Program-made: the position numbers and the translations under genes
Notes under the pieces: model-generated
Seen by the model: the letters and a program-made list of their open reading frames with translations, nothing else
Database searches by the model: none
Told to the model about the DNA's origin: nothing
Shown: piece after piece, positions 1-46,174 of the stretch
Layout: each line of letters begins with the position of its first letter
Position numbering within the stretch: position 1 is the first letter of the stretch
Source of the DNA: Kiritimatiellia bacterium
Lineage (GTDB): Bacteria; Verrucomicrobiota; Kiritimatiellia; RFP12; UBA1067
Direction of reading: 5' to 3'
DNA length: 46,174 nt
Assembly: GCA_024405255.1 (NCBI GenBank)
Contig: JAKSOY010000010.1
Location: forward strand, 1-46,174

Positions 1-1152
1 TGGCCCTACATCTCGGCGCAGATCGTGATCCAGCTCCTCTCGTCGGTGATCCCGTCGCTCGAAAAGCTGAAGAAGGAAGGCGAGTCGGGTCGCCAGCAGC
101 TCGCGCAGATCACCCGCTACCTGACCATCGTGCTCTGCGTGGTCCAGTCGTGGGGTATTGCGACGGCGTTGATGCATCCGGCGTCCCTCGGATTGGGCAA
201 CATCCAGATCGTGGCGAATCCGGGCATCGGCTTCCAGCTGATGACGGTGATCGGCATGACCTCGGCGGCGCTCTTCGTGATGTGGCTCGCGGATCAGATT
301 ACGACGTTCGGCGTCGGCAATGGCGGTTCGCTCATCATCATGATCAACATCACCTCGCGTCTGCCGCAGGCGATCTTCAGCGCGTGGGAGCGCTACTTCG
401 GCTACAATGGCGTGCAGGCCACGCGTTCTCCGGTTGAACTCGTGCTGCTCCTCCTCTTCGGCTTTGCCGTGGTGATGGGCACCGTGATGCTCACGCAGGG
501 TGTGCGCAAGGTCGCGATTCACGCGACGCGTCGTTCGATGGCGGGCGCCGGTGGCAACAACTTCGGCATCCAGCAGACGTACATGCCGCTGCGTGTGAAC
601 TACACGGGCGTTATGCCGATCATCTTCGCGCAGCCGTTGCTTCAGATTCCGGCGATGCTGCTGAAAAAGATTCCGGCGACGGCGACGGGCGCGACGGGTT
701 GGCTGCGTACGTTCGGTGATCAGCTGGCCGATATGGGCAGCCCGACGCACCTCATCATCTATGCTGCTGTGATTATGTTCTTCGCGTTCTTCTGGGTGGC
801 CACGCAGTTCAACGCGGTGGAAATCGCCGAGAACCTCAAGAAGGACGGCTCGTATGTGCCGGGCATCCGTCCGGGCCAGCAGACGGCCGAATACCTCGAT
901 GCAGTGATGACGCGCTTGACGCTCATTGGCGGTACGGGGCTTCTGGTGGTTGCGCTTCTGCCGCAGATCCTTTCGGCCGAACGCTTCCTGAACGTGCCGT
1001 GGGCGATCGCCTCGTTCTTCGGCGGTACCTCGTTGCTGATTATCGTGGGTGTGGCGCTCGATACGCTGCGCATCATGGAATCGCACCTCTTGGTCCGCAA
1101 GTACGACGGCTTCCTCCGTCACGGTTCGCTCCGCGGCCGTAGCGGCATGTAA
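1..1152 (+). CDS. secY: SecY, protein translocase channel subunit (5' truncated by window edge)
   Basis: The frame is open from base 1, so the gene begins upstream of the window and about 383 residues are present. SecY is the channel-forming inner-membrane subunit of the SecYEG translocon, which exports unfolded preproteins. The visible start, WPYISAQIVIQLLSSVIPSL, followed by EKLKKEGESGRQQ, matches the conserved SecY region after the plug and TM2 (family PYISASIIMQLL..VIPSLEKL..EGEEGR). Several hydrophobic helices follow. The C-terminus, DTLRIMESHLLVRKYDGFLR, is the usual SecY ending. A strong hairpin terminator comes 20 bases after the stop, so secY is the last gene of its transcription unit. 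In many bacteria it sits in the spc ribosomal-protein operon, but that part lies outside the window. Its base composition matches the rest of the GC-rich backbone. Confidence 0.97.
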   Translation, partial: WPYISAQIVIQLLSSVIPSLEKLKKEGESGRQQLAQITRYLTIVLCVVQSWGIATALMHPASLGLGNIQIVANPGIGFQLMTVIGMTSAALFVMWLADQITTFGVGNGGSLIIMINITSRLPQAIFSAWERYFGYNGVQATRSPVELVLLLLFGFAVVMGTVMLTQGVRKVAIHATRRSMAGAGGNNFGIQQTYMPLRVNYTGVMPIIFAQPLLQIPAMLLKKIPATATGATGWLRTFGDQLADMGSPTHLIIYAAVIMFFAFFWVATQFNAVEIAENLKKDGSYVPGIRPGQQTAEYLDAVMTRLTLIGGTGLLVVALLPQILSAERFLNVPWAIASFFGGTSLLIIVGVALDTLRIMESHLLVRKYDGFLRHGSLRGRSGM

Positions 1153-1172
1153 GATTCAAATTGAATCCAGAG

Positions 1173-1210
1173 AAATAGGCGAGGTCTTCGGGCCTCGCCT
1201 ATTTTGTTTG
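1173..1210 (+). terminator. Rho-independent terminator after secY
   Basis: A perfect 12-bp stem (AAATAGGCGAGG at 1173-1184 with CCTCGCCTATTT at 1193-1204) is extended by a G.U pair and a C-G pair. The loop is TTCG, giving the very stable C(UUCG)G tetraloop. A T-rich stretch follows. It separates secY from the giant secreted-protein genes. Confidence 0.92.
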
Positions 1211-1222
1211 AGGTAGACGTCA

Positions 1223-1252
1223 TTGACGCGCAGGCGTTAAGTGTGGTATTAT
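1223..1252 (+). promoter_or_regulatory. Predicted sigma70-type promoter for the 1985-residue secreted protein
   Basis: TTGACG at 1223-1228 and TATTAT at 1247-1252 are separated by 18 bp. The site lies just after the secY terminator and 63 bases before the ATG at 1316. The same 18-bp spacer recurs at the predicted promoters at 10274, 19285, 28465 and 42821. Confidence 0.6.
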
Positions 1253-1315
1253 ATTTAATGTTGGCGTGGTGAATGCTTTGTCATGTTTGTTGGTTGGTAA
1301 TAAAAGGAATCAAAA

Positions 1316-4300
1316 ATGAAAATGACGATGAGACGGGTGATTGGATGTGTGCTGGTTGTGGGCGGTGCGTTGGCGGCGGGGATCTGCTCCGCCGTACAGC
1401 CGCTGCCGGCAAATTACACGGCGCTTGAGTGGATTTCGTCGGACGGCAACCAGTGGATCGACACGGGTTACCTGCCGAGTGCCAAAACGCAGCGGTTTGA
1501 ACTGCGGTTCATGCCGCTGACGAACAACATCGGTTGGGGCGCCTTCTGCGGATCTTTCAGTTCGAATAGTTCGGCCGGTTGGTTGTTGACCTATTCAGGG
1601 AGCACGGAGGACATTCGAACCTGGTTCTACAATGGCGAAGGGGACTGGACGACGGGTCTCTCCTGGCGAGGACAGGTGGTGGACGCCGTGGTCGAAGTCG
1701 GGAAGTGCACGTTCTCGTCGAGCGAGGATTCCTTTGAACGGGTACTCACGCCTTCATCAGTCGGTCGATACGCAGGTTCGGTCTACCTCTTTACCGCCAA
1801 TCGGAATGGCGGTCTCTTTCAACCTCAGGCCATGCGCTGCTACTCGTTCAAGATCTATGACCGCGAGGGAGATGAAGATGTGCTCGTGCGCGATTTCGTG
1901 CCGTGTCGGACGGACGAGGAAGAACTGGGCCTGTGGGACCGGGTTTCGGGGACTTTCTATCGGAATCGCGGAATCGGCCACTTCTACCAGCCCGGGGACG
2001 ATCTCGCCGCGCGGGTGAGCTATCTGCAGTCCAGCGGAACGGAGTACATCAATACAGAGTATGCGCTCAATGCCAATACGGCACGCTTGGAACTCGATGC
2101 CCGCCCGTTGGCGCGTACGGGAAGTTGGGCCGCACTCTGCGGTGCCTTCAATGGCACCGGCAGCAAGGCTGGTATCCTTCTGACCTATTACGAAAAAACG
2201 GATGACCTTCGTACGTGGTTCTTCAACACGGAAGGCGATTGGAAGACGGGGATGACCTGGGCGAACCAGGATCTCCATGTGGAATTGGAAGCCGGGTTGA
2301 TGACCTATTCCTCCAAGCAGGGCCAGACCTTCCAAAAGGCCACGACTCCAAGCGACGTTGCGCGCTACACGGGAAACTTCTACCTTTTTGCGGCCAACCA
2401 AAATGGATCGCTCTATCAGCGCCAGGCTATGCGGCTTTCGTCGTGCCGCATCTTTGAAAACAACGGCGCCGGCGGATTGGTCTGCGTGCGCGATTGGTAT
2501 CCCGAACGCCATGCGGACGGGGCGATCGTGTTGACGGACCATGCCGACCATTCGGAGGAACCGGGATACAACCCCCTCACCTTTGGCGAAAACTATCTTC
2601 CGTGGGGCGGCATCGCCTATCGCGAGGAAGCCAACTCGACGCTGCGCATTTTCGAGGGTACCCTTGAAGAGGGATTCATGAATTCCTGTGACATGATTGT
2701 CAAGGACGGGCGCTACGTGCTGGCGGCGGGCGAGGTGACCAACTATCCGCGGTTCAGTCTTGAGAAGGGCACTTTCTCGTTGCAGGATGGTACGGCCCGC
2801 GCCTATGACTTCACGGGGATCATCACTTTGACGGGCGGTGCGCACCTGGCCATCGATCTGACTTCCGAAGGGTGCGACACCCTGCATACGGCGTATGGGG
2901 TGGTCTTTCAGAATGCCACGGCGGCAAATCCCGTGTACGTCGACATCACGAAGGCGGCGGATGTGACGCGCATCGCCGAGGAAATGACGTTGATCGCGAC
3001 GAATGTCGCGTTGCCGGATGGTGAGGTGGACTACATCGTGGCGAAAGGATTCAACCCGTTCAGATTCAAGGTCGTGAACGGTCAGCTGATCATGTATTCG
3101 CTCGTGAACCTGCCGCTGACGGCGACCTGGGTTGGCGACACGCGTTCGCCGGCGAGTTTCGATTTGGCGGATCCGGCGAACTGGTGCTGTACGAATGCGC
3201 TTGGCGAGGCAATCGCGGTCGAAACCGGGGTGTTGCCGACGGACTCCTGCACGGTCATTCTGCCGGATGGTTGTACGTTCAAATGTCCGAAGGGCAGCAC
3301 GCTCGCCGCGAAGGAAGTCCGTTTCCCCGCGACGCTGGGCGGCGACAGCGATTGGAGCGGACTTTCGATTCGCCCTTCGGGACACATCGACTTGCTCGGT
3401 CACAAACTGACGCTCGCCGATCTGGACGGCACGGCGACGATCGTCGACACGCAGGGCGAGACCTATCAGCGGCTCGAATTCATCGAATCGACGACCGCGC
3501 GCGAATGGATCGACACGGGCTACTCGTTCAACAACGATACGGAAATCGCCTGTGACCTGTTCGCGTTCAATTCGGCGCAACAGACAAAATGGTCATGTGT
3601 GTTCGGTTCGCGTCCGCAAGCTTTCCAGGCGGGCAATACGTCGTTGTGCTTCTTCTTCTATTTCGACGCGAAATATCGTCCTGTTTTCGAATACAATGTC
3701 TACAGCGTGGCGCAGCAGGGTGCCGAGGGCTCGTTCCCGATGAACACGCGCACGTCGCTCGCCTTTTCCAATCCCGCGAAGACGGTTTCGTGGAGCGGTG
3801 GCGGTGTGACGGGCACGATGACGTCGACGAACGACTTCCCCGTGTGCCAACAGACGCTGGCCATTTTCGACGGTCACACGCTCGCCGGCGCGATGGGCAA
3901 TCCGGCGCGCATGCGCCTCTACAACTTCCGAATCTCGGAAAGGGGTACGGTGATGCGCGACTTCGTGCCGGCGCGGCGTACTTCCGATGGCGCGGTGGGA
4001 CTCATCGACCTGGCAAACGGCGAGATGTTTTATGGAAATGCGAGTACGGCGGGCGCCTTTGTTGCGGGGCCCGTGGTGCCGACGGCGACGCGACCGCGCG
4101 GCGAGGTTCACATTGTGACGCCGGAGAACGCACCGGCGCCGCTTCCGGGAACGGACACGTTGACATTTGGCGGCGCGGTGAAGCTGGTGAAGGAAGGCGC
4201 CGGTACGTTCGTTGCGCAGGATTCGGCCGTGGCGCAGGTCAATGCCGTGGATGTGTTGGCGGGTACGCTGCGTCTCGCGCACGGCAAGCAGACGACGATG

Positions 4301-7273
4301 TCGAACGGCGGTGAAATCTACATCGCCCCCGAGGCGACGCTGGACATCAACGTGGCGCTGGCGGGCAACGAGACGTCGTTGCTCTACCAGGAGGTCACTC
4401 ATGGCAAGACGCTGTACGTGGCGGGTTCGCTTGTCAACGATCTGGCCAATGTGTCGTGGGGACCGGCTTTCAGCCATGTCAAACTCCTGAAGGATGTCGC
4501 GGTGGGCAGTGAAACGGTTTCGCGCATGGATTTGCGGGTCCTCTACGGCAGCGCCAATACGGACATTTTACTTGAAGGTCCTTTCACTTTGACCGCCCAG
4601 GGGCGTACCACCTTTGGACCCGTTGGTAATCGGTTCGAGTTGGCGCGCCTTGACAATCGTACGCACGACGAGGGTAAACTGCTGCTGGCCTTTTCCATGA
4701 GCGGCGCCATTACGAATGGCATCCACTGCTACAACGGATCCACGACTCATTTCTACGGTGTGCCGGCTACGGGCAATGCCCAGACCGATTACACGTTTGA
4801 GGAGGGAACAGCACGGATTGAGTGCGAGAACGCGTCGACGATTCTGGGCAATCTGCTGGTGCGAGACGGCGTGACGGTGACCGCGCCGCTGAAAACCGCT
4901 CTCACCTGGCGGGGCGGCGTGACGAACAACGGCGAGATCGCGACTTCGGGTGCGGTGGCGCCTCTCGTCCTCGCCGGGCGCCTGTGCGGATCGGGACGGA
5001 TCGCCGGACCGCAGGTGCACTTCGCCGGAGATGAGACGTGCTGGTGCCTGCGCGCGGACGAGACGGGCTTCACGGAGAAGGTGGACTTCGATGCGGTGAC
5101 GGACGCGCAGCTTTGGAACGGACTCAAACGCGTTGAGGTCGTCTACACGGGTCGCACCACGGAAAAGCGCTATCTCAAACTCGGACCGGTGTTGGGACTG
5201 TCGACGGTGGAGGGCATCACGCTGCAGGTGACGGATGGCGCGGGTGCCGACATCACGGCGGCCTGCCGCCTTGCGGTGAGCAACGGCGAGTTCCTCCTCT
5301 GCATCGGCGAAGACGTGGTCGTGGAGCGGGCGGTCTGGACGGGCAATGGACGCGCGAACGATCTTTCCGATCCGGCCAACTGGTCTTGCACGACGGGCGG
5401 CGCGACGGTTCCGGATGCGGTTCCGATGAGCCAGACCACGGTGGTACTGCCGGACGACAAGGTCTTCAACTGCACCGAAATGTCGCAGCTCGTCTGCAAG
5501 ACCGTCGTGTTCCCGTCGACGCTTTGTGCCGACTGCGATTGGCGTGGACTGCGCGTGCCGTTGTCGGGCGTGATCGATTTGCGGGGACATTCGCTCACGC
5601 TTTCGTCCCTGCTCGGCGAAGCGACAATCACGGACACTGTGGGCGGCGACTACGATCGGCTCCAGTTCATCGAATCTTCGGGCACGCAGTGGATCAACAC
5701 GGGGTATATGCATCGGTCCGATACGCGCATCGAGATGGATGTGTGGGTTAACAGCTATCAGCAGAATGGACAGAAGTACGCCTGCCTGTTCGGCGGCTCT
5801 TCGCTGCATGGGACGACCCGTGGTGGCTTCTACTTCCAGCCGGTTTGCGGAAACGTTTCCGTCGCGGCACCGTATTTCTATCTCTCGGGGAAGAATGCGC
5901 ATGCCCCGACATTCCCGTTCCGCGAACGGATTCTCCTGACGTGCGCCAACGGGTCGGTGACCTGGGGCGAGACGAAATTGACGCCGACCGGTCTGGACGG
6001 GACGCTCGGCGAGGGCGTGGGGCTCTTGACGCTCTTTGCCTACAACAATTCGGGCAATAGTACCGATGTGGCGATTTGCGGGAACACCTGTGCGACCATG
6101 CGGCTCTTCGCGACGCGCTTCTGGGAAGGGGGCACGCTCGTGCGCGACTATGTGCCGGCACGGCGCCGGAGCGACGGCGTGGTGGGGTTGCTCGATCAGG
6201 TCACGCAGACGTTCCTGACGAACGGTGGCACGGGGACGTTCGTGGCGGGGCCGATGCTGACGTTGCCGGGCGACGCGGGCGGCGAGCTGCATGTTGTGGT
6301 ACCGGAAGGCGCGGCGGAAATCAATTCCTCGGTTGCCTTGACGGGCCGGATGAAATTCATTAAGGAGGGCGCGGGCGCGTTGACGTTTGCCAAGGCGGGC
6401 GGAGACTACGCGGGCGGCACGATTGTTCGCGGAGGACGGTTGTCGGCGCGTCGTGACACGTATGCGGTTGTCGGTACGGTGCGGGTCGAGTCAGGCGCGG
6501 TGTTCGACATCAATGGCGCGGCGGGCCTGGATTGCGTGTCGTCGGAAGTGGTGTTCACCTTGGCGGGCGGTACCCTGGCGAACTACGGAAAAGATGCGTC
6601 GAGCGGCAACATGTGCGTGGGGCAGGTCGTGCTGGAGTCTGATTCGTTCTTCGATGTTTCGTTGAATTTCGGGATCATCTGCTATGGATACTGCCCAACC
6701 GCGATCGACCTCGGCGGGCATCGCCTCACCGTGAATGTGCCGCAGAGCAAGACGCTCTACCTCTACAACGCCGACATCACGGCGGGGCAGATCGTGCTCA
6801 CGGGTGGCGGGACCCTGGGGTTGGATAAAACGTCAGTACGTGCCGCCGCGACCGACTTCGACCTCGACTGCGCGCTCACGCAGGGCGTAACGATCGACGT
6901 TCACGATTGGGTCGTGCGGACCGACCCCGCGCGGGTCTCTTCGGGTGCGGGCTTGATTCGCGTCCACGGTGCCTACACGCCTGCGACGGATGCCGCCCGC
7001 AATGTCGTGCTGATGAACGGTTCGACATTGGACTTCTCGCTGCGTGCGCGTGGACAGGAACTCGATGGTGCCTCTCTCGCCTATGCGGAAGGTTCGACCC
7101 TCGTCAACGTGCGCGCGGGGGCGTTCGGAAAGGGCAATCCGTGCCGTCTCGTCCATTGGGATGCGCCGCCCGAAGGTGTCCAGTTCGTCAAGGCGCCCGG
7201 TAGCGACTTCATCGTCATCACGGCGCCGGATGGCCTTTACGCGCAACGGGGATTGATGCTCATCCTGCGCTGA
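1316..7273 (+). CDS. Giant secreted modular protein with four lectin-like modules
   Basis: This is a 1985-residue exported protein of unknown function. The start has AAGGA eight bases upstream and a signal peptide ending near CSA (about residue 26). Four lectin/LamG-like modules with the signature (Y)xxLxxIxSsGTQWIDTGY begin near residues 33, 233, 717 and 1447. Two copies of a second module, running from 'DPANW' to 'DCDWRGL' and 'GHxLTL', centre near residues 677 (variant DSDWSGL) and 1406. Autotransporter-associated beta-strand repeats (LVKEGAGTF, FIKEGAGALTF..YAGGTIV) occur near 955 and 1678. The last ~140 residues form a C-terminal module found in the other giant proteins, ending GLYAQRGLMLILR. 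The module order closely matches the protein at 28552-32358. No beta-barrel translocator, LPXTG or PEP-CTERM anchor is visible. A glycan-binding surface or matrix role is inferred from the lectin-like folds. Confidence 0.85.
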   Translation: MKMTMRRVIGCVLVVGGALAAGICSAVQPLPANYTALEWISSDGNQWIDTGYLPSAKTQRFELRFMPLTNNIGWGAFCGSFSSNSSAGWLLTYSGSTEDIRTWFYNGEGDWTTGLSWRGQVVDAVVEVGKCTFSSSEDSFERVLTPSSVGRYAGSVYLFTANRNGGLFQPQAMRCYSFKIYDREGDEDVLVRDFVPCRTDEEELGLWDRVSGTFYRNRGIGHFYQPGDDLAARVSYLQSSGTEYINTEYALNANTARLELDARPLARTGSWAALCGAFNGTGSKAGILLTYYEKTDDLRTWFFNTEGDWKTGMTWANQDLHVELEAGLMTYSSKQGQTFQKATTPSDVARYTGNFYLFAANQNGSLYQRQAMRLSSCRIFENNGAGGLVCVRDWYPERHADGAIVLTDHADHSEEPGYNPLTFGENYLPWGGIAYREEANSTLRIFEGTLEEGFMNSCDMIVKDGRYVLAAGEVTNYPRFSLEKGTFSLQDGTARAYDFTGIITLTGGAHLAIDLTSEGCDTLHTAYGVVFQNATAANPVYVDITKAADVTRIAEEMTLIATNVALPDGEVDYIVAKGFNPFRFKVVNGQLIMYSLVNLPLTATWVGDTRSPASFDLADPANWCCTNALGEAIAVETGVLPTDSCTVILPDGCTFKCPKGSTLAAKEVRFPATLGGDSDWSGLSIRPSGHIDLLGHKLTLADLDGTATIVDTQGETYQRLEFIESTTAREWIDTGYSFNNDTEIACDLFAFNSAQQTKWSCVFGSRPQAFQAGNTSLCFFFYFDAKYRPVFEYNVYSVAQQGAEGSFPMNTRTSLAFSNPAKTVSWSGGGVTGTMTSTNDFPVCQQTLAIFDGHTLAGAMGNPARMRLYNFRISERGTVMRDFVPARRTSDGAVGLIDLANGEMFYGNASTAGAFVAGPVVPTATRPRGEVHIVTPENAPAPLPGTDTLTFGGAVKLVKEGAGTFVAQDSAVAQVNAVDVLAGTLRLAHGKQTTMSNGGEIYIAPEATLDINVALAGNETSLLYQEVTHGKTLYVAGSLVNDLANVSWGPAFSHVKLLKDVAVGSETVSRMDLRVLYGSANTDILLEGPFTLTAQGRTTFGPVGNRFELARLDNRTHDEGKLLLAFSMSGAITNGIHCYNGSTTHFYGVPATGNAQTDYTFEEGTARIECENASTILGNLLVRDGVTVTAPLKTALTWRGGVTNNGEIATSGAVAPLVLAGRLCGSGRIAGPQVHFAGDETCWCLRADETGFTEKVDFDAVTDAQLWNGLKRVEVVYTGRTTEKRYLKLGPVLGLSTVEGITLQVTDGAGADITAACRLAVSNGEFLLCIGEDVVVERAVWTGNGRANDLSDPANWSCTTGGATVPDAVPMSQTTVVLPDDKVFNCTEMSQLVCKTVVFPSTLCADCDWRGLRVPLSGVIDLRGHSLTLSSLLGEATITDTVGGDYDRLQFIESSGTQWINTGYMHRSDTRIEMDVWVNSYQQNGQKYACLFGGSSLHGTTRGGFYFQPVCGNVSVAAPYFYLSGKNAHAPTFPFRERILLTCANGSVTWGETKLTPTGLDGTLGEGVGLLTLFAYNNSGNSTDVAICGNTCATMRLFATRFWEGGTLVRDYVPARRRSDGVVGLLDQVTQTFLTNGGTGTFVAGPMLTLPGDAGGELHVVVPEGAAEINSSVALTGRMKFIKEGAGALTFAKAGGDYAGGTIVRGGRLSARRDTYAVVGTVRVESGAVFDINGAAGLDCVSSEVVFTLAGGTLANYGKDASSGNMCVGQVVLESDSFFDVSLNFGIICYGYCPTAIDLGGHRLTVNVPQSKTLYLYNADITAGQIVLTGGGTLGLDKTSVRAAATDFDLDCALTQGVTIDVHDWVVRTDPARVSSGAGLIRVHGAYTPATDAARNVVLMNGSTLDFSLRARGQELDGASLAYAEGSTLVNVRAGAFGKGNPCRLVHWDAPPEGVQFVKAPGSDFIVITAPDGLYAQRGLMLILR

Positions 7274-7276
7274 GAA

Positions 7277-10162
7277 ATGCGAGGGATGCTGACAGCATTG
7301 GCCGCACTTGGGCTGGTTTGGGTCTCAGGTGCGGCTGAATTTACGGCTACCTTCGCCGACTACGATGTTGGCGAGGCCGTGAGTGAAAAGGGCACGGCGG
7401 GTGGACGCTGGGTACTCGCGCCCGGCAGTGCCGCGTCCGCCGTGGTGGTGGACGAGGTGCCGGCGTGCGAACTCGCTTCGGCGACGGACGAGCTGACGTT
7501 CGATCTCGCCGTGCGCGTAGCGGAAACGCCGACGCGCTGCGATGCGAAGATGCGGTTCGATTCGTCCGTGGTGGCGGCCGCTTCTTTGCCGGTTCCGACG
7601 GATGCCCGTGCGGCGCTCACGCTCGGGATGGGCTGTCGTGGCGGACTCGCCTTTCTCGGGCTTGCGCGCGGCCGGTGGCAGGAACTTTCGTCGTCGGCGG
7701 TCGTGGCGGAACTGGACCGCTGGTACGACGTGCGGGTGGAAACCTGCAGCTGGGATGGTGCCGCCTATGTGTCGTATGCCGTGAAAGTCGCGGACGGGTA
7801 TCAGCGCCTGGCGAACAGCCTGGGGGCGATGTGGTTTCGGCTGGACGGGACGACGGGCGATTTTACAGAAGTGGCGTATCAGGGGAATGGCGGACAGATC
7901 GCCGACCTCGCGGGCGGTGCGGGCGACGAGCCGGCGCAGTCGGTCGACTGGCGTTGGGTCGGAGGAACTGCAGGCGATTGGAACGATGTCGCGAATTGGG
8001 CGGAGGCGGCAACCGGCGCGCCGGCCGCGCGTTCGCCGTCGGTTGGCGAGACCGTACATCTCGCAGGGAATGTGGCGCTCACGCGCGGAAGCGAGGCCGC
8101 GACGGTGCACGATGCCGTCTTTCGCGTGGACGCGTCGGGTGGACTCGAACCGTTGGCGGGGGCGCTGGAGACGCATCTCACGCTCGACGTGTCGCGTCCA
8201 CGGGCGGGACGGGCCTTGACGGTGACATCCGCTCCTTTTGGTGGCATCGTGCCTTCGGTTGGCCGCTGCCAATGGACGCGGGGCGACATTTTCGGCGTGT
8301 TTGAAGACGAGCCAATCTCGCAACAGCCGACCTGGGTGCCGTCCGAAGCCGACTACGAACATTGGGTCCACGTTCAGGCGGCGACGACGGACGGACAGTG
8401 GCTCAGCGAGCGATTCTTCTTTTCCCGGCTGCCCGTGTGCTATCTCACGACCGACGACGGGAAGACGCCGAGCGCGTCGAAAGAGGAACATGCGGGTCGG
8501 GTGCGGATGCAGGGCAACGACGAGTGGAAGAGTCCGTACGACGGTCGGATGACCATCAACGTGCGTGGCAACTACAGCAAGGGGCGCCCGAAGAAACCGT
8601 GGAAGATCAAGCTTGACGAAAAGTCGAAGTTGTTCGGCATGCCGTCCTCGAAGCATTGGGTGCTGCTCGCGAACTATCCAGATGCAACGGGCATGCGCAA
8701 CAAGCTCGTGTTCGATTTCGCCAATCGCATCGGTTCGCTCGGGATGAGGTCCACGTGGGTGGACTGCGTACTCAACGGCGAATGGCAGGGACTCTACCTG
8801 TTGTGCGAGCACATCCGCGTGGGAAAGAACCGCATCGACGTCTTCGACTGGGAAGAGGCGGGTGAAGATGCGGCGAAGGCGATTGTGAAGGGATCGCCCG
8901 CACTGACGGCGGCGGACCAGGATGCGCTTGAGAAGTCGCTGAAGGAAAATCTGGGATGGGTGAGCACGGGCACGGTTGCGTACAAGGGCACGACGTATGC
9001 GCTGGGAGATTTCGTGTCGGATTTCGCGTCCATCACGAACGATATCACGGGCGGGTGTCTGTATGAATTCGACACGTATTACGACGAGAAGTCGAAGTTC
9101 TCGCACACCTCGGGCAGCTTGACCCTGCAGACGATGGTGAACCGTCCGGAATACCTCTACACGAATGCGCGGATGTTCGACTTCAATCAGACGTTCATCG
9201 GGAATTACGTGAAGGCGATCACCTCCGTGGACGGATACAGCGCAGAAGGGCGGCATTATTCGGACTATGCCGATGTCGAGTCGATGGTGGCCTATTTCCT
9301 TGTGGCCGAAATGTGCGGCAACTGGGATGCGGCGTACCGGAGCCGTTACGGGTACAAAGAGCGGAGCGGATTGCTGAAGTTCGGTCCGCTGTGGGACTAT
9401 GACGCGGATGTCGGCGGCGATTTCCGTCCGGCGGGCGATCGCGATCCGGAAACGTGGACGGCGAATTTCGGGCCGTATTCGTTCTTGCGCGAATGGGCGG
9501 ACGACCCGTGGTTCTGCACGCTCCTCTGGACGCGCTATCCGGCGGCGCGGGCCGAGTTCTCGGCACTCATCGAGGGCGGCACCGAGGGCGATGGCCTCAT
9601 CGGCGAGGCGTATCGCCTGCTGCGCGAGGCGGGACTGGCCAACGACCGCAAGTGGTCCACGCAGAGCGATCGGGTGGGCAAGGAAACGTTCGAGCCGGCA
9701 GTACAGACGCTTCGGCGTTACTTGAAGCGGCGGCGCACCTGGCTTGATCGGCAGTTCCAGAATGTGCCGGGTTTGATGACATCGCTGCGGCAGGGCACGC
9801 GCGGCACGCCGTCGTCCGCACCCTACGAAAAGGCGACGTATGCGCTTGCGATGACGTTCGTCAATGCGCCTGAGAACCGGTTGTGGAAGGGACGGGCGCT
9901 GGCGCTTGAGGTCCAGGCGTATGCGGCCGCGACGGTGGCGGTACGTGTGTTTGTCAATGGACGCGAGCTGGGTGCATCATGGCCGGTCGCACGCGGCCGG
10001 GCGGTGGGCGAAGTGCCGCCCGAGGCATTGACGGCGAATCTCGGCGAACCGAACTGCATTTCGCTCATTTCAACCGACGCGGCCGGCAAGGTGCTCGCGC
10101 GCAACTACGCGCTCGTCTGGTGCCAAAAAAACGAGAAAGCCAGCGTCATCCTCCTGCGCTGA
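7277..10162 (+). CDS. Secreted CotH-family protein kinase with extra N-terminal modules
   Basis: This 961-residue protein has a signal peptide (MRGMLTALAALGLVWVSGAA). Residues ~220-300 contain a diverged 'WVGG..DWNDVANW' module like that in the neighbouring giant proteins. Residues ~389-830 match the CotH family: NVRGNYSKGRPKKPWKIKLD, then LFGMPSSKHWVLLANY, MRNKLVFDFA, NGEWQGLYLLCEHI and VGKNRIDVFDW. FGPLWDYDADVGG follows, whose acidic residues D707, D709 and D711 are the likely metal-binding site. Known CotH proteins are atypical kinases that phosphorylate secreted or spore-coat proteins. The ATG lies 3 bases after the upstream stop with no good ribosome-binding site, so translational coupling is likely. 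The C-terminus, ASVILLR, resembles the tails of the giant proteins although the preceding domain differs. Phosphorylation of the co-encoded giant protein is a hypothesis. Confidence 0.88.
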   Translation: MRGMLTALAALGLVWVSGAAEFTATFADYDVGEAVSEKGTAGGRWVLAPGSAASAVVVDEVPACELASATDELTFDLAVRVAETPTRCDAKMRFDSSVVAAASLPVPTDARAALTLGMGCRGGLAFLGLARGRWQELSSSAVVAELDRWYDVRVETCSWDGAAYVSYAVKVADGYQRLANSLGAMWFRLDGTTGDFTEVAYQGNGGQIADLAGGAGDEPAQSVDWRWVGGTAGDWNDVANWAEAATGAPAARSPSVGETVHLAGNVALTRGSEAATVHDAVFRVDASGGLEPLAGALETHLTLDVSRPRAGRALTVTSAPFGGIVPSVGRCQWTRGDIFGVFEDEPISQQPTWVPSEADYEHWVHVQAATTDGQWLSERFFFSRLPVCYLTTDDGKTPSASKEEHAGRVRMQGNDEWKSPYDGRMTINVRGNYSKGRPKKPWKIKLDEKSKLFGMPSSKHWVLLANYPDATGMRNKLVFDFANRIGSLGMRSTWVDCVLNGEWQGLYLLCEHIRVGKNRIDVFDWEEAGEDAAKAIVKGSPALTAADQDALEKSLKENLGWVSTGTVAYKGTTYALGDFVSDFASITNDITGGCLYEFDTYYDEKSKFSHTSGSLTLQTMVNRPEYLYTNARMFDFNQTFIGNYVKAITSVDGYSAEGRHYSDYADVESMVAYFLVAEMCGNWDAAYRSRYGYKERSGLLKFGPLWDYDADVGGDFRPAGDRDPETWTANFGPYSFLREWADDPWFCTLLWTRYPAARAEFSALIEGGTEGDGLIGEAYRLLREAGLANDRKWSTQSDRVGKETFEPAVQTLRRYLKRRRTWLDRQFQNVPGLMTSLRQGTRGTPSSAPYEKATYALAMTFVNAPENRLWKGRALALEVQAYAAATVAVRVFVNGRELGASWPVARGRAVGEVPPEALTANLGEPNCISLISTDAAGKVLARNYALVWCQKNEKASVILLR

Positions 10163-10217
10163 CCGTCTCGACGACGGCTCCTACACCAAGGTGCCGATCA
10201 TCCTATGGACCAAGATT

Positions 10218-10257
10218 GGTCTGATTCGGGTTGTTGTCACGCGCGTGAAATCAGACC
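10218..10257. repeat. Inverted repeat in the gap after the CotH gene
   Basis: GGTCTGATT (10218-10226) and AATCAGACC (10249-10257) form perfect 9-bp arms around a 22-base loop. No T-run follows, so this is not a typical terminator. Bases 10163-10273 also hold a short coding-like frame (DDGSYTKVPIILWTKIGLIR), possibly the relic of another gene. I do not recognise it. Confidence 0.4.
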
Positions 10258-10273
10258 GCCAGAATTGGAATCC

Positions 10274-10303
10274 TTGACTTGTCGTTTTACGTTGTGCTAT
10301 AAT
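10274..10303 (+). promoter_or_regulatory. Predicted promoter ahead of the WbsX deletion remnant and the 1478-residue gene
   Basis: TTGACT at 10274-10279 and TATAAT at 10298-10303 have an 18-bp spacer. The -10 context GTTGTGCTATAATG is shared with the promoter at 19285-19314, so the promoter region belongs to the same duplicated segment as the broken gene. After the deletion it probably drives the giant-protein gene at 10525. Confidence 0.65.
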
Positions 10304-10338
10304 GAAAATGGTTTATGTCAAATGAAGTTGAGGTACTG

Positions 10339-10496
10339 ATGAAAAGGAAGATGTTCTTGGGTTTGTTCCTGACGATGGCGGTTTGCCTGTCGAGCGCGGG
10401 GGCGGATGCGAAACAGTCGAAACCGGTCGATGTCGCCGTGTATTATTTCGGCAACTACCATGTCGATCCGTGACGTGTTCGGTCCGACAGGAAAAT
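10339..10496 (+). pseudogene. Internally deleted copy of the WbsX/GH99-like gene
   Basis: The ATG and first 43 codons almost duplicate the start of the intact gene at 19352 (signal peptide MFLGLFL..CLSSAGADAK, then VDVAVYYFGNYHVDP). The sequence then jumps directly to the last bases of that gene (GACGTGTTCGGTCCGACAGG), losing about 1.1 kb. In the intact gene the two joined points both carry CGATCCGCG (GTCGATCCGCG near the 5' end, GCGATCCGCG near the 3' end), so the deletion fits a microhomology event. The join changes frame and creates a TGA at 10471-10473. What remains is an open frame for a 44-residue exported peptide with a good ribosome-binding site (GAGG). It is most simply a pseudogene. 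It could still act as a translated leader for the gene at 10525. Confidence 0.85.
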
Positions 10497-10524
10497 AATT
10501 GTCATTTGAAAAGGGAGGAAAGAA

Positions 10525-13500
10525 ATGAAAAAGAAGAACTGGTTGATTTTCGCAGGGTGTTTTCTTGCGTGTGCGGCGAGGATGGTTCTTGCGGGGCCGA
10601 ATCTGCTCGTAAACGGGGATTTCGAATCGGAGGCGTTCAGCGGTACGGACACATTCGCATATCGCGTACCGGCGGGATGGACGGCGGGCGGCGTGCCCGT
10701 CCAGGTGGGCAGCAGCGGCGCGAACAATATCTTTCTCTCCAAAACCAGTTTGGGGTATGGTACGCGCGGGTGCTTCATGCAGTCGTACAAATCGTCGGCG
10801 CAGAGTCTTCGCCAGACGTTTACGGTGCCGCAGACGGGCCTCTATCGCGTTTCCTTCGACTATGCAGCGCGCTATGGAACGAACCAAACCGGCGTGCCGG
10901 CGCGTTTCTGGATTACGAAGGACGATGAAACGGTGGTGGAGCGGGCGTTCAAGCCGAATGCCCACTTGCCGATTCGCTCCATTATGACGAATGTCGTGCT
11001 GACAGCCGGCGTCCATACATTCAACCTTGAACAGGAGGAGATGGAGACCGACCAGTCGAATGTCTACGACAACTTCGTCGTTGTGGCGGTAGACGAGAAC
11101 CTGCTCGTGAACGGGGATTTCGAGCTGAGTCCGTGCGAGGACGCGAATGGCCAGTATACCTATGGTGCGTCCGGTCCGGGTTGGAATTATTCGGGAGCCG
11201 TCGTCGTGGGCCGTCCCACAGGCCAGTGGGGGTATAACGGCCTTGCGGGCGCGGGGACGAAAATCGGGGGGCTTCAAACGACGCCGACGCTCAGCGATGC
11301 GATCCTTTTCCAGACGTTCACCGTGGCGACGGCCGGTGTCTATCGACTCTCCTTCGATTATGCCAGCCGTTTGGCGAAGTTTACCGGTGGGTCGTTCCAA
11401 GTTCAAATCCAGACGGACAACGTGGTGCGTCCGCTTGCCGAATTCAAGCCGGTGGCGGAGGCGCCGTTGCAGCACTATGTGAAAGACGTCTACCTCGCCG
11501 CCGGCGAGCAGACGCTTCGGTTCTGGATGCCGCCCGCGACGGCCGATTACGGTAACATCGTGGACAATGCCAGGATCATCCCCGTGGGCGGGGCGACATG
11601 CTATTGGACGGGCGCTGTTGACGGCGATGTGACGAAGCCCGCCAACTGGACGACGATTACTGCGGCCGGCGAGACGGTTGCTGCGGTGCCGGATGCGACG
11701 GCGAGCGTGGTCGTGCGTGGAAGCGACGTCAATTTGCAGATTCCCCCAGGGACGGCGTTCACCTGTGCGCGATTCCTCGTGGAAGATGCGACGCTGGGGG
11801 CGGATTGCGATTGGCGCGGCCTTGGCGTGGTGCCGGAACTGGACGGAACGACGCTGGATTTAGCGGGACATGCGCTCACGCTCACGGGCCTCTCGGGGAA
11901 GGGTACGGTGCGCGACAGCTTCGGCGGCGAGACGATGGGCGAGCTGCAGTTCGATGTTGCCGCCAATGCCTTCTGCAAGGTCGATGCCATCAATCTTTCC
12001 GGCTTCCTTCGTCTGGTCAAGCGCGGGGGCGGTATGCTGACGTTTACCGGTGAACAGAACCAGACGGGCGGGACGGTGCTCGAGGCGGGTTCCTTGAACG
12101 ACACGCTCGCCAGCGATTTCGCTTGGAGCGGACTTCTCGCCCATCGATGGAGCTTTACGAACGGGGCGCTCGTGGACGCGGTGGACGGTAGGACGGCAAC
12201 GGTGAATGGCACCATCTCCCACACGGTGGATGAAGTCGTTCTCCCGGGCGGCGAAAAGAATTCGGGCTCGCTCAACCTTGGCGCCAATATGTTGCCGCCT
12301 GAAAGCGCGGGTGTGACGATCGAGATCTGGGGACGTCTGCTCGCGTTCCAGCCGTGGGCACGAATCTTTGAAGTCTGCGGAGGAACGGACGATGAATTTC
12401 TGATGATGTCCTGGGCCGAGACGACCTTCCCCTCGGAGCGTATCCACATGAAGAAAGACGGAATCTCGATTTGGTGGAGCAATACGCTTCGTCCCTTCGA
12501 AATCGGGGAACGGTATTATGTTTCTCTTTCGTTGACCCCGAACGACCAAGGACTCGGCGGATGCCATCTGGTGTGGTCGAAGCGAAGCGCCGCGACGGGA
12601 GTCTGCCTCGCGCGTGGTTCGGGAAACTTCCCGCTGCGGAGCATCCAGGAGCTTTCGCAGGAGATATTCGCTTTGGGATGGTCGAGCGGGAGCGACGGGG
12701 ATGCGCCGGCGGCCTACGACGAAGTGCGTGTGTGGCGGACGGTTCTGAGCGAGGACCAGCTGGCGGCGGATGCCGTACATGGCCCGAATGAAAACACCTT
12801 TGCCATGCGTGCCATGATCGGCGAGCGAGCCTTCGCTTCGCTTGAGGCGGCGATGGAGGTGTCCGAAGCGTATGACGTGGTGACGCTGCGTGCGCATGAC
12901 GATGTGGATCCGCTCCCCTTTGGATCCCAGACGATGGCGCGATTGTCCCTGCCGGCCGGTTCACGCCTCTTCTTCGATCTTTCGGCGGCGACGTCGGATG
13001 TCGCCTTTACCGCCGCAGGGGGAATCACCCTGCCGGAAGGCGCGGACATCAATGACATGGTCGTCTTTTCCGAACCTTCGTTCACGGCGCAGCTCGTCAA
13101 CAACGGAAAGAGCATTATCGCCGTCAATGCCGACATGCCGATTACTGCTGAATGGGTGGGGGCGGGCGATCGTGCGAATTTCCGCGATCCCGCGAATTGG
13201 GTGTGCCGCAACCTCGCGGGGGGCGTCATTGCGGACGCCATTCCCACGAACAGCCTGACGAAGGTGACATTGCGCGGGAACGTGAATTTCTCCTTCCCGG
13301 CGCAGGCGGAGGAACTGTGGCAGACGCTCACGATCACGAATGTCCAGCTGACGACCGACTGCGACTGGCGCGGACTTCCCGCAAAGGCCTTTGCCGCAGG
13401 GGCGACGATCGACGTGCAGAATCATCGTCTGGAGCTGACGGGCGAACAGTATGCGGCCGCGAATGTCACGTTCACGGATACGGCGAATTGGCCGGCGTTT

Positions 13501-14961
13501 TCGCGTTACCGCTTCAAAGAGGACGAGTCGCCGGATGGCAATATCGATATCGGCGCCGTGTTCCTCTATGAGGACGGCAACCGGTTTTCGACGAGCTATA
13601 CCTCCGTGACCTCGGGCCCGGGCGGGGCCTACAATGCCGCGCAGCTGTTCGATTCCAGTACAACAACACGTTGGGCCAACTGGAACAATTTCAAGTACGA
13701 CGACTTCTGGGTGGCGGCGACCTACGCAGCCCCGCATCGCGTGACGAAATACGAGTGGTATACATACGATACGGTTACGCGCGCGCCCACGAGCTGGCGT
13801 CTCCAGGGATCGAACGATGGCGTCAATTGGACGGATCTCGACGTGCAGACGAACATGCGTGTCGCCACAAAGGCGAAATCCCTCAGTTTCACGGGGATGA
13901 TCAAGGACGGTTTCGCCTCGCACGGCGAACTTCGCGTGACGGTGCCGGAAGGGGCGTCCGTGACGAGCGCGGTGGCCACGCTCGCGGGACACATTCGCCT
14001 CGTGAAGGCGGGTGACGGCACGCTGACGGCGTCGAAGACGGGTCTCCTCTATTGCGGCGGTACGCAAGTGGAAGCGGGTACGCTCATGGCGGGGCAGAAT
14101 GGTAGCGCCCAGCCCTATGGGGCGCCGGGCTGCGCGGTTTCCGTGGCTTCGAACGCCGTCTTTGAGTTGAATGCGAAGTACGATCAGTTTTTCAACACGT
14201 TTGAACTCGCGGGCGGCACGTTGCAGAATACGGTGAACCTGGCGGATCCGGGGAAGAAGGCGCAGGTGGTCAATCTTCGCCTTACGGCCGATTCCACCTA
14301 TCGGGTGTCGCAGACGGCCGGACTCATCGGCCCCAACTACACGCGAACGACGCTTGATTTGCGGGGACATGTCCTCACGGTCAATGCCGGAGATACGTTC
14401 TATCTTCTGAATACGACGGCGACGGCCGGAACGCTCGTCCTTGAGAAGGGGGCGCTTGAGATGTCGCCGGGCGACCTGCACGAGATGAGCCTCGTTTCGG
14501 CGGGACACCTCCATCTGCAGGCGAATGCGGCGCCGATTGTCCTCGCCAACTATACGGTCAATACAACGGCGGCCGACAAGTCCACGCGTACGGACTTGAC
14601 GGGTGTTTTGCAAGTGACCGGACGGTTCCGTCCCAATACGGATTATTTCCACGGGTGCGAACTCCAGAACGGCGCGGTGCTCGACTTGCGGGGGCGCAAC
14701 TTGAAGGCACTGGATCTCGTGAGCAAGAATTCAGGTAGCACGGCCGCTGCGACCCGGCTGCAGTTCGCCGAGCAGGCGACGATTCTTGTGGATGTCGATA
14801 CGCCGCAGCGTTTCCCCGAGAAGCGTCTCCTCGCCTGGACCGAAACGACCGCCCCGGCCTCAACGGTCACCTTTACTCTCGCCCCCGGAATGTCGGGTTG
14901 GTTGCGCAAAACGAGTTCCGGCCTCTACTACGAAAACGGTCTCACGCTCTTCGTCCGCTAG
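10525..14961 (+). CDS. Giant secreted protein with CBM-like, LamG and F5/8C-like domains
   Basis: This 1478-residue exported protein has GGGAGGAAAG as ribosome-binding site and a signal peptide ending near VLA/G. Two tandem jelly-roll domains, each beginning NLLVNGDFE (residues ~27-185 and ~191-355), resemble CBM4/9-like carbohydrate-binding modules. DCDWRGL modules sit near residues 428 and 946. A LamG domain spans about 533-750 (LLAHRWSFTNGAL..AAYDEVRVWRTVLSEDQL). A discoidin/F5/8 type C-like domain spans about 1013-1120 (NAAQLFDSSTTTRWANW..WRLQGSNDGVNWTDL). Autotransporter-associated repeats follow near 1156. The conserved C-terminal module (HGCELQNGAVLDL..) ends GLYYENGLTLFVR. Many independent sugar-binding folds in one chain suggest adhesion to, or capture of, polysaccharide. 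No catalytic domain is seen. The likely promoter lies 220 bases upstream, beyond the pseudogene. Confidence 0.85.
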   Translation: MKKKNWLIFAGCFLACAARMVLAGPNLLVNGDFESEAFSGTDTFAYRVPAGWTAGGVPVQVGSSGANNIFLSKTSLGYGTRGCFMQSYKSSAQSLRQTFTVPQTGLYRVSFDYAARYGTNQTGVPARFWITKDDETVVERAFKPNAHLPIRSIMTNVVLTAGVHTFNLEQEEMETDQSNVYDNFVVVAVDENLLVNGDFELSPCEDANGQYTYGASGPGWNYSGAVVVGRPTGQWGYNGLAGAGTKIGGLQTTPTLSDAILFQTFTVATAGVYRLSFDYASRLAKFTGGSFQVQIQTDNVVRPLAEFKPVAEAPLQHYVKDVYLAAGEQTLRFWMPPATADYGNIVDNARIIPVGGATCYWTGAVDGDVTKPANWTTITAAGETVAAVPDATASVVVRGSDVNLQIPPGTAFTCARFLVEDATLGADCDWRGLGVVPELDGTTLDLAGHALTLTGLSGKGTVRDSFGGETMGELQFDVAANAFCKVDAINLSGFLRLVKRGGGMLTFTGEQNQTGGTVLEAGSLNDTLASDFAWSGLLAHRWSFTNGALVDAVDGRTATVNGTISHTVDEVVLPGGEKNSGSLNLGANMLPPESAGVTIEIWGRLLAFQPWARIFEVCGGTDDEFLMMSWAETTFPSERIHMKKDGISIWWSNTLRPFEIGERYYVSLSLTPNDQGLGGCHLVWSKRSAATGVCLARGSGNFPLRSIQELSQEIFALGWSSGSDGDAPAAYDEVRVWRTVLSEDQLAADAVHGPNENTFAMRAMIGERAFASLEAAMEVSEAYDVVTLRAHDDVDPLPFGSQTMARLSLPAGSRLFFDLSAATSDVAFTAAGGITLPEGADINDMVVFSEPSFTAQLVNNGKSIIAVNADMPITAEWVGAGDRANFRDPANWVCRNLAGGVIADAIPTNSLTKVTLRGNVNFSFPAQAEELWQTLTITNVQLTTDCDWRGLPAKAFAAGATIDVQNHRLELTGEQYAAANVTFTDTANWPAFSRYRFKEDESPDGNIDIGAVFLYEDGNRFSTSYTSVTSGPGGAYNAAQLFDSSTTTRWANWNNFKYDDFWVAATYAAPHRVTKYEWYTYDTVTRAPTSWRLQGSNDGVNWTDLDVQTNMRVATKAKSLSFTGMIKDGFASHGELRVTVPEGASVTSAVATLAGHIRLVKAGDGTLTASKTGLLYCGGTQVEAGTLMAGQNGSAQPYGAPGCAVSVASNAVFELNAKYDQFFNTFELAGGTLQNTVNLADPGKKAQVVNLRLTADSTYRVSQTAGLIGPNYTRTTLDLRGHVLTVNAGDTFYLLNTTATAGTLVLEKGALEMSPGDLHEMSLVSAGHLHLQANAAPIVLANYTVNTTAADKSTRTDLTGVLQVTGRFRPNTDYFHGCELQNGAVLDLRGRNLKALDLVSKNSGSTAAATRLQFAEQATILVDVDTPQRFPEKRLLAWTETTAPASTVTFTLAPGMSGWLRKTSSGLYYENGLTLFVR

Positions 14962-15019
14962 GACATTCATTTTTTGCTTTCAGTGTTTGAAAAGTATTGT
15001 CACCTAATAGGAGGAATTC

Positions 15020-17605
15020 ATGAAGCAGTTCATTGCACCTTTGCAGAGAAAGGTTTGTCTGGGGATGGTTTCGGCGTTGGCAGTTGCTGCCTGGGCCGAC
15101 AATTCGCGTGTCACGGCGCTCTCGTACATCCATAACGGACTCATCGCCCAATGGGATGGCATTGACAACGCCGGTACGGGTACACACAACGCGTCTGCGA
15201 CGGTATGGACCGATTTGATCGGCGGGCGAAAGTTCGAGCTTCATAACACCGCATGGCAAAACGGTCAAAAGCTCAAGTTCAACGGTTCAAGCTCCTATGC
15301 GTTTTTGAGCGGGACGGATACCAGCGCCACCTTTGGCACGACTGCGTCGAAAGGCGTGTTTGAAATCGCCCTCTGGCTTCCCAATCAAACTTCGCGAACG
15401 GTACTCAAATCGACGGCCCAAATCGCGTACAACATCCAGCCGAGCGTCTACTATTGCGCCTTCCGCAATTCGACCACGCACACGCACAACGTGGGCGTGA
15501 ACCAGACGGCGACGGTCGCCGTCGTCTACAAGAGCGGGACGGTTAGCGATTTCGTCGTTTACAAGAACGGTGCAACGCAAATCGCCAATACCGGCAAAAC
15601 CGACAATGTGGGCGGAAATGCCTGCGGGGGTACGATTCTCGGATGCCGGTCTACAGCGTCGTCGTTTAAAGGTGAACGGTGGTGGGGTGGCGACATCAAG
15701 TCGATCCGCCTCTACAACCGCACGTTGTCGGTGGAAGAGCTCCAGATCAACTACGCGATCGACCGTGTGCGCTTCTACGGCGTGACGTCCGACATCAACA
15801 CGATTCTGCCGGCCGGCTGGGGCGTGGGGGATGACCACGAACTGTGCCATCTGTATACGGGGGCCTGCACGCTCACGACGGGAACGTCGTATGGCGACTA
15901 CAATGTGGAATTCGCCGCCGATGCGAACGTGACGTTTTCGGCGGTGCCGAACGCGGGAACGGCGGCGCTCACTGTGACGGGCAAGAAGGCAACGGTGAAG
16001 GGGAATGTAACGTTCACGCTGCCGCGGAATGTCCAGCCCGGTACCTATACGCTCGTCCAGGCGCAGACGGTTGTCGCCGACGGTGTGACGGTGGTCGATC
16101 CGAGCGGCGGATGCGTCTGTACGCCCACGGTGACGGAGAACGCCATTACGGTCACGGTGGCTTATCGCGACCCGTCCCTCCCGGTGACGGCGCGGTGGCT
16201 CGGCGGTGCGACGGATAGTTATGCCGAATCGGCGAACTGGTTCTGCACGGATGCGAACGGTGTGACGGTGGAGGGGATTCCGAACAATCAGACGACGGTC
16301 GAGTTGCCGGACGGGTGCGTGTTCAATCTGCCGGCCAATGCGTCGTTCGTCTGCAAGTGGGTCCGTTTCCCGGCGACGCTCGGAGGAGACTGCGACTGGC
16401 GCGGCCTCAAGGACATACCGCTCCATTCGACGATAAATCTGGGCGGGCACAAGCTCTATCTAGCACAGCTTGTCGGCGCGGGTACGCTGACGTCTGCTTC
16501 GGGCGGCGAGGTGCATGTGGACGTGCCGAGCGGCAAGACGACGGAGAACACCACGCTTACGCTGGCAGGTGCGCTCAAGCTCGTGAAGGACGGTGCAGGT
16601 ACGTTCGTTGCGCACAAGAAGAACCAGACCTATTCCGGCGGCACCCGTGTGACGGGCGGCCTGTTTGCGCTTTGGAACAGTGCGGCGAATGCGACCGACT
16701 GGTCCCCGAAGAGCGCCCAGACGATGGGTGCCTTGGGCTCGACGATCGATGTCGATAGTGGCGCGCGGTTCAATATCGTGGGCAACTACGATTTCAACCA
16801 GATGACGTTTCGCCTCAATGGTGGACGCCTCGAGAGCAATAACCGTCCGCTTCAGGACGTGAGCGGCGGTTCGGCGTTCGCGCAGTCTCAGATGACATGG
16901 GGAGGCTTGGGCAACATCACGTTGACAGCCGATTCGAAGTACCTTGTGCGGTATGAGATCATTCAAAACCAGGGCGTGGTGTCGTTGAACGGTCACACGC
17001 TTGACATCGAGTTCACGAACGGGAAGAACCTCCATTGGAGCAGCGGCATCAAGGACGGCACGATCATTGCTCGTAATTCGGACACGTCGGCGTCGGGTGC
17101 GTCGTGGTTCAAGACGATTGCGGCCGTGGATGCGCGTACGATCACGTTCGATCTGTATGAGCAGTTCAACCTTGCGAATGCGTTCAGCGTGAGCAACTAC
17201 GTGTCGCACTCGCGCAATGACCTGACGACGGGCCATTCGGGTACGGCGGCGTTGAATGTCTACGGTACGTTCTCCCCTGTCACGGACTTCTTCTACGGTT
17301 GCACGATGCAGAATGGATCGACGATCGACCTGTCGAGCAAAACGGCTGTGTGGTCCACGACGAGCCGGTCGAAGACTGGCAAGACCACGGTTGATTTTGT
17401 CAATGACGCCACGATCACGGTCAAGGCACCCGCCTTTAAGCTTACGAACGATGCGCTCGTGATCGCGTGGGCGGCGAAGCCGGCGAACGCGGATACGCTC
17501 AAGTTCGTTCTCCAGCCGAATGCCGTCAATCCCTCGGGCCGGTTGTACATGAGTGACGACGGTGTCCGTTTCCGGTACAATACCTTCGTGGTGCTTCTAC
17601 GTTAA
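15020..17605 (+). CDS. Secreted LamG-like protein with DCDWRGL and shared C-terminal modules
   Basis: This 861-residue exported protein has a near-ideal ribosome-binding site (AGGAGG, five bases before ATG) and a signal peptide ending AAWA. Residues ~40-250 form a LamG/concanavalin-like domain (LIAQWDGIDN..GDIKSIRLYNRTLSVEELQINYAIDRVR). One 'WLGG..ESANW' to 'DCDWRGL' module lies at ~387-490. An autotransporter-associated repeat region (LKLVKDGAGTFVAHKKNQTYSGGTRV) begins near 519. The shared C-terminal module (YGCTMQNGSTIDLS) ends FRYNTFVVLLR. It is the simplest member of the giant-protein set and shows the minimal plan: signal peptide, one binding domain, DCDWRGL module, beta-repeats, C-terminal module. 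No specific ligand can be deduced. Confidence 0.85.
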   Translation: MKQFIAPLQRKVCLGMVSALAVAAWADNSRVTALSYIHNGLIAQWDGIDNAGTGTHNASATVWTDLIGGRKFELHNTAWQNGQKLKFNGSSSYAFLSGTDTSATFGTTASKGVFEIALWLPNQTSRTVLKSTAQIAYNIQPSVYYCAFRNSTTHTHNVGVNQTATVAVVYKSGTVSDFVVYKNGATQIANTGKTDNVGGNACGGTILGCRSTASSFKGERWWGGDIKSIRLYNRTLSVEELQINYAIDRVRFYGVTSDINTILPAGWGVGDDHELCHLYTGACTLTTGTSYGDYNVEFAADANVTFSAVPNAGTAALTVTGKKATVKGNVTFTLPRNVQPGTYTLVQAQTVVADGVTVVDPSGGCVCTPTVTENAITVTVAYRDPSLPVTARWLGGATDSYAESANWFCTDANGVTVEGIPNNQTTVELPDGCVFNLPANASFVCKWVRFPATLGGDCDWRGLKDIPLHSTINLGGHKLYLAQLVGAGTLTSASGGEVHVDVPSGKTTENTTLTLAGALKLVKDGAGTFVAHKKNQTYSGGTRVTGGLFALWNSAANATDWSPKSAQTMGALGSTIDVDSGARFNIVGNYDFNQMTFRLNGGRLESNNRPLQDVSGGSAFAQSQMTWGGLGNITLTADSKYLVRYEIIQNQGVVSLNGHTLDIEFTNGKNLHWSSGIKDGTIIARNSDTSASGASWFKTIAAVDARTITFDLYEQFNLANAFSVSNYVSHSRNDLTTGHSGTAALNVYGTFSPVTDFFYGCTMQNGSTIDLSSKTAVWSTTSRSKTGKTTVDFVNDATITVKAPAFKLTNDALVIAWAAKPANADTLKFVLQPNAVNPSGRLYMSDDGVRFRYNTFVVLLR

Positions 17606-17637
17606 GCGACTGAGAGGTTGTTTTCAGGTGGCCTCGC

Positions 17638-19176
17638 ATGAAGAAAACTCTGACTGCGTCGTTGAAGAAAGGGTCTAACATGATTGGAAAAATAGTGGCT
17701 TTGGCGGCCGTCTCGTTTTGGGCGGGAATGGCGCGGGCAGAGATGGATGAGCAGAATCTGGCGGCAGTCTTGCGCGACATGCGGGCAGACGTGAAGGCGC
17801 TCAAGATGAATGTCGGTTATCCCGGCAAGTTCCTCGAAGTGCCGAAAGAGATCAAAGCGCGACGCCTGCAGAAATACGTGACGCGTTCGGTTGCGTTGCG
17901 TCGGGACGGCGGGTTCTACGACGTGGGCGAGGAGTCGGTTGGCTATGTCGAGGCCGAAAGCGCGACACGGCCGCTTCTCTTCGTCGGCGAGTCCATGGCC
18001 GAGGCGATGAACGAGAATGAGAAGGACTTCGAGCAGACGAACGAGATGGTCGAGGTGGCGAAGGGCCGCTGGCGCACGCCGCTGCCGCTCGCCTTGCGCT
18101 ATTTCCGGTTCAAGGGCCAGGAACCTGCGGCCGTTCGATTCGTCGAGGAGATCGCCGATGTCGTCGACCGCGTGCCGTTCTCCGGAAGCGAGCGAGAGGT
18201 GCGCATGCGTACTGTCGCCCTGCGTACGCTTCGTCTGTGCATGCGGGAATTCCTGATTGACGGTGTCAAGCGCGATCGTCTGCCGTGGGGTGGCGATCTT
18301 TCGGTTTCGCTGATCGCCAATGCCTACTCGTACCGCGATTCCGAGATCGTCAAGCGCACGCTCACGGTACTTGATTCCGCCGGCTGGAAGGCGGGCGATG
18401 TCAACGGCATCATCGACTATTCCCTCTGGCACGTGATCTCGCACGAGAAGTTCCAGGAACACTTCGGCGATCTCGACTTCCTGAAGGCCTCGTATAAGAA
18501 GGTCGCCGGGCGCCTCGACTCCTTCGCGCAGCGCGTCGGGCAGGATGGTCTGATCGACCGCGCGGCGATCAAGAAGCGTCGGACGTGGCTTTTCATCGAC
18601 TGGACGAACGACGCCAAGTCGACGACGGCGGTCAACATGCTCTACTACGGCGCCTTGCTTTCGGGCGCGAAGCTGGCAGACCGCGTGGGGGCGAAGGCGG
18701 ATGCCGAGCGTTGGACGGCGCGGGCTGCGGCGCTCAAGGCCAAATTGCACGAGAAGGCGTGGGACGCGGAAAAGGGGCTTTTCCGCTTCGATGTCACGGA
18801 TCCGGCGTTCGGACACTTCACGCGCCACGCGAATATCTACGCCGCCTATTTCGGTGTTGCCGAGGGTGCGGAGTTGGCGTCCATTGGCGCGGCCCTTGCG
18901 GCGGACGATCTGCCGGCCGTCGGGACGCCTTACGTCTGCGCCTATCAGGTGATGGCGCTTCAGAAATGCGGTTGCGCCGATGCGGCGCGGAAGTGTCTTG
19001 AGCAGGTCTGGGGCGGTATGCTCGATGCGGGCGCGACGAGTTTCTGGGAAGGGTTCGACGTGAAGGAGCAGGGAGACGCGCGGTGGCGCTTCTATGGCCG
19101 TCCATACGGCAAGAGCCTTTGCCACGCCTGGAGTGCCGCGCCGGTCTTCCTGCTGCCGATGCTGAAAGGCAAGTAA
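17638..19176 (+). CDS. Secreted GH78-like six-hairpin glycosidase
   Basis: The protein has 512 residues from the ATG at 17638. A second ATG at 17680, with AAAGGG upstream and a cleaner signal peptide (MIGKIVALAAVSFWAGMARA), is equally possible. Residues ~210-505 match the alpha/alpha six-hairpin catalytic domain of alpha-L-rhamnosidases and relatives: DRLPWGGD (D213 onward), GIIDYSLWHV, WLFIDW, AVNMLYYGALLSGAKLA, ANIYAAYFGV, YVCAYQVMAL, GATSFWEGFD (E471) and GKSLCHAWSAAPVFLLP. The acidic residues in the first and GATSFWE motifs fit the family's general acid and base. The protein is shorter than typical GH78 enzymes and lacks most flanking beta-sandwich domains. Its substrate is unknown. Removing rhamnose-like sugars from polysaccharide would fit the neighbouring lectin-rich proteins (inference). 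Confidence 0.75.
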   Translation: MKKTLTASLKKGSNMIGKIVALAAVSFWAGMARAEMDEQNLAAVLRDMRADVKALKMNVGYPGKFLEVPKEIKARRLQKYVTRSVALRRDGGFYDVGEESVGYVEAESATRPLLFVGESMAEAMNENEKDFEQTNEMVEVAKGRWRTPLPLALRYFRFKGQEPAAVRFVEEIADVVDRVPFSGSEREVRMRTVALRTLRLCMREFLIDGVKRDRLPWGGDLSVSLIANAYSYRDSEIVKRTLTVLDSAGWKAGDVNGIIDYSLWHVISHEKFQEHFGDLDFLKASYKKVAGRLDSFAQRVGQDGLIDRAAIKKRRTWLFIDWTNDAKSTTAVNMLYYGALLSGAKLADRVGAKADAERWTARAAALKAKLHEKAWDAEKGLFRFDVTDPAFGHFTRHANIYAAYFGVAEGAELASIGAALAADDLPAVGTPYVCAYQVMALQKCGCADAARKCLEQVWGGMLDAGATSFWEGFDVKEQGDARWRFYGRPYGKSLCHAWSAAPVFLLPMLKGK

Positions 19177-19183
19177 CGACTGG

Positions 19184-19198
19184 CGGGGACAGTCCCCG
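19184..19198. repeat. Short palindrome CGGGGAC-A-GTCCCCG
   Basis: A perfect 7-bp palindrome with a one-base centre lies 8 bases after the glycosidase stop. A related sequence (GGGGGTCTGTCCCC) occurs twice inside the kinase gene near 45313-45350, which suggests a dispersed small palindromic repeat. It may also contribute to 3'-end formation, but no T-run follows. Confidence 0.6.
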
Positions 19199-19204
19199 AC
19201 GGCC

Positions 19205-19246
19205 TTAAAGATTAAAGATTAAAGGTTAAAAGTTAAAGATTAAAGG
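19205..19246. repeat. Six tandem 7-bp repeats (TTAAAGR)
   Basis: The units TTAAAGA, TTAAAGA, TTAAAGG, TTAAAAG, TTAAAGA and TTAAAGG follow one another without gaps. The array lies between the glycosidase gene and the promoter of the WbsX-like gene and ends 38 bases before the predicted -35 box. It is AT-rich against a GC-rich background. It could be an UP-type or operator-like site, or a simple expandable repeat. Confidence 0.85.
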
Positions 19247-19284
19247 GGAGGGTTGGATGTGAATGTAAAATGCGCATCCAACCT

Positions 19285-19314
19285 TTGCCATTTGTCTGCT
19301 GGTTGTGCTATAAT
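19285..19314 (+). promoter_or_regulatory. Predicted promoter of the WbsX/GH99-like gene
   Basis: TTGCCA at 19285-19290 and TATAAT at 19309-19314 have an 18-bp spacer. The start site would fall near 19321, which rules out in-frame start codons further upstream and supports the ATG at 19352. The -10 neighbourhood is duplicated at 10291-10304. Confidence 0.65.
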
Positions 19315-19351
19315 GATGGGCAGTTCATGTCAAAAGGAAATTGAGGTACTG

Positions 19352-20557
19352 ATGAAAGCGAAGATGTTCTTGGGTTTGTTCCTGACGGCGGCGGTTTGCC
19401 TGTCGAGCGCGGGGGCGGATGCGAAACCGTCGAAACCGGTCGACGTTGCCGTGTACTATTTCGGCAACTACCATGTCGATCCGCGCAACGAGGCCCATCA
19501 CGGGAAGGGCTGGACCGAATGGGAGTATGTGAAGGGGGCGAAGCCGCGTTTTGAGGGGCATCGCCAGCCGAAAGTGCCGCTGTGGGGCTATCTCGACGAG
19601 GCGAACCCGAAGGACATGGCGAAGAAGATCGATGCGGCGGCGGATCATGGCGTCGATGCGTTTCTCTTTGACTGGTACTGGTACAACGGACCATTCCTGA
19701 ACCGTACGATCGACGAAGGCCTCAAGGGCGCGCCGAACCGCAACCGCATCAAGTACGCGCTCATGTGGGCGAACCATGAGTGGCTCTCGCTGAAGCCGGC
19801 GCTGCCGCGCAAGCCGCGTCCGCTCCTCTACCCGGGCGGCGTGACGCCCGCCGAATTCGACCAGGTCTGCGACCACGTGATCGAGCGCTATTTCAAGGAT
19901 CCCAACTATTGGAAGATCGACGGGTGCCCGTATTTCTCGATCTACGATCTCACCATGCTTGGAAGCAAGTTGGGCGGATTCGAGGGTACGAAGGCGGCGT
20001 TCGAACGTTTCCGCGCGAAAGTAAAGGCGGCGGGCTTCCCGGGACTCCATCTCGCGATCGTCTATTGGGGGCGCATGAGGCTCGCGGGCGGTCCGAAGAA
20101 CTCGGCCGATCTCGTGAAGGCGCTCGGCTTCGATTCTGCCACCTCCTATGTGTGGGTGCACCATACGCACCTGCGGAAGCGGGAGACGGACTACAATTCC
20201 GCCCGCGACCAGTACTTCACGGCGTGGGATAACATCTCGAAGTCGCTGGCGCTGCCGTACTACCCCAATCTCTCGATGGGGTGGGATTCGAGTCCGCGCA
20301 CGGACCAGACCTGCACCTGGACGCCTTCCGGCGGCTATCCGTTCGGCAACGTGATCGTGAACAATACGCCGGAGAACTTCCGCAAGGCGGCCGAGCTCAT
20401 CAAGGCGCGGCTTGACGCAAACCCGAAGCTGCCGCGCATCGTGACGGTGAACAGCTGGAACGAATGGACTGAAGGCAGCTACATCGAGCCGGACAAGGAA
20501 ACGGGCTTCGCCTATCTCGAAGCGATCCGCGACGTGTTCGGTCCGACAGGAAAATGA
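19352..20557 (+). CDS. Secreted WbsX/GH99-like protein
   Basis: The protein has 401 residues. The start at 19352 is chosen because GAGG lies just upstream, the promoter is at 19285-19314, and a signal peptide (MFLGLFLTAAVCLSSAGADA) follows. VDVAVYYFGNYHVDP, GWTEWEYVKGAKPRFEGH, GVDAFLFDWYWYNG, KYALMWANHEW and VNSWNEWTEGSYIEPD (E371 in NEW) are hallmarks of the WbsX (pfam 'Glyco_tran_WbsX') family, which is related to GH99 endo-mannosidases. Cytoplasmic members are often linked to O-antigen synthesis. This one has an export signal, so a glycoside-hydrolase-type role on extracellular glycan is more likely (inference). Its last codons overlap the start of the ATPase remnant by ATGA. A deletion derivative of this gene is at 10339-10496, so the locus has been duplicated. 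Confidence 0.85.
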   Translation: MKAKMFLGLFLTAAVCLSSAGADAKPSKPVDVAVYYFGNYHVDPRNEAHHGKGWTEWEYVKGAKPRFEGHRQPKVPLWGYLDEANPKDMAKKIDAAADHGVDAFLFDWYWYNGPFLNRTIDEGLKGAPNRNRIKYALMWANHEWLSLKPALPRKPRPLLYPGGVTPAEFDQVCDHVIERYFKDPNYWKIDGCPYFSIYDLTMLGSKLGGFEGTKAAFERFRAKVKAAGFPGLHLAIVYWGRMRLAGGPKNSADLVKALGFDSATSYVWVHHTHLRKRETDYNSARDQYFTAWDNISKSLALPYYPNLSMGWDSSPRTDQTCTWTPSGGYPFGNVIVNNTPENFRKAAELIKARLDANPKLPRIVTVNSWNEWTEGSYIEPDKETGFAYLEAIRDVFGPTGK

Positions 20558-20931
20558 CAGTCGTGAAAATCGGCATTTCCTTCTCAGCCGAGCGTACGAT
20601 CACGGAAGGCGGAGGTTGTGTGACGCCTGCGGACGTTGATGAGGCCGTGGACGTGCTGGTTGCAGAGAATGCACTTGTCTATCGCGACTTGCTCATGAGC
20701 CAGTCTACGGCCGAACGGGCGCTCTTGCAGGCGATTGCGCGTGAAGGACGGGTGAAGGGGATCTCGGGAAAGGGGTTCATTGAACGTCACCACCTGCCGG
20801 CGGCTTCGACGGTCCGTTCTGCCGCCGCCGCCTTGATCAAACGCGAATTGCTCTATTCCGATGCGAATGGCGTCGCCGTCTATGACCGCATCTTTGCCCG
20901 ATGGCTCGCAAGAGCGGGGGTGTCCGCATGA
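20554..20931 (+). pseudogene. C-terminal remnant of an AAA-family ATPase
   Basis: This 125-residue frame overlaps the WbsX stop by four bases. From about residue 22 it matches, as I recall the family, the C-terminal winged-helix-like part of the solitary AAA ATPases common in gut bacteria: VTPADVDEAVDVLVAENALVY, STAERALLQAIAREG, GFIERHHLPAASTVRSA, ALIKRELLYSD and VYDRIFARWLA. The P-loop (Walker A), Walker B and sensor regions, normally some 250 residues, are missing. The first ~20 residues look unrelated, so the piece has probably been joined here by deletion. It might be translated by coupling but cannot be an active ATPase. Confidence 0.65.
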
Positions 20932-21139
20932 GAGCGAATTGCTTGGAAATTGGAAAGAGCTTTCGAGGGTTTGGCATCTATCGCCAATGGATTGACGAAT
21001 GACTAATCTAATCAGAAGTTCGAAGTGGGGCGAGCGAGAATTTAACCGAAAAGGAGTAGTCTACTATGGTAAGTGAATTGACCTGTGGTGTTTGTGGACG
21101 CAAGGATTTCATCTGATTTTGCTATATTATGGGTTGTAA

Positions 21140-21781
21140 ATGAAGTCAATGGGGAAAGGAATGGCGAAATACACGACAGGACTCCTCGAGGAGGAGCTGA
21201 AGAACAAGGTTGCGGCGGATTGGTTTGCGGCGTACGATACGACAAGCATCATCGGCAAGGTCGATTTCTGCGTGGCCGTCCCTGCGACGGAACTCGGCCC
21301 CTACAAGGCGGAGGTGGATGCGAAGGAGTGTTTCGCGTCGCATTTCATGAGCGACTTCCTGGCGGGGAAGGGCGGCGGTTTCTGCGAAAACGTGCTGCCG
21401 GGGCTTGAGGGGGAAATATCTCACGCAGAGGACGCAGAGAGCGCAGAGGGAGAAGATGGAGGTTGTGCGAACGCTCTGCGTTCTCCGCGAGCTCCGCGTG
21501 AGATTCAACTCTCCCCGGCGGCTCGTGCCGTTCTTGACGTGGGGCGCGAGTTGTGGCGCTACTACCATGCGCAGCCCGGCGCGAATCCGAACGCCTCGTA
21601 CTATGACATCCGCAGACATTTCCAGGGGATGAAAAAGACGGCTTCGGGCAAGGAGCAGATGAACGCGACGAGCGACGATGTGAAGTATAATGACTTACTG
21701 GCCGCGCTGAAATCGGCGATGAAGAAGTTGGCGAAGCAGATCGAGCCGAAGGTCTATGCCTACGGATTCCTGAAGAAGTAG
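21140..21781 (+). CDS. Unknown protein with an in-frame inverted-repeat insertion, possibly a deletion derivative
   Basis: This 213-residue protein has no signal peptide. The start could be 21140 or the internal ATG at 21161 (MAKYTTGLLEEELKNKVAADWF). The N-terminal part, DTTSIIGKVDFCVAVP, recalls the beginning of large restriction-modification-type proteins (weak memory-based resemblance, unverified). The C-terminal part (ARAVLDVGRELWRYYHAQPGANPNASYYDIRRHFQG..EPKVYAYGFLKK) looks like a compact helical domain. Between them about 28 residues (SHAEDAESAEGEDGG..SPRAPREI) are encoded by an 85-bp inverted-repeat element inserted in frame. Bases 21306-21691 recur almost identically at 25709-26094. 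It could be a functional small protein, or a remnant joining the two ends of a longer gene. Confidence 0.55.
   Translation: MKSMGKGMAKYTTGLLEEELKNKVAADWFAAYDTTSIIGKVDFCVAVPATELGPYKAEVDAKECFASHFMSDFLAGKGGGFCENVLPGLEGEISHAEDAESAEGEDGGCANALRSPRAPREIQLSPAARAVLDVGRELWRYYHAQPGANPNASYYDIRRHFQGMKKTASGKEQMNATSDDVKYNDLLAALKSAMKKLAKQIEPKVYAYGFLKK
21306..21691. repeat. 386-bp direct repeat, copy A
   Basis: This segment and 25709-26094 differ at only two positions that I can find (TGTTTCGCG versus TGTTTTGCG, and TTCCTGGCG versus TTCCTCGCG). The offset is a constant 4403 bases. The pair brackets the 787-residue gene, the 239-residue gene and the metalloprotease gene. Recombination between the copies would delete or amplify these. 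Confidence 0.93.
21419..21503. repeat. 85-bp inverted-repeat element inside a coding frame, copy A
   Basis: The ends are TCTCACGC and GCGTGAGA. The arms stay complementary over about 30 bases with around five mismatches (left: CGCAGAGGACGCAGAGAGCG; right: the complement of CGCGGAGAACGCAGAG). The centre is AGATGGAGGTTGTG. This is the 'CGCAGAG' type of imperfect palindrome dispersed in many bacterial genomes. Here it is read through in frame, adding an Ala/Glu-rich stretch to the protein. Confidence 0.85.
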
Positions 21782-21794
21782 AAGGCGATTCGAA

Positions 21795-24158
21795 ATGGTA
21801 GAAAATCTCCAGTCGTTTTATGTCAATACGGTCTATGCCTGCGCGGTAGGTGTGGGAGTTTGTACGATTGGTGCTGGTGCCTACTGGATTGCGAAGAAGC
21901 TCGCGCGAAGTACGCGGCAGATCGCCGCCGTGTCGCTCGTCGGTGCCGTGCTGATTGGCGGCATGGTGGTCGTGGGGACAGATGGTGCCGGAACAAAGCC
22001 CGGAACCAACGACGTGTCGCAAGTCGAAGGCGGAACCAACGTTCTCAATGGTGTCGTACAGGGTAGGGCGCGGATTCCAGCCGCGCCGCAATGTGGGGTG
22101 AACATGGAAAACAATGGCCAGGCATTGCGGCGCAGCCGGAGTCTGCGTCCTACTGGGATGGCGGATGTCACGCAGGGGTGGCGTCTCGTCTCGGTAAGTT
22201 CGAACGCTCTTCCGGCGGCGACATTCACGATGCCGACCAATGCCATCGTGTGGGAGTCGGCGCAGCGGTGTGGCCGTGGGTGGGGAAGCTGGAAGATTCC
22301 TGTTGGCGGCTGGCACTTCCCGTTTGGCGAGGAAGGTTGGACGAATGCGTTTGTGTGGGCCGAGGGCTATTTTCGTTCGCGTTTCAACAGCCGTGCGAAC
22401 GAGATCTCGATTTTGAGCGAACGCATGGCGCTGTGTCCCGCCGCGAACTGGTCTCGCTACAATCTCCCGTCGAGCCGAGCCTGGTGCCAGACGAATGGCG
22501 TTGGAGGACTCGTTACGACGTTCGAGAACGCGGCAGTCGGAGACGATCCGGCGAAGATCGTGAGCGCTCAGTTGGAACTGCTGCCGCAGAGCGGAAGGGT
22601 GGCGTTGCGCTACGACTTGCACGCGGTGGGCGATACGCAGTATGAGGTCGGCGTCACGGCGAACGGAACGAACCATTTCGTCACGGTCGGATCGAACACG
22701 AGCGAAGTCGTGTTCCAGCGCGTCCATCCCGACGATTGGGATTTCGACGGGCTGCCGAATGCGCTCGACCCCAATCCGTACCAGCCCGAGGCGAATGCGG
22801 GTTTCAACCAAAGCGACGCCTGGGCCATGCTCGCCTTTCCGAGTAATGCCGCCGAAATTGCCGCAATGGGCTATCCCGCCTGGGCGGCGGCACGCGCCGC
22901 CGATCCGAACCGGCGGCTGGTCAGTTTCACGCTCGCGTCCAAGAACAACACGTGGCCTGTCTGCCTGGCTTTCGGCGATGTGCAAGTGATGTGCGACGGG
23001 ACAGAGCGGATAGTCTTCCCTATTGACTGCGGTGCGCGCTATACGTTCTCGGTTTCGGGTGGAGAACTCGCGGCGGTGTCGATGCCTGATGTCGAAACAC
23101 GGGAGGGGTTATGGCAGGATTGGTACAATCCGTGGGACTTCAGCGTCGGCGACGTGACGGTCCATCTTGAGTCGGCAGGAACGGGCTGGGTTAGCCGTAT
23201 CCCTGATGTCTTGATGGGTGATCTTTCCCCAGTTTACCTTCCTCCCGGTACAAGTCATGCCTTTTCTGCTGTCATCACGAACTGTCATGCTGATGCGTTC
23301 TTGGGATGTAGTTGGTCGGGAGATTCTGGCTTGTCTTTCACGGAAACCAATGTGCTTGAGACGACGGTTTCAAATCCGGTGGGGCAATGGACTGGTGAAA
23401 TGAGTGATGTTTCATTTGTCGCTTCGTTTGTTGGTGGGTTTGAAATTACTAATGTTCTCAATGTAATTACGGGAGCGCAGACGGATCCGATAGAGCATGA
23501 GACTGTGGAAGAAGGGAATGTGCGATTGACGCTGTCAATGCCGCGCGGACTTGTCTGCCAGGGGGGACGTCAATTGATGACGATGTCGTTCGATTCAAGC
23601 GTTGCAACGAACGGGCATGTCGTCCTTCAGTGTCTCAGAGGGCATGATCGGATATCCCTATACGCGGCCGTATCGAATGACATGCCAGTCGCTGTTTCGA
23701 ACAGGTGGCCGGTCACGCGGACGCATCGATTTGAATGTGCCATACAGGGAAATTCAAACAGCGATTATGAGGGCGTGGAGTTTTCGTACACATTCGTTCC
23801 AGCAGAAGGTACGAATGTGGTCGTGACTGGGCGTTCAACCGTGTTCACGTGTTATACGCAGCCTGTAACGACCGTTGGTGTTGAGTCTCAGGCGGGAGAC
23901 GCCAATAGGCTTATTGTCAATCCGAGTTTTTTTTCGAGAGAGACGAATGCAGTTTTCCGCGTGGAGGTCATTCCCGAATCAATTCCCGACTCAAAGATTT
24001 TGTGGCGACCTGTTGCGGGACGTGCGACATTCGACGGCGTGCGTACTGGACGCGAAGTCCGACTTGTTGACGGTGATGGAATGGTCGATCTGGAGATTAG
24101 TGTTCTTGGTGCATTCGATGAGAGGATGCACTTGAAGTCAAGGTTTGTAGGAGATTAA
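21795..24158 (+). CDS. Large membrane-anchored surface protein of mosaic composition
   Basis: This 787-residue protein is of unknown function. Two hydrophobic segments (residues ~10-33 and 41-61), separated by a basic loop, anchor the N-terminus. The rest is predicted extracellular and beta-rich, with many Asn/Thr/Gly residues. DDWDFDGLPNALDPNP (near residue 313) is a thrombospondin-type-3-like calcium-binding motif. The recurring pattern 'VSNxxPxAxxxxWP' is typical of secreted proteins from Lentisphaerae/Kiritimatiellae-type genomes (recognition from memory). The DNA changes character near 23190 (residue ~466): the 5' part has the GC-rich codon usage of the backbone, the 3' part the AT-richer usage of the following genes. 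This suggests gene fusion or recombination. It is followed by a secreted-protein gene 5 bases later. Confidence 0.7.
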   Translation: MVENLQSFYVNTVYACAVGVGVCTIGAGAYWIAKKLARSTRQIAAVSLVGAVLIGGMVVVGTDGAGTKPGTNDVSQVEGGTNVLNGVVQGRARIPAAPQCGVNMENNGQALRRSRSLRPTGMADVTQGWRLVSVSSNALPAATFTMPTNAIVWESAQRCGRGWGSWKIPVGGWHFPFGEEGWTNAFVWAEGYFRSRFNSRANEISILSERMALCPAANWSRYNLPSSRAWCQTNGVGGLVTTFENAAVGDDPAKIVSAQLELLPQSGRVALRYDLHAVGDTQYEVGVTANGTNHFVTVGSNTSEVVFQRVHPDDWDFDGLPNALDPNPYQPEANAGFNQSDAWAMLAFPSNAAEIAAMGYPAWAAARAADPNRRLVSFTLASKNNTWPVCLAFGDVQVMCDGTERIVFPIDCGARYTFSVSGGELAAVSMPDVETREGLWQDWYNPWDFSVGDVTVHLESAGTGWVSRIPDVLMGDLSPVYLPPGTSHAFSAVITNCHADAFLGCSWSGDSGLSFTETNVLETTVSNPVGQWTGEMSDVSFVASFVGGFEITNVLNVITGAQTDPIEHETVEEGNVRLTLSMPRGLVCQGGRQLMTMSFDSSVATNGHVVLQCLRGHDRISLYAAVSNDMPVAVSNRWPVTRTHRFECAIQGNSNSDYEGVEFSYTFVPAEGTNVVVTGRSTVFTCYTQPVTTVGVESQAGDANRLIVNPSFFSRETNAVFRVEVIPESIPDSKILWRPVAGRATFDGVRTGREVRLVDGDGMVDLEISVLGAFDERMHLKSRFVGD

Positions 24159-24163
24159 AACGA

Positions 24164-24883
24164 ATGAAGACATTGTTAGAAATACTCTTGGTTGTATTGG
24201 CTTGCTCGATGACGATGCATGCGGAAGCGATTGACCAGAAAAAGGTTGATCGGGTCGTGGACGACGAGATCGCCTTGTACTATCATCATGAGGATGCTGC
24301 GTCGGCCATTGAAGCGCTGAAAAAAGAAGGAGCCACGCAGGAAATGCTGGTCTCGTCGTTCGCGAAGATTCTACGGCGTGATCTCAATTCGGGCCTCGAC
24401 GAACCGGCAAATGTCAGAATGAATTCAGCGATTTACTGGTTTGGCGAAATGGCATCCCAAGACCAATTGACCAATCTTGTCTTTGTGGCAGAAACGGCGA
24501 CTAACAACCACGCACGTACCGCGTTGTTCGCCTATCATCGGCATTGCCGTGACAAGGCCCGTTTTGTCGAGATTTGCCGTTCCTGTCTCAGACAAAAGAA
24601 AATGGAACCGCTCCATTGGGGGATTTGGAATTGCCTTGAGCAAGAGCTGAATGGTCCACACCGGGAATCTGTTTTGAAAGTGGCGATGGAGAATGTTTCC
24701 GAGTCTGATTTGAGAGCTCTCTACGCCGATCGATTGCTTGTACGTGCACGTCCCGAGTATAAGAAAAGCTTCTTGCACAAGGCGGCTCTCAAACGCATCT
24801 TAGAAAACAAGTCTTTCAAAAAGACTTGGCCTAAAATCTTCGACAGAGTAAACAAGGAATACGAACAGCTGGAGGTCAGATGA
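24164..24883 (+). CDS. Unknown secreted helical protein
   Basis: This 239-residue protein starts ten bases after an AGGAG ribosome-binding site. The N-terminus (MKTLLEILLVVLACSMTMHAEA) is a signal peptide. The mature part is rich in Lys, Glu and Leu and looks all-helical, with units such as EDAASAIEALKKEGATQEMLVSSFAKIL and NNHARTALFAYHRHCRDKARFVEICRSCLR that recall HEAT-type repeat proteins. I recognise no catalytic motif. It is coupled by ATGA overlap to the metalloprotease gene downstream, so the two are probably co-translated and may work together, for example as an inhibitor, chaperone or partner. Base composition is AT-richer than the surrounding backbone. Confidence 0.7.
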   Translation: MKTLLEILLVVLACSMTMHAEAIDQKKVDRVVDDEIALYYHHEDAASAIEALKKEGATQEMLVSSFAKILRRDLNSGLDEPANVRMNSAIYWFGEMASQDQLTNLVFVAETATNNHARTALFAYHRHCRDKARFVEICRSCLRQKKMEPLHWGIWNCLEQELNGPHRESVLKVAMENVSESDLRALYADRLLVRARPEYKKSFLHKAALKRILENKSFKKTWPKIFDRVNKEYEQLEVR

Positions 24884-25602
24884 AAAACCTCGTCGGAATT
24901 TTTTCGTTTGCCCTCGCGTTGTTCTTGGCTGCTGATACAGTGCCTTTGAAGTGTTGGATAGTTGCGGATGATATGGGACAAGGCGGGCGAAGTGAGGCTT
25001 CTGTGTCGAATCTCATTGCGGGTGTCAATGCGATCTACGCTCAGGTTGCGATGAAATTCAGTGTCTTTTCAATTTCAACAACCAATCGTACGGAATGGAC
25101 GAATGTCGATCTGACCAATAGGGTCCAGTATACAGCTCTGTGTGCGATCGAACGGAACTCGGGTTTTCTTGAGCTTTACTTTGTCCCACAATTGACGGGT
25201 GTAGCAACGGCTTTTCATACGCGTGGCGGTATTGTGATTGGGCCGAATGCGAACGCACGCACGGTCGCGCATGAAATTGGTCACGCCTGCCGCTTAGTCG
25301 ACATCTATGTTCAAAGGGCGGACCAAGGACTCACCGTGACGGGGTTGCCGACAAAGGCTAGACTGCCTGATGACTGGGGTTGGTATCCGCCGGAGGTGAA
25401 ACAGGTGGATGTGATTCAACGATTGCTTATGTATGGCGTATTCAGTACGAACAAGGTCGATCTGTCCTATGGCGATGTATATGGCGTCTATTACACCAAC
25501 TCTTGGGATCGGACGGCACGGAAGTGGAACAAGGTTTGGCTTATGGATAATGCCCCTGTCGGTTTCGGTCGGCATGGTACTCGGACACCCACAAGCAGAT
25601 GA
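24880..25602 (+). CDS. Secreted metzincin-like zinc metalloprotease
   Basis: This 240-residue protein overlaps the previous stop by ATGA and has GGAGG four bases upstream. A signal peptide ends near FLAAD. The zinc site is HEIGHACRLVD, with H131, E132 and H135 as the HExxH core. D141 sits where metzincins have their third ligand, an Asp-type variant also known from snapalysin-like enzymes. The Gly usual three residues after HExxH is replaced by Arg138. LLMYG (M184) fits the metzincin Met-turn. Before the site, GGIVIGPNANARTVAHE resembles the strand leading into metzincin active sites. The protein is probably a small extracellular protease. A remnant of a second such gene lies at 26097-26327. 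Confidence 0.75.
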   Translation: MKNLVGIFSFALALFLAADTVPLKCWIVADDMGQGGRSEASVSNLIAGVNAIYAQVAMKFSVFSISTTNRTEWTNVDLTNRVQYTALCAIERNSGFLELYFVPQLTGVATAFHTRGGIVIGPNANARTVAHEIGHACRLVDIYVQRADQGLTVTGLPTKARLPDDWGWYPPEVKQVDVIQRLLMYGVFSTNKVDLSYGDVYGVYYTNSWDRTARKWNKVWLMDNAPVGFGRHGTRTPTSR

Positions 25603-25708
25603 GGTGACGTTCGTGAAAATCGGTGAGTGAATTTGGCGATGTGTTCGGTTGAAATGATGAAAGAGAAATTAAAGAACAAGGTCGAGGTGGATAGGATTCC
25701 GTTTACGG

Positions 25709-26094
25709 AGGCGGAGGTGGATGCGAAGGAGTGTTTTGCGTCGCATTTCATGAGCGACTTCCTCGCGGGGAAGGGCGGCGGTTTCTGCGAAAACGTGCTG
25801 CCGGGGCTTGAGGGGGAAATATCTCACGCAGAGGACGCAGAGAGCGCAGAGGGAGAAGATGGAGGTTGTGCGAACGCTCTGCGTTCTCCGCGAGCTCCGC
25901 GTGAGATTCAACTCTCCCCGGCGGCTCGTGCCGTTCTTGACGTGGGGCGCGAGTTGTGGCGCTACTACCATGCGCAGCCCGGCGCGAATCCGAACGCCTC
26001 GTACTATGACATCCGCAGACATTTCCAGGGGATGAAAAAGACGGCTTCGGGCAAGGAGCAGATGAACGCGACGAGCGACGATGTGAAGTATAAT
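25709..26094. repeat. 386-bp direct repeat, copy B
   Basis: Near-identical partner of 21306-21691. The downstream boundary abuts, within two bases, the open reading frame of a protease remnant. This indicates that the repeat was pasted into, or recombined with, a second protease gene. Confidence 0.93.
25822..25906. repeat. 85-bp inverted-repeat element, copy B
   Basis: Identical to 21419-21503 and carried inside repeat copy B. Terminal arms are TCTCACGC and GCGTGAGA. Confidence 0.85.
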
Positions 26095-26096
26095 AA

Positions 26097-26327
26097 CGGG
26101 ATTGGGGTAATGAGACAGGGAGAGGATTCTATGGGGAAGACGATTCGCACGGGACGGTCTATAGGAATTATCTGATGTGCGGATATGGGTATCCTTCAAC
26201 GCGGGATATTCCTGATGGTCAAGTTTTCAGCCTAAAAGAAATGGCAATCTCAACAAACGATGTCTCGTATGTTGAGATCGGTGCGGAAGGAATCAAAACA
26301 AACAATGTGGAGGTTTTTACAAGATGA
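26097..26327 (+). pseudogene. C-terminal remnant of a second metzincin-like protease
   Basis: After the TAA at 26094-26096 this frame is open for 76 codons with no early start codon. It encodes RDWGNETGRGFYGEDD, then HGTVYRNYLMCGYGYPSTRD, IPDGQVFSLKEMAIS and so on to VEVFTR. It aligns with the C-terminal part of the protease at 24880: DDWGWYPP with RDWGNETG, RLLMYGVFSTNKVDLSYGDV with NYLMCGYGYPSTRDIPDGQV. The Met-turn methionine is kept but the HExxH half is missing, replaced by repeat copy B. Its TGA overlaps the ATG of the next gene (ATGA at 26324-26327), the same coupled layout as at 24880. The remnant shows that protease genes in this island were duplicated and then broken by the repeat. 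Confidence 0.7.
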
Positions 26328-27175
26328 AGCGGTTCTGCTGGTTAGTGTCATTTGCGGTTTGTCTGGCGGTGGGCGGTCTTTGTGCCTATACGCCGGCAGA
26401 AACAAACGATGTCGTCAAAGGTATGCTATTTTATGTCGTTCAGTTAGGCAGTTATGATAATTTCACCGATGACAGGGGGATTGTGATTAAGGGACCCAAT
26501 CCCGATACCTGGGAAGGTTTTCTGGGGGGAGGGCGAGATGGCTCTTGGACAACGGCGGAAAGAAAAGCTGCCTTCGACTGGTATCTTTCAACACTTGGCA
26601 CGACCGACTTCACTTCGTCCTGTGATATGGATAAAAAGCTGGTTCATGCCGCGCTCACTCGTTGCGAGGTGTTCAACTATTCGAATTCTGTCCCTTCATT
26701 GCGGGCATTGGCTTTAAATCCAAAAGGCGTTTGGAGACATAAAGCAATCAAATTGGCTTTGGGGCTGTCAACAATCGATGCCTCAACTACGGCATTTGTT
26801 GAAATGTTGGTTACAAATGTGGTCAGCTTCAGTTCTGTTGAGAGGGGAATTGCATGCGGCGTCTATGCGGAGGACGTATTGTTGCTTTCGCGGCAGGAGA
26901 AATTTAGATCGCAGGTTGAGGATGCGGTGAGAATGTTCTACCGAAATCGATCTGTGGATGTCATTGGAACAGAGGTTGTGGACGATTTGTTTGTCCAGAC
27001 GATCAGCGGATATCGCGAAAGTTCTAATCGACTTGAATTTGCGACACAGGCTTTGTCACAGACAGATTGTCCAGAAGAGGATCAGAGGTACTTCGCTGGG
27101 GTGACAAATGATTTGATCTCCCTGTGTCACCCCCTGACGAATCTGACGTCGGTTGTGTTTGCTCAGGGGAATTGA
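26324..27175 (+). CDS. Secreted protein of the 'YTPAETN' paralogue family, copy 1
   Basis: This 283-residue protein is of unknown function. GGAGG lies ten bases upstream. The signal peptide (MKRFCWLVSFAVCLAVGGLCA) is followed at once by YTPAETNDVV, shared with the proteins at 27339 and 28157. Further family landmarks are AAFDWYLSTLGT, MFYRNRS and ESSNRLEFATQAL. The sequence looks helical, with regularly spaced Leu/Ala. No enzyme motif is visible. It belongs to an AT-rich cluster of tandem paralogues. Its start overlaps the stop of a protease remnant, so it was probably once translated together with a protease, as the unrelated 239-residue protein still is. Confidence 0.7.
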   Translation: MKRFCWLVSFAVCLAVGGLCAYTPAETNDVVKGMLFYVVQLGSYDNFTDDRGIVIKGPNPDTWEGFLGGGRDGSWTTAERKAAFDWYLSTLGTTDFTSSCDMDKKLVHAALTRCEVFNYSNSVPSLRALALNPKGVWRHKAIKLALGLSTIDASTTAFVEMLVTNVVSFSSVERGIACGVYAEDVLLLSRQEKFRSQVEDAVRMFYRNRSVDVIGTEVVDDLFVQTISGYRESSNRLEFATQALSQTDCPEEDQRYFAGVTNDLISLCHPLTNLTSVVFAQGN

Positions 27176-27338
27176 AATGAATGAGTCGGTTTTACGTAGA
27201 GAGGATTACTTAGAATTAAAGATGCTCAGCGATTTCGGGATTATATCAAAATCAAACGACGCATGCTCCTCTTGGCGCACGAACTGTGGAGTCTAAAACT
27301 GACGCAGAGATTTATTCATGGTGAGAAGGAGTTTGACA

Positions 27339-28154
27339 ATGAGGTTGTGTTTTTTCCTGATGCTGTTTTCCATGCCAGTTTGGGCGTTTACGCCGACAGA
27401 GACGAATCAAGTTGTTCGGTCACTGTTGAATCGAATCATGGCGGATGCGTATGATGATAATTTGACATTGGAGGGACGGGTTCTTCTCCCTGAGGAATGC
27501 ATTGACACGTGGGAGACTTTCATCGGGGGAACGCATGCGCCAGGTTGGTCCTTTGAAGACAAAAAGGGCGCATTCGATTGGTATCTGTCAACACTAGGGA
27601 CAAAGGATTGCCGTGCGCTCCCGCAAGGGCAGAAGGACTATGTTCTCGGTGCGATTTCACAATGCCACGAACTTCACTATACGAATGCCGTACCCTATCT
27701 CCAGGCACTTGCATTCAACACAAATGGCGTACATCGAGACTCGGCTTTCAGGAATGCGATCCAACTCGGACAGGTCGACGAGGAGATGACCTCTTTCGTT
27801 CAATCAATCGTAACAAATTCTGCAATTTTCTCGGAGGTCGAAAGAGAAGCTGTTTTTGCCGAATATTCAGATAAGTTGGTCGCCATGTCCAATGATTGTT
27901 CTCTGGCGCGTTTGAATGCGGGGCGGATGTTCTATCGTAATCGCTTCATTGGTCCCGTGGGGGAAATCAGCGTCGATGACGCCGTCAAGGCGTGTTTTCC
28001 TCTCTATGAAAGCAGTTCCAATCGTCTTCAGACGGCTATTGCGACCCTTGCGCGGTCAGATTGTGAACCCCATGTAAGAAGATATTTTACCACTGTCACC
28101 AACCAGCTGCTGTCCTCGGGGCGGCCGCTCGTGCAGCTGACGATCGGGGAGTAG
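27339..28154 (+). CDS. Secreted protein of the 'YTPAETN' paralogue family, copy 2
   Basis: The protein has 271 residues. The ATG at 27339 is preferred over one at 27318 because AAGGAG lies seven bases before it and the signal peptide (MRLCFFLMLFSMPVWA) then starts correctly. Mature sequence FTPTETNQVVRSLLNR, KGAFDWYLSTLGTKD, NAVPYLQALAFNTNGVHR, MFYRNRF and YESSSNRLQTAIATLA align with copy 1 at 26324 through the whole length. Function is unknown. The gap before it (27176-27338) contains only a 39-codon frame at 27177-27296 that I do not consider a gene. The stop is followed 2 bases later by the truncated third copy. Confidence 0.7.
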   Translation: MRLCFFLMLFSMPVWAFTPTETNQVVRSLLNRIMADAYDDNLTLEGRVLLPEECIDTWETFIGGTHAPGWSFEDKKGAFDWYLSTLGTKDCRALPQGQKDYVLGAISQCHELHYTNAVPYLQALAFNTNGVHRDSAFRNAIQLGQVDEEMTSFVQSIVTNSAIFSEVEREAVFAEYSDKLVAMSNDCSLARLNAGRMFYRNRFIGPVGEISVDDAVKACFPLYESSSNRLQTAIATLARSDCEPHVRRYFTTVTNQLLSSGRPLVQLTIGE

Positions 28155-28156
28155 AA

Positions 28157-28453
28157 ATGAAGACGATTGTATGGACGCTGGCTTTTGTGGTTTGTCTGGC
28201 GGCGGGCGATCTTCGTGCCTATACGCCCGCTGAAACGAATGATGTTGTAAGGACAGAACTCCAGAGATTGTTGGAAGTTTCGCTTGACCGTGGAGCTGAA
28301 GTACCTGAAGTCGGAGGCGAAGTCCGAGTCCCAGGCGGAAGTGCTGGACTGACATCTCCGCGCGAACGGAGACGCATGGTTGTTTTGTCCTCGGTTTCCA
28401 AGTTTATTGCGATTATAATTATGAAAAATGGGGGGGGGGCTGTTCAATTGTGA
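28157..28453 (+). pseudogene. Truncated third 'YTPAETN' paralogue
   Basis: The signal peptide and first mature residues (MKTIVWTLAFVVCLAAGDLR, AYTPAETNDVV) clearly match the two preceding genes, and GGGGAG provides a ribosome-binding site. Similarity is lost around 28260. The frame then runs through unrelated sequence to 28453, crossing a run of ten G. In the +2 frame bases ~28280-28353 read FRLTVELKYLKSEAKSESQ and stop at TGA, which could be the tail of another gene. The 97 codons after the break lack FDWYLSTLGT and MFYRNR, so this is a remnant. A short exported peptide could still be made. Confidence 0.65.
28430..28439. repeat. Run of ten G (possible slippage tract)
   Basis: A G10 homopolymer, preceded by AAAAAT, lies 25 bases upstream of the predicted -35 box of the giant-protein gene at 28552. 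It also lies inside the frame of the truncated paralogue. Such tracts change length by slipped-strand mispairing. It could also be an assembly artefact, so the exact length is uncertain. Confidence 0.75.
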
Positions 28454-28464
28454 AAGATTTGCTC

Positions 28465-28494
28465 TAGACATCTCCCGTGCGGATTTGCTATACT
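28465..28494 (+). promoter_or_regulatory. Predicted promoter of the 1268-residue giant protein
   Basis: TAGACA at 28465-28470 and TATACT at 28489-28494 have an 18-bp spacer. The transcript would start near 28501 and carry AGGAGG at 28543-28548 just before the ATG cluster at 28552/28555/28558. Confidence 0.6.
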
Positions 28495-28551
28495 GATCAG
28501 TAGGTGGCCCATAGTATAAATGGGGTAGATCCAAAATCTAAGAGGAGGAAC

Positions 28552-31500
28552 ATGATGATGAAATGTGGCGGGATGAAGAAGTGGTTGGTGGTGGGGTTTT
28601 CCGTTTTGAGCGGTTTGGTCGCTTGGGCGGAGGCATTGTTGCCGGTCGGATATACGCAGCTTGACTGGATTCAGTCCTCAGGCACGCAGTGGATCAATAC
28701 CGGCTACTCGCCGAATGCGAACACGAAGATCGAGGCGTCGTTCAACACGTGCACGCGGCGTACCTGGGGCGTCTACTTCGGCTGTTCGACGGCAGATGAG
28801 CCGCGTGATGGCGTCCAGGTGCGGTGGTATGGCGGAAACGACCGACTGAACGGTTGGTTCGGTAATCCTAACTTCCAGACGGAGGGCGTGATCAACATGA
28901 CGCAGAATCAGGACGTGACGGTGACGTTGGAACGAGGGAGTTTCTCGCTCAACGGTACGACGTCGACGTTGACCTCGCAGAACGTCCCTGATGCGAACCC
29001 TCTCTATCTGTTTGCGGGCTATTGCCTGCATCCACAGGGGAGCGCGGCGGAAACCTTCGATGCCGCGAATCATGTCTACCGTCCGCAGACGATGCGCCTC
29101 TATTCCTTCAAGGTGAGCGAAGAGGGCGTGATGAAACGCGACTTCGTACCATGCTGCAGTGCGACGGGAGAGGTGGGCCTTTGGGATCGTGTGGAAGGGC
29201 GTTTCTACGGTAACCAGGGAACGGGAACCTTCAATGCCTCCTATGGCGTTGCGTCGCGCCTCAGCTGGATTCGCTCGTCGGGTACGCAGTGGATCGATAC
29301 GGGCTACAAGCCGAACATGTCAACGAAAATCGATGCCGCGTTTAATACCTGTACGCCGACAACGAGTTGGGGCACGTTCTTCGGATGCACGAGTGCCGAC
29401 GTGCCGAATGACGGTGTTCTTGCGCGTTTCGATAATCGAGCAGCCAGATTGAACGGATGGTTTGGAAACTCCAACTGGCAGGCGGAAGGAAACTTCAACA
29501 TCGCATTTGACACCGATGTCGCGATCACGTTGCAGCAGGGAAGTTTTACGGTCAATGGCGATACGATGACGTTCGCGACGGTCCAGGAACCCGATCCGAA
29601 TCCGTTCTATCTGTTTGCGGCCTACAACAAAAAGACTTCGAACCATGTCTATCGTCCGCAGGCGATGAAACTCTACTCGTTCAGGATCAGCGAGACGAAC
29701 GTGGTGATGCGCGATTTCGTGCCGTATCGCACGGTCGATGGCACGTTGGGACTGTGGGATGACGTGGAAGGAAAGTTCTATCCGAATCAAGGTACCGGCG
29801 TTTTCACCTGGGGCGGCCTTGCCTATGATCGGCAGGGAACGACGCTCTTTGTGCATGAAGGTACGTTGACGGCGGATGACCTGACGGGTTCGACGGAGGT
29901 GCGGAAAATAAGTTCGAACAAACTTCAGGCGGCGGGCGTGCGAACCTATCCGGGCTCGCTGACGCTGGAGAAGGGCTGGTTCTTGCTGCAGGACGACGAG
30001 CCGACTGCCTCTACCGTGAACGGTACGTTGACGTTGAAGGGCGGGGCCTTTATTTCAATCGACTTGACCTCGGCCGGTTGCGATATGTTCAATGCAACGG
30101 CGGTCGCGTTTGAGAACGCCTCGGCCGAAAATCCGATCGGGGTGAGGATCAATTACGTCGACAGCCAGCTTGCGGCATCCAATACGTTTATCGCCTCGGG
30201 CGTACCTGGCGAAAACGGCGAGGTGGACTTCATTCGGGTTCTCGACGATGCGCCTTTCAAGTTCGTCATTCAGGATGGTGCGCTTCTCCTCTGTGCGGAC
30301 GAGACGGTGCCGACGCACGCGGTTTGGGCGGGGACGGCGACCTCTGCGCTTGATGATCCCGCATCTTGGACGCACCAGAACATCATCGGGGGACCGGTGG
30401 CGACGAACACCGTGCCGCTCGCCACGGAAACGATCGTGCTGCCGAATGCCTGTACTTTCAACTGCCCGGCCGGTCAGACGATTGCCGGCACGAAGGTGGC
30501 ACTGCCGGCGACGCTCGGAGCCGATTGCGACTGGAGCGGACTCGATTTGCCGCTCTCCGGCAAGGTCGACTTGAAGGGGCATACGCTCACGCTCGCGCGG
30601 TTCAACGGCACCTATGAGATTACCGACTCCACGGGACTCGACTACCAGGTTCTCGCGTCGATCCAGTCCTCGGGCACGCAGTGGATCGACACGGGCTATC
30701 TGGTGAACGCCGGAACGAAGATCGAGGCGTCGTTCAACACCTGCTCGCGTACGACGGGTTGGGGCATCTTCTTCGGCTGTTCGTCGACGGATGATGCGAT
30801 CAACGGCGTGCAGGTGCGGTGGTATGGGACGAATAACAAGTTGAACAGCTGGTTTGGAAGCGGCGACTATACGAAGGAAGGTTCGATCGACGTTAACCAG
30901 AATACGGATGTGACGGTGACATTGGAACGGGGACTGTTTACGCTCAATGAAAAGTCGGCCACGCTCTCCAACCAGGCGACACCGTCGGCCAATCCGCTTT
31001 ACCTGTTTGCCGGATACTGCACGACGCCCTACGGCGGCGTGAAAAATCTCTACGATCAGGCGAACCACGTGTATCGTCCGCAGGCGATGCGTCTCTACTC
31101 CTTCAAGATCAGCGAAGGCGGCGTGGTGAAACGCGACTTCCTGCCGGTGAGACGGTTGAGTGACGGCGAACTTGGCCTTTTGGACGTGGCCGAGGGCCGT
31201 GTTGAATTCTATCCGAACCACGGGACTGGTTCGTTCACGGCGGGCAATCCCACAGGACGCATCGTGAATTCCGGAACGCAGTATGGTACTCTGCGGCTCG
31301 TGGCGGCCAACGACATCGAGAATGCGACCGTGGCGCTCACCGGCTCGCTGAAGCTTGTGAAAGAAGGCAAGGGTGCGTTCACCGCCAAGAAAACGGACCA
31401 GACCTATTCGTGCGGCACGGTGGTCGACGGCGGCGTGATCCATCTCTACAACGACAATACGCGCTACACGACGAGCAAGTGCCTTCTGGGGGCACTGGGC

Positions 31501-32358
31501 TCCACGATCACGCTCAATGCGGCCGGCAAGTTGAACGTGTCGGGCACTTACGGGCTTGGAGCCTACGCGTATGTGCTCAACGGCGGAACGCTTGCAAACG
31601 AGAGTTTCAACGGTGTCGCGTACATGATCAATGAAACGGACGCCGCCGCATTCGACCGCGTGACGCTCACGGCCGACTCGACGCTCTGGCCGCTGCGGCA
31701 GTTCATCTTCGACAAGGGTACGCTTGATCTGGGCGGGAAAACGCTGACGGTCGATTTCAGGTCCTTTGGATCCAAGAACCTTTTCCTAAAGGGCGGCACG
31801 CAGCAGATCGTGAACGGCACGATCCGCGTGCAAGGCGGCCTGGCGGGCGAGTATGATCGCGTGCGTGTGAGCAACGAGGCCGTGGATGCGCGTACCGTCA
31901 CCTTCGAGATCGTCCAGGCCGAATTCGACCTGCAGAAGGACTTGAACGTGAGTAATTACATCGCCCGCGCCTCGCTCGGTACGGGAACGGCGGACAATAC
32001 GGGAACGGCGGCTCTGAACGTTTGGGGCATGTTCCAGCCTTGGACAGATTTCTTCTACGGTTGCACCTTGCAAGATGGCGCCACGCTTGACCTTTCCGAA
32101 CAGGCCGGCACGTGGAGCGTGACGAGCGTCGGTGCGTGCGAACAGAAGACGGTGCAGTTTGCGACGAATGCGACGATCACGGTCTCCTTTGGCGCTCGTC
32201 CGATCAAAGGAGGAGATTGTGTGATCGCCTGGACGGAAGAGACCTGTCCGCCCGGCGACGTGATCTTCAAGTCGGCGACTCCGAATCCCGACTATCGCCT
32301 TCGCCGCGAGGCACTTGGTCTTTACATCGAGCGCGGCCTCGTGATTTTTGTGAGGTAG
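28552..32358 (+). CDS. Giant secreted modular protein with three lectin-like modules
   Basis: This 1268-residue protein starts at the ATG cluster right after GAGGAGG; 28555 or 28558 would give better spacing. The signal peptide is basic and hydrophobic (MKKWLVVGFSVLSGLVAWA). Lectin-like modules with SSGTQWINTGY or SSGTQWIDTGY begin near residues 32, 237 and 699. A linking beta domain (WGGLAYDRQGTTLFVHEGTL..LEKGWFLLQDDEP) and a module ending DCDWSGL (near 658) come between the second and third. Autotransporter-associated repeats (LKLVKEGKGAFTAKKTDQTY) start near 933. The shared C-terminal module (YGCTLQDGATLDLS) ends GLYIERGLVIFVR. The order is the same as in the protein at 1316-7273, apart from one lectin/DCDWRGL block less. 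It is predicted to be surface-exposed and glycan-binding. Export beyond the Sec step is unexplained. Confidence 0.85.
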   Translation: MMMKCGGMKKWLVVGFSVLSGLVAWAEALLPVGYTQLDWIQSSGTQWINTGYSPNANTKIEASFNTCTRRTWGVYFGCSTADEPRDGVQVRWYGGNDRLNGWFGNPNFQTEGVINMTQNQDVTVTLERGSFSLNGTTSTLTSQNVPDANPLYLFAGYCLHPQGSAAETFDAANHVYRPQTMRLYSFKVSEEGVMKRDFVPCCSATGEVGLWDRVEGRFYGNQGTGTFNASYGVASRLSWIRSSGTQWIDTGYKPNMSTKIDAAFNTCTPTTSWGTFFGCTSADVPNDGVLARFDNRAARLNGWFGNSNWQAEGNFNIAFDTDVAITLQQGSFTVNGDTMTFATVQEPDPNPFYLFAAYNKKTSNHVYRPQAMKLYSFRISETNVVMRDFVPYRTVDGTLGLWDDVEGKFYPNQGTGVFTWGGLAYDRQGTTLFVHEGTLTADDLTGSTEVRKISSNKLQAAGVRTYPGSLTLEKGWFLLQDDEPTASTVNGTLTLKGGAFISIDLTSAGCDMFNATAVAFENASAENPIGVRINYVDSQLAASNTFIASGVPGENGEVDFIRVLDDAPFKFVIQDGALLLCADETVPTHAVWAGTATSALDDPASWTHQNIIGGPVATNTVPLATETIVLPNACTFNCPAGQTIAGTKVALPATLGADCDWSGLDLPLSGKVDLKGHTLTLARFNGTYEITDSTGLDYQVLASIQSSGTQWIDTGYLVNAGTKIEASFNTCSRTTGWGIFFGCSSTDDAINGVQVRWYGTNNKLNSWFGSGDYTKEGSIDVNQNTDVTVTLERGLFTLNEKSATLSNQATPSANPLYLFAGYCTTPYGGVKNLYDQANHVYRPQAMRLYSFKISEGGVVKRDFLPVRRLSDGELGLLDVAEGRVEFYPNHGTGSFTAGNPTGRIVNSGTQYGTLRLVAANDIENATVALTGSLKLVKEGKGAFTAKKTDQTYSCGTVVDGGVIHLYNDNTRYTTSKCLLGALGSTITLNAAGKLNVSGTYGLGAYAYVLNGGTLANESFNGVAYMINETDAAAFDRVTLTADSTLWPLRQFIFDKGTLDLGGKTLTVDFRSFGSKNLFLKGGTQQIVNGTIRVQGGLAGEYDRVRVSNEAVDARTVTFEIVQAEFDLQKDLNVSNYIARASLGTGTADNTGTAALNVWGMFQPWTDFFYGCTLQDGATLDLSEQAGTWSVTSVGACEQKTVQFATNATITVSFGARPIKGGDCVIAWTEETCPPGDVIFKSATPNPDYRLRREALGLYIERGLVIFVR

Positions 32359-32376
32359 TGCACTTTCGGATCGCAG

Positions 32377-32431
32377 TCCCAACTCCCTGCGACTAAATTT
32401 ATGTCGCGAGGGGTTGGGATTATGCTATAAT
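32377..32431 (+). promoter_or_regulatory. Long hairpin abutting a -10 box (TATAAT)
   Basis: Bases 32377-32393 (TCCCAACTCCCTGCGAC) pair with 32403-32419 (GTCGCGAGGGGTTGGGA) with one mismatch and two G.U pairs, around a 9-base AT-rich loop. TATAAT follows at 32426-32431, and no recognisable -35 box is present. The hairpin lies 18 bases after the upstream stop. It may terminate that transcript, or act as an operator at the next gene's promoter. Confidence 0.55.
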
Positions 32432-32464
32432 GTTCCTGGCAATTTAAGGAGAAACGGAACGACG

Positions 32465-35400
32465 ATGAAGAATTCGTGGATGAAGACTTGGTTGAGTGTG
32501 GCGATGGCGGTGGCGGCGCTTGCGGGTGTGCGTGCTGCGGTCGCCTTGCCGACGGGGTATACAGCGCTTGAATGGATTGAGTCCACGGGGACGCAGTGGA
32601 TCGACACGGGCTATGCGCCGAATGCGAATACGAAGATCGAGGCGCGGTTCAATACGTGTGAACGGACGACGGCGTGGGGGAACTTCTTCGGCTGCACGTC
32701 GGCCGACGAATCCTGGGACGGTCTGCTCGTGCGCTATTTTAACGATTCGGACGTGTTGAACGCCTGGTTTGGCAATGCGGACTATCGGAAGGAAGGGCAG
32801 ATCGCCGCCGGGCAGGAGACCGATGTGACGCTCACTCTGGAGTGGGGCGCGTTTACCCTGAACGGTAAAAAGACGACCTTTATGACGAAGCAGGCGCCGT
32901 GTGCGAATCCGCTCTATCTCTTTGCGGCCTACTGCGCGAAGCCCCAGGGAGGGCCGTTCATCGCGGCACACCGCGTGTATCGTCCGCAGGCCATGCGCCT
33001 CTATTCGTTCACGATCGGCGAGGCGGGCGTGCTGAAACGCGACTTCGTGCCGTGCGCGAATCCGAAGGGCGTACCGGGCCTGTGGGACCGCGTGGCGGGC
33101 AAGTTCTACGGGAACAGCGGTACGGGCAAATTCCGCGTGAAGGGGGATGCGGCGCCCCGTGCGGTTCTGCGTGCCGAGCAGGCCGTGCGGCGCGCCCGGG
33201 AACAGCTCGTGCGCTTCTCGCCCGAGGCCGCGCGCCGTGCGATGGCGGACTTGAAATCGAATCCGAAATACGACTGGGCGAAATACAATCCCGCCGTCGA
33301 AGCGCTCATCGCGCATCTCGACGAAACGAAGGCGGCGCTCGAGACGGGCGATGCGGCCGCGAAGGCAACTGCCGTCGCACGCGTCGAAGCCTACCGCACC
33401 GCGATGCTCGCCAATCCGATTCTCGACTTCGACCGGATCCTCTGCGTGCACCGTAAGCTCAAGAATCCCCGCAGCGCCTTCGGCGGACGCGCCTCGGGCA
33501 TGATTTCCACCCATTTCGACAACCACGCGAGCTGTCCCCACACCGGTTTCCAGAATGAAATCGGCTACCTCTCCAATCTGCGCGGCGAGCCGACGTTCAC
33601 GTCGCTCTACAAGCCGGCGGACAATACGTCGGTCGTGCGCGACATCGATCTCGACTTCGACGCTTCGCGCCTGCTCTTCACCTGCAATCGCGGCATCAAC
33701 AACCTCTTCGGCGTCTACGAGGTCAAGCTGGACGGGAACAAGGTTTCGGCCCCCGTGCTCGTCTCGCCCGAGGACGGCAAGTTCGACGTGCAATGGTGGG
33801 ACGCCTGCTACCTCCCCAATCGCGACCAAGTGATCATGCTCGGGACCGGTTCCTACCAGTATCTGCCCTGCATTGACGGCAACGAGCCGATGGCCGTGCT
33901 GTATCGCGTGGACCGCAAGACCGGCGAGGTGCGCCAGCTCACCTACGAGCAGGACAGCGACTACACGCCTTCCGTCACGCACGATGGCCGCATCCTCTAC
34001 ACCCGCTGGGAGTATTCCGACCTGCCCCACAACTTCAGCCGTGTGCTGATGACCATGAATCCCGATGGCGTCGGGCAGCTTTCCGTGTGGGGTACGGGTT
34101 CCTTCTTCCCTACGTTCATGTACTCGGCCCGCGTTGTGCCGGACGATCCCCATCTCATCACCATGATGGCCGGCGGTCACCACGACCGCGCGGAAGTGGG
34201 ACGCTTCCTGATGATCGATCCCTCGCTTGCGCGCGCCTATCCCTTCAAGTATGAGGCGCCGAGTCGCGAATGGGGACCCCATCACCACGTGCTGCGCATT
34301 CCCACGCAAATCTTCCCCAAGGAAAAGACCGGCATGGTGCATGAATTCCCCGGCTGGGGCAAACCGGTCGAGGGCGACGTCGCCGATCCGCTCACGCAGA
34401 ACCAGTTCGCGCGCGGCAAGCCCTACTTCCTCTATCCGTACCCGCTGAGCGCCGACTACCATCTCGCCGGTGTCAAGAACGCCGCAGACGGCCTCATCGG
34501 CATCTACCTCGTGGACCGCTTCGACAACATCACGCTCATCGCCGAGGCCGAAGACGGACTCTACTGCGAGCCGGTTCCGTTCCGCACGCGGAAGCGTCCG
34601 CCGATCATCCCCGACCGCAGCGACCTCTCGAAGACAACCTGCTCGGTGCACATCGCCGACATCTACAACGGACCCGGCCTCGCCGGCATCCCGCGCGGCA
34701 CGGTGAAGAAATTGCGTCTTTTCAGCTACCACTTCAACTACTACCGCACGGGCGGACACTCCTCCGTCGGCTGGATTCGCGGCACGTACGAGGACCGCGT
34801 CGAGTCGGGCTGGGACGTGAAGCGTCCGCTCGGCACCGTCGACCTCGAACCGGATGGCAGCTGCTGCTTTGAAATGCCGGCGAACGTGCCGATCTCCCTG
34901 CAGCCGCTCGACGAAGATGGCTGCGCGGTGCAGCTGATGCGGTCGTGGATCGTGGGCATGCCGGGCGAGCGCGTGTCGTGCACGGGCTGCCACGAGGACA
35001 ACCGCTCCTCCCTTCATACGAAGCGCACGCTCGCCGACGTAAAATACCAGCGGGGCGAGATTCAGAAAATCCAGCCGCTGGATGCGGACGGTGTGCGTCC
35101 GTGGGGCTTCGCGAACGAGATGTTCCCGGTCGTGAAGAAATACTGCCTCGGCTGCCACGGCGATCCCGCGAAGGCGCCGGTGGCGAAGGCCGACCAGGGC
35201 GGGTTCGCCGAAGGCGGGAAACTCTCCGGCAGATGCATTCTGATGAACACGGCGGAGAACGCCTTCCGGGCGCTCCATCCGTATGTGCGCCGTCCCGGCC
35301 CCGAAAACGAAGAGACGATCCTCACGCCGATGGATTTCCATGCGTCCACGAGTCCGCTCGTGCAGATGCTCCGCAAGGGTCACCACGGCGTGAAGATGGA

Positions 35401-36589
35401 TCCCAAGGATTGTCTCAAGATCTACGAATGGATCGACCTCAATACGCCGTTCTGGGGCAAGTGGAGTCCGCCGCGCGTCAAGAAGGGCGATCACTACGTG
35501 CCGGCCGGCACGCCCGACCAGGTGGCCCGCCGGCTCGAACTGCAGAAGCGCTATGCCCGTGTGCCGGACAATCCTGAAAAGGAACACGACGACTACGCCG
35601 CGAAAGTTGCGAATCGCGTGATCAAGCCCGTCCCCTCGCAGGGCGAGGTGGCGCCCGCTCCCACGCCCAAGGCGAACGACTGGCCGATGAACGATCTGCG
35701 CGCGGCCGACGCGCAAATCGGCGGCATCACCCAAATCGCGCCGGTCACGCTTAAACTTCTTCCCATCGGCGCGTGCGAGCCGATCGCGTTCCGGCGGATT
35801 CCGGCGGGCGAGTTCGTGATGGGATCCTCCACCGGCTATCTCGACGAGCAGCCCGAAACCGTGGTGCGCATTGAAAAACCGTTCTGGATCGCGGAGATGG
35901 AAATCCAGAACCAGCAGTACCACATGTTCGATCCGGAATACGATGCCGGCTACCAGAACGAGTTCGGAAAGGATCTCGTCGATCCGGGCCATATCGGCAA
36001 CCATCGTCGTCAGCCGGTGGTGCGCGTCACGTGGGAAGAGGCCATGCGCTTCTGCGCGTGGCTCTCGAAGACCTGCCATGTGAAGGCCTCGCTGCCGACG
36101 GAAGCGCAGTGGGAATGGGCGGCGCGCGCGGGCACGGCGACGCCGTTCCCGTGGGGCGGTCTTGATGACGACTTCTCGAAGTTCGCGAATCTCGCCGACC
36201 GCTCCGTGCGTTTCCAGGTGACGCGGTGGCATGGCGGCGGACACATCCAGCAGCGCAAACCCTACCGCATCGACCAGAACTTCCCGCTCCATGACGAGCG
36301 GTGGGAGGACGACTGGTTCAACCTCAACTTCGTCGGTCGCGCCAACTACAACCGCTGGGGCCTCTTCGACATGCACGGCAACGCGGCGGAATGGACGCGC
36401 TCCGACTACGCGCCCTATCCCTACGTCGAGAACGACGGTCGCAACGCCGGCAATCCGAAGACGAAGAAAGTGGTCCGCGGCGGTTCCTACGCCTCGCGTC
36501 CGCGCGATGCCACCAGTTCCTGGCGCCAGGGTTACGCCCCGTGGCAAAGAGTCTACGACGTCGGCTTCCGCGTGATCCTTGAAGAATGA
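32465..36589 (+). CDS. Secreted fusion: lectin-like module, di-haem HZS-alpha-like region, SUMF1/FGE-like domain
   Basis: This 1374-residue protein starts at 32465, after AAGGAG and the -10 box; the upstream in-frame TTG overlaps the hairpin. A signal peptide precedes a single GTQWIDTGY lectin module (~30-230) and a charged helical linker. The middle (~310-1090) resembles the hydrazine-synthase-alpha-like family: repeated beta-propeller-like blades (DIDLDFDASRLLFTC, YTPSVTHDGRILYTRWEY, EWGPHHHVLRIP) and two c-type haem sites, CTGCH (C839) and CLGCH (C894). Residues ~1107-1374 form a formylglycine-generating-enzyme-like (SUMF1/PvdO) domain: RIPAGEFVMGSS, PVVRVTWEEAMRFCAWLS, LPTEAQWEWAARAG, GLFDMHGNAAEWT and VVRGGSYASRP. 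The C-terminal segment has no cysteine, so true FGE activity is unlikely. Members of this family are annotated in Planctomycetes/Verrucomicrobia. The reaction is unknown and hydrazine synthesis is not implied. A terminator follows directly. Confidence 0.8.
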   Translation: MKNSWMKTWLSVAMAVAALAGVRAAVALPTGYTALEWIESTGTQWIDTGYAPNANTKIEARFNTCERTTAWGNFFGCTSADESWDGLLVRYFNDSDVLNAWFGNADYRKEGQIAAGQETDVTLTLEWGAFTLNGKKTTFMTKQAPCANPLYLFAAYCAKPQGGPFIAAHRVYRPQAMRLYSFTIGEAGVLKRDFVPCANPKGVPGLWDRVAGKFYGNSGTGKFRVKGDAAPRAVLRAEQAVRRAREQLVRFSPEAARRAMADLKSNPKYDWAKYNPAVEALIAHLDETKAALETGDAAAKATAVARVEAYRTAMLANPILDFDRILCVHRKLKNPRSAFGGRASGMISTHFDNHASCPHTGFQNEIGYLSNLRGEPTFTSLYKPADNTSVVRDIDLDFDASRLLFTCNRGINNLFGVYEVKLDGNKVSAPVLVSPEDGKFDVQWWDACYLPNRDQVIMLGTGSYQYLPCIDGNEPMAVLYRVDRKTGEVRQLTYEQDSDYTPSVTHDGRILYTRWEYSDLPHNFSRVLMTMNPDGVGQLSVWGTGSFFPTFMYSARVVPDDPHLITMMAGGHHDRAEVGRFLMIDPSLARAYPFKYEAPSREWGPHHHVLRIPTQIFPKEKTGMVHEFPGWGKPVEGDVADPLTQNQFARGKPYFLYPYPLSADYHLAGVKNAADGLIGIYLVDRFDNITLIAEAEDGLYCEPVPFRTRKRPPIIPDRSDLSKTTCSVHIADIYNGPGLAGIPRGTVKKLRLFSYHFNYYRTGGHSSVGWIRGTYEDRVESGWDVKRPLGTVDLEPDGSCCFEMPANVPISLQPLDEDGCAVQLMRSWIVGMPGERVSCTGCHEDNRSSLHTKRTLADVKYQRGEIQKIQPLDADGVRPWGFANEMFPVVKKYCLGCHGDPAKAPVAKADQGGFAEGGKLSGRCILMNTAENAFRALHPYVRRPGPENEETILTPMDFHASTSPLVQMLRKGHHGVKMDPKDCLKIYEWIDLNTPFWGKWSPPRVKKGDHYVPAGTPDQVARRLELQKRYARVPDNPEKEHDDYAAKVANRVIKPVPSQGEVAPAPTPKANDWPMNDLRAADAQIGGITQIAPVTLKLLPIGACEPIAFRRIPAGEFVMGSSTGYLDEQPETVVRIEKPFWIAEMEIQNQQYHMFDPEYDAGYQNEFGKDLVDPGHIGNHRRQPVVRVTWEEAMRFCAWLSKTCHVKASLPTEAQWEWAARAGTATPFPWGGLDDDFSKFANLADRSVRFQVTRWHGGGHIQQRKPYRIDQNFPLHDERWEDDWFNLNFVGRANYNRWGLFDMHGNAAEWTRSDYAPYPYVENDGRNAGNPKTKKVVRGGSYASRPRDATSSWRQGYAPWQRVYDVGFRVILEE

Positions 36590-36615
36590 AAATGTCTCTG
36601 CGGCATTTTGTTTTT
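36589..36615 (+). terminator. Rho-independent terminator
   Basis: AAAATGTC (36589-36596) pairs with GGCATTTT (36602-36609), including one G.U pair, around TCTGC. GTTTTT follows. It starts at the last base of the stop codon of the HZS-alpha-like gene. Confidence 0.75.
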
Positions 36616-36650
36616 CGCGTGGGGAAGTGGAAACGGACGGGGAAATAGTG

Positions 36651-36656
36651 TATAAT
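36651..36656 (+). promoter_or_regulatory. -10 box (TATAAT) eight bases before the next start codon
   Basis: A perfect TATAAT is centred about ten bases before the ATG at 36664. Transcription would start at or within a base or two of the start codon, giving a leaderless or nearly leaderless mRNA. No clear -35 box is visible. AGGGGG between the two could otherwise be a ribosome-binding site if the real promoter is further upstream. Confidence 0.45.
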
Positions 36657-36663
36657 AGGGGGC

Positions 36664-37671
36664 ATGAAAAAAACATTCTTATCAGTTTGCGCGCTTTGCG
36701 CGGGGTTGGCTTTTGCCGCTGAGCCGGTGAAGGTCATTTTCGACACGGACATGTACACCGACTACGACGATGTGGGTGCGTTGGGCATTCTGCACGTCTA
36801 CGCGGATGAGGGCAAGGCCGAGATCCTTGCGTGCGGATCCTGCACGTGGGGTGAAGGCAACGCCAGCGTCGGTGCGATTGAAGTCATCAACAACTACTAT
36901 GGTCGCGGCGACATTCCCGTCGGCGGAACGGACCATGGTGGCATTAAAGGGGCAGGGGCGCGCGGTTTCGACTTGCTCAAGAAGTATCCGAACTGGTTCA
37001 AATACGGCAACCCCAAGGCGGCGCCGAAGGCCGTCGATGTCTATCTCGAAGCGCTCCGCAAGGCGCCGGATGCAAGCGTGACATTCATCACTGTGGGCTT
37101 TCTCAACAATGCGGCCGATCTCGTGAAGGCGGATCGCGACCTCGTGGCGAAGAAGGTGAAGCTCTGGGTTGCGATGGCGTGTGCCTATCCGGACGGCAAG
37201 GAATGCAATTCGATGCACGACCCGGCGGCCTCCGACTATGCATTGACGCATTGGCCCACGCCGATCATCTTCACGGACTTCCAGCTCGGACGTTGGCTCT
37301 TCGCGGGCCGTCGCGCCGCGGAGCTTCCGTCCGAAGGACCGAATCCGATTCGCGACGTCTTTCGCAAGATGCTGCAGCCGCGGTCCAGAGTGGTGCCGCT
37401 GGGGACGCCCGGCAAGCGCGCGACGTGGGACCAGCCGGCGGGCCATCCGAGCTGGGACGAAACGGCGGTTGTCATCGCCGTGGAGGGATGGCAGAAGTGG
37501 TTCAATCTCGAGCGCGGTACGTTCAAGATGGTCGGTGACAAGGGGGCGGACGTGTGGGTGCCCGATCCGAAGAGCCCGAACGGACGCGTGACGGAGAAGG
37601 TGCCGCGTCAGGAAGTGGGCGTCCATCTCGACGACCTGATGTGCCGTCCGCCCAAGACGCCGGGCAAGTAA
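36664..37671 (+). CDS. Secreted nucleoside-hydrolase-like protein
   Basis: This 335-residue protein has a signal peptide (MKKTFLSVCALCAGLAFA). VIFDTDMYTDYDDVGAL (D27, D29, D33, D35, D36) is the Asp cluster that binds calcium in inosine-uridine-type nucleoside hydrolases, here with the longer spacing of a subfamily. Further conserved pieces are NNYYGRGDIPVGG, VTFITVGFLNNAADLVK and the C-terminal WDETAVVIAV. The family cleaves N-glycosidic bonds of nucleosides. The export signal suggests scavenging nucleosides, or a related glycoside, outside the cytoplasm. It stands alone behind its own -10 box and a terminator. The aminotransferase gene begins 33 bases downstream and may be co-transcribed. 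Confidence 0.82.
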   Translation: MKKTFLSVCALCAGLAFAAEPVKVIFDTDMYTDYDDVGALGILHVYADEGKAEILACGSCTWGEGNASVGAIEVINNYYGRGDIPVGGTDHGGIKGAGARGFDLLKKYPNWFKYGNPKAAPKAVDVYLEALRKAPDASVTFITVGFLNNAADLVKADRDLVAKKVKLWVAMACAYPDGKECNSMHDPAASDYALTHWPTPIIFTDFQLGRWLFAGRRAAELPSEGPNPIRDVFRKMLQPRSRVVPLGTPGKRATWDQPAGHPSWDETAVVIAVEGWQKWFNLERGTFKMVGDKGADVWVPDPKSPNGRVTEKVPRQEVGVHLDDLMCRPPKTPGK

Positions 37672-37704
37672 GGGAAGTGTCATTTGAAGTTCGAGGCAAA
37701 GAAA

Positions 37705-38922
37705 ATGCAGACAGTTACGAATCAGATCAAGCAGTCGATGGCAGGGTCCTCCTGGATCCGCAAAATGTTCGAAAAGGGAATCGAGCTCAAGAAGCAGTAC
37801 GGCGCCGATGCCGTCTGCGACTTCTCGCTCGGCAACCCCGACGTACCGCCGCCCGCGAAGACGAAAGAAGTGATGGAGCAGCTCGCGGCGAAGGCGATCG
37901 AACCGCTGGGGCTCGGGTATTGTCCGAACGCCGGCATCCCGGCCGTGCGCGAAGCGATGGCGGGCTACATCGCCGCGCAGCAGCAGACGCCCGTGAAGGC
38001 GGCGCAGATCGTGATGACCGTCGGTGCGGCCGGTGCGCTCGTGAGCTTCTTCCGCGCCGTGATCGAACCGGGCGACGAAGTGATCTGTCCCGCGCCGTAC
38101 TTCGTGGAATACGGCAGCTATTGCGGACATTTCGGCGGCGTGCTGAAGGCGATCGCCTCCAAGCCCGATGAAGGGTTCCGTCCCGACTTCGAGGCGATGG
38201 CGGCGGCGATCACGCCCAAGACGCGCGCGTTCCTCGTGAACTCGCCGAACAATCCGACGGGCTGCATCTACGCGGAAGAGGATTTGAAACGCCTCGCGGA
38301 AATCGTGAACGAAGTCAACGCCGCGCGCCAGGCCGAATTCGGCGAGGCGGCGCGTCCGCTCTATCTGCTGAGCGACGAACCGTATCGGGCGTTCGCGTAC
38401 GACGGCGCCGTGGTGCCGCCTGTGATGCCGCTGACGCCCTATGCGATCGTGCTGGGGTCCTTCTCGAAGACGCTGTCGCTCGCGGGCGAGCGTATCGGCT
38501 ATGTGGCAATCCATCCGGAGATGCCCGATGGCGAGACGCTCGTGAACGCGGTCACGCTCACGAACCGCACGCTCGGCTTCGTGAACGCGCCGGTGATCGG
38601 CCAGCGCCTGGCGGCGCAGCTTCTCGACCAGACGGTCGACCTTGAAATCTACGATCGCCGTCGCAAGCTGATGGCGAAGGTGCTCGCGGATGCGGGTGTC
38701 GAGTTCGTGATGCCGAAGGGCGCGTTCTACTTCTTCCCGAAGGCGCCGGGCGGAGACGACCTCAAGTTCGTCGATGCGCTGCAGGAGGAACTCATCCTCG
38801 TGGTGCCGGGTCGCGGATTCGGCATGGCCGGACACGTGCGTCTGTCGTGCAGCGTGGATGAAAAGATCATCGCGCGCGCGGCGGAAGGCTTCAAGCGCGC
38901 CGTGGCGAAGTGCAAGGCCTAA
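37705..38922 (+). CDS. PLP-dependent aminotransferase, class I/II
   Basis: This 405-residue cytoplasmic enzyme starts at the ATG at 37705 (GAGG upstream); an in-frame TTG at 37684 is less likely. Fold-type I motifs are clear: FSLGNPDVPPP, GYCPNAGIPAVREAMAGY, TVGAAGALVSFFRAVIEPGDEV, NSPNNPTGCIY (substrate/PLP-binding Asn), LLSDEPYRAF and GSFSKTLSLAGERIGY, in which K255 forms the Schiff base with PLP. RLSCSV supplies the Arg that binds the substrate carboxylate. Length and motifs fit the aspartate/aromatic aminotransferase group. The exact amino acid cannot be deduced. It is one of the few housekeeping-type metabolic genes in the window. Confidence 0.92.
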   Translation: MQTVTNQIKQSMAGSSWIRKMFEKGIELKKQYGADAVCDFSLGNPDVPPPAKTKEVMEQLAAKAIEPLGLGYCPNAGIPAVREAMAGYIAAQQQTPVKAAQIVMTVGAAGALVSFFRAVIEPGDEVICPAPYFVEYGSYCGHFGGVLKAIASKPDEGFRPDFEAMAAAITPKTRAFLVNSPNNPTGCIYAEEDLKRLAEIVNEVNAARQAEFGEAARPLYLLSDEPYRAFAYDGAVVPPVMPLTPYAIVLGSFSKTLSLAGERIGYVAIHPEMPDGETLVNAVTLTNRTLGFVNAPVIGQRLAAQLLDQTVDLEIYDRRRKLMAKVLADAGVEFVMPKGAFYFFPKAPGGDDLKFVDALQEELILVVPGRGFGMAGHVRLSCSVDEKIIARAAEGFKRAVAKCKA

Positions 38923-38953
38923 TCGTTTCATTCACCCTCGTAGGCATAAAGTC

Positions 38954-40210
38954 ATGAGAACGCTCGCCCTTGCCGTGTTGCTGGCGCTGCCCTGTTGGGC
39001 GGCGCCGTCGAAGTCGCCGATGGAATGGTCGCCCGTGCAGACGAATGAAATCGCCCGCTGGAAGGCCGAAAACAAGGCACCGGCCGGTGTGGTGGCCGAC
39101 AAGGCCGCGCGGTCCGTGCGGTTCCTCGTCGAGGCGACCGGCATCGGGGCGGACGAGACGATCGAGTTCTTTGCAATCGGTCCGCTCTCGGACCGTGCCT
39201 ACGAGTCGATGTTCGTGACCGTCGCCTCGCCGACGGCGATTGCGCAGGCATTCGATACGGTGGGGGTGCCGCGGGGTGTCGCCGCCGACCCGCTGCAGGC
39301 GCGTTTCTGGCCGCTGGGCGAAAAGGTGACGCTCGCCATCAAGCCGTGGGGCAAGGAGGCGGCGTCGCGTCCGACGGGGGGCTTGACGGCGTTCCTCAAC
39401 GATACGCGCGCCGCCGAAGAAGGGGCGATGCTCGACCGTCCGCTCGCCTATGCGGCAGGTTCGCGCGATGCGTCCGGACTGCCTGTGGCGTCCACAAACA
39501 TCCCGTGTGCCGTGTTTGCGCTTTACAATCACGCGCCGGCGCTGTTGCAGCTGGATGGACAGCTCGACCAGTCCGGGGCGTATGGACGCTTCCTGACGAA
39601 GGCCAAGTACGTGGAAGGCGCGCTTTTCGAAGTGACGGCCACGTGGGACGGCAAGCGCGTGGTGAAGGACGTCGAACTCAAGTTGTCCGCCACGAACGCG
39701 GGCGAGGCGATGACGACGCTCAAGGAGGACGCGAAGAAGTTCGACGTGCATGCGCGTCTGTCGTTCGATGCGTCGGTGACGCTCGAACGGGCTGCCGCCG
39801 TGTCGCAGGCATTTGCGCTGCTGGATGGCGCAGGCGTGAAGATGAGCGGACGCAGCGAGGGCCAGTTCTTCTTCCGCGCGTTCCTGCCGGATCCCAAATG
39901 GCGCGACCGCGCCGCGCGGATCTTCCAGCCGTTCGAGGTGCATGTGGCGGCGGATGGCGCGAAAACCTTCACCTTCGTGGAAGAGGACTGGAGCGGGGAC
40001 GGACTCGATCCCGTGCTGAAGCCCAAGACGACGCCGTTTAAGGAATGGACGGAGCTCCCCGGTCTGATCGCGAAGACGGGCGAACAGGGGTCGAAGATCA
40101 CCGTGCTCTTCGTCTATGCCCCGAAGACCGCGCGCGTGGTGGATCTGACGCCCGTCATCAAGGCGGTCGAACCGCGTATTTCCACATTCTACGTCTTCTC
40201 CGAAGAGTAA
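38954..40210 (+). CDS. Unknown secreted protein
   Basis: This 418-residue protein starts at the ATG at 38954, where a signal peptide begins (MRTLALAVLLALPCWAAP). The start is 31 bases after the aminotransferase stop, so co-transcription is likely. The mature part is soluble, with regularly alternating hydrophobic residues. It has no transmembrane segment and no motif I recognise. Features to compare include RFLVEATGIGADETIEFFAIG, FTFVEEDWSGDGLDPVL and a short terminal segment, ITVLFVYAPKTARVVDLTPV. Base composition is that of the GC-rich backbone. It resembles no neighbour in the window. Confidence 0.7.
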   Translation: MRTLALAVLLALPCWAAPSKSPMEWSPVQTNEIARWKAENKAPAGVVADKAARSVRFLVEATGIGADETIEFFAIGPLSDRAYESMFVTVASPTAIAQAFDTVGVPRGVAADPLQARFWPLGEKVTLAIKPWGKEAASRPTGGLTAFLNDTRAAEEGAMLDRPLAYAAGSRDASGLPVASTNIPCAVFALYNHAPALLQLDGQLDQSGAYGRFLTKAKYVEGALFEVTATWDGKRVVKDVELKLSATNAGEAMTTLKEDAKKFDVHARLSFDASVTLERAAAVSQAFALLDGAGVKMSGRSEGQFFFRAFLPDPKWRDRAARIFQPFEVHVAADGAKTFTFVEEDWSGDGLDPVLKPKTTPFKEWTELPGLIAKTGEQGSKITVLFVYAPKTARVVDLTPVIKAVEPRISTFYVFSEE

Positions 40211-40286
40211 ATCTCTCCGCAACGATTTTGTTTAAATTGTCTGTGGAATTTACGGACTTCTTCGCGTACTCTCTTTTCGGAGAGAT
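40211..40286. repeat. Inverted repeat in the leader of the Lys/Gln-rich protein gene
   Basis: ATCTCTCCG (40211-40219) and CGGAGAGAT (40278-40286) are perfect 9-bp inverted repeats 58 bases apart. The second arm overlaps the putative ribosome-binding site and the A and T of the start codon of a 13-codon leader frame. If transcribed together, the arms could mask it. Confidence 0.4.
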
Positions 40287-40326
40287 GGGGCTCTTTAAAT
40301 CAAAATCGAAGAAAGGCAAAAAATGA
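40285..40326 (+). CDS. Possible 13-residue basic leader peptide
   Basis: ATG at 40285 opens MGLFKSKSKKGKK. Its TGA overlaps the ATG of the next gene (ATGA at 40323). GGAG lies just upstream but close. Six of 13 residues are lysine, matching the Lys-rich product downstream. Overlapping leader frames can couple translation. It may equally be chance. Confidence 0.3.
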   Translation: MGLFKSKSKKGKK

Positions 40327-41165
40327 AGACGTTGATGAAACTCGTTGTCGTGTCGGCGCTCGCCCTCGGGCTCGCCGGAACCGCCGCCGCTGCGCCGCAG
40401 GCGCCGTGTCAGGCGAAGAACCCCGAACGGCTCCAGCTGGCGCGTGCGCGCGGTCAGGCCCTGCAGATGGCGGTGAAGTCGCCGCAGTTCCAGAAGATGA
40501 CGAAGGAAGAGCGCCGTGCATTCACGATGGGGCTCTCGCAGGGATTCAATCAGGGATTTGGTCAGGCGAAGAAGGGCCCGCAGGCGGTGAAGCCGGTCCA
40601 GAAGCCCTGCCCGAAGGCGAAGGCGCAGGCCCGTCCGGCGCAGTGCCCGAAGGCCGCCGCGAAACAGTGCCCGAAAGCGCAGGTTCGTCCGGCGCAGTGC
40701 CCGAAGGCGCAGCTCAAGGCGCAGCGCCAGCAGATGAAGGCGAGAAAACAGCAGCTCAAGGCGCAGCGTCAGCAGAAGAGAGCTCAGATGCAGCGTGCGA
40801 AGCAGCTCCGGAATCTGCAGCAGCGCAAAGCCAGACTTCAGCAGAAGCAGCGTGCGCTTCAGCAGAAGGTGCAGAAACTGCAGGCCGAGGCCAAGAAACT
40901 TCAGGCGGTTCGGAAGCCGAAGGCTCAGCAGAAGGCGCAGCGCAAGCGTCAGAACGTCCAGAAACTTCAGGGCCAGCTGAAGAAGCTCCAGATGCGGCAG
41001 CAGCAGCTTCAGGCCCAGCAGCAGAAGCTTCTGAAGCCGCAGTGCCCGAAGGCCCAGCAGCAGAAGCTTCTGAAGCCGCAGTGCCCGAAGGCCCAGCAGC
41101 AGAAGCTCCAGGCGCAGAAGCAAGCCCAGCAGAAGAAGCTGCAGGCCCAGAAGAAGGCCAAGTAA
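40323..41165 (+). CDS. Secreted Lys/Gln-rich repeat protein with 'QCPKA' motifs
   Basis: This 280-residue protein has a signal peptide (MKTLMKLVVVSALALGLAGTAAAA). Residues ~28-80 form a small helical head (RLQLARARGQALQMAV..MTKEERRAFTMGLSQGF). The remainder is strongly basic low-complexity sequence of Lys, Gln, Ala, Arg and Leu, predicted as long coiled coil. It is punctuated by recurring CPKA motifs, mostly as AQCPKA or PQCPKA. Evenly placed cysteines in a basic coil could form disulfide-linked fibres, or bind polyanions such as DNA or sulfated glycans (inference). The 3' part contains exact 39-bp tandem repeats. A strong terminator follows. It is not a recognised family. Spurious long frames on the other strand and frame here come from the repeats. 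Confidence 0.75.
   Translation: MKTLMKLVVVSALALGLAGTAAAAPQAPCQAKNPERLQLARARGQALQMAVKSPQFQKMTKEERRAFTMGLSQGFNQGFGQAKKGPQAVKPVQKPCPKAKAQARPAQCPKAAAKQCPKAQVRPAQCPKAQLKAQRQQMKARKQQLKAQRQQKRAQMQRAKQLRNLQQRKARLQQKQRALQQKVQKLQAEAKKLQAVRKPKAQQKAQRKRQNVQKLQGQLKKLQMRQQQLQAQQQKLLKPQCPKAQQQKLLKPQCPKAQQQKLQAQKQAQQKKLQAQKKAK
41012..41109. repeat. 39-bp tandem repeat (two full units plus a partial third)
   Basis: Units 41012-41050 and 41051-41089 are identical (GGCCCAGCAGCAGAAGCTTC...). A partial third unit begins at 41090. In the protein this repeats LLKPQCPKAQQQK. Copy number is likely to vary between strains. Confidence 0.9.
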
Positions 41166-41190
41166 GCCGTTTGAACAGCCGATGAGAAAG

Positions 41191-41222
41191 ACGGACGGGA
41201 ATCTCTCCCGTCCGTTTTTTTT
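41191..41222 (+). terminator. Rho-independent terminator after the Lys/Gln-rich protein gene
   Basis: A perfect 10-bp stem (ACGGACGGGA / TCCCGTCCGT) surrounds the loop ATCTC and is followed by eight T. It is among the strongest terminators in the window. Confidence 0.93.
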
Positions 41223-41307
41223 GATGTCGGCGTCGAACCGGCAATGGTAGGGCACGCTCTCCGAGCGCGCCGCTCGCTGCCCGTTACGCCAAAACACGCA
41301 TGGGGTG

Positions 41308-41336
41308 TTGACGCGGATGAAGATTTTTTGTAGACT
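41308..41336 (+). promoter_or_regulatory. Predicted promoter of the GspG-like membrane protein gene
   Basis: TTGACG at 41308-41313 and TAGACT at 41331-41336 are 17 bp apart, 33 bases before the ATG. The same TAGACT -10 box appears before the sigma-factor gene at 42845. Confidence 0.55.
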
Positions 41337-41369
41337 TTTGTCAAAGGGAAACAGGAAAACAGTTTAAAG

Positions 41370-42812
41370 ATGAAGAAGTTCTTCAAAATACTCGGCGTCT
41401 GCGTCGGCCTTCTGGCGATGTTCTTCGCTGTCTACATCTATCTGGGAAGTCTGGATGCGGAGCATCCGGAGATGCCGGATTTGGATCGGGGAGGGGACAG
41501 TGTGTCCGATTCGGACAACTGGTACGTGACCGTGGTGGCGACGAGGAAGCTTGTTTCATTAAGCGAGGAGGACCGAGAACTGGTGAGGGCTGCTGGTTGG
41601 GCGTGTTTGGAACCCGGTTGGTGGAAGTCGCTCAAGAACGCCACGGAGGCGAAGTCGCTCAAGAAGCTTGATGCGATTCTGGCGCGACAGGCCGAACTGT
41701 TCGTTCGCCTCACTGCGGAAAAGCATCGGACCAGTTGGCGATTTGTGCAGCCTGAGGACGCGAAGGTCGAGGTCGAGTATTACGACCAGGACTCCTTGCT
41801 TGCCTTGTTTTTGCTGGAGCTCAAAGTCCTGCGGGCGTTCCAGCAGGGTGAATATATGTTCGCGTTCAATGATTTGCAAGTGTACGACGCGTTCTCGCTG
41901 GCCTTCCTGCGCGCGGCGGGGGACGTGTCTCGCTTGAATTCGCTTTTGGGACTTCGTCGTTTTGTGCTTCGGCGCGTACGCGACAACATTTCCCAGCTGG
42001 ACAAGGAGCAGCTGATGCTGCTGCAGCAGATGCTCGACCGTGAAGACGAGCTTTTCCCGCAGTTCTTTCCACAGGCATTTGCGCGTGAAGTCGCCGGGGC
42101 CGAAAAGAGGATCCGGCACTACTTCTTCAATTACGCTAAACCCTGGCGGTGCGGTTTCCAGCAAATGCTCGAACCGGTTGCTCAACGGTTGAATTTGAGT
42201 GCCATGTTCCTTGCCGACCTGATGTTACGGCTTCCGCGTGTGGATTCTTTTTCATTCCACTTCAATCGGCATCTGTCCGCCTACTATGAGACGGTAGCCA
42301 AAACGCACAGCTATCTTGTACGAGGACGTTACGATGCGTCCGTACGCCTTCTGCGGCCGAGATGGAACCTGCAACAGCTGGCATCCCGTCCTCTGCCCAT
42401 TACGCCGAATTGGTGTGGGAAGCTGCATAGGTATATGGCCGTAGATGTCGATACGGAGAAGCTCAAAACGGCTGCACAGGCGCGGTTCGAACTCGCGACG
42501 GAACGACTCGTCGTCGCTGCGGCGCGCTATCGACTCGACCATTCGGCATACCCGGCTCGTCTGGAGGATCTCGTGCCGGACTATCTCGCGGCGGTGCCGA
42601 AAGATCCATTCGGGGAAGGGGAAAGTCCGCTTGGCTTCAATGCCTCGCAGCTGACGATCCATTCGGTTGGCGAGAACGGATGCTTTGACGGCGTGATTCC
42701 TCCCGAAGGGATTTCGGCACTTCGGGAGAATGACGAAAACGGGCACACGCGTTCGTCTGTCCCTTACCTTCGCCGCCTGGACGGAACATCTGTCCTAACG
42801 CCGCGCCCGTGA
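41370..42812 (+). CDS. Membrane-anchored protein with C-terminal GspG-like module
   Basis: This 480-residue protein has one N-terminal membrane anchor (residues ~5-27, FFKILGVCVGLLAMFFAVYIYL). The central ~340 residues are helical and charged and unknown to me. Residues ~377-450 (RFELATERLVVAAARYRLDHSAYPARL, then LVPDYLAAVPKDPFGEG and SVGENGCFDG) match the C-terminal half of type II secretion pseudopilins (GspG). The hydrophobic pilin helix and prepilin cleavage site are absent. This arrangement is frequent in Planctomycetes/Verrucomicrobia proteins located near sigma-kinase genes (recognition from memory). It has its own predicted promoter. The sigma factor gene starts 45 bases later, also with a promoter. 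Confidence 0.7.
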   Translation: MKKFFKILGVCVGLLAMFFAVYIYLGSLDAEHPEMPDLDRGGDSVSDSDNWYVTVVATRKLVSLSEEDRELVRAAGWACLEPGWWKSLKNATEAKSLKKLDAILARQAELFVRLTAEKHRTSWRFVQPEDAKVEVEYYDQDSLLALFLLELKVLRAFQQGEYMFAFNDLQVYDAFSLAFLRAAGDVSRLNSLLGLRRFVLRRVRDNISQLDKEQLMLLQQMLDREDELFPQFFPQAFAREVAGAEKRIRHYFFNYAKPWRCGFQQMLEPVAQRLNLSAMFLADLMLRLPRVDSFSFHFNRHLSAYYETVAKTHSYLVRGRYDASVRLLRPRWNLQQLASRPLPITPNWCGKLHRYMAVDVDTEKLKTAAQARFELATERLVVAAARYRLDHSAYPARLEDLVPDYLAAVPKDPFGEGESPLGFNASQLTIHSVGENGCFDGVIPPEGISALRENDENGHTRSSVPYLRRLDGTSVLTPRP

Positions 42813-42820
42813 GTTTTCAT

Positions 42821-42850
42821 TTGCACGAGAACGGGGTTGTGTGTTAGACT
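42821..42850 (+). promoter_or_regulatory. Predicted promoter of the sigma factor gene, placed for a leaderless mRNA
   Basis: TTGCAC at 42821-42826 and TAGACT at 42845-42850 have an 18-bp spacer. The start site would be at about 42857, right at the ATG at 42858. No ribosome-binding site is visible before that ATG. Confidence 0.5.
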
Positions 42851-42857
42851 ATTCACC

Positions 42858-43424
42858 ATGGAAAGCTCGTGGCTAGAGAAAGCGTTCGTCGATTATCGCG
42901 AACCTTTGCTGAAATTGGCGGAGAGGACCCTGCATCCGGCTCTTGCGGGACGCTTTTCGCCCGAGGACTTGCTGCAGGAGACGATGCTTGAGTTACGCAA
43001 GGACGACAACGCCTTTCTCCGCGACGAGGAGCTTCCGCTCTACATCCGTCTGCGGACGGCACTTGTTCAGCGGGCGACTGATCTTGAGCGCCGTCATCTC
43101 GGCACGCAGATGCGCGACGCCTATCGCGAGGCCCATCCTGTGGATGCCGAGGGGGAGACGCTGTTGGAGCTGATCCCCGATCCGGCGACATCACCGCTTT
43201 CGCGTCTCGCCCGCGAAGAGCGTTACGCCTTGTTGCGGCATGTGCTCGGTACCTTGTCGCCCGTCGATCGCGGCATTCTCGAACTGCGTCACATCGATGG
43301 CCTTGGCAACGGTGAATGCGCCAGCCTCCTGGGCGTGAGCGAAAAGGCCGCTTCGTTGCGCTATACGCGGGCGTTGCTGCATCTCAAGGATGCGCTTGAG
43401 AACTATTCGGAGTTCCGTCCGTGA
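42858..43424 (+). CDS. ECF-type RNA polymerase sigma factor
   Basis: This 188-residue protein starts at the ATG at 42858; an in-frame TTG seven codons earlier overlaps the promoter. Region 2 includes FVDYREPLLKLAERTL and FSPEDLLQETMLEL, the helix that contacts core polymerase and the -10 box. Region 4 includes LRHVLGTLSPVDRGILELRHIDGLGNGECASLLGVSEKAASLRYTRALLHLKDAL (helix-turn-helix for the -35 box). No sigma-1 or sigma-3 region is present, so it is extracytoplasmic-function-like and resembles the planctomycete kinase-linked type. The kinase gene begins within its stop codon (GTGA), so the two are co-translated. Control by kinase phosphorylation rather than by a classical anti-sigma factor is the likely mode (family knowledge plus context). 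Confidence 0.9.
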   Translation: MESSWLEKAFVDYREPLLKLAERTLHPALAGRFSPEDLLQETMLELRKDDNAFLRDEELPLYIRLRTALVQRATDLERRHLGTQMRDAYREAHPVDAEGETLLELIPDPATSPLSRLAREERYALLRHVLGTLSPVDRGILELRHIDGLGNGECASLLGVSEKAASLRYTRALLHLKDALENYSEFRP

Positions 43425-46099
43425 GTGCGGAACCCGAACTGGACGACTTGGTCGAAGAATTCCTCTCGCGGGTCCAGCGAGGGGATGCCGTCGATCCCGA
43501 CCAATTCCTCGCCGACCATCCCTCGCATGCTGAAGAACTGCGAGGCCTGCTGCCGATCCTGCTCGACATGGAAGGTTATTCGCGGCGGCGTTCGGCCCGT
43601 CCTGCGGATGTGGTTGCCGCGGAAATGCCGTCGGCGGTTCTCGGTGGCGACTATCGATTGCTGCGTGTGCTGGGCCGGGGCGGCATGGGCGTCGTGTGGG
43701 AGGCGCAGCAGATTTCGCTCGACCGCAAGGTGGCGGTGAAGGTTCTGGCGGCGCCGAATCCGACGGCGGAAGGGGATAGCTTTGTGCAGGAGGCGCGGAT
43801 TGTCGCGCAGCTCCACCACCCGAACATCGTGAAGGTGTACGGGGCGGGTCCGTGCGACGATTCGACGCGTTATTGGTACGCGATGGAACTGGTGGAGGGA
43901 ACCGAATTCAACAAATACGCGTTCCCCGAACCGCGCGCCGTCGTCCAAGCGGTGGAACAGGCGGCACGCGCGCTCGCGTATGCGCATCGTTGCGGCGTCG
44001 TGCATCGTGACGTCAAGCCCGCGAACCTCATCCTCGACCAGGCCGGTACGGTGCGTGTGACGGACTTCGGATTGGCCGCGGTGCTGACGGGCCAGAAGGC
44101 CGACGATGAAGGCGCGCGCGATGGTACGGTGCGCTATATGGCGCCCGAACGCTTCACGGAAGGGACGTGCTCGTTTGCGGTCGACCAGTACGCGCTTGGA
44201 ATTACGCTGTGGGAGCTGATTGCGCGGCGGCCGGTGTTTGCGGCGCCGTCTCCGCGTGCGCTCGTCGAGTGCGTGAAGAAGGGTCCCGTACCGCCGCTGG
44301 AAGGTGTCGATGCCGATCTGGCGGCGGTTGTCGCGAAGGCGACGGCGCATCGCGTGGACGAGCGCTATGGTGACCTCTCGGCGTTTGCGGACGATCTTTG
44401 CCGTTGGCTGGCGCACGAGACGGTCTCTGCTGCGCCGGCATCGCCTGTACGTCGGTTGCGCCTGTGGATGCGGCGCAATCCGGCGGCGGCTGCGGGCGCG
44501 GCGGCGGCCCTCCTCTGTGCGACGGGGTTCGTGGGGGCGCTCGCCATCGGCTATGTGCGCACTTCGGCGGCGCTGAATCTTGCCGCGCGTAATGCGGCGC
44601 TTGCCGACTCGGCTCTCGGTGACGTCTTCCAGCACATGGAAGCGGAACCGCCGTCGCGCCGGAATGCCGAGTTGATGTCGGCGCTCTTGCCCTATTATGG
44701 AAAATTGGCCGAGGTGGAAGGCCACGCGCCGACGAAGACGGTCGACGCGAATGCGGCGCTCGGCATCTGCGCATTGCGCAGCGGCGACTATGCGCAGGCG
44801 GAATCCGCCTTCCGCCGGCTCTGCGCGGTGCGTCCGACGGCCCGTGCGTTGAACCTTCTTTCGGAGACGCTCCTGCGGCGGTCGAACGTGTCGGAGGCGA
44901 ACGCGCTGGCGCGGCGCGTGGTGGACGAGTTCTCCCGTTCCTCTGAACCGGAAGAGCGCTTCGAAGCGGCCCGTGCGCTCGTGGCGCTCGATCGCCGCCA
45001 GCGCGTGACGCGTCACCGCCAGCAGGCCTTCGATCTGGTGAACGCGCTTCTCAAAGACCATCCCGACAATCCCGAATACCGCTTCCTGCATGCTGTGCTA
45101 TTGGCGGAAACGCCACGCCTTGGGGTCGGCAAGGAGACCGTGAACGAGAAGCCCTTTGCGGCGTTGGCCTCGCTGGCGGCGGACTACCCGGAGCGCTCCG
45201 ACTATGCATTGGCCTTTGTGCGAGCGGTGACCCGCCAGATGCGCCAGGAAGAGAAAAGTGACGAAAAATCGCACGAAGCGGCCAGAAAAGGGCAGGAACT
45301 GTTCAAAAAGGTCGGGGGTCTGTCCCCAAAGCTCGGGGGCCTGTCCCCCAGTGAGATCGAGAAGGCGCTCCAGACGGCGGACCGGTTGCTGGGGCGCCAG
45401 CCCAATGTGCCGGATGTGGTGACGACCGTGTTGGCGTTTCGGGCGGCGTTTGTCGCACATCTGCGGCGCACGGGCGATGCGCGACGGGCGACATTCGAAA
45501 AAATCCGAACCTCCGGCATGCTGGAGATGCTGGCGCACAACCCTGAGGCGCCGGATGCGAGCCAGGGACATTTCGACGGCTCGAACGGCAAGGGATTCGA
45601 CTATCGTCAGATTCTCGTCGGCGATCGCGAAGCGGAGCCGGTGTCGCTTATTCTGTTTTTGCATCATCGGCCGCAAATGGGTAAAGACAATGCCTTGCCG
45701 CTCACCTCGCCGGTGTTGCGCCGCCTCGTGACGCGCGCGGAAACGGCGACCGGACGAACCGTGTTCCTAGTACCGCAGTGTCCTGCGGGGCGGGCCAATG
45801 CCTGGATCGGGGTGAATCGCGGCCATTCGGACAATCTGCTGGAGGCGGTTGCCGAGCTCACGCGGCAGACGGCCCAGACATTTGGCGTGTCGTCCAATCG
45901 CGTGTTCGTGGTCGGTACGGGTGCGGGTGCGGCGGCCTGCCGTGTATTCGCCCAGCAGAAGGAGTGTCCCGTGGCGAGGTTCTTCCTGGCGGAGCCCGTT
46001 CCCGCCAAACTGCCGTTGTCGCCCACGTTCACCTATTTCTCCGAGGCCGCCCTCGACTACCTCTGGCCGCCCGCGACGCCACCCTCCCCCGGGGAGTGA
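43421..46099 (+). CDS. Transmembrane Ser/Thr protein kinase with degenerate hydrolase-like C-terminus
   Basis: This 892-residue protein starts with GTG overlapping the sigma factor stop. A short acidic N-terminus (FLADHPSHAEELRGLLP) precedes a complete Hanks kinase domain: GRGGMGVVW glycine loop, K107 in VAVKVL, HRDVKPANLIL with D197, DFGLA with D215, and the APE motif. A membrane helix follows at ~354-378 (AAAAGAAAALLCATGFVGAL), then TPR-like helices at ~400-720. Residues ~740-880 recall an alpha/beta hydrolase of the esterase/PHB-depolymerase type (SLILFLHHRP..SSNRVFVVGTGAGAA). The nucleophile elbow GxSxG reads G-T-G834-A-G, so serine is absent and the domain is probably a sensor or binding module. 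A 21-bp tandem repeat lies in the coding sequence at 45310-45351. The kinase probably phosphorylates the co-encoded sigma factor in response to an outer signal (inference). Confidence 0.88.
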   Translation: MSAEPELDDLVEEFLSRVQRGDAVDPDQFLADHPSHAEELRGLLPILLDMEGYSRRRSARPADVVAAEMPSAVLGGDYRLLRVLGRGGMGVVWEAQQISLDRKVAVKVLAAPNPTAEGDSFVQEARIVAQLHHPNIVKVYGAGPCDDSTRYWYAMELVEGTEFNKYAFPEPRAVVQAVEQAARALAYAHRCGVVHRDVKPANLILDQAGTVRVTDFGLAAVLTGQKADDEGARDGTVRYMAPERFTEGTCSFAVDQYALGITLWELIARRPVFAAPSPRALVECVKKGPVPPLEGVDADLAAVVAKATAHRVDERYGDLSAFADDLCRWLAHETVSAAPASPVRRLRLWMRRNPAAAAGAAAALLCATGFVGALAIGYVRTSAALNLAARNAALADSALGDVFQHMEAEPPSRRNAELMSALLPYYGKLAEVEGHAPTKTVDANAALGICALRSGDYAQAESAFRRLCAVRPTARALNLLSETLLRRSNVSEANALARRVVDEFSRSSEPEERFEAARALVALDRRQRVTRHRQQAFDLVNALLKDHPDNPEYRFLHAVLLAETPRLGVGKETVNEKPFAALASLAADYPERSDYALAFVRAVTRQMRQEEKSDEKSHEAARKGQELFKKVGGLSPKLGGLSPSEIEKALQTADRLLGRQPNVPDVVTTVLAFRAAFVAHLRRTGDARRATFEKIRTSGMLEMLAHNPEAPDASQGHFDGSNGKGFDYRQILVGDREAEPVSLILFLHHRPQMGKDNALPLTSPVLRRLVTRAETATGRTVFLVPQCPAGRANAWIGVNRGHSDNLLEAVAELTRQTAQTFGVSSNRVFVVGTGAGAAACRVFAQQKECPVARFFLAEPVPAKLPLSPTFTYFSEAALDYLWPPATPPSPGE
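45310..45351. repeat. Two tandem 21-bp GC palindromic units inside the kinase gene
   Basis: GGTCGGGGGTCTGTCCCCAA and GCTCGGGGGCCTGTCCCCCA follow each other in frame and encode VGGLSPK-LGGLSPS. The core GGGG..CTGTCCCC matches the reverse complement of the palindrome at 19184-19198. This suggests a small dispersed repeat that has entered the linker of the kinase. Confidence 0.75.
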
Positions 46100-46121
46100 C
46101 GTCCATTTGGGTCGTTTTCGA

Positions 46122-46149
46122 TTGCAAAACAGTCAGAATGTGATACAAT
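46122..46149 (+). promoter_or_regulatory. Predicted promoter for a gene beyond the window
   Basis: TTGCAA at 46122-46127 and TACAAT at 46144-46149 are 16 bp apart, with an extended -10 (TGATACAAT). It points out of the window. A small palindrome (CTCCCC-C-GGGGAG at 46084-46096) lies across the end of the kinase gene just before it. Confidence 0.55.
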
Positions 46150-46174
46150 ATTTGTGTGTAAATCGTTTTTTTTA

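Follow-up and report, generated by a model that had tools for sequence, protein, structure and literature searches.

Many unrelated, mostly signal-peptide-bearing proteins of Kiritimatiellia-type bacteria end in a short tail that is likely to be a C-terminal sorting signal. The tail has seven residues with the consensus G(-7)-[T/L/F]-x-Phi(-4)-x-Phi(-2)-[R/K]-COOH, which would place it among the shortest C-terminal sorting signals. It appears to be a hitherto undescribed label that addresses proteins for export to the cell surface or for attachment there. Searches of open-licence papers for the tail or its hosts listed no description of it.

Five tailed proteins in the window

The window, the whole 46,174-nucleotide stretch of Kiritimatiellia DNA that was analysed, encodes five large proteins on the forward strand that carry the tail directly before the stop codon, and by a crude rule each of them has a signal peptide. 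The first (1316-7273; 1985 residues) has a weak PATR-like repeat and a C-terminal beta-helix module and ends in GLMLILR (7250-7270). The second (7277-10162; 961 residues) belongs to the CotH-kinase family; its last domain is by our reading an Ig-like beta-sandwich, and it ends in ASVILLR (10139-10159) without a beta-helix module. An F5/8 type C domain, a weak choice-of-anchor C match (30 bits against a cut-off of 120), a weak PATR-like repeat, the module and the tail GLTLFVR (14938-14958) make up the third (10525-14961; 1478 residues). The beta-strand-rich fourth protein (15020-17605; 861 residues) and the fifth (28552-32358; 1268 residues), to which P0001 is a 98% relative, both have the module and end in TFVVLLR (17582-17602) and GLVIFVR (32335-32355), respectively. 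The four modules, placed by alignment, directly precede the tails at 6674-7249, 14362-14937, 17006-17581 and 31759-32334. The sequence-only reading had described the five secreted proteins and their hydrophobic tails with a final Arg correctly, but its span of 7216-32358 leaves most of the first gene outside. In line with its further statement that no known C-terminal sorting signal is present, Pfam and NCBIfam scans of the five proteins show none.

The 23 overlap-filtered window ORFs of 120 aa or more contain Phi-Phi-Phi-[R/K] at 22 of their 12854 internal positions, so that 0.04 C-terminal matches are expected against the five observed (Poisson 8e-10). Gly stands at -7 in three of the five tails. 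In gene order the final Arg is encoded by CGC, CGC, CGC, CGT and AGG and followed by TGA, TGA, TAG, TAA and TAG, as had been noted before. CotH orthologues use CGC, CGT, CGG, CGA, AGA or AGG and all three stops, and Lys replaces Arg in 16 of 107 distinct tailed ORFs. These varying codons and stops and the Lys-for-Arg swaps rule out recent DNA duplication, as already argued from the window alone, and likewise a constraint at the DNA level; on this sequence evidence the tail is shown to be conserved as protein rather than as DNA. The last residue is sometimes non-basic, with Q, H, E, M, L, Y, W and A found in a set of 1482 C-termini and Q, F and others among choice-of-anchor Q homologues.

Link to the C-terminus, to export and to unrelated hosts

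The C-terminal module is common to the four large proteins other than CotH, with 25-31% identity to that of the first. The description of such a module as a domain of some 100-120 residues holds for its existence and not for its size, which is nearer 200 residues. A module profile from which the tail was removed matches nothing in the CotH protein, which, as claimed earlier, has the tail without the module. In relatives the module is also found internally, and there it lacks the tail: the pattern lies within 25 residues of one of 22 internal copies, while 30 of 43 terminal copies end in strict Phi3-[R/K], as do 36 of 41 module relatives. Since tail and module are separable, in CotH, choice-of-anchor Q and other proteins and in the internal modules, the idea of a new secretion, anchoring or assembly signal fits the tail and not the module.

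The alternative, offered in the sequence-only reading as the last strand of a beta-helix, is that the tail forms such a strand or a cap and plays no part in sorting. In module proteins the end does resemble one more rung, G-[LI]-Y-x-x-x-G-L. However, the tail is also present on CotH, DUF4886, metallophosphatase and LamG proteins, which have no beta-helix, internal copies of the module finish without it, and both AlphaFold2 models that we consulted close the fold ahead of it. For the CotH protein, ASVILLR is modelled without secondary structure behind a last strand at residues 939-950; for the protein at 15020-17605, TFVVLLR lies beyond the last strand (residues 848-853). The tail is thus a low-confidence, strandless end to well-predicted domains in two unrelated window proteins and is predicted to lie outside the fold, although low AlphaFold2 confidence is no proof of exposure. 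We reject the beta-helix explanation as extremely improbable.

Hosts of the tail are unrelated and include proteins with the beta-helix module, CotH, choice-of-anchor Q, LamG/DUF2341, DUF4886, metallophosphatase and other domains. To enter the set of distinct tailed ORFs, an ORF had to have Phi at positions -4 and -2 together with a small residue at -7; the resulting 107 make up 26 context clusters, and 71 of them have a signal peptide. These loose rules admit a few chance matches, for example L165, L176 and L181, and where related genomes contributed near-identical copies, these were dropped only if the last 200 (or 60) residues were identical. Among 120 listed CotH relatives, 71 have the tail by the strict and 92 by a looser rule, 21 carry another terminal domain (FF[R/K]V) and seven have neither. 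In three short CotH proteins (P0142, P0146, P0160) the last domain is absent and the tail is kept. The sequences thus show that the tail goes with the terminus, whatever domain comes before it.

Among the 120 homologues listed for one choice-of-anchor Q protein, 82 have this domain (NF041518, which the L211 and L215 proteins match above its cut-off) ending no more than 40 residues from the C-terminus. Phi (or Ala, Tyr, Trp) occupies -4 and -2 in 79 of these 82 and Gly occupies -7 in 72; 80 stop 11-14 residues past the domain, and in the remaining two (P0209, P0275) PEP-CTERM follows it directly. The domain thus lies upstream of differing C-terminal anchors, as a choice-of-anchor domain does, with the tail in about 80 and PEP-CTERM in two of the 82, and these homologues show the two to be exchangeable on this one domain as far as sequence can tell. 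This exchange with a known anchor bears on another explanation, in which the tail serves protein stability or quality control, for example by shielding the C-terminus from a PDZ-type or tail-specific protease or by presenting it to one. Proteases of this kind typically bind C-termini that are short, exposed and hydrophobic, and the tail is short, hydrophobic and, by prediction, exposed; yet its last residue is nearly constantly basic, which is unusual in these ligands. Together with the swap for PEP-CTERM, this makes such an element very unlikely.

The restriction of the tail to the extreme C-terminus was borne out in the pooled set, where 80 of 1482 C-termini score at least 8 against 0.28 expected from internal windows (training set included). 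By offset from the C-terminus, matches peak at 0 in genomes G004, G006 and G002. G003 differs, with as many matches at offset 1 as at offset 0 (4 and 4). Enrichment among exported proteins, as predicted, is found in G004 (9 of 64 with and 0 of 162 without a signal peptide, p 8e-6) and G006 (7/190 vs 1/274, p 0.009) and falls short in G003 (3/77 vs 1/178, p 0.08). A matrix built from 69 CotH tails and applied at threshold 8 to ORFs without CotH matched 14 of 464 in G006 (0.14 expected; 13 with a signal peptide), and 6 of 226 in G004 (0.07 expected; all 6 with a signal peptide), but a single ORF each in G003 (of 255) and G005 (of 217), so tail density differs widely from genome to genome. G003 has four strict matches in 255 ORFs, one of them convincing by eye. 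In these samples ORFs were the longest non-overlapping frames from a simple picker, not a real gene caller, and signal peptides were assigned by a crude rule. G003, G004 and G005 were sampled as the first 20 kb of contigs 1-20, and the G002 contigs and G028/G154 stretches were selected for holding modules or tails. For G006 we took contigs 1-10 by number; contig 26, extensions of 1, 2, 5 and 7 and the start of 76 were picked after module matches had been seen, which raises the tail density for contigs 1, 2, 6, 26 and perhaps 76.

Across 193 genomes of the class, a DNA pattern for the tail gave 447 matches compared with 152 for the reversed pattern, a rough null. Twelve genomes have at least seven matches, against none for the reversed pattern, and the module is unmatched in nine of these twelve (module counts cover at most 16 scored candidates). 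By the same pattern 172 of the 193 genomes are near background, with 176 matches and 126 in the reversed control. No non-tail gene is clearly conserved beside tail genes; eight families have three or more members near them, the two largest being CotH and the module proteins. Co-occurrence with one export or processing gene, which the sequence-only reading had proposed to check, was not seen among the few candidate families searched, and these yielded no receptor or processing gene for the tail.

Comparison with known secretion and anchoring systems

One close parallel is the type IX CTD of Bacteroidota, as in RgpB of Porphyromonas, where a Sec signal peptide is likewise combined with a C-terminal beta-strand signal on unrelated cargo. 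Gingipains are reported to build up in the periplasm when the last few residues of the CTD are removed, and the last 22 residues of one CTD to export GFP (PMC4804311). In contrast to type IX cargo, no signal domain of about 80 residues with a beta-sandwich fold was recognised on the tailed proteins. The Por secretion CTD/T9SS model matched none of the five window and ten G028/G154 proteins at NCBIfam E values up to 0.1. SprA was found in none of the seven genomes first searched and none of the 193 of the class, while the positive control, the Bacteroidales genome L049, scored 2636 bits; we rejected type IX secretion on this result.

Like an LPXTG sortase signal, the tail closes a hydrophobic C-terminal stretch with a basic residue; unlike it, the tail has no LPXTG and is far too short. 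Sortase is rare, occurring in 5 of 193 genomes and in one (G142) of the 21 tail-rich genomes, those with at least five tail matches, and we rejected this route. The type Va autotransporter barrel is absent from the five window proteins by Pfam, with weak PATR repeats in three. A TpsB-type transporter (POTRA_2) was matched in 39 of 193 genomes and three of the 21 tail-rich ones (G035, G142, G185), with no association seen; many of these matches lie in frames that also match Omp85. The tail further resembles the type I signals of metalloproteases and lipases, which have hydrophobic residues at the extreme C-terminus. Type I cargo of this kind is not known to have a Sec signal peptide or a terminal Arg, whereas the tailed proteins mostly have a signal peptide and end in Arg or Lys.

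A putative envelope receptor

As a sorting signal, the tail is probably read as a beta-strand by a putative envelope receptor. Tailed proteins would use Sec to pass the inner membrane. Once in the periplasm, the tail would be exposed as a short beta-strand, hydrophobic at -4 and -2 and basic at its last residue, and would dock by strand addition on the receptor, which may then pass the protein across the outer membrane or fix it there. We put forward more tentatively, as somewhat less probable than its opposite, that Kiritimatiellia and near relatives have a new outer-membrane sorting system, marked by the tail, which replaces PEP-CTERM in some lineages. In it the seven-residue strand tag would dock on BAM or another receptor, and tens of giant non-barrel proteins in each genome would reach the cell surface in this way. 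If the tail is indeed a sorting signal, sequence alone would reveal some of the surface proteins of a poorly cultured bacterial group, with every tagged protein predicted to use one export route; the receptor would be either a novel machine for export or anchoring or else an unexpected role of BAM or exosortase; and how giant barrel-less autotransporter-like proteins exit the cell would become a directly testable question.

Within the sorting-signal reading, the tail could be a shortened outer-membrane beta-signal read by BAM, at the lateral gate of BamA or by BamD, so that barrel-less proteins are handled at the outer membrane. The published beta-signal is zeta-x-G-x-x-[aromatic/Phi]-x-[aromatic/Phi] (PMC10945584). 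G-x-x-Phi-x-Phi with the same spacing, plus one last residue, is found in 86 of the 107 tailed ORFs, an agreement weaker than it looks because the set had been selected for hydrophobic residues at both positions (-4 and -2) and for a small one at -7; Omp85 is found in 189 of 193 class genomes. Unlike a beta-signal, however, the tail has an extra basic last residue in place of an aromatic end, and the polar residue two before Gly is present in just 38 of 107 ORFs. Moreover, Pfam found no barrel domain in the five window proteins, the tail forms no strand in the two AlphaFold2 models, and Omp85 copies are not raised, at one or two in each of the 12 genomes with at least seven tail matches. We regard a role of BAM as possible but rather doubtful. 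Extra Omp85 copies as a mark of tail-rich genomes are not a rule: among the 21 genomes with at least five matches G134 has four and G182 three as exceptions, and tail-poor genomes reach seven.

The tail could instead be the substrate signal of an exosortase variant, in place of PEP-CTERM. Both are C-terminal signals on exported proteins of the same class and alternate on choice-of-anchor Q, and exosortase is found in 178 of 193 genomes. PEP-CTERM matches are fewer in the 21 genomes with at least five tail matches than in the 148 with at most two (median 2 vs 9, Mann-Whitney 4e-5, kinship ignored; a count of 41 means at least 41), and eight or fewer occur in 20 of the 21 as against 89 of the 172 others (Fisher 9e-5, again ignoring kinship). 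The deficit weakens at stricter cuts, with a median of 3 for 12 genomes (p 0.01) and of 3.5 for 10 genomes (p 0.03), and the tail-rich G002 has 16 PEP-CTERM matches. Known exosortase substrates have a transmembrane helix, for which the five to six hydrophobic residues of the tail do not suffice; the tail also lacks the PEP motif and the Arg cluster, and TIGR02595 (PEP-CTERM) matched none of the 15 window and G028/G154 proteins. We therefore judge an exosortase substrate signal unlikely. In seven tail-rich genomes (G001, G002, G006, G028, G071, G105, G160) the exosortase copies that were read are fused to an EpsI-like domain, a tally that leaves out G156, G154 and G137 (L238, L239, L241), where the exosortase frame is missing from the ORF picks. 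Against such a link, exosortase and the EpsI-like protein are adjoining genes in the tail-poor G046 and the tail-rich G139, and long exosortase frames, judged by length alone and not read, also occur in tail-poor genomes. The long exosortase that had seemed a marker of tail-rich genomes is this exosortase-EpsI fusion, and it fails to separate the two groups.

The tail in the window and on related proteins

Five proteins of the window (ORFs 1316-7273, 7277-10162, 10525-14961, 15020-17605 and 28552-32358) end exactly as the sequence-only reading had claimed, in a seven-residue tail of the form G-[T/L/F]-x-Φ-x-Φ-[R/K], where Φ is hydrophobic. Glycine occupies position -7 in three of the five, with alanine in CotH (7277-10162) and threonine in the protein at 15020. 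From the rate of the strict pattern Φ-Φ-Φ-[R/K] inside the window ORFs (22 of 12,854 internal positions, 23 ORFs kept), 0.04 C-terminal occurrences would be expected, against five observed. The window starts at the end of SecY, and the nearest relatives of its proteins share 98-99% identity across the parts searched; the few named relatives among the matches listed are from Kiritimatiellae MAGs (P0004, P0051, P0052, P0120).

Using residues 380-961 of the window CotH as query, we examined the best 120 of 271 matches. Of these relatives 71 have the strict ending (92 by a looser rule), 21 carry a DRFFKVxVxLP-type terminal domain in the tail's stead and seven fit neither rule, two of them being tail-like by eye (GTTIKLR, GTRLYFR). 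Among 61 distinct ends preselected by the looser rule, which fixes R/K at -1 (R in 56, K in 5), positions -4 and -2 are hydrophobic throughout, Arg or Lys is tolerated at -3 in nine and positions -12 to -8 are not conserved. The FFKV ending either follows the final β-sandwich domain (P0044, P0046) or replaces that domain (P0136); this ending and the tail thus look like alternatives. The G...R tail was not seen by eye on CotH relatives from Clostridia and one Bacteroidales, where the nearest ends are such as KTIKVTVK (L065). The second C-terminal domain, ending in DRFFKVxVxLP or FYRVxV (P0044-P0049, L012-L017 and others), occupies the tail's place on β-helix homologues as well as CotH relatives and may be another sorting domain.

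The best 120 of 736 homologues of a choice-of-anchor Q protein (L215, genome G028) were also taken. In 82 of them the domain end G[AC][YFH][EQ] lies within 40 residues of the C-terminus; 80 of these stop 11-14 residues past the domain, and the other two have PEP-CTERM at that place (P0209, P0275). Within the 82, positions -4 and -2 are hydrophobic in 79, Gly stands at -7 in 72 and the C-terminal residue is R (63), Q (6), K (4), F (4) or, once each, H, S, D, L and Y. The other 38 listed homologues, lacking a near-terminal domain end, comprise 22 with an FYRV-type terminal domain, two more with a PEP motif and 14 unassigned ones. The NCBIfam name "choice-of-anchor" fits a role of the tail as one of this domain's anchors. 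One subgroup (P0228, P0231, P0239, P0255, P0259) ends in MI[K/R]FF or MIRIL without a basic last residue; its FF ends are nearer to an OMP-like aromatic end.

Separation of tail and module

Four of the window tails follow a β-helix module, and 36 of 41 module relatives (query: last 179 residues of the protein at 28552) end in Φ3-[R/K]. When a module profile built without the tail was applied to 1482 distinct ORFs, 65 matches extended to the profile end. Terminal copies, at most 30 residues from the C-terminus, number 43, of which 30 end in Φ3-[R/K]; among the other 13, six end in R/K after a less hydrophobic stretch (e.g., GMVISIR, GFTIYLR), five have a different last residue (Q, H, L, W, L) and two gave matches that overran the ORF end. 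The tail pattern lies within 25 residues of only one of the 22 internal copies. The module thus occurs with or without the tail depending on its position within the protein.

C-terminal enrichment and spread through the class

Genome-scale tests were run on genomes related to that of the window. In G003, G004 and G005 the contig number decided what was sampled; in G006 part of the choice was made with knowledge of its module matches, and G002 contigs were picked. The strict pattern ends 9 of 226 ORFs in G004 (0.4 expected; 9/64 with and 0/162 without a signal peptide by a crude rule), 8 of 464 in the partly module-guided G006 sample (0.7 expected; 7/190 and 1/274), 4 of 255 in G003 (0.4 expected, one of the four being convincing by eye; 3/77 and 1/178), 1 of 217 in G005 (0.4 expected) and 19 of 185 on the picked G002 contigs (0.3 expected). 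Other CotH-bearing bacteria (43 loci) gave 3 of 433 against 0.8. By offset from the C-terminus, counts peak at 0 in G004, G006 and G002; in G003 offset 0 does not exceed offset 1 (four each), and the other CotH-bearing bacteria show no spike at 0 (three, with four at offset 4).

A matrix from 68 tails scored at least 8 on 80 of 1482 C-termini, training set included, against 0.28 expected from internal windows. As a cleaner test, a matrix from 69 CotH tails was scored on ORFs of four genomes without CotH relatives. At threshold 8 it found 14/464 in G006 (0.14 expected; 13 with signal peptide), 6/226 in G004 (0.07 expected; all six with signal peptide, one, LSLTVFRVR, doubtful), 1/255 in G003 and 1/217 in G005 (0.06 expected in each). 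At threshold 6, G005 gave 5/217 against 0.19, including GTRISLR, GSVLAFR, GMQVTIR and GFGISFR, which points to G-x-x-Φ-x-Φ-R as the putative core. Among 88 C-termini picked by their first six positions, 13 end in a residue other than R/K (Q, Y, M, L, W, A, E, H). The tail is a real C-terminal element. G005 (L203, L210), without the module, has a more strictly alternating variant (GTRISLR, GMQVTIR, GFGISFR), which would escape the DNA pattern used for the class and phylum counts.

That degenerate pattern (Arg plus TAA/TGA only) matched 447 times in 193 class genomes, against 152 for the reversed pattern as control. At least seven matches occur in 12 genomes (control 0) and at least five in 21 (control 1); the remaining 172 are close to background (176 against 126). 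The module profile matches five of the 193 (G001, G002, G006, G156, G188), and G156 and G188 have only two tail matches each. Nine of the 12 richest genomes have no module match: G028 (30 tail/0 control), G139 (29/0), G192 (45/5), G137 (16/0), G154 (12/0), G071 (9/0), G160 (9/1), G105 (7/0) and G163 (7/0). A phylum-wide set of 337 genomes, overlapping with the class set, has 13 that reach at least seven (control 2; read by eye). Twenty stretches picked around matches in G028 and G154 contain 26 ORFs fitting the tail rule, 24 convincing by eye. Ten of these tailed ORFs were scanned against Pfam and NCBIfam, giving choice-of-anchor Q (two), chlamydial PMP repeats, PATR or TIGR02601 repeats (two), LamG with weak DUF2341, F5/8 type C and a weak purple-acid-phosphatase N-domain; two had no match. 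Tailed proteins elsewhere include LamG/DUF2341, DUF4886, metallophosphatase, DUF642 and Cthe_2159.

Structure models, candidate machinery and function

AlphaFold2 modeled CotH from 57 sequences at mean pLDDT 90, with the last strand at 939-950; residues 951-960 (mean 59) and 961 (46) have no secondary structure. The protein at 15020 (26 sequences) reached a mean of 64, lowered by a poorly predicted N-terminal region; across its last 160 residues most blocks lie at 86-97. Its last strand is at 848-853, with a mean of 71 for residues 851-860 and 48 for 861. In both models the tail is predicted to lie outside the fold.

The search for machinery covered SprA, sortase, POTRA_2, Omp85, exosortase, PEP-CTERM and gene neighborhoods. 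SprA was found in none of the 193 class genomes (the positive control matched in a Bacteroidales genome), sortase in five and POTRA_2 in 39, 3 of the 21 tail-rich genomes (at least five tail matches) among them, with many of the POTRA_2 matches in BamA-type frames. Omp85 occurs in 189, with one or two copies in the 12 richest and four (G134) and three (G182) among the tail-rich, and exosortase in 178. Kinship ignored, PEP-CTERM matches are rarer in tail-rich genomes (median 2, n=21, against 9, n=148; p 4e-5), a deficit that weakens under stricter tail cuts (p 0.01, 0.03; Spearman over all 193, -0.18) and to which G002, with 16 matches, is an exception. Genes neighboring tail genes gave no lead to machinery. 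In L231-L237 (G002, G028, G006, G001, G160, G071, G105) an exosortase is fused to what we read as an EpsI-like domain, with a Cys-rich CPxC stretch; in L240 and L242 the two are neighboring genes.

The tail has the features of a sorting signal and probably is one, its function and machine being what we infer. It would dock as a β-strand, as suggested by its alternating pattern, its G-x-x-Φ-x-Φ spacing, which the OMP β-signal also has, and the precedent of the type IX signal's last strand. No description of the tail was found in the libraries and literature searched.

Elsewhere in the window, a 300-nt direct repeat (21306-21605 and 25709-26008; 99% identity, copies 4.4 kb apart) gives an identical 128-residue block to ORFs 21140-21781 and 25627-26175, which are otherwise unlike. 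Adjoining small secreted proteins at 26324-27175 and 27318-28154 appear by eye to be paralogues, and upstream of them ORF 24880-25602 carries a HEIGH metalloprotease motif. The 1391-aa protein at 32414-36589 combines a hydrazine-synthase-alpha middle domain with a C-terminal formylglycine-generating-enzyme-like domain.
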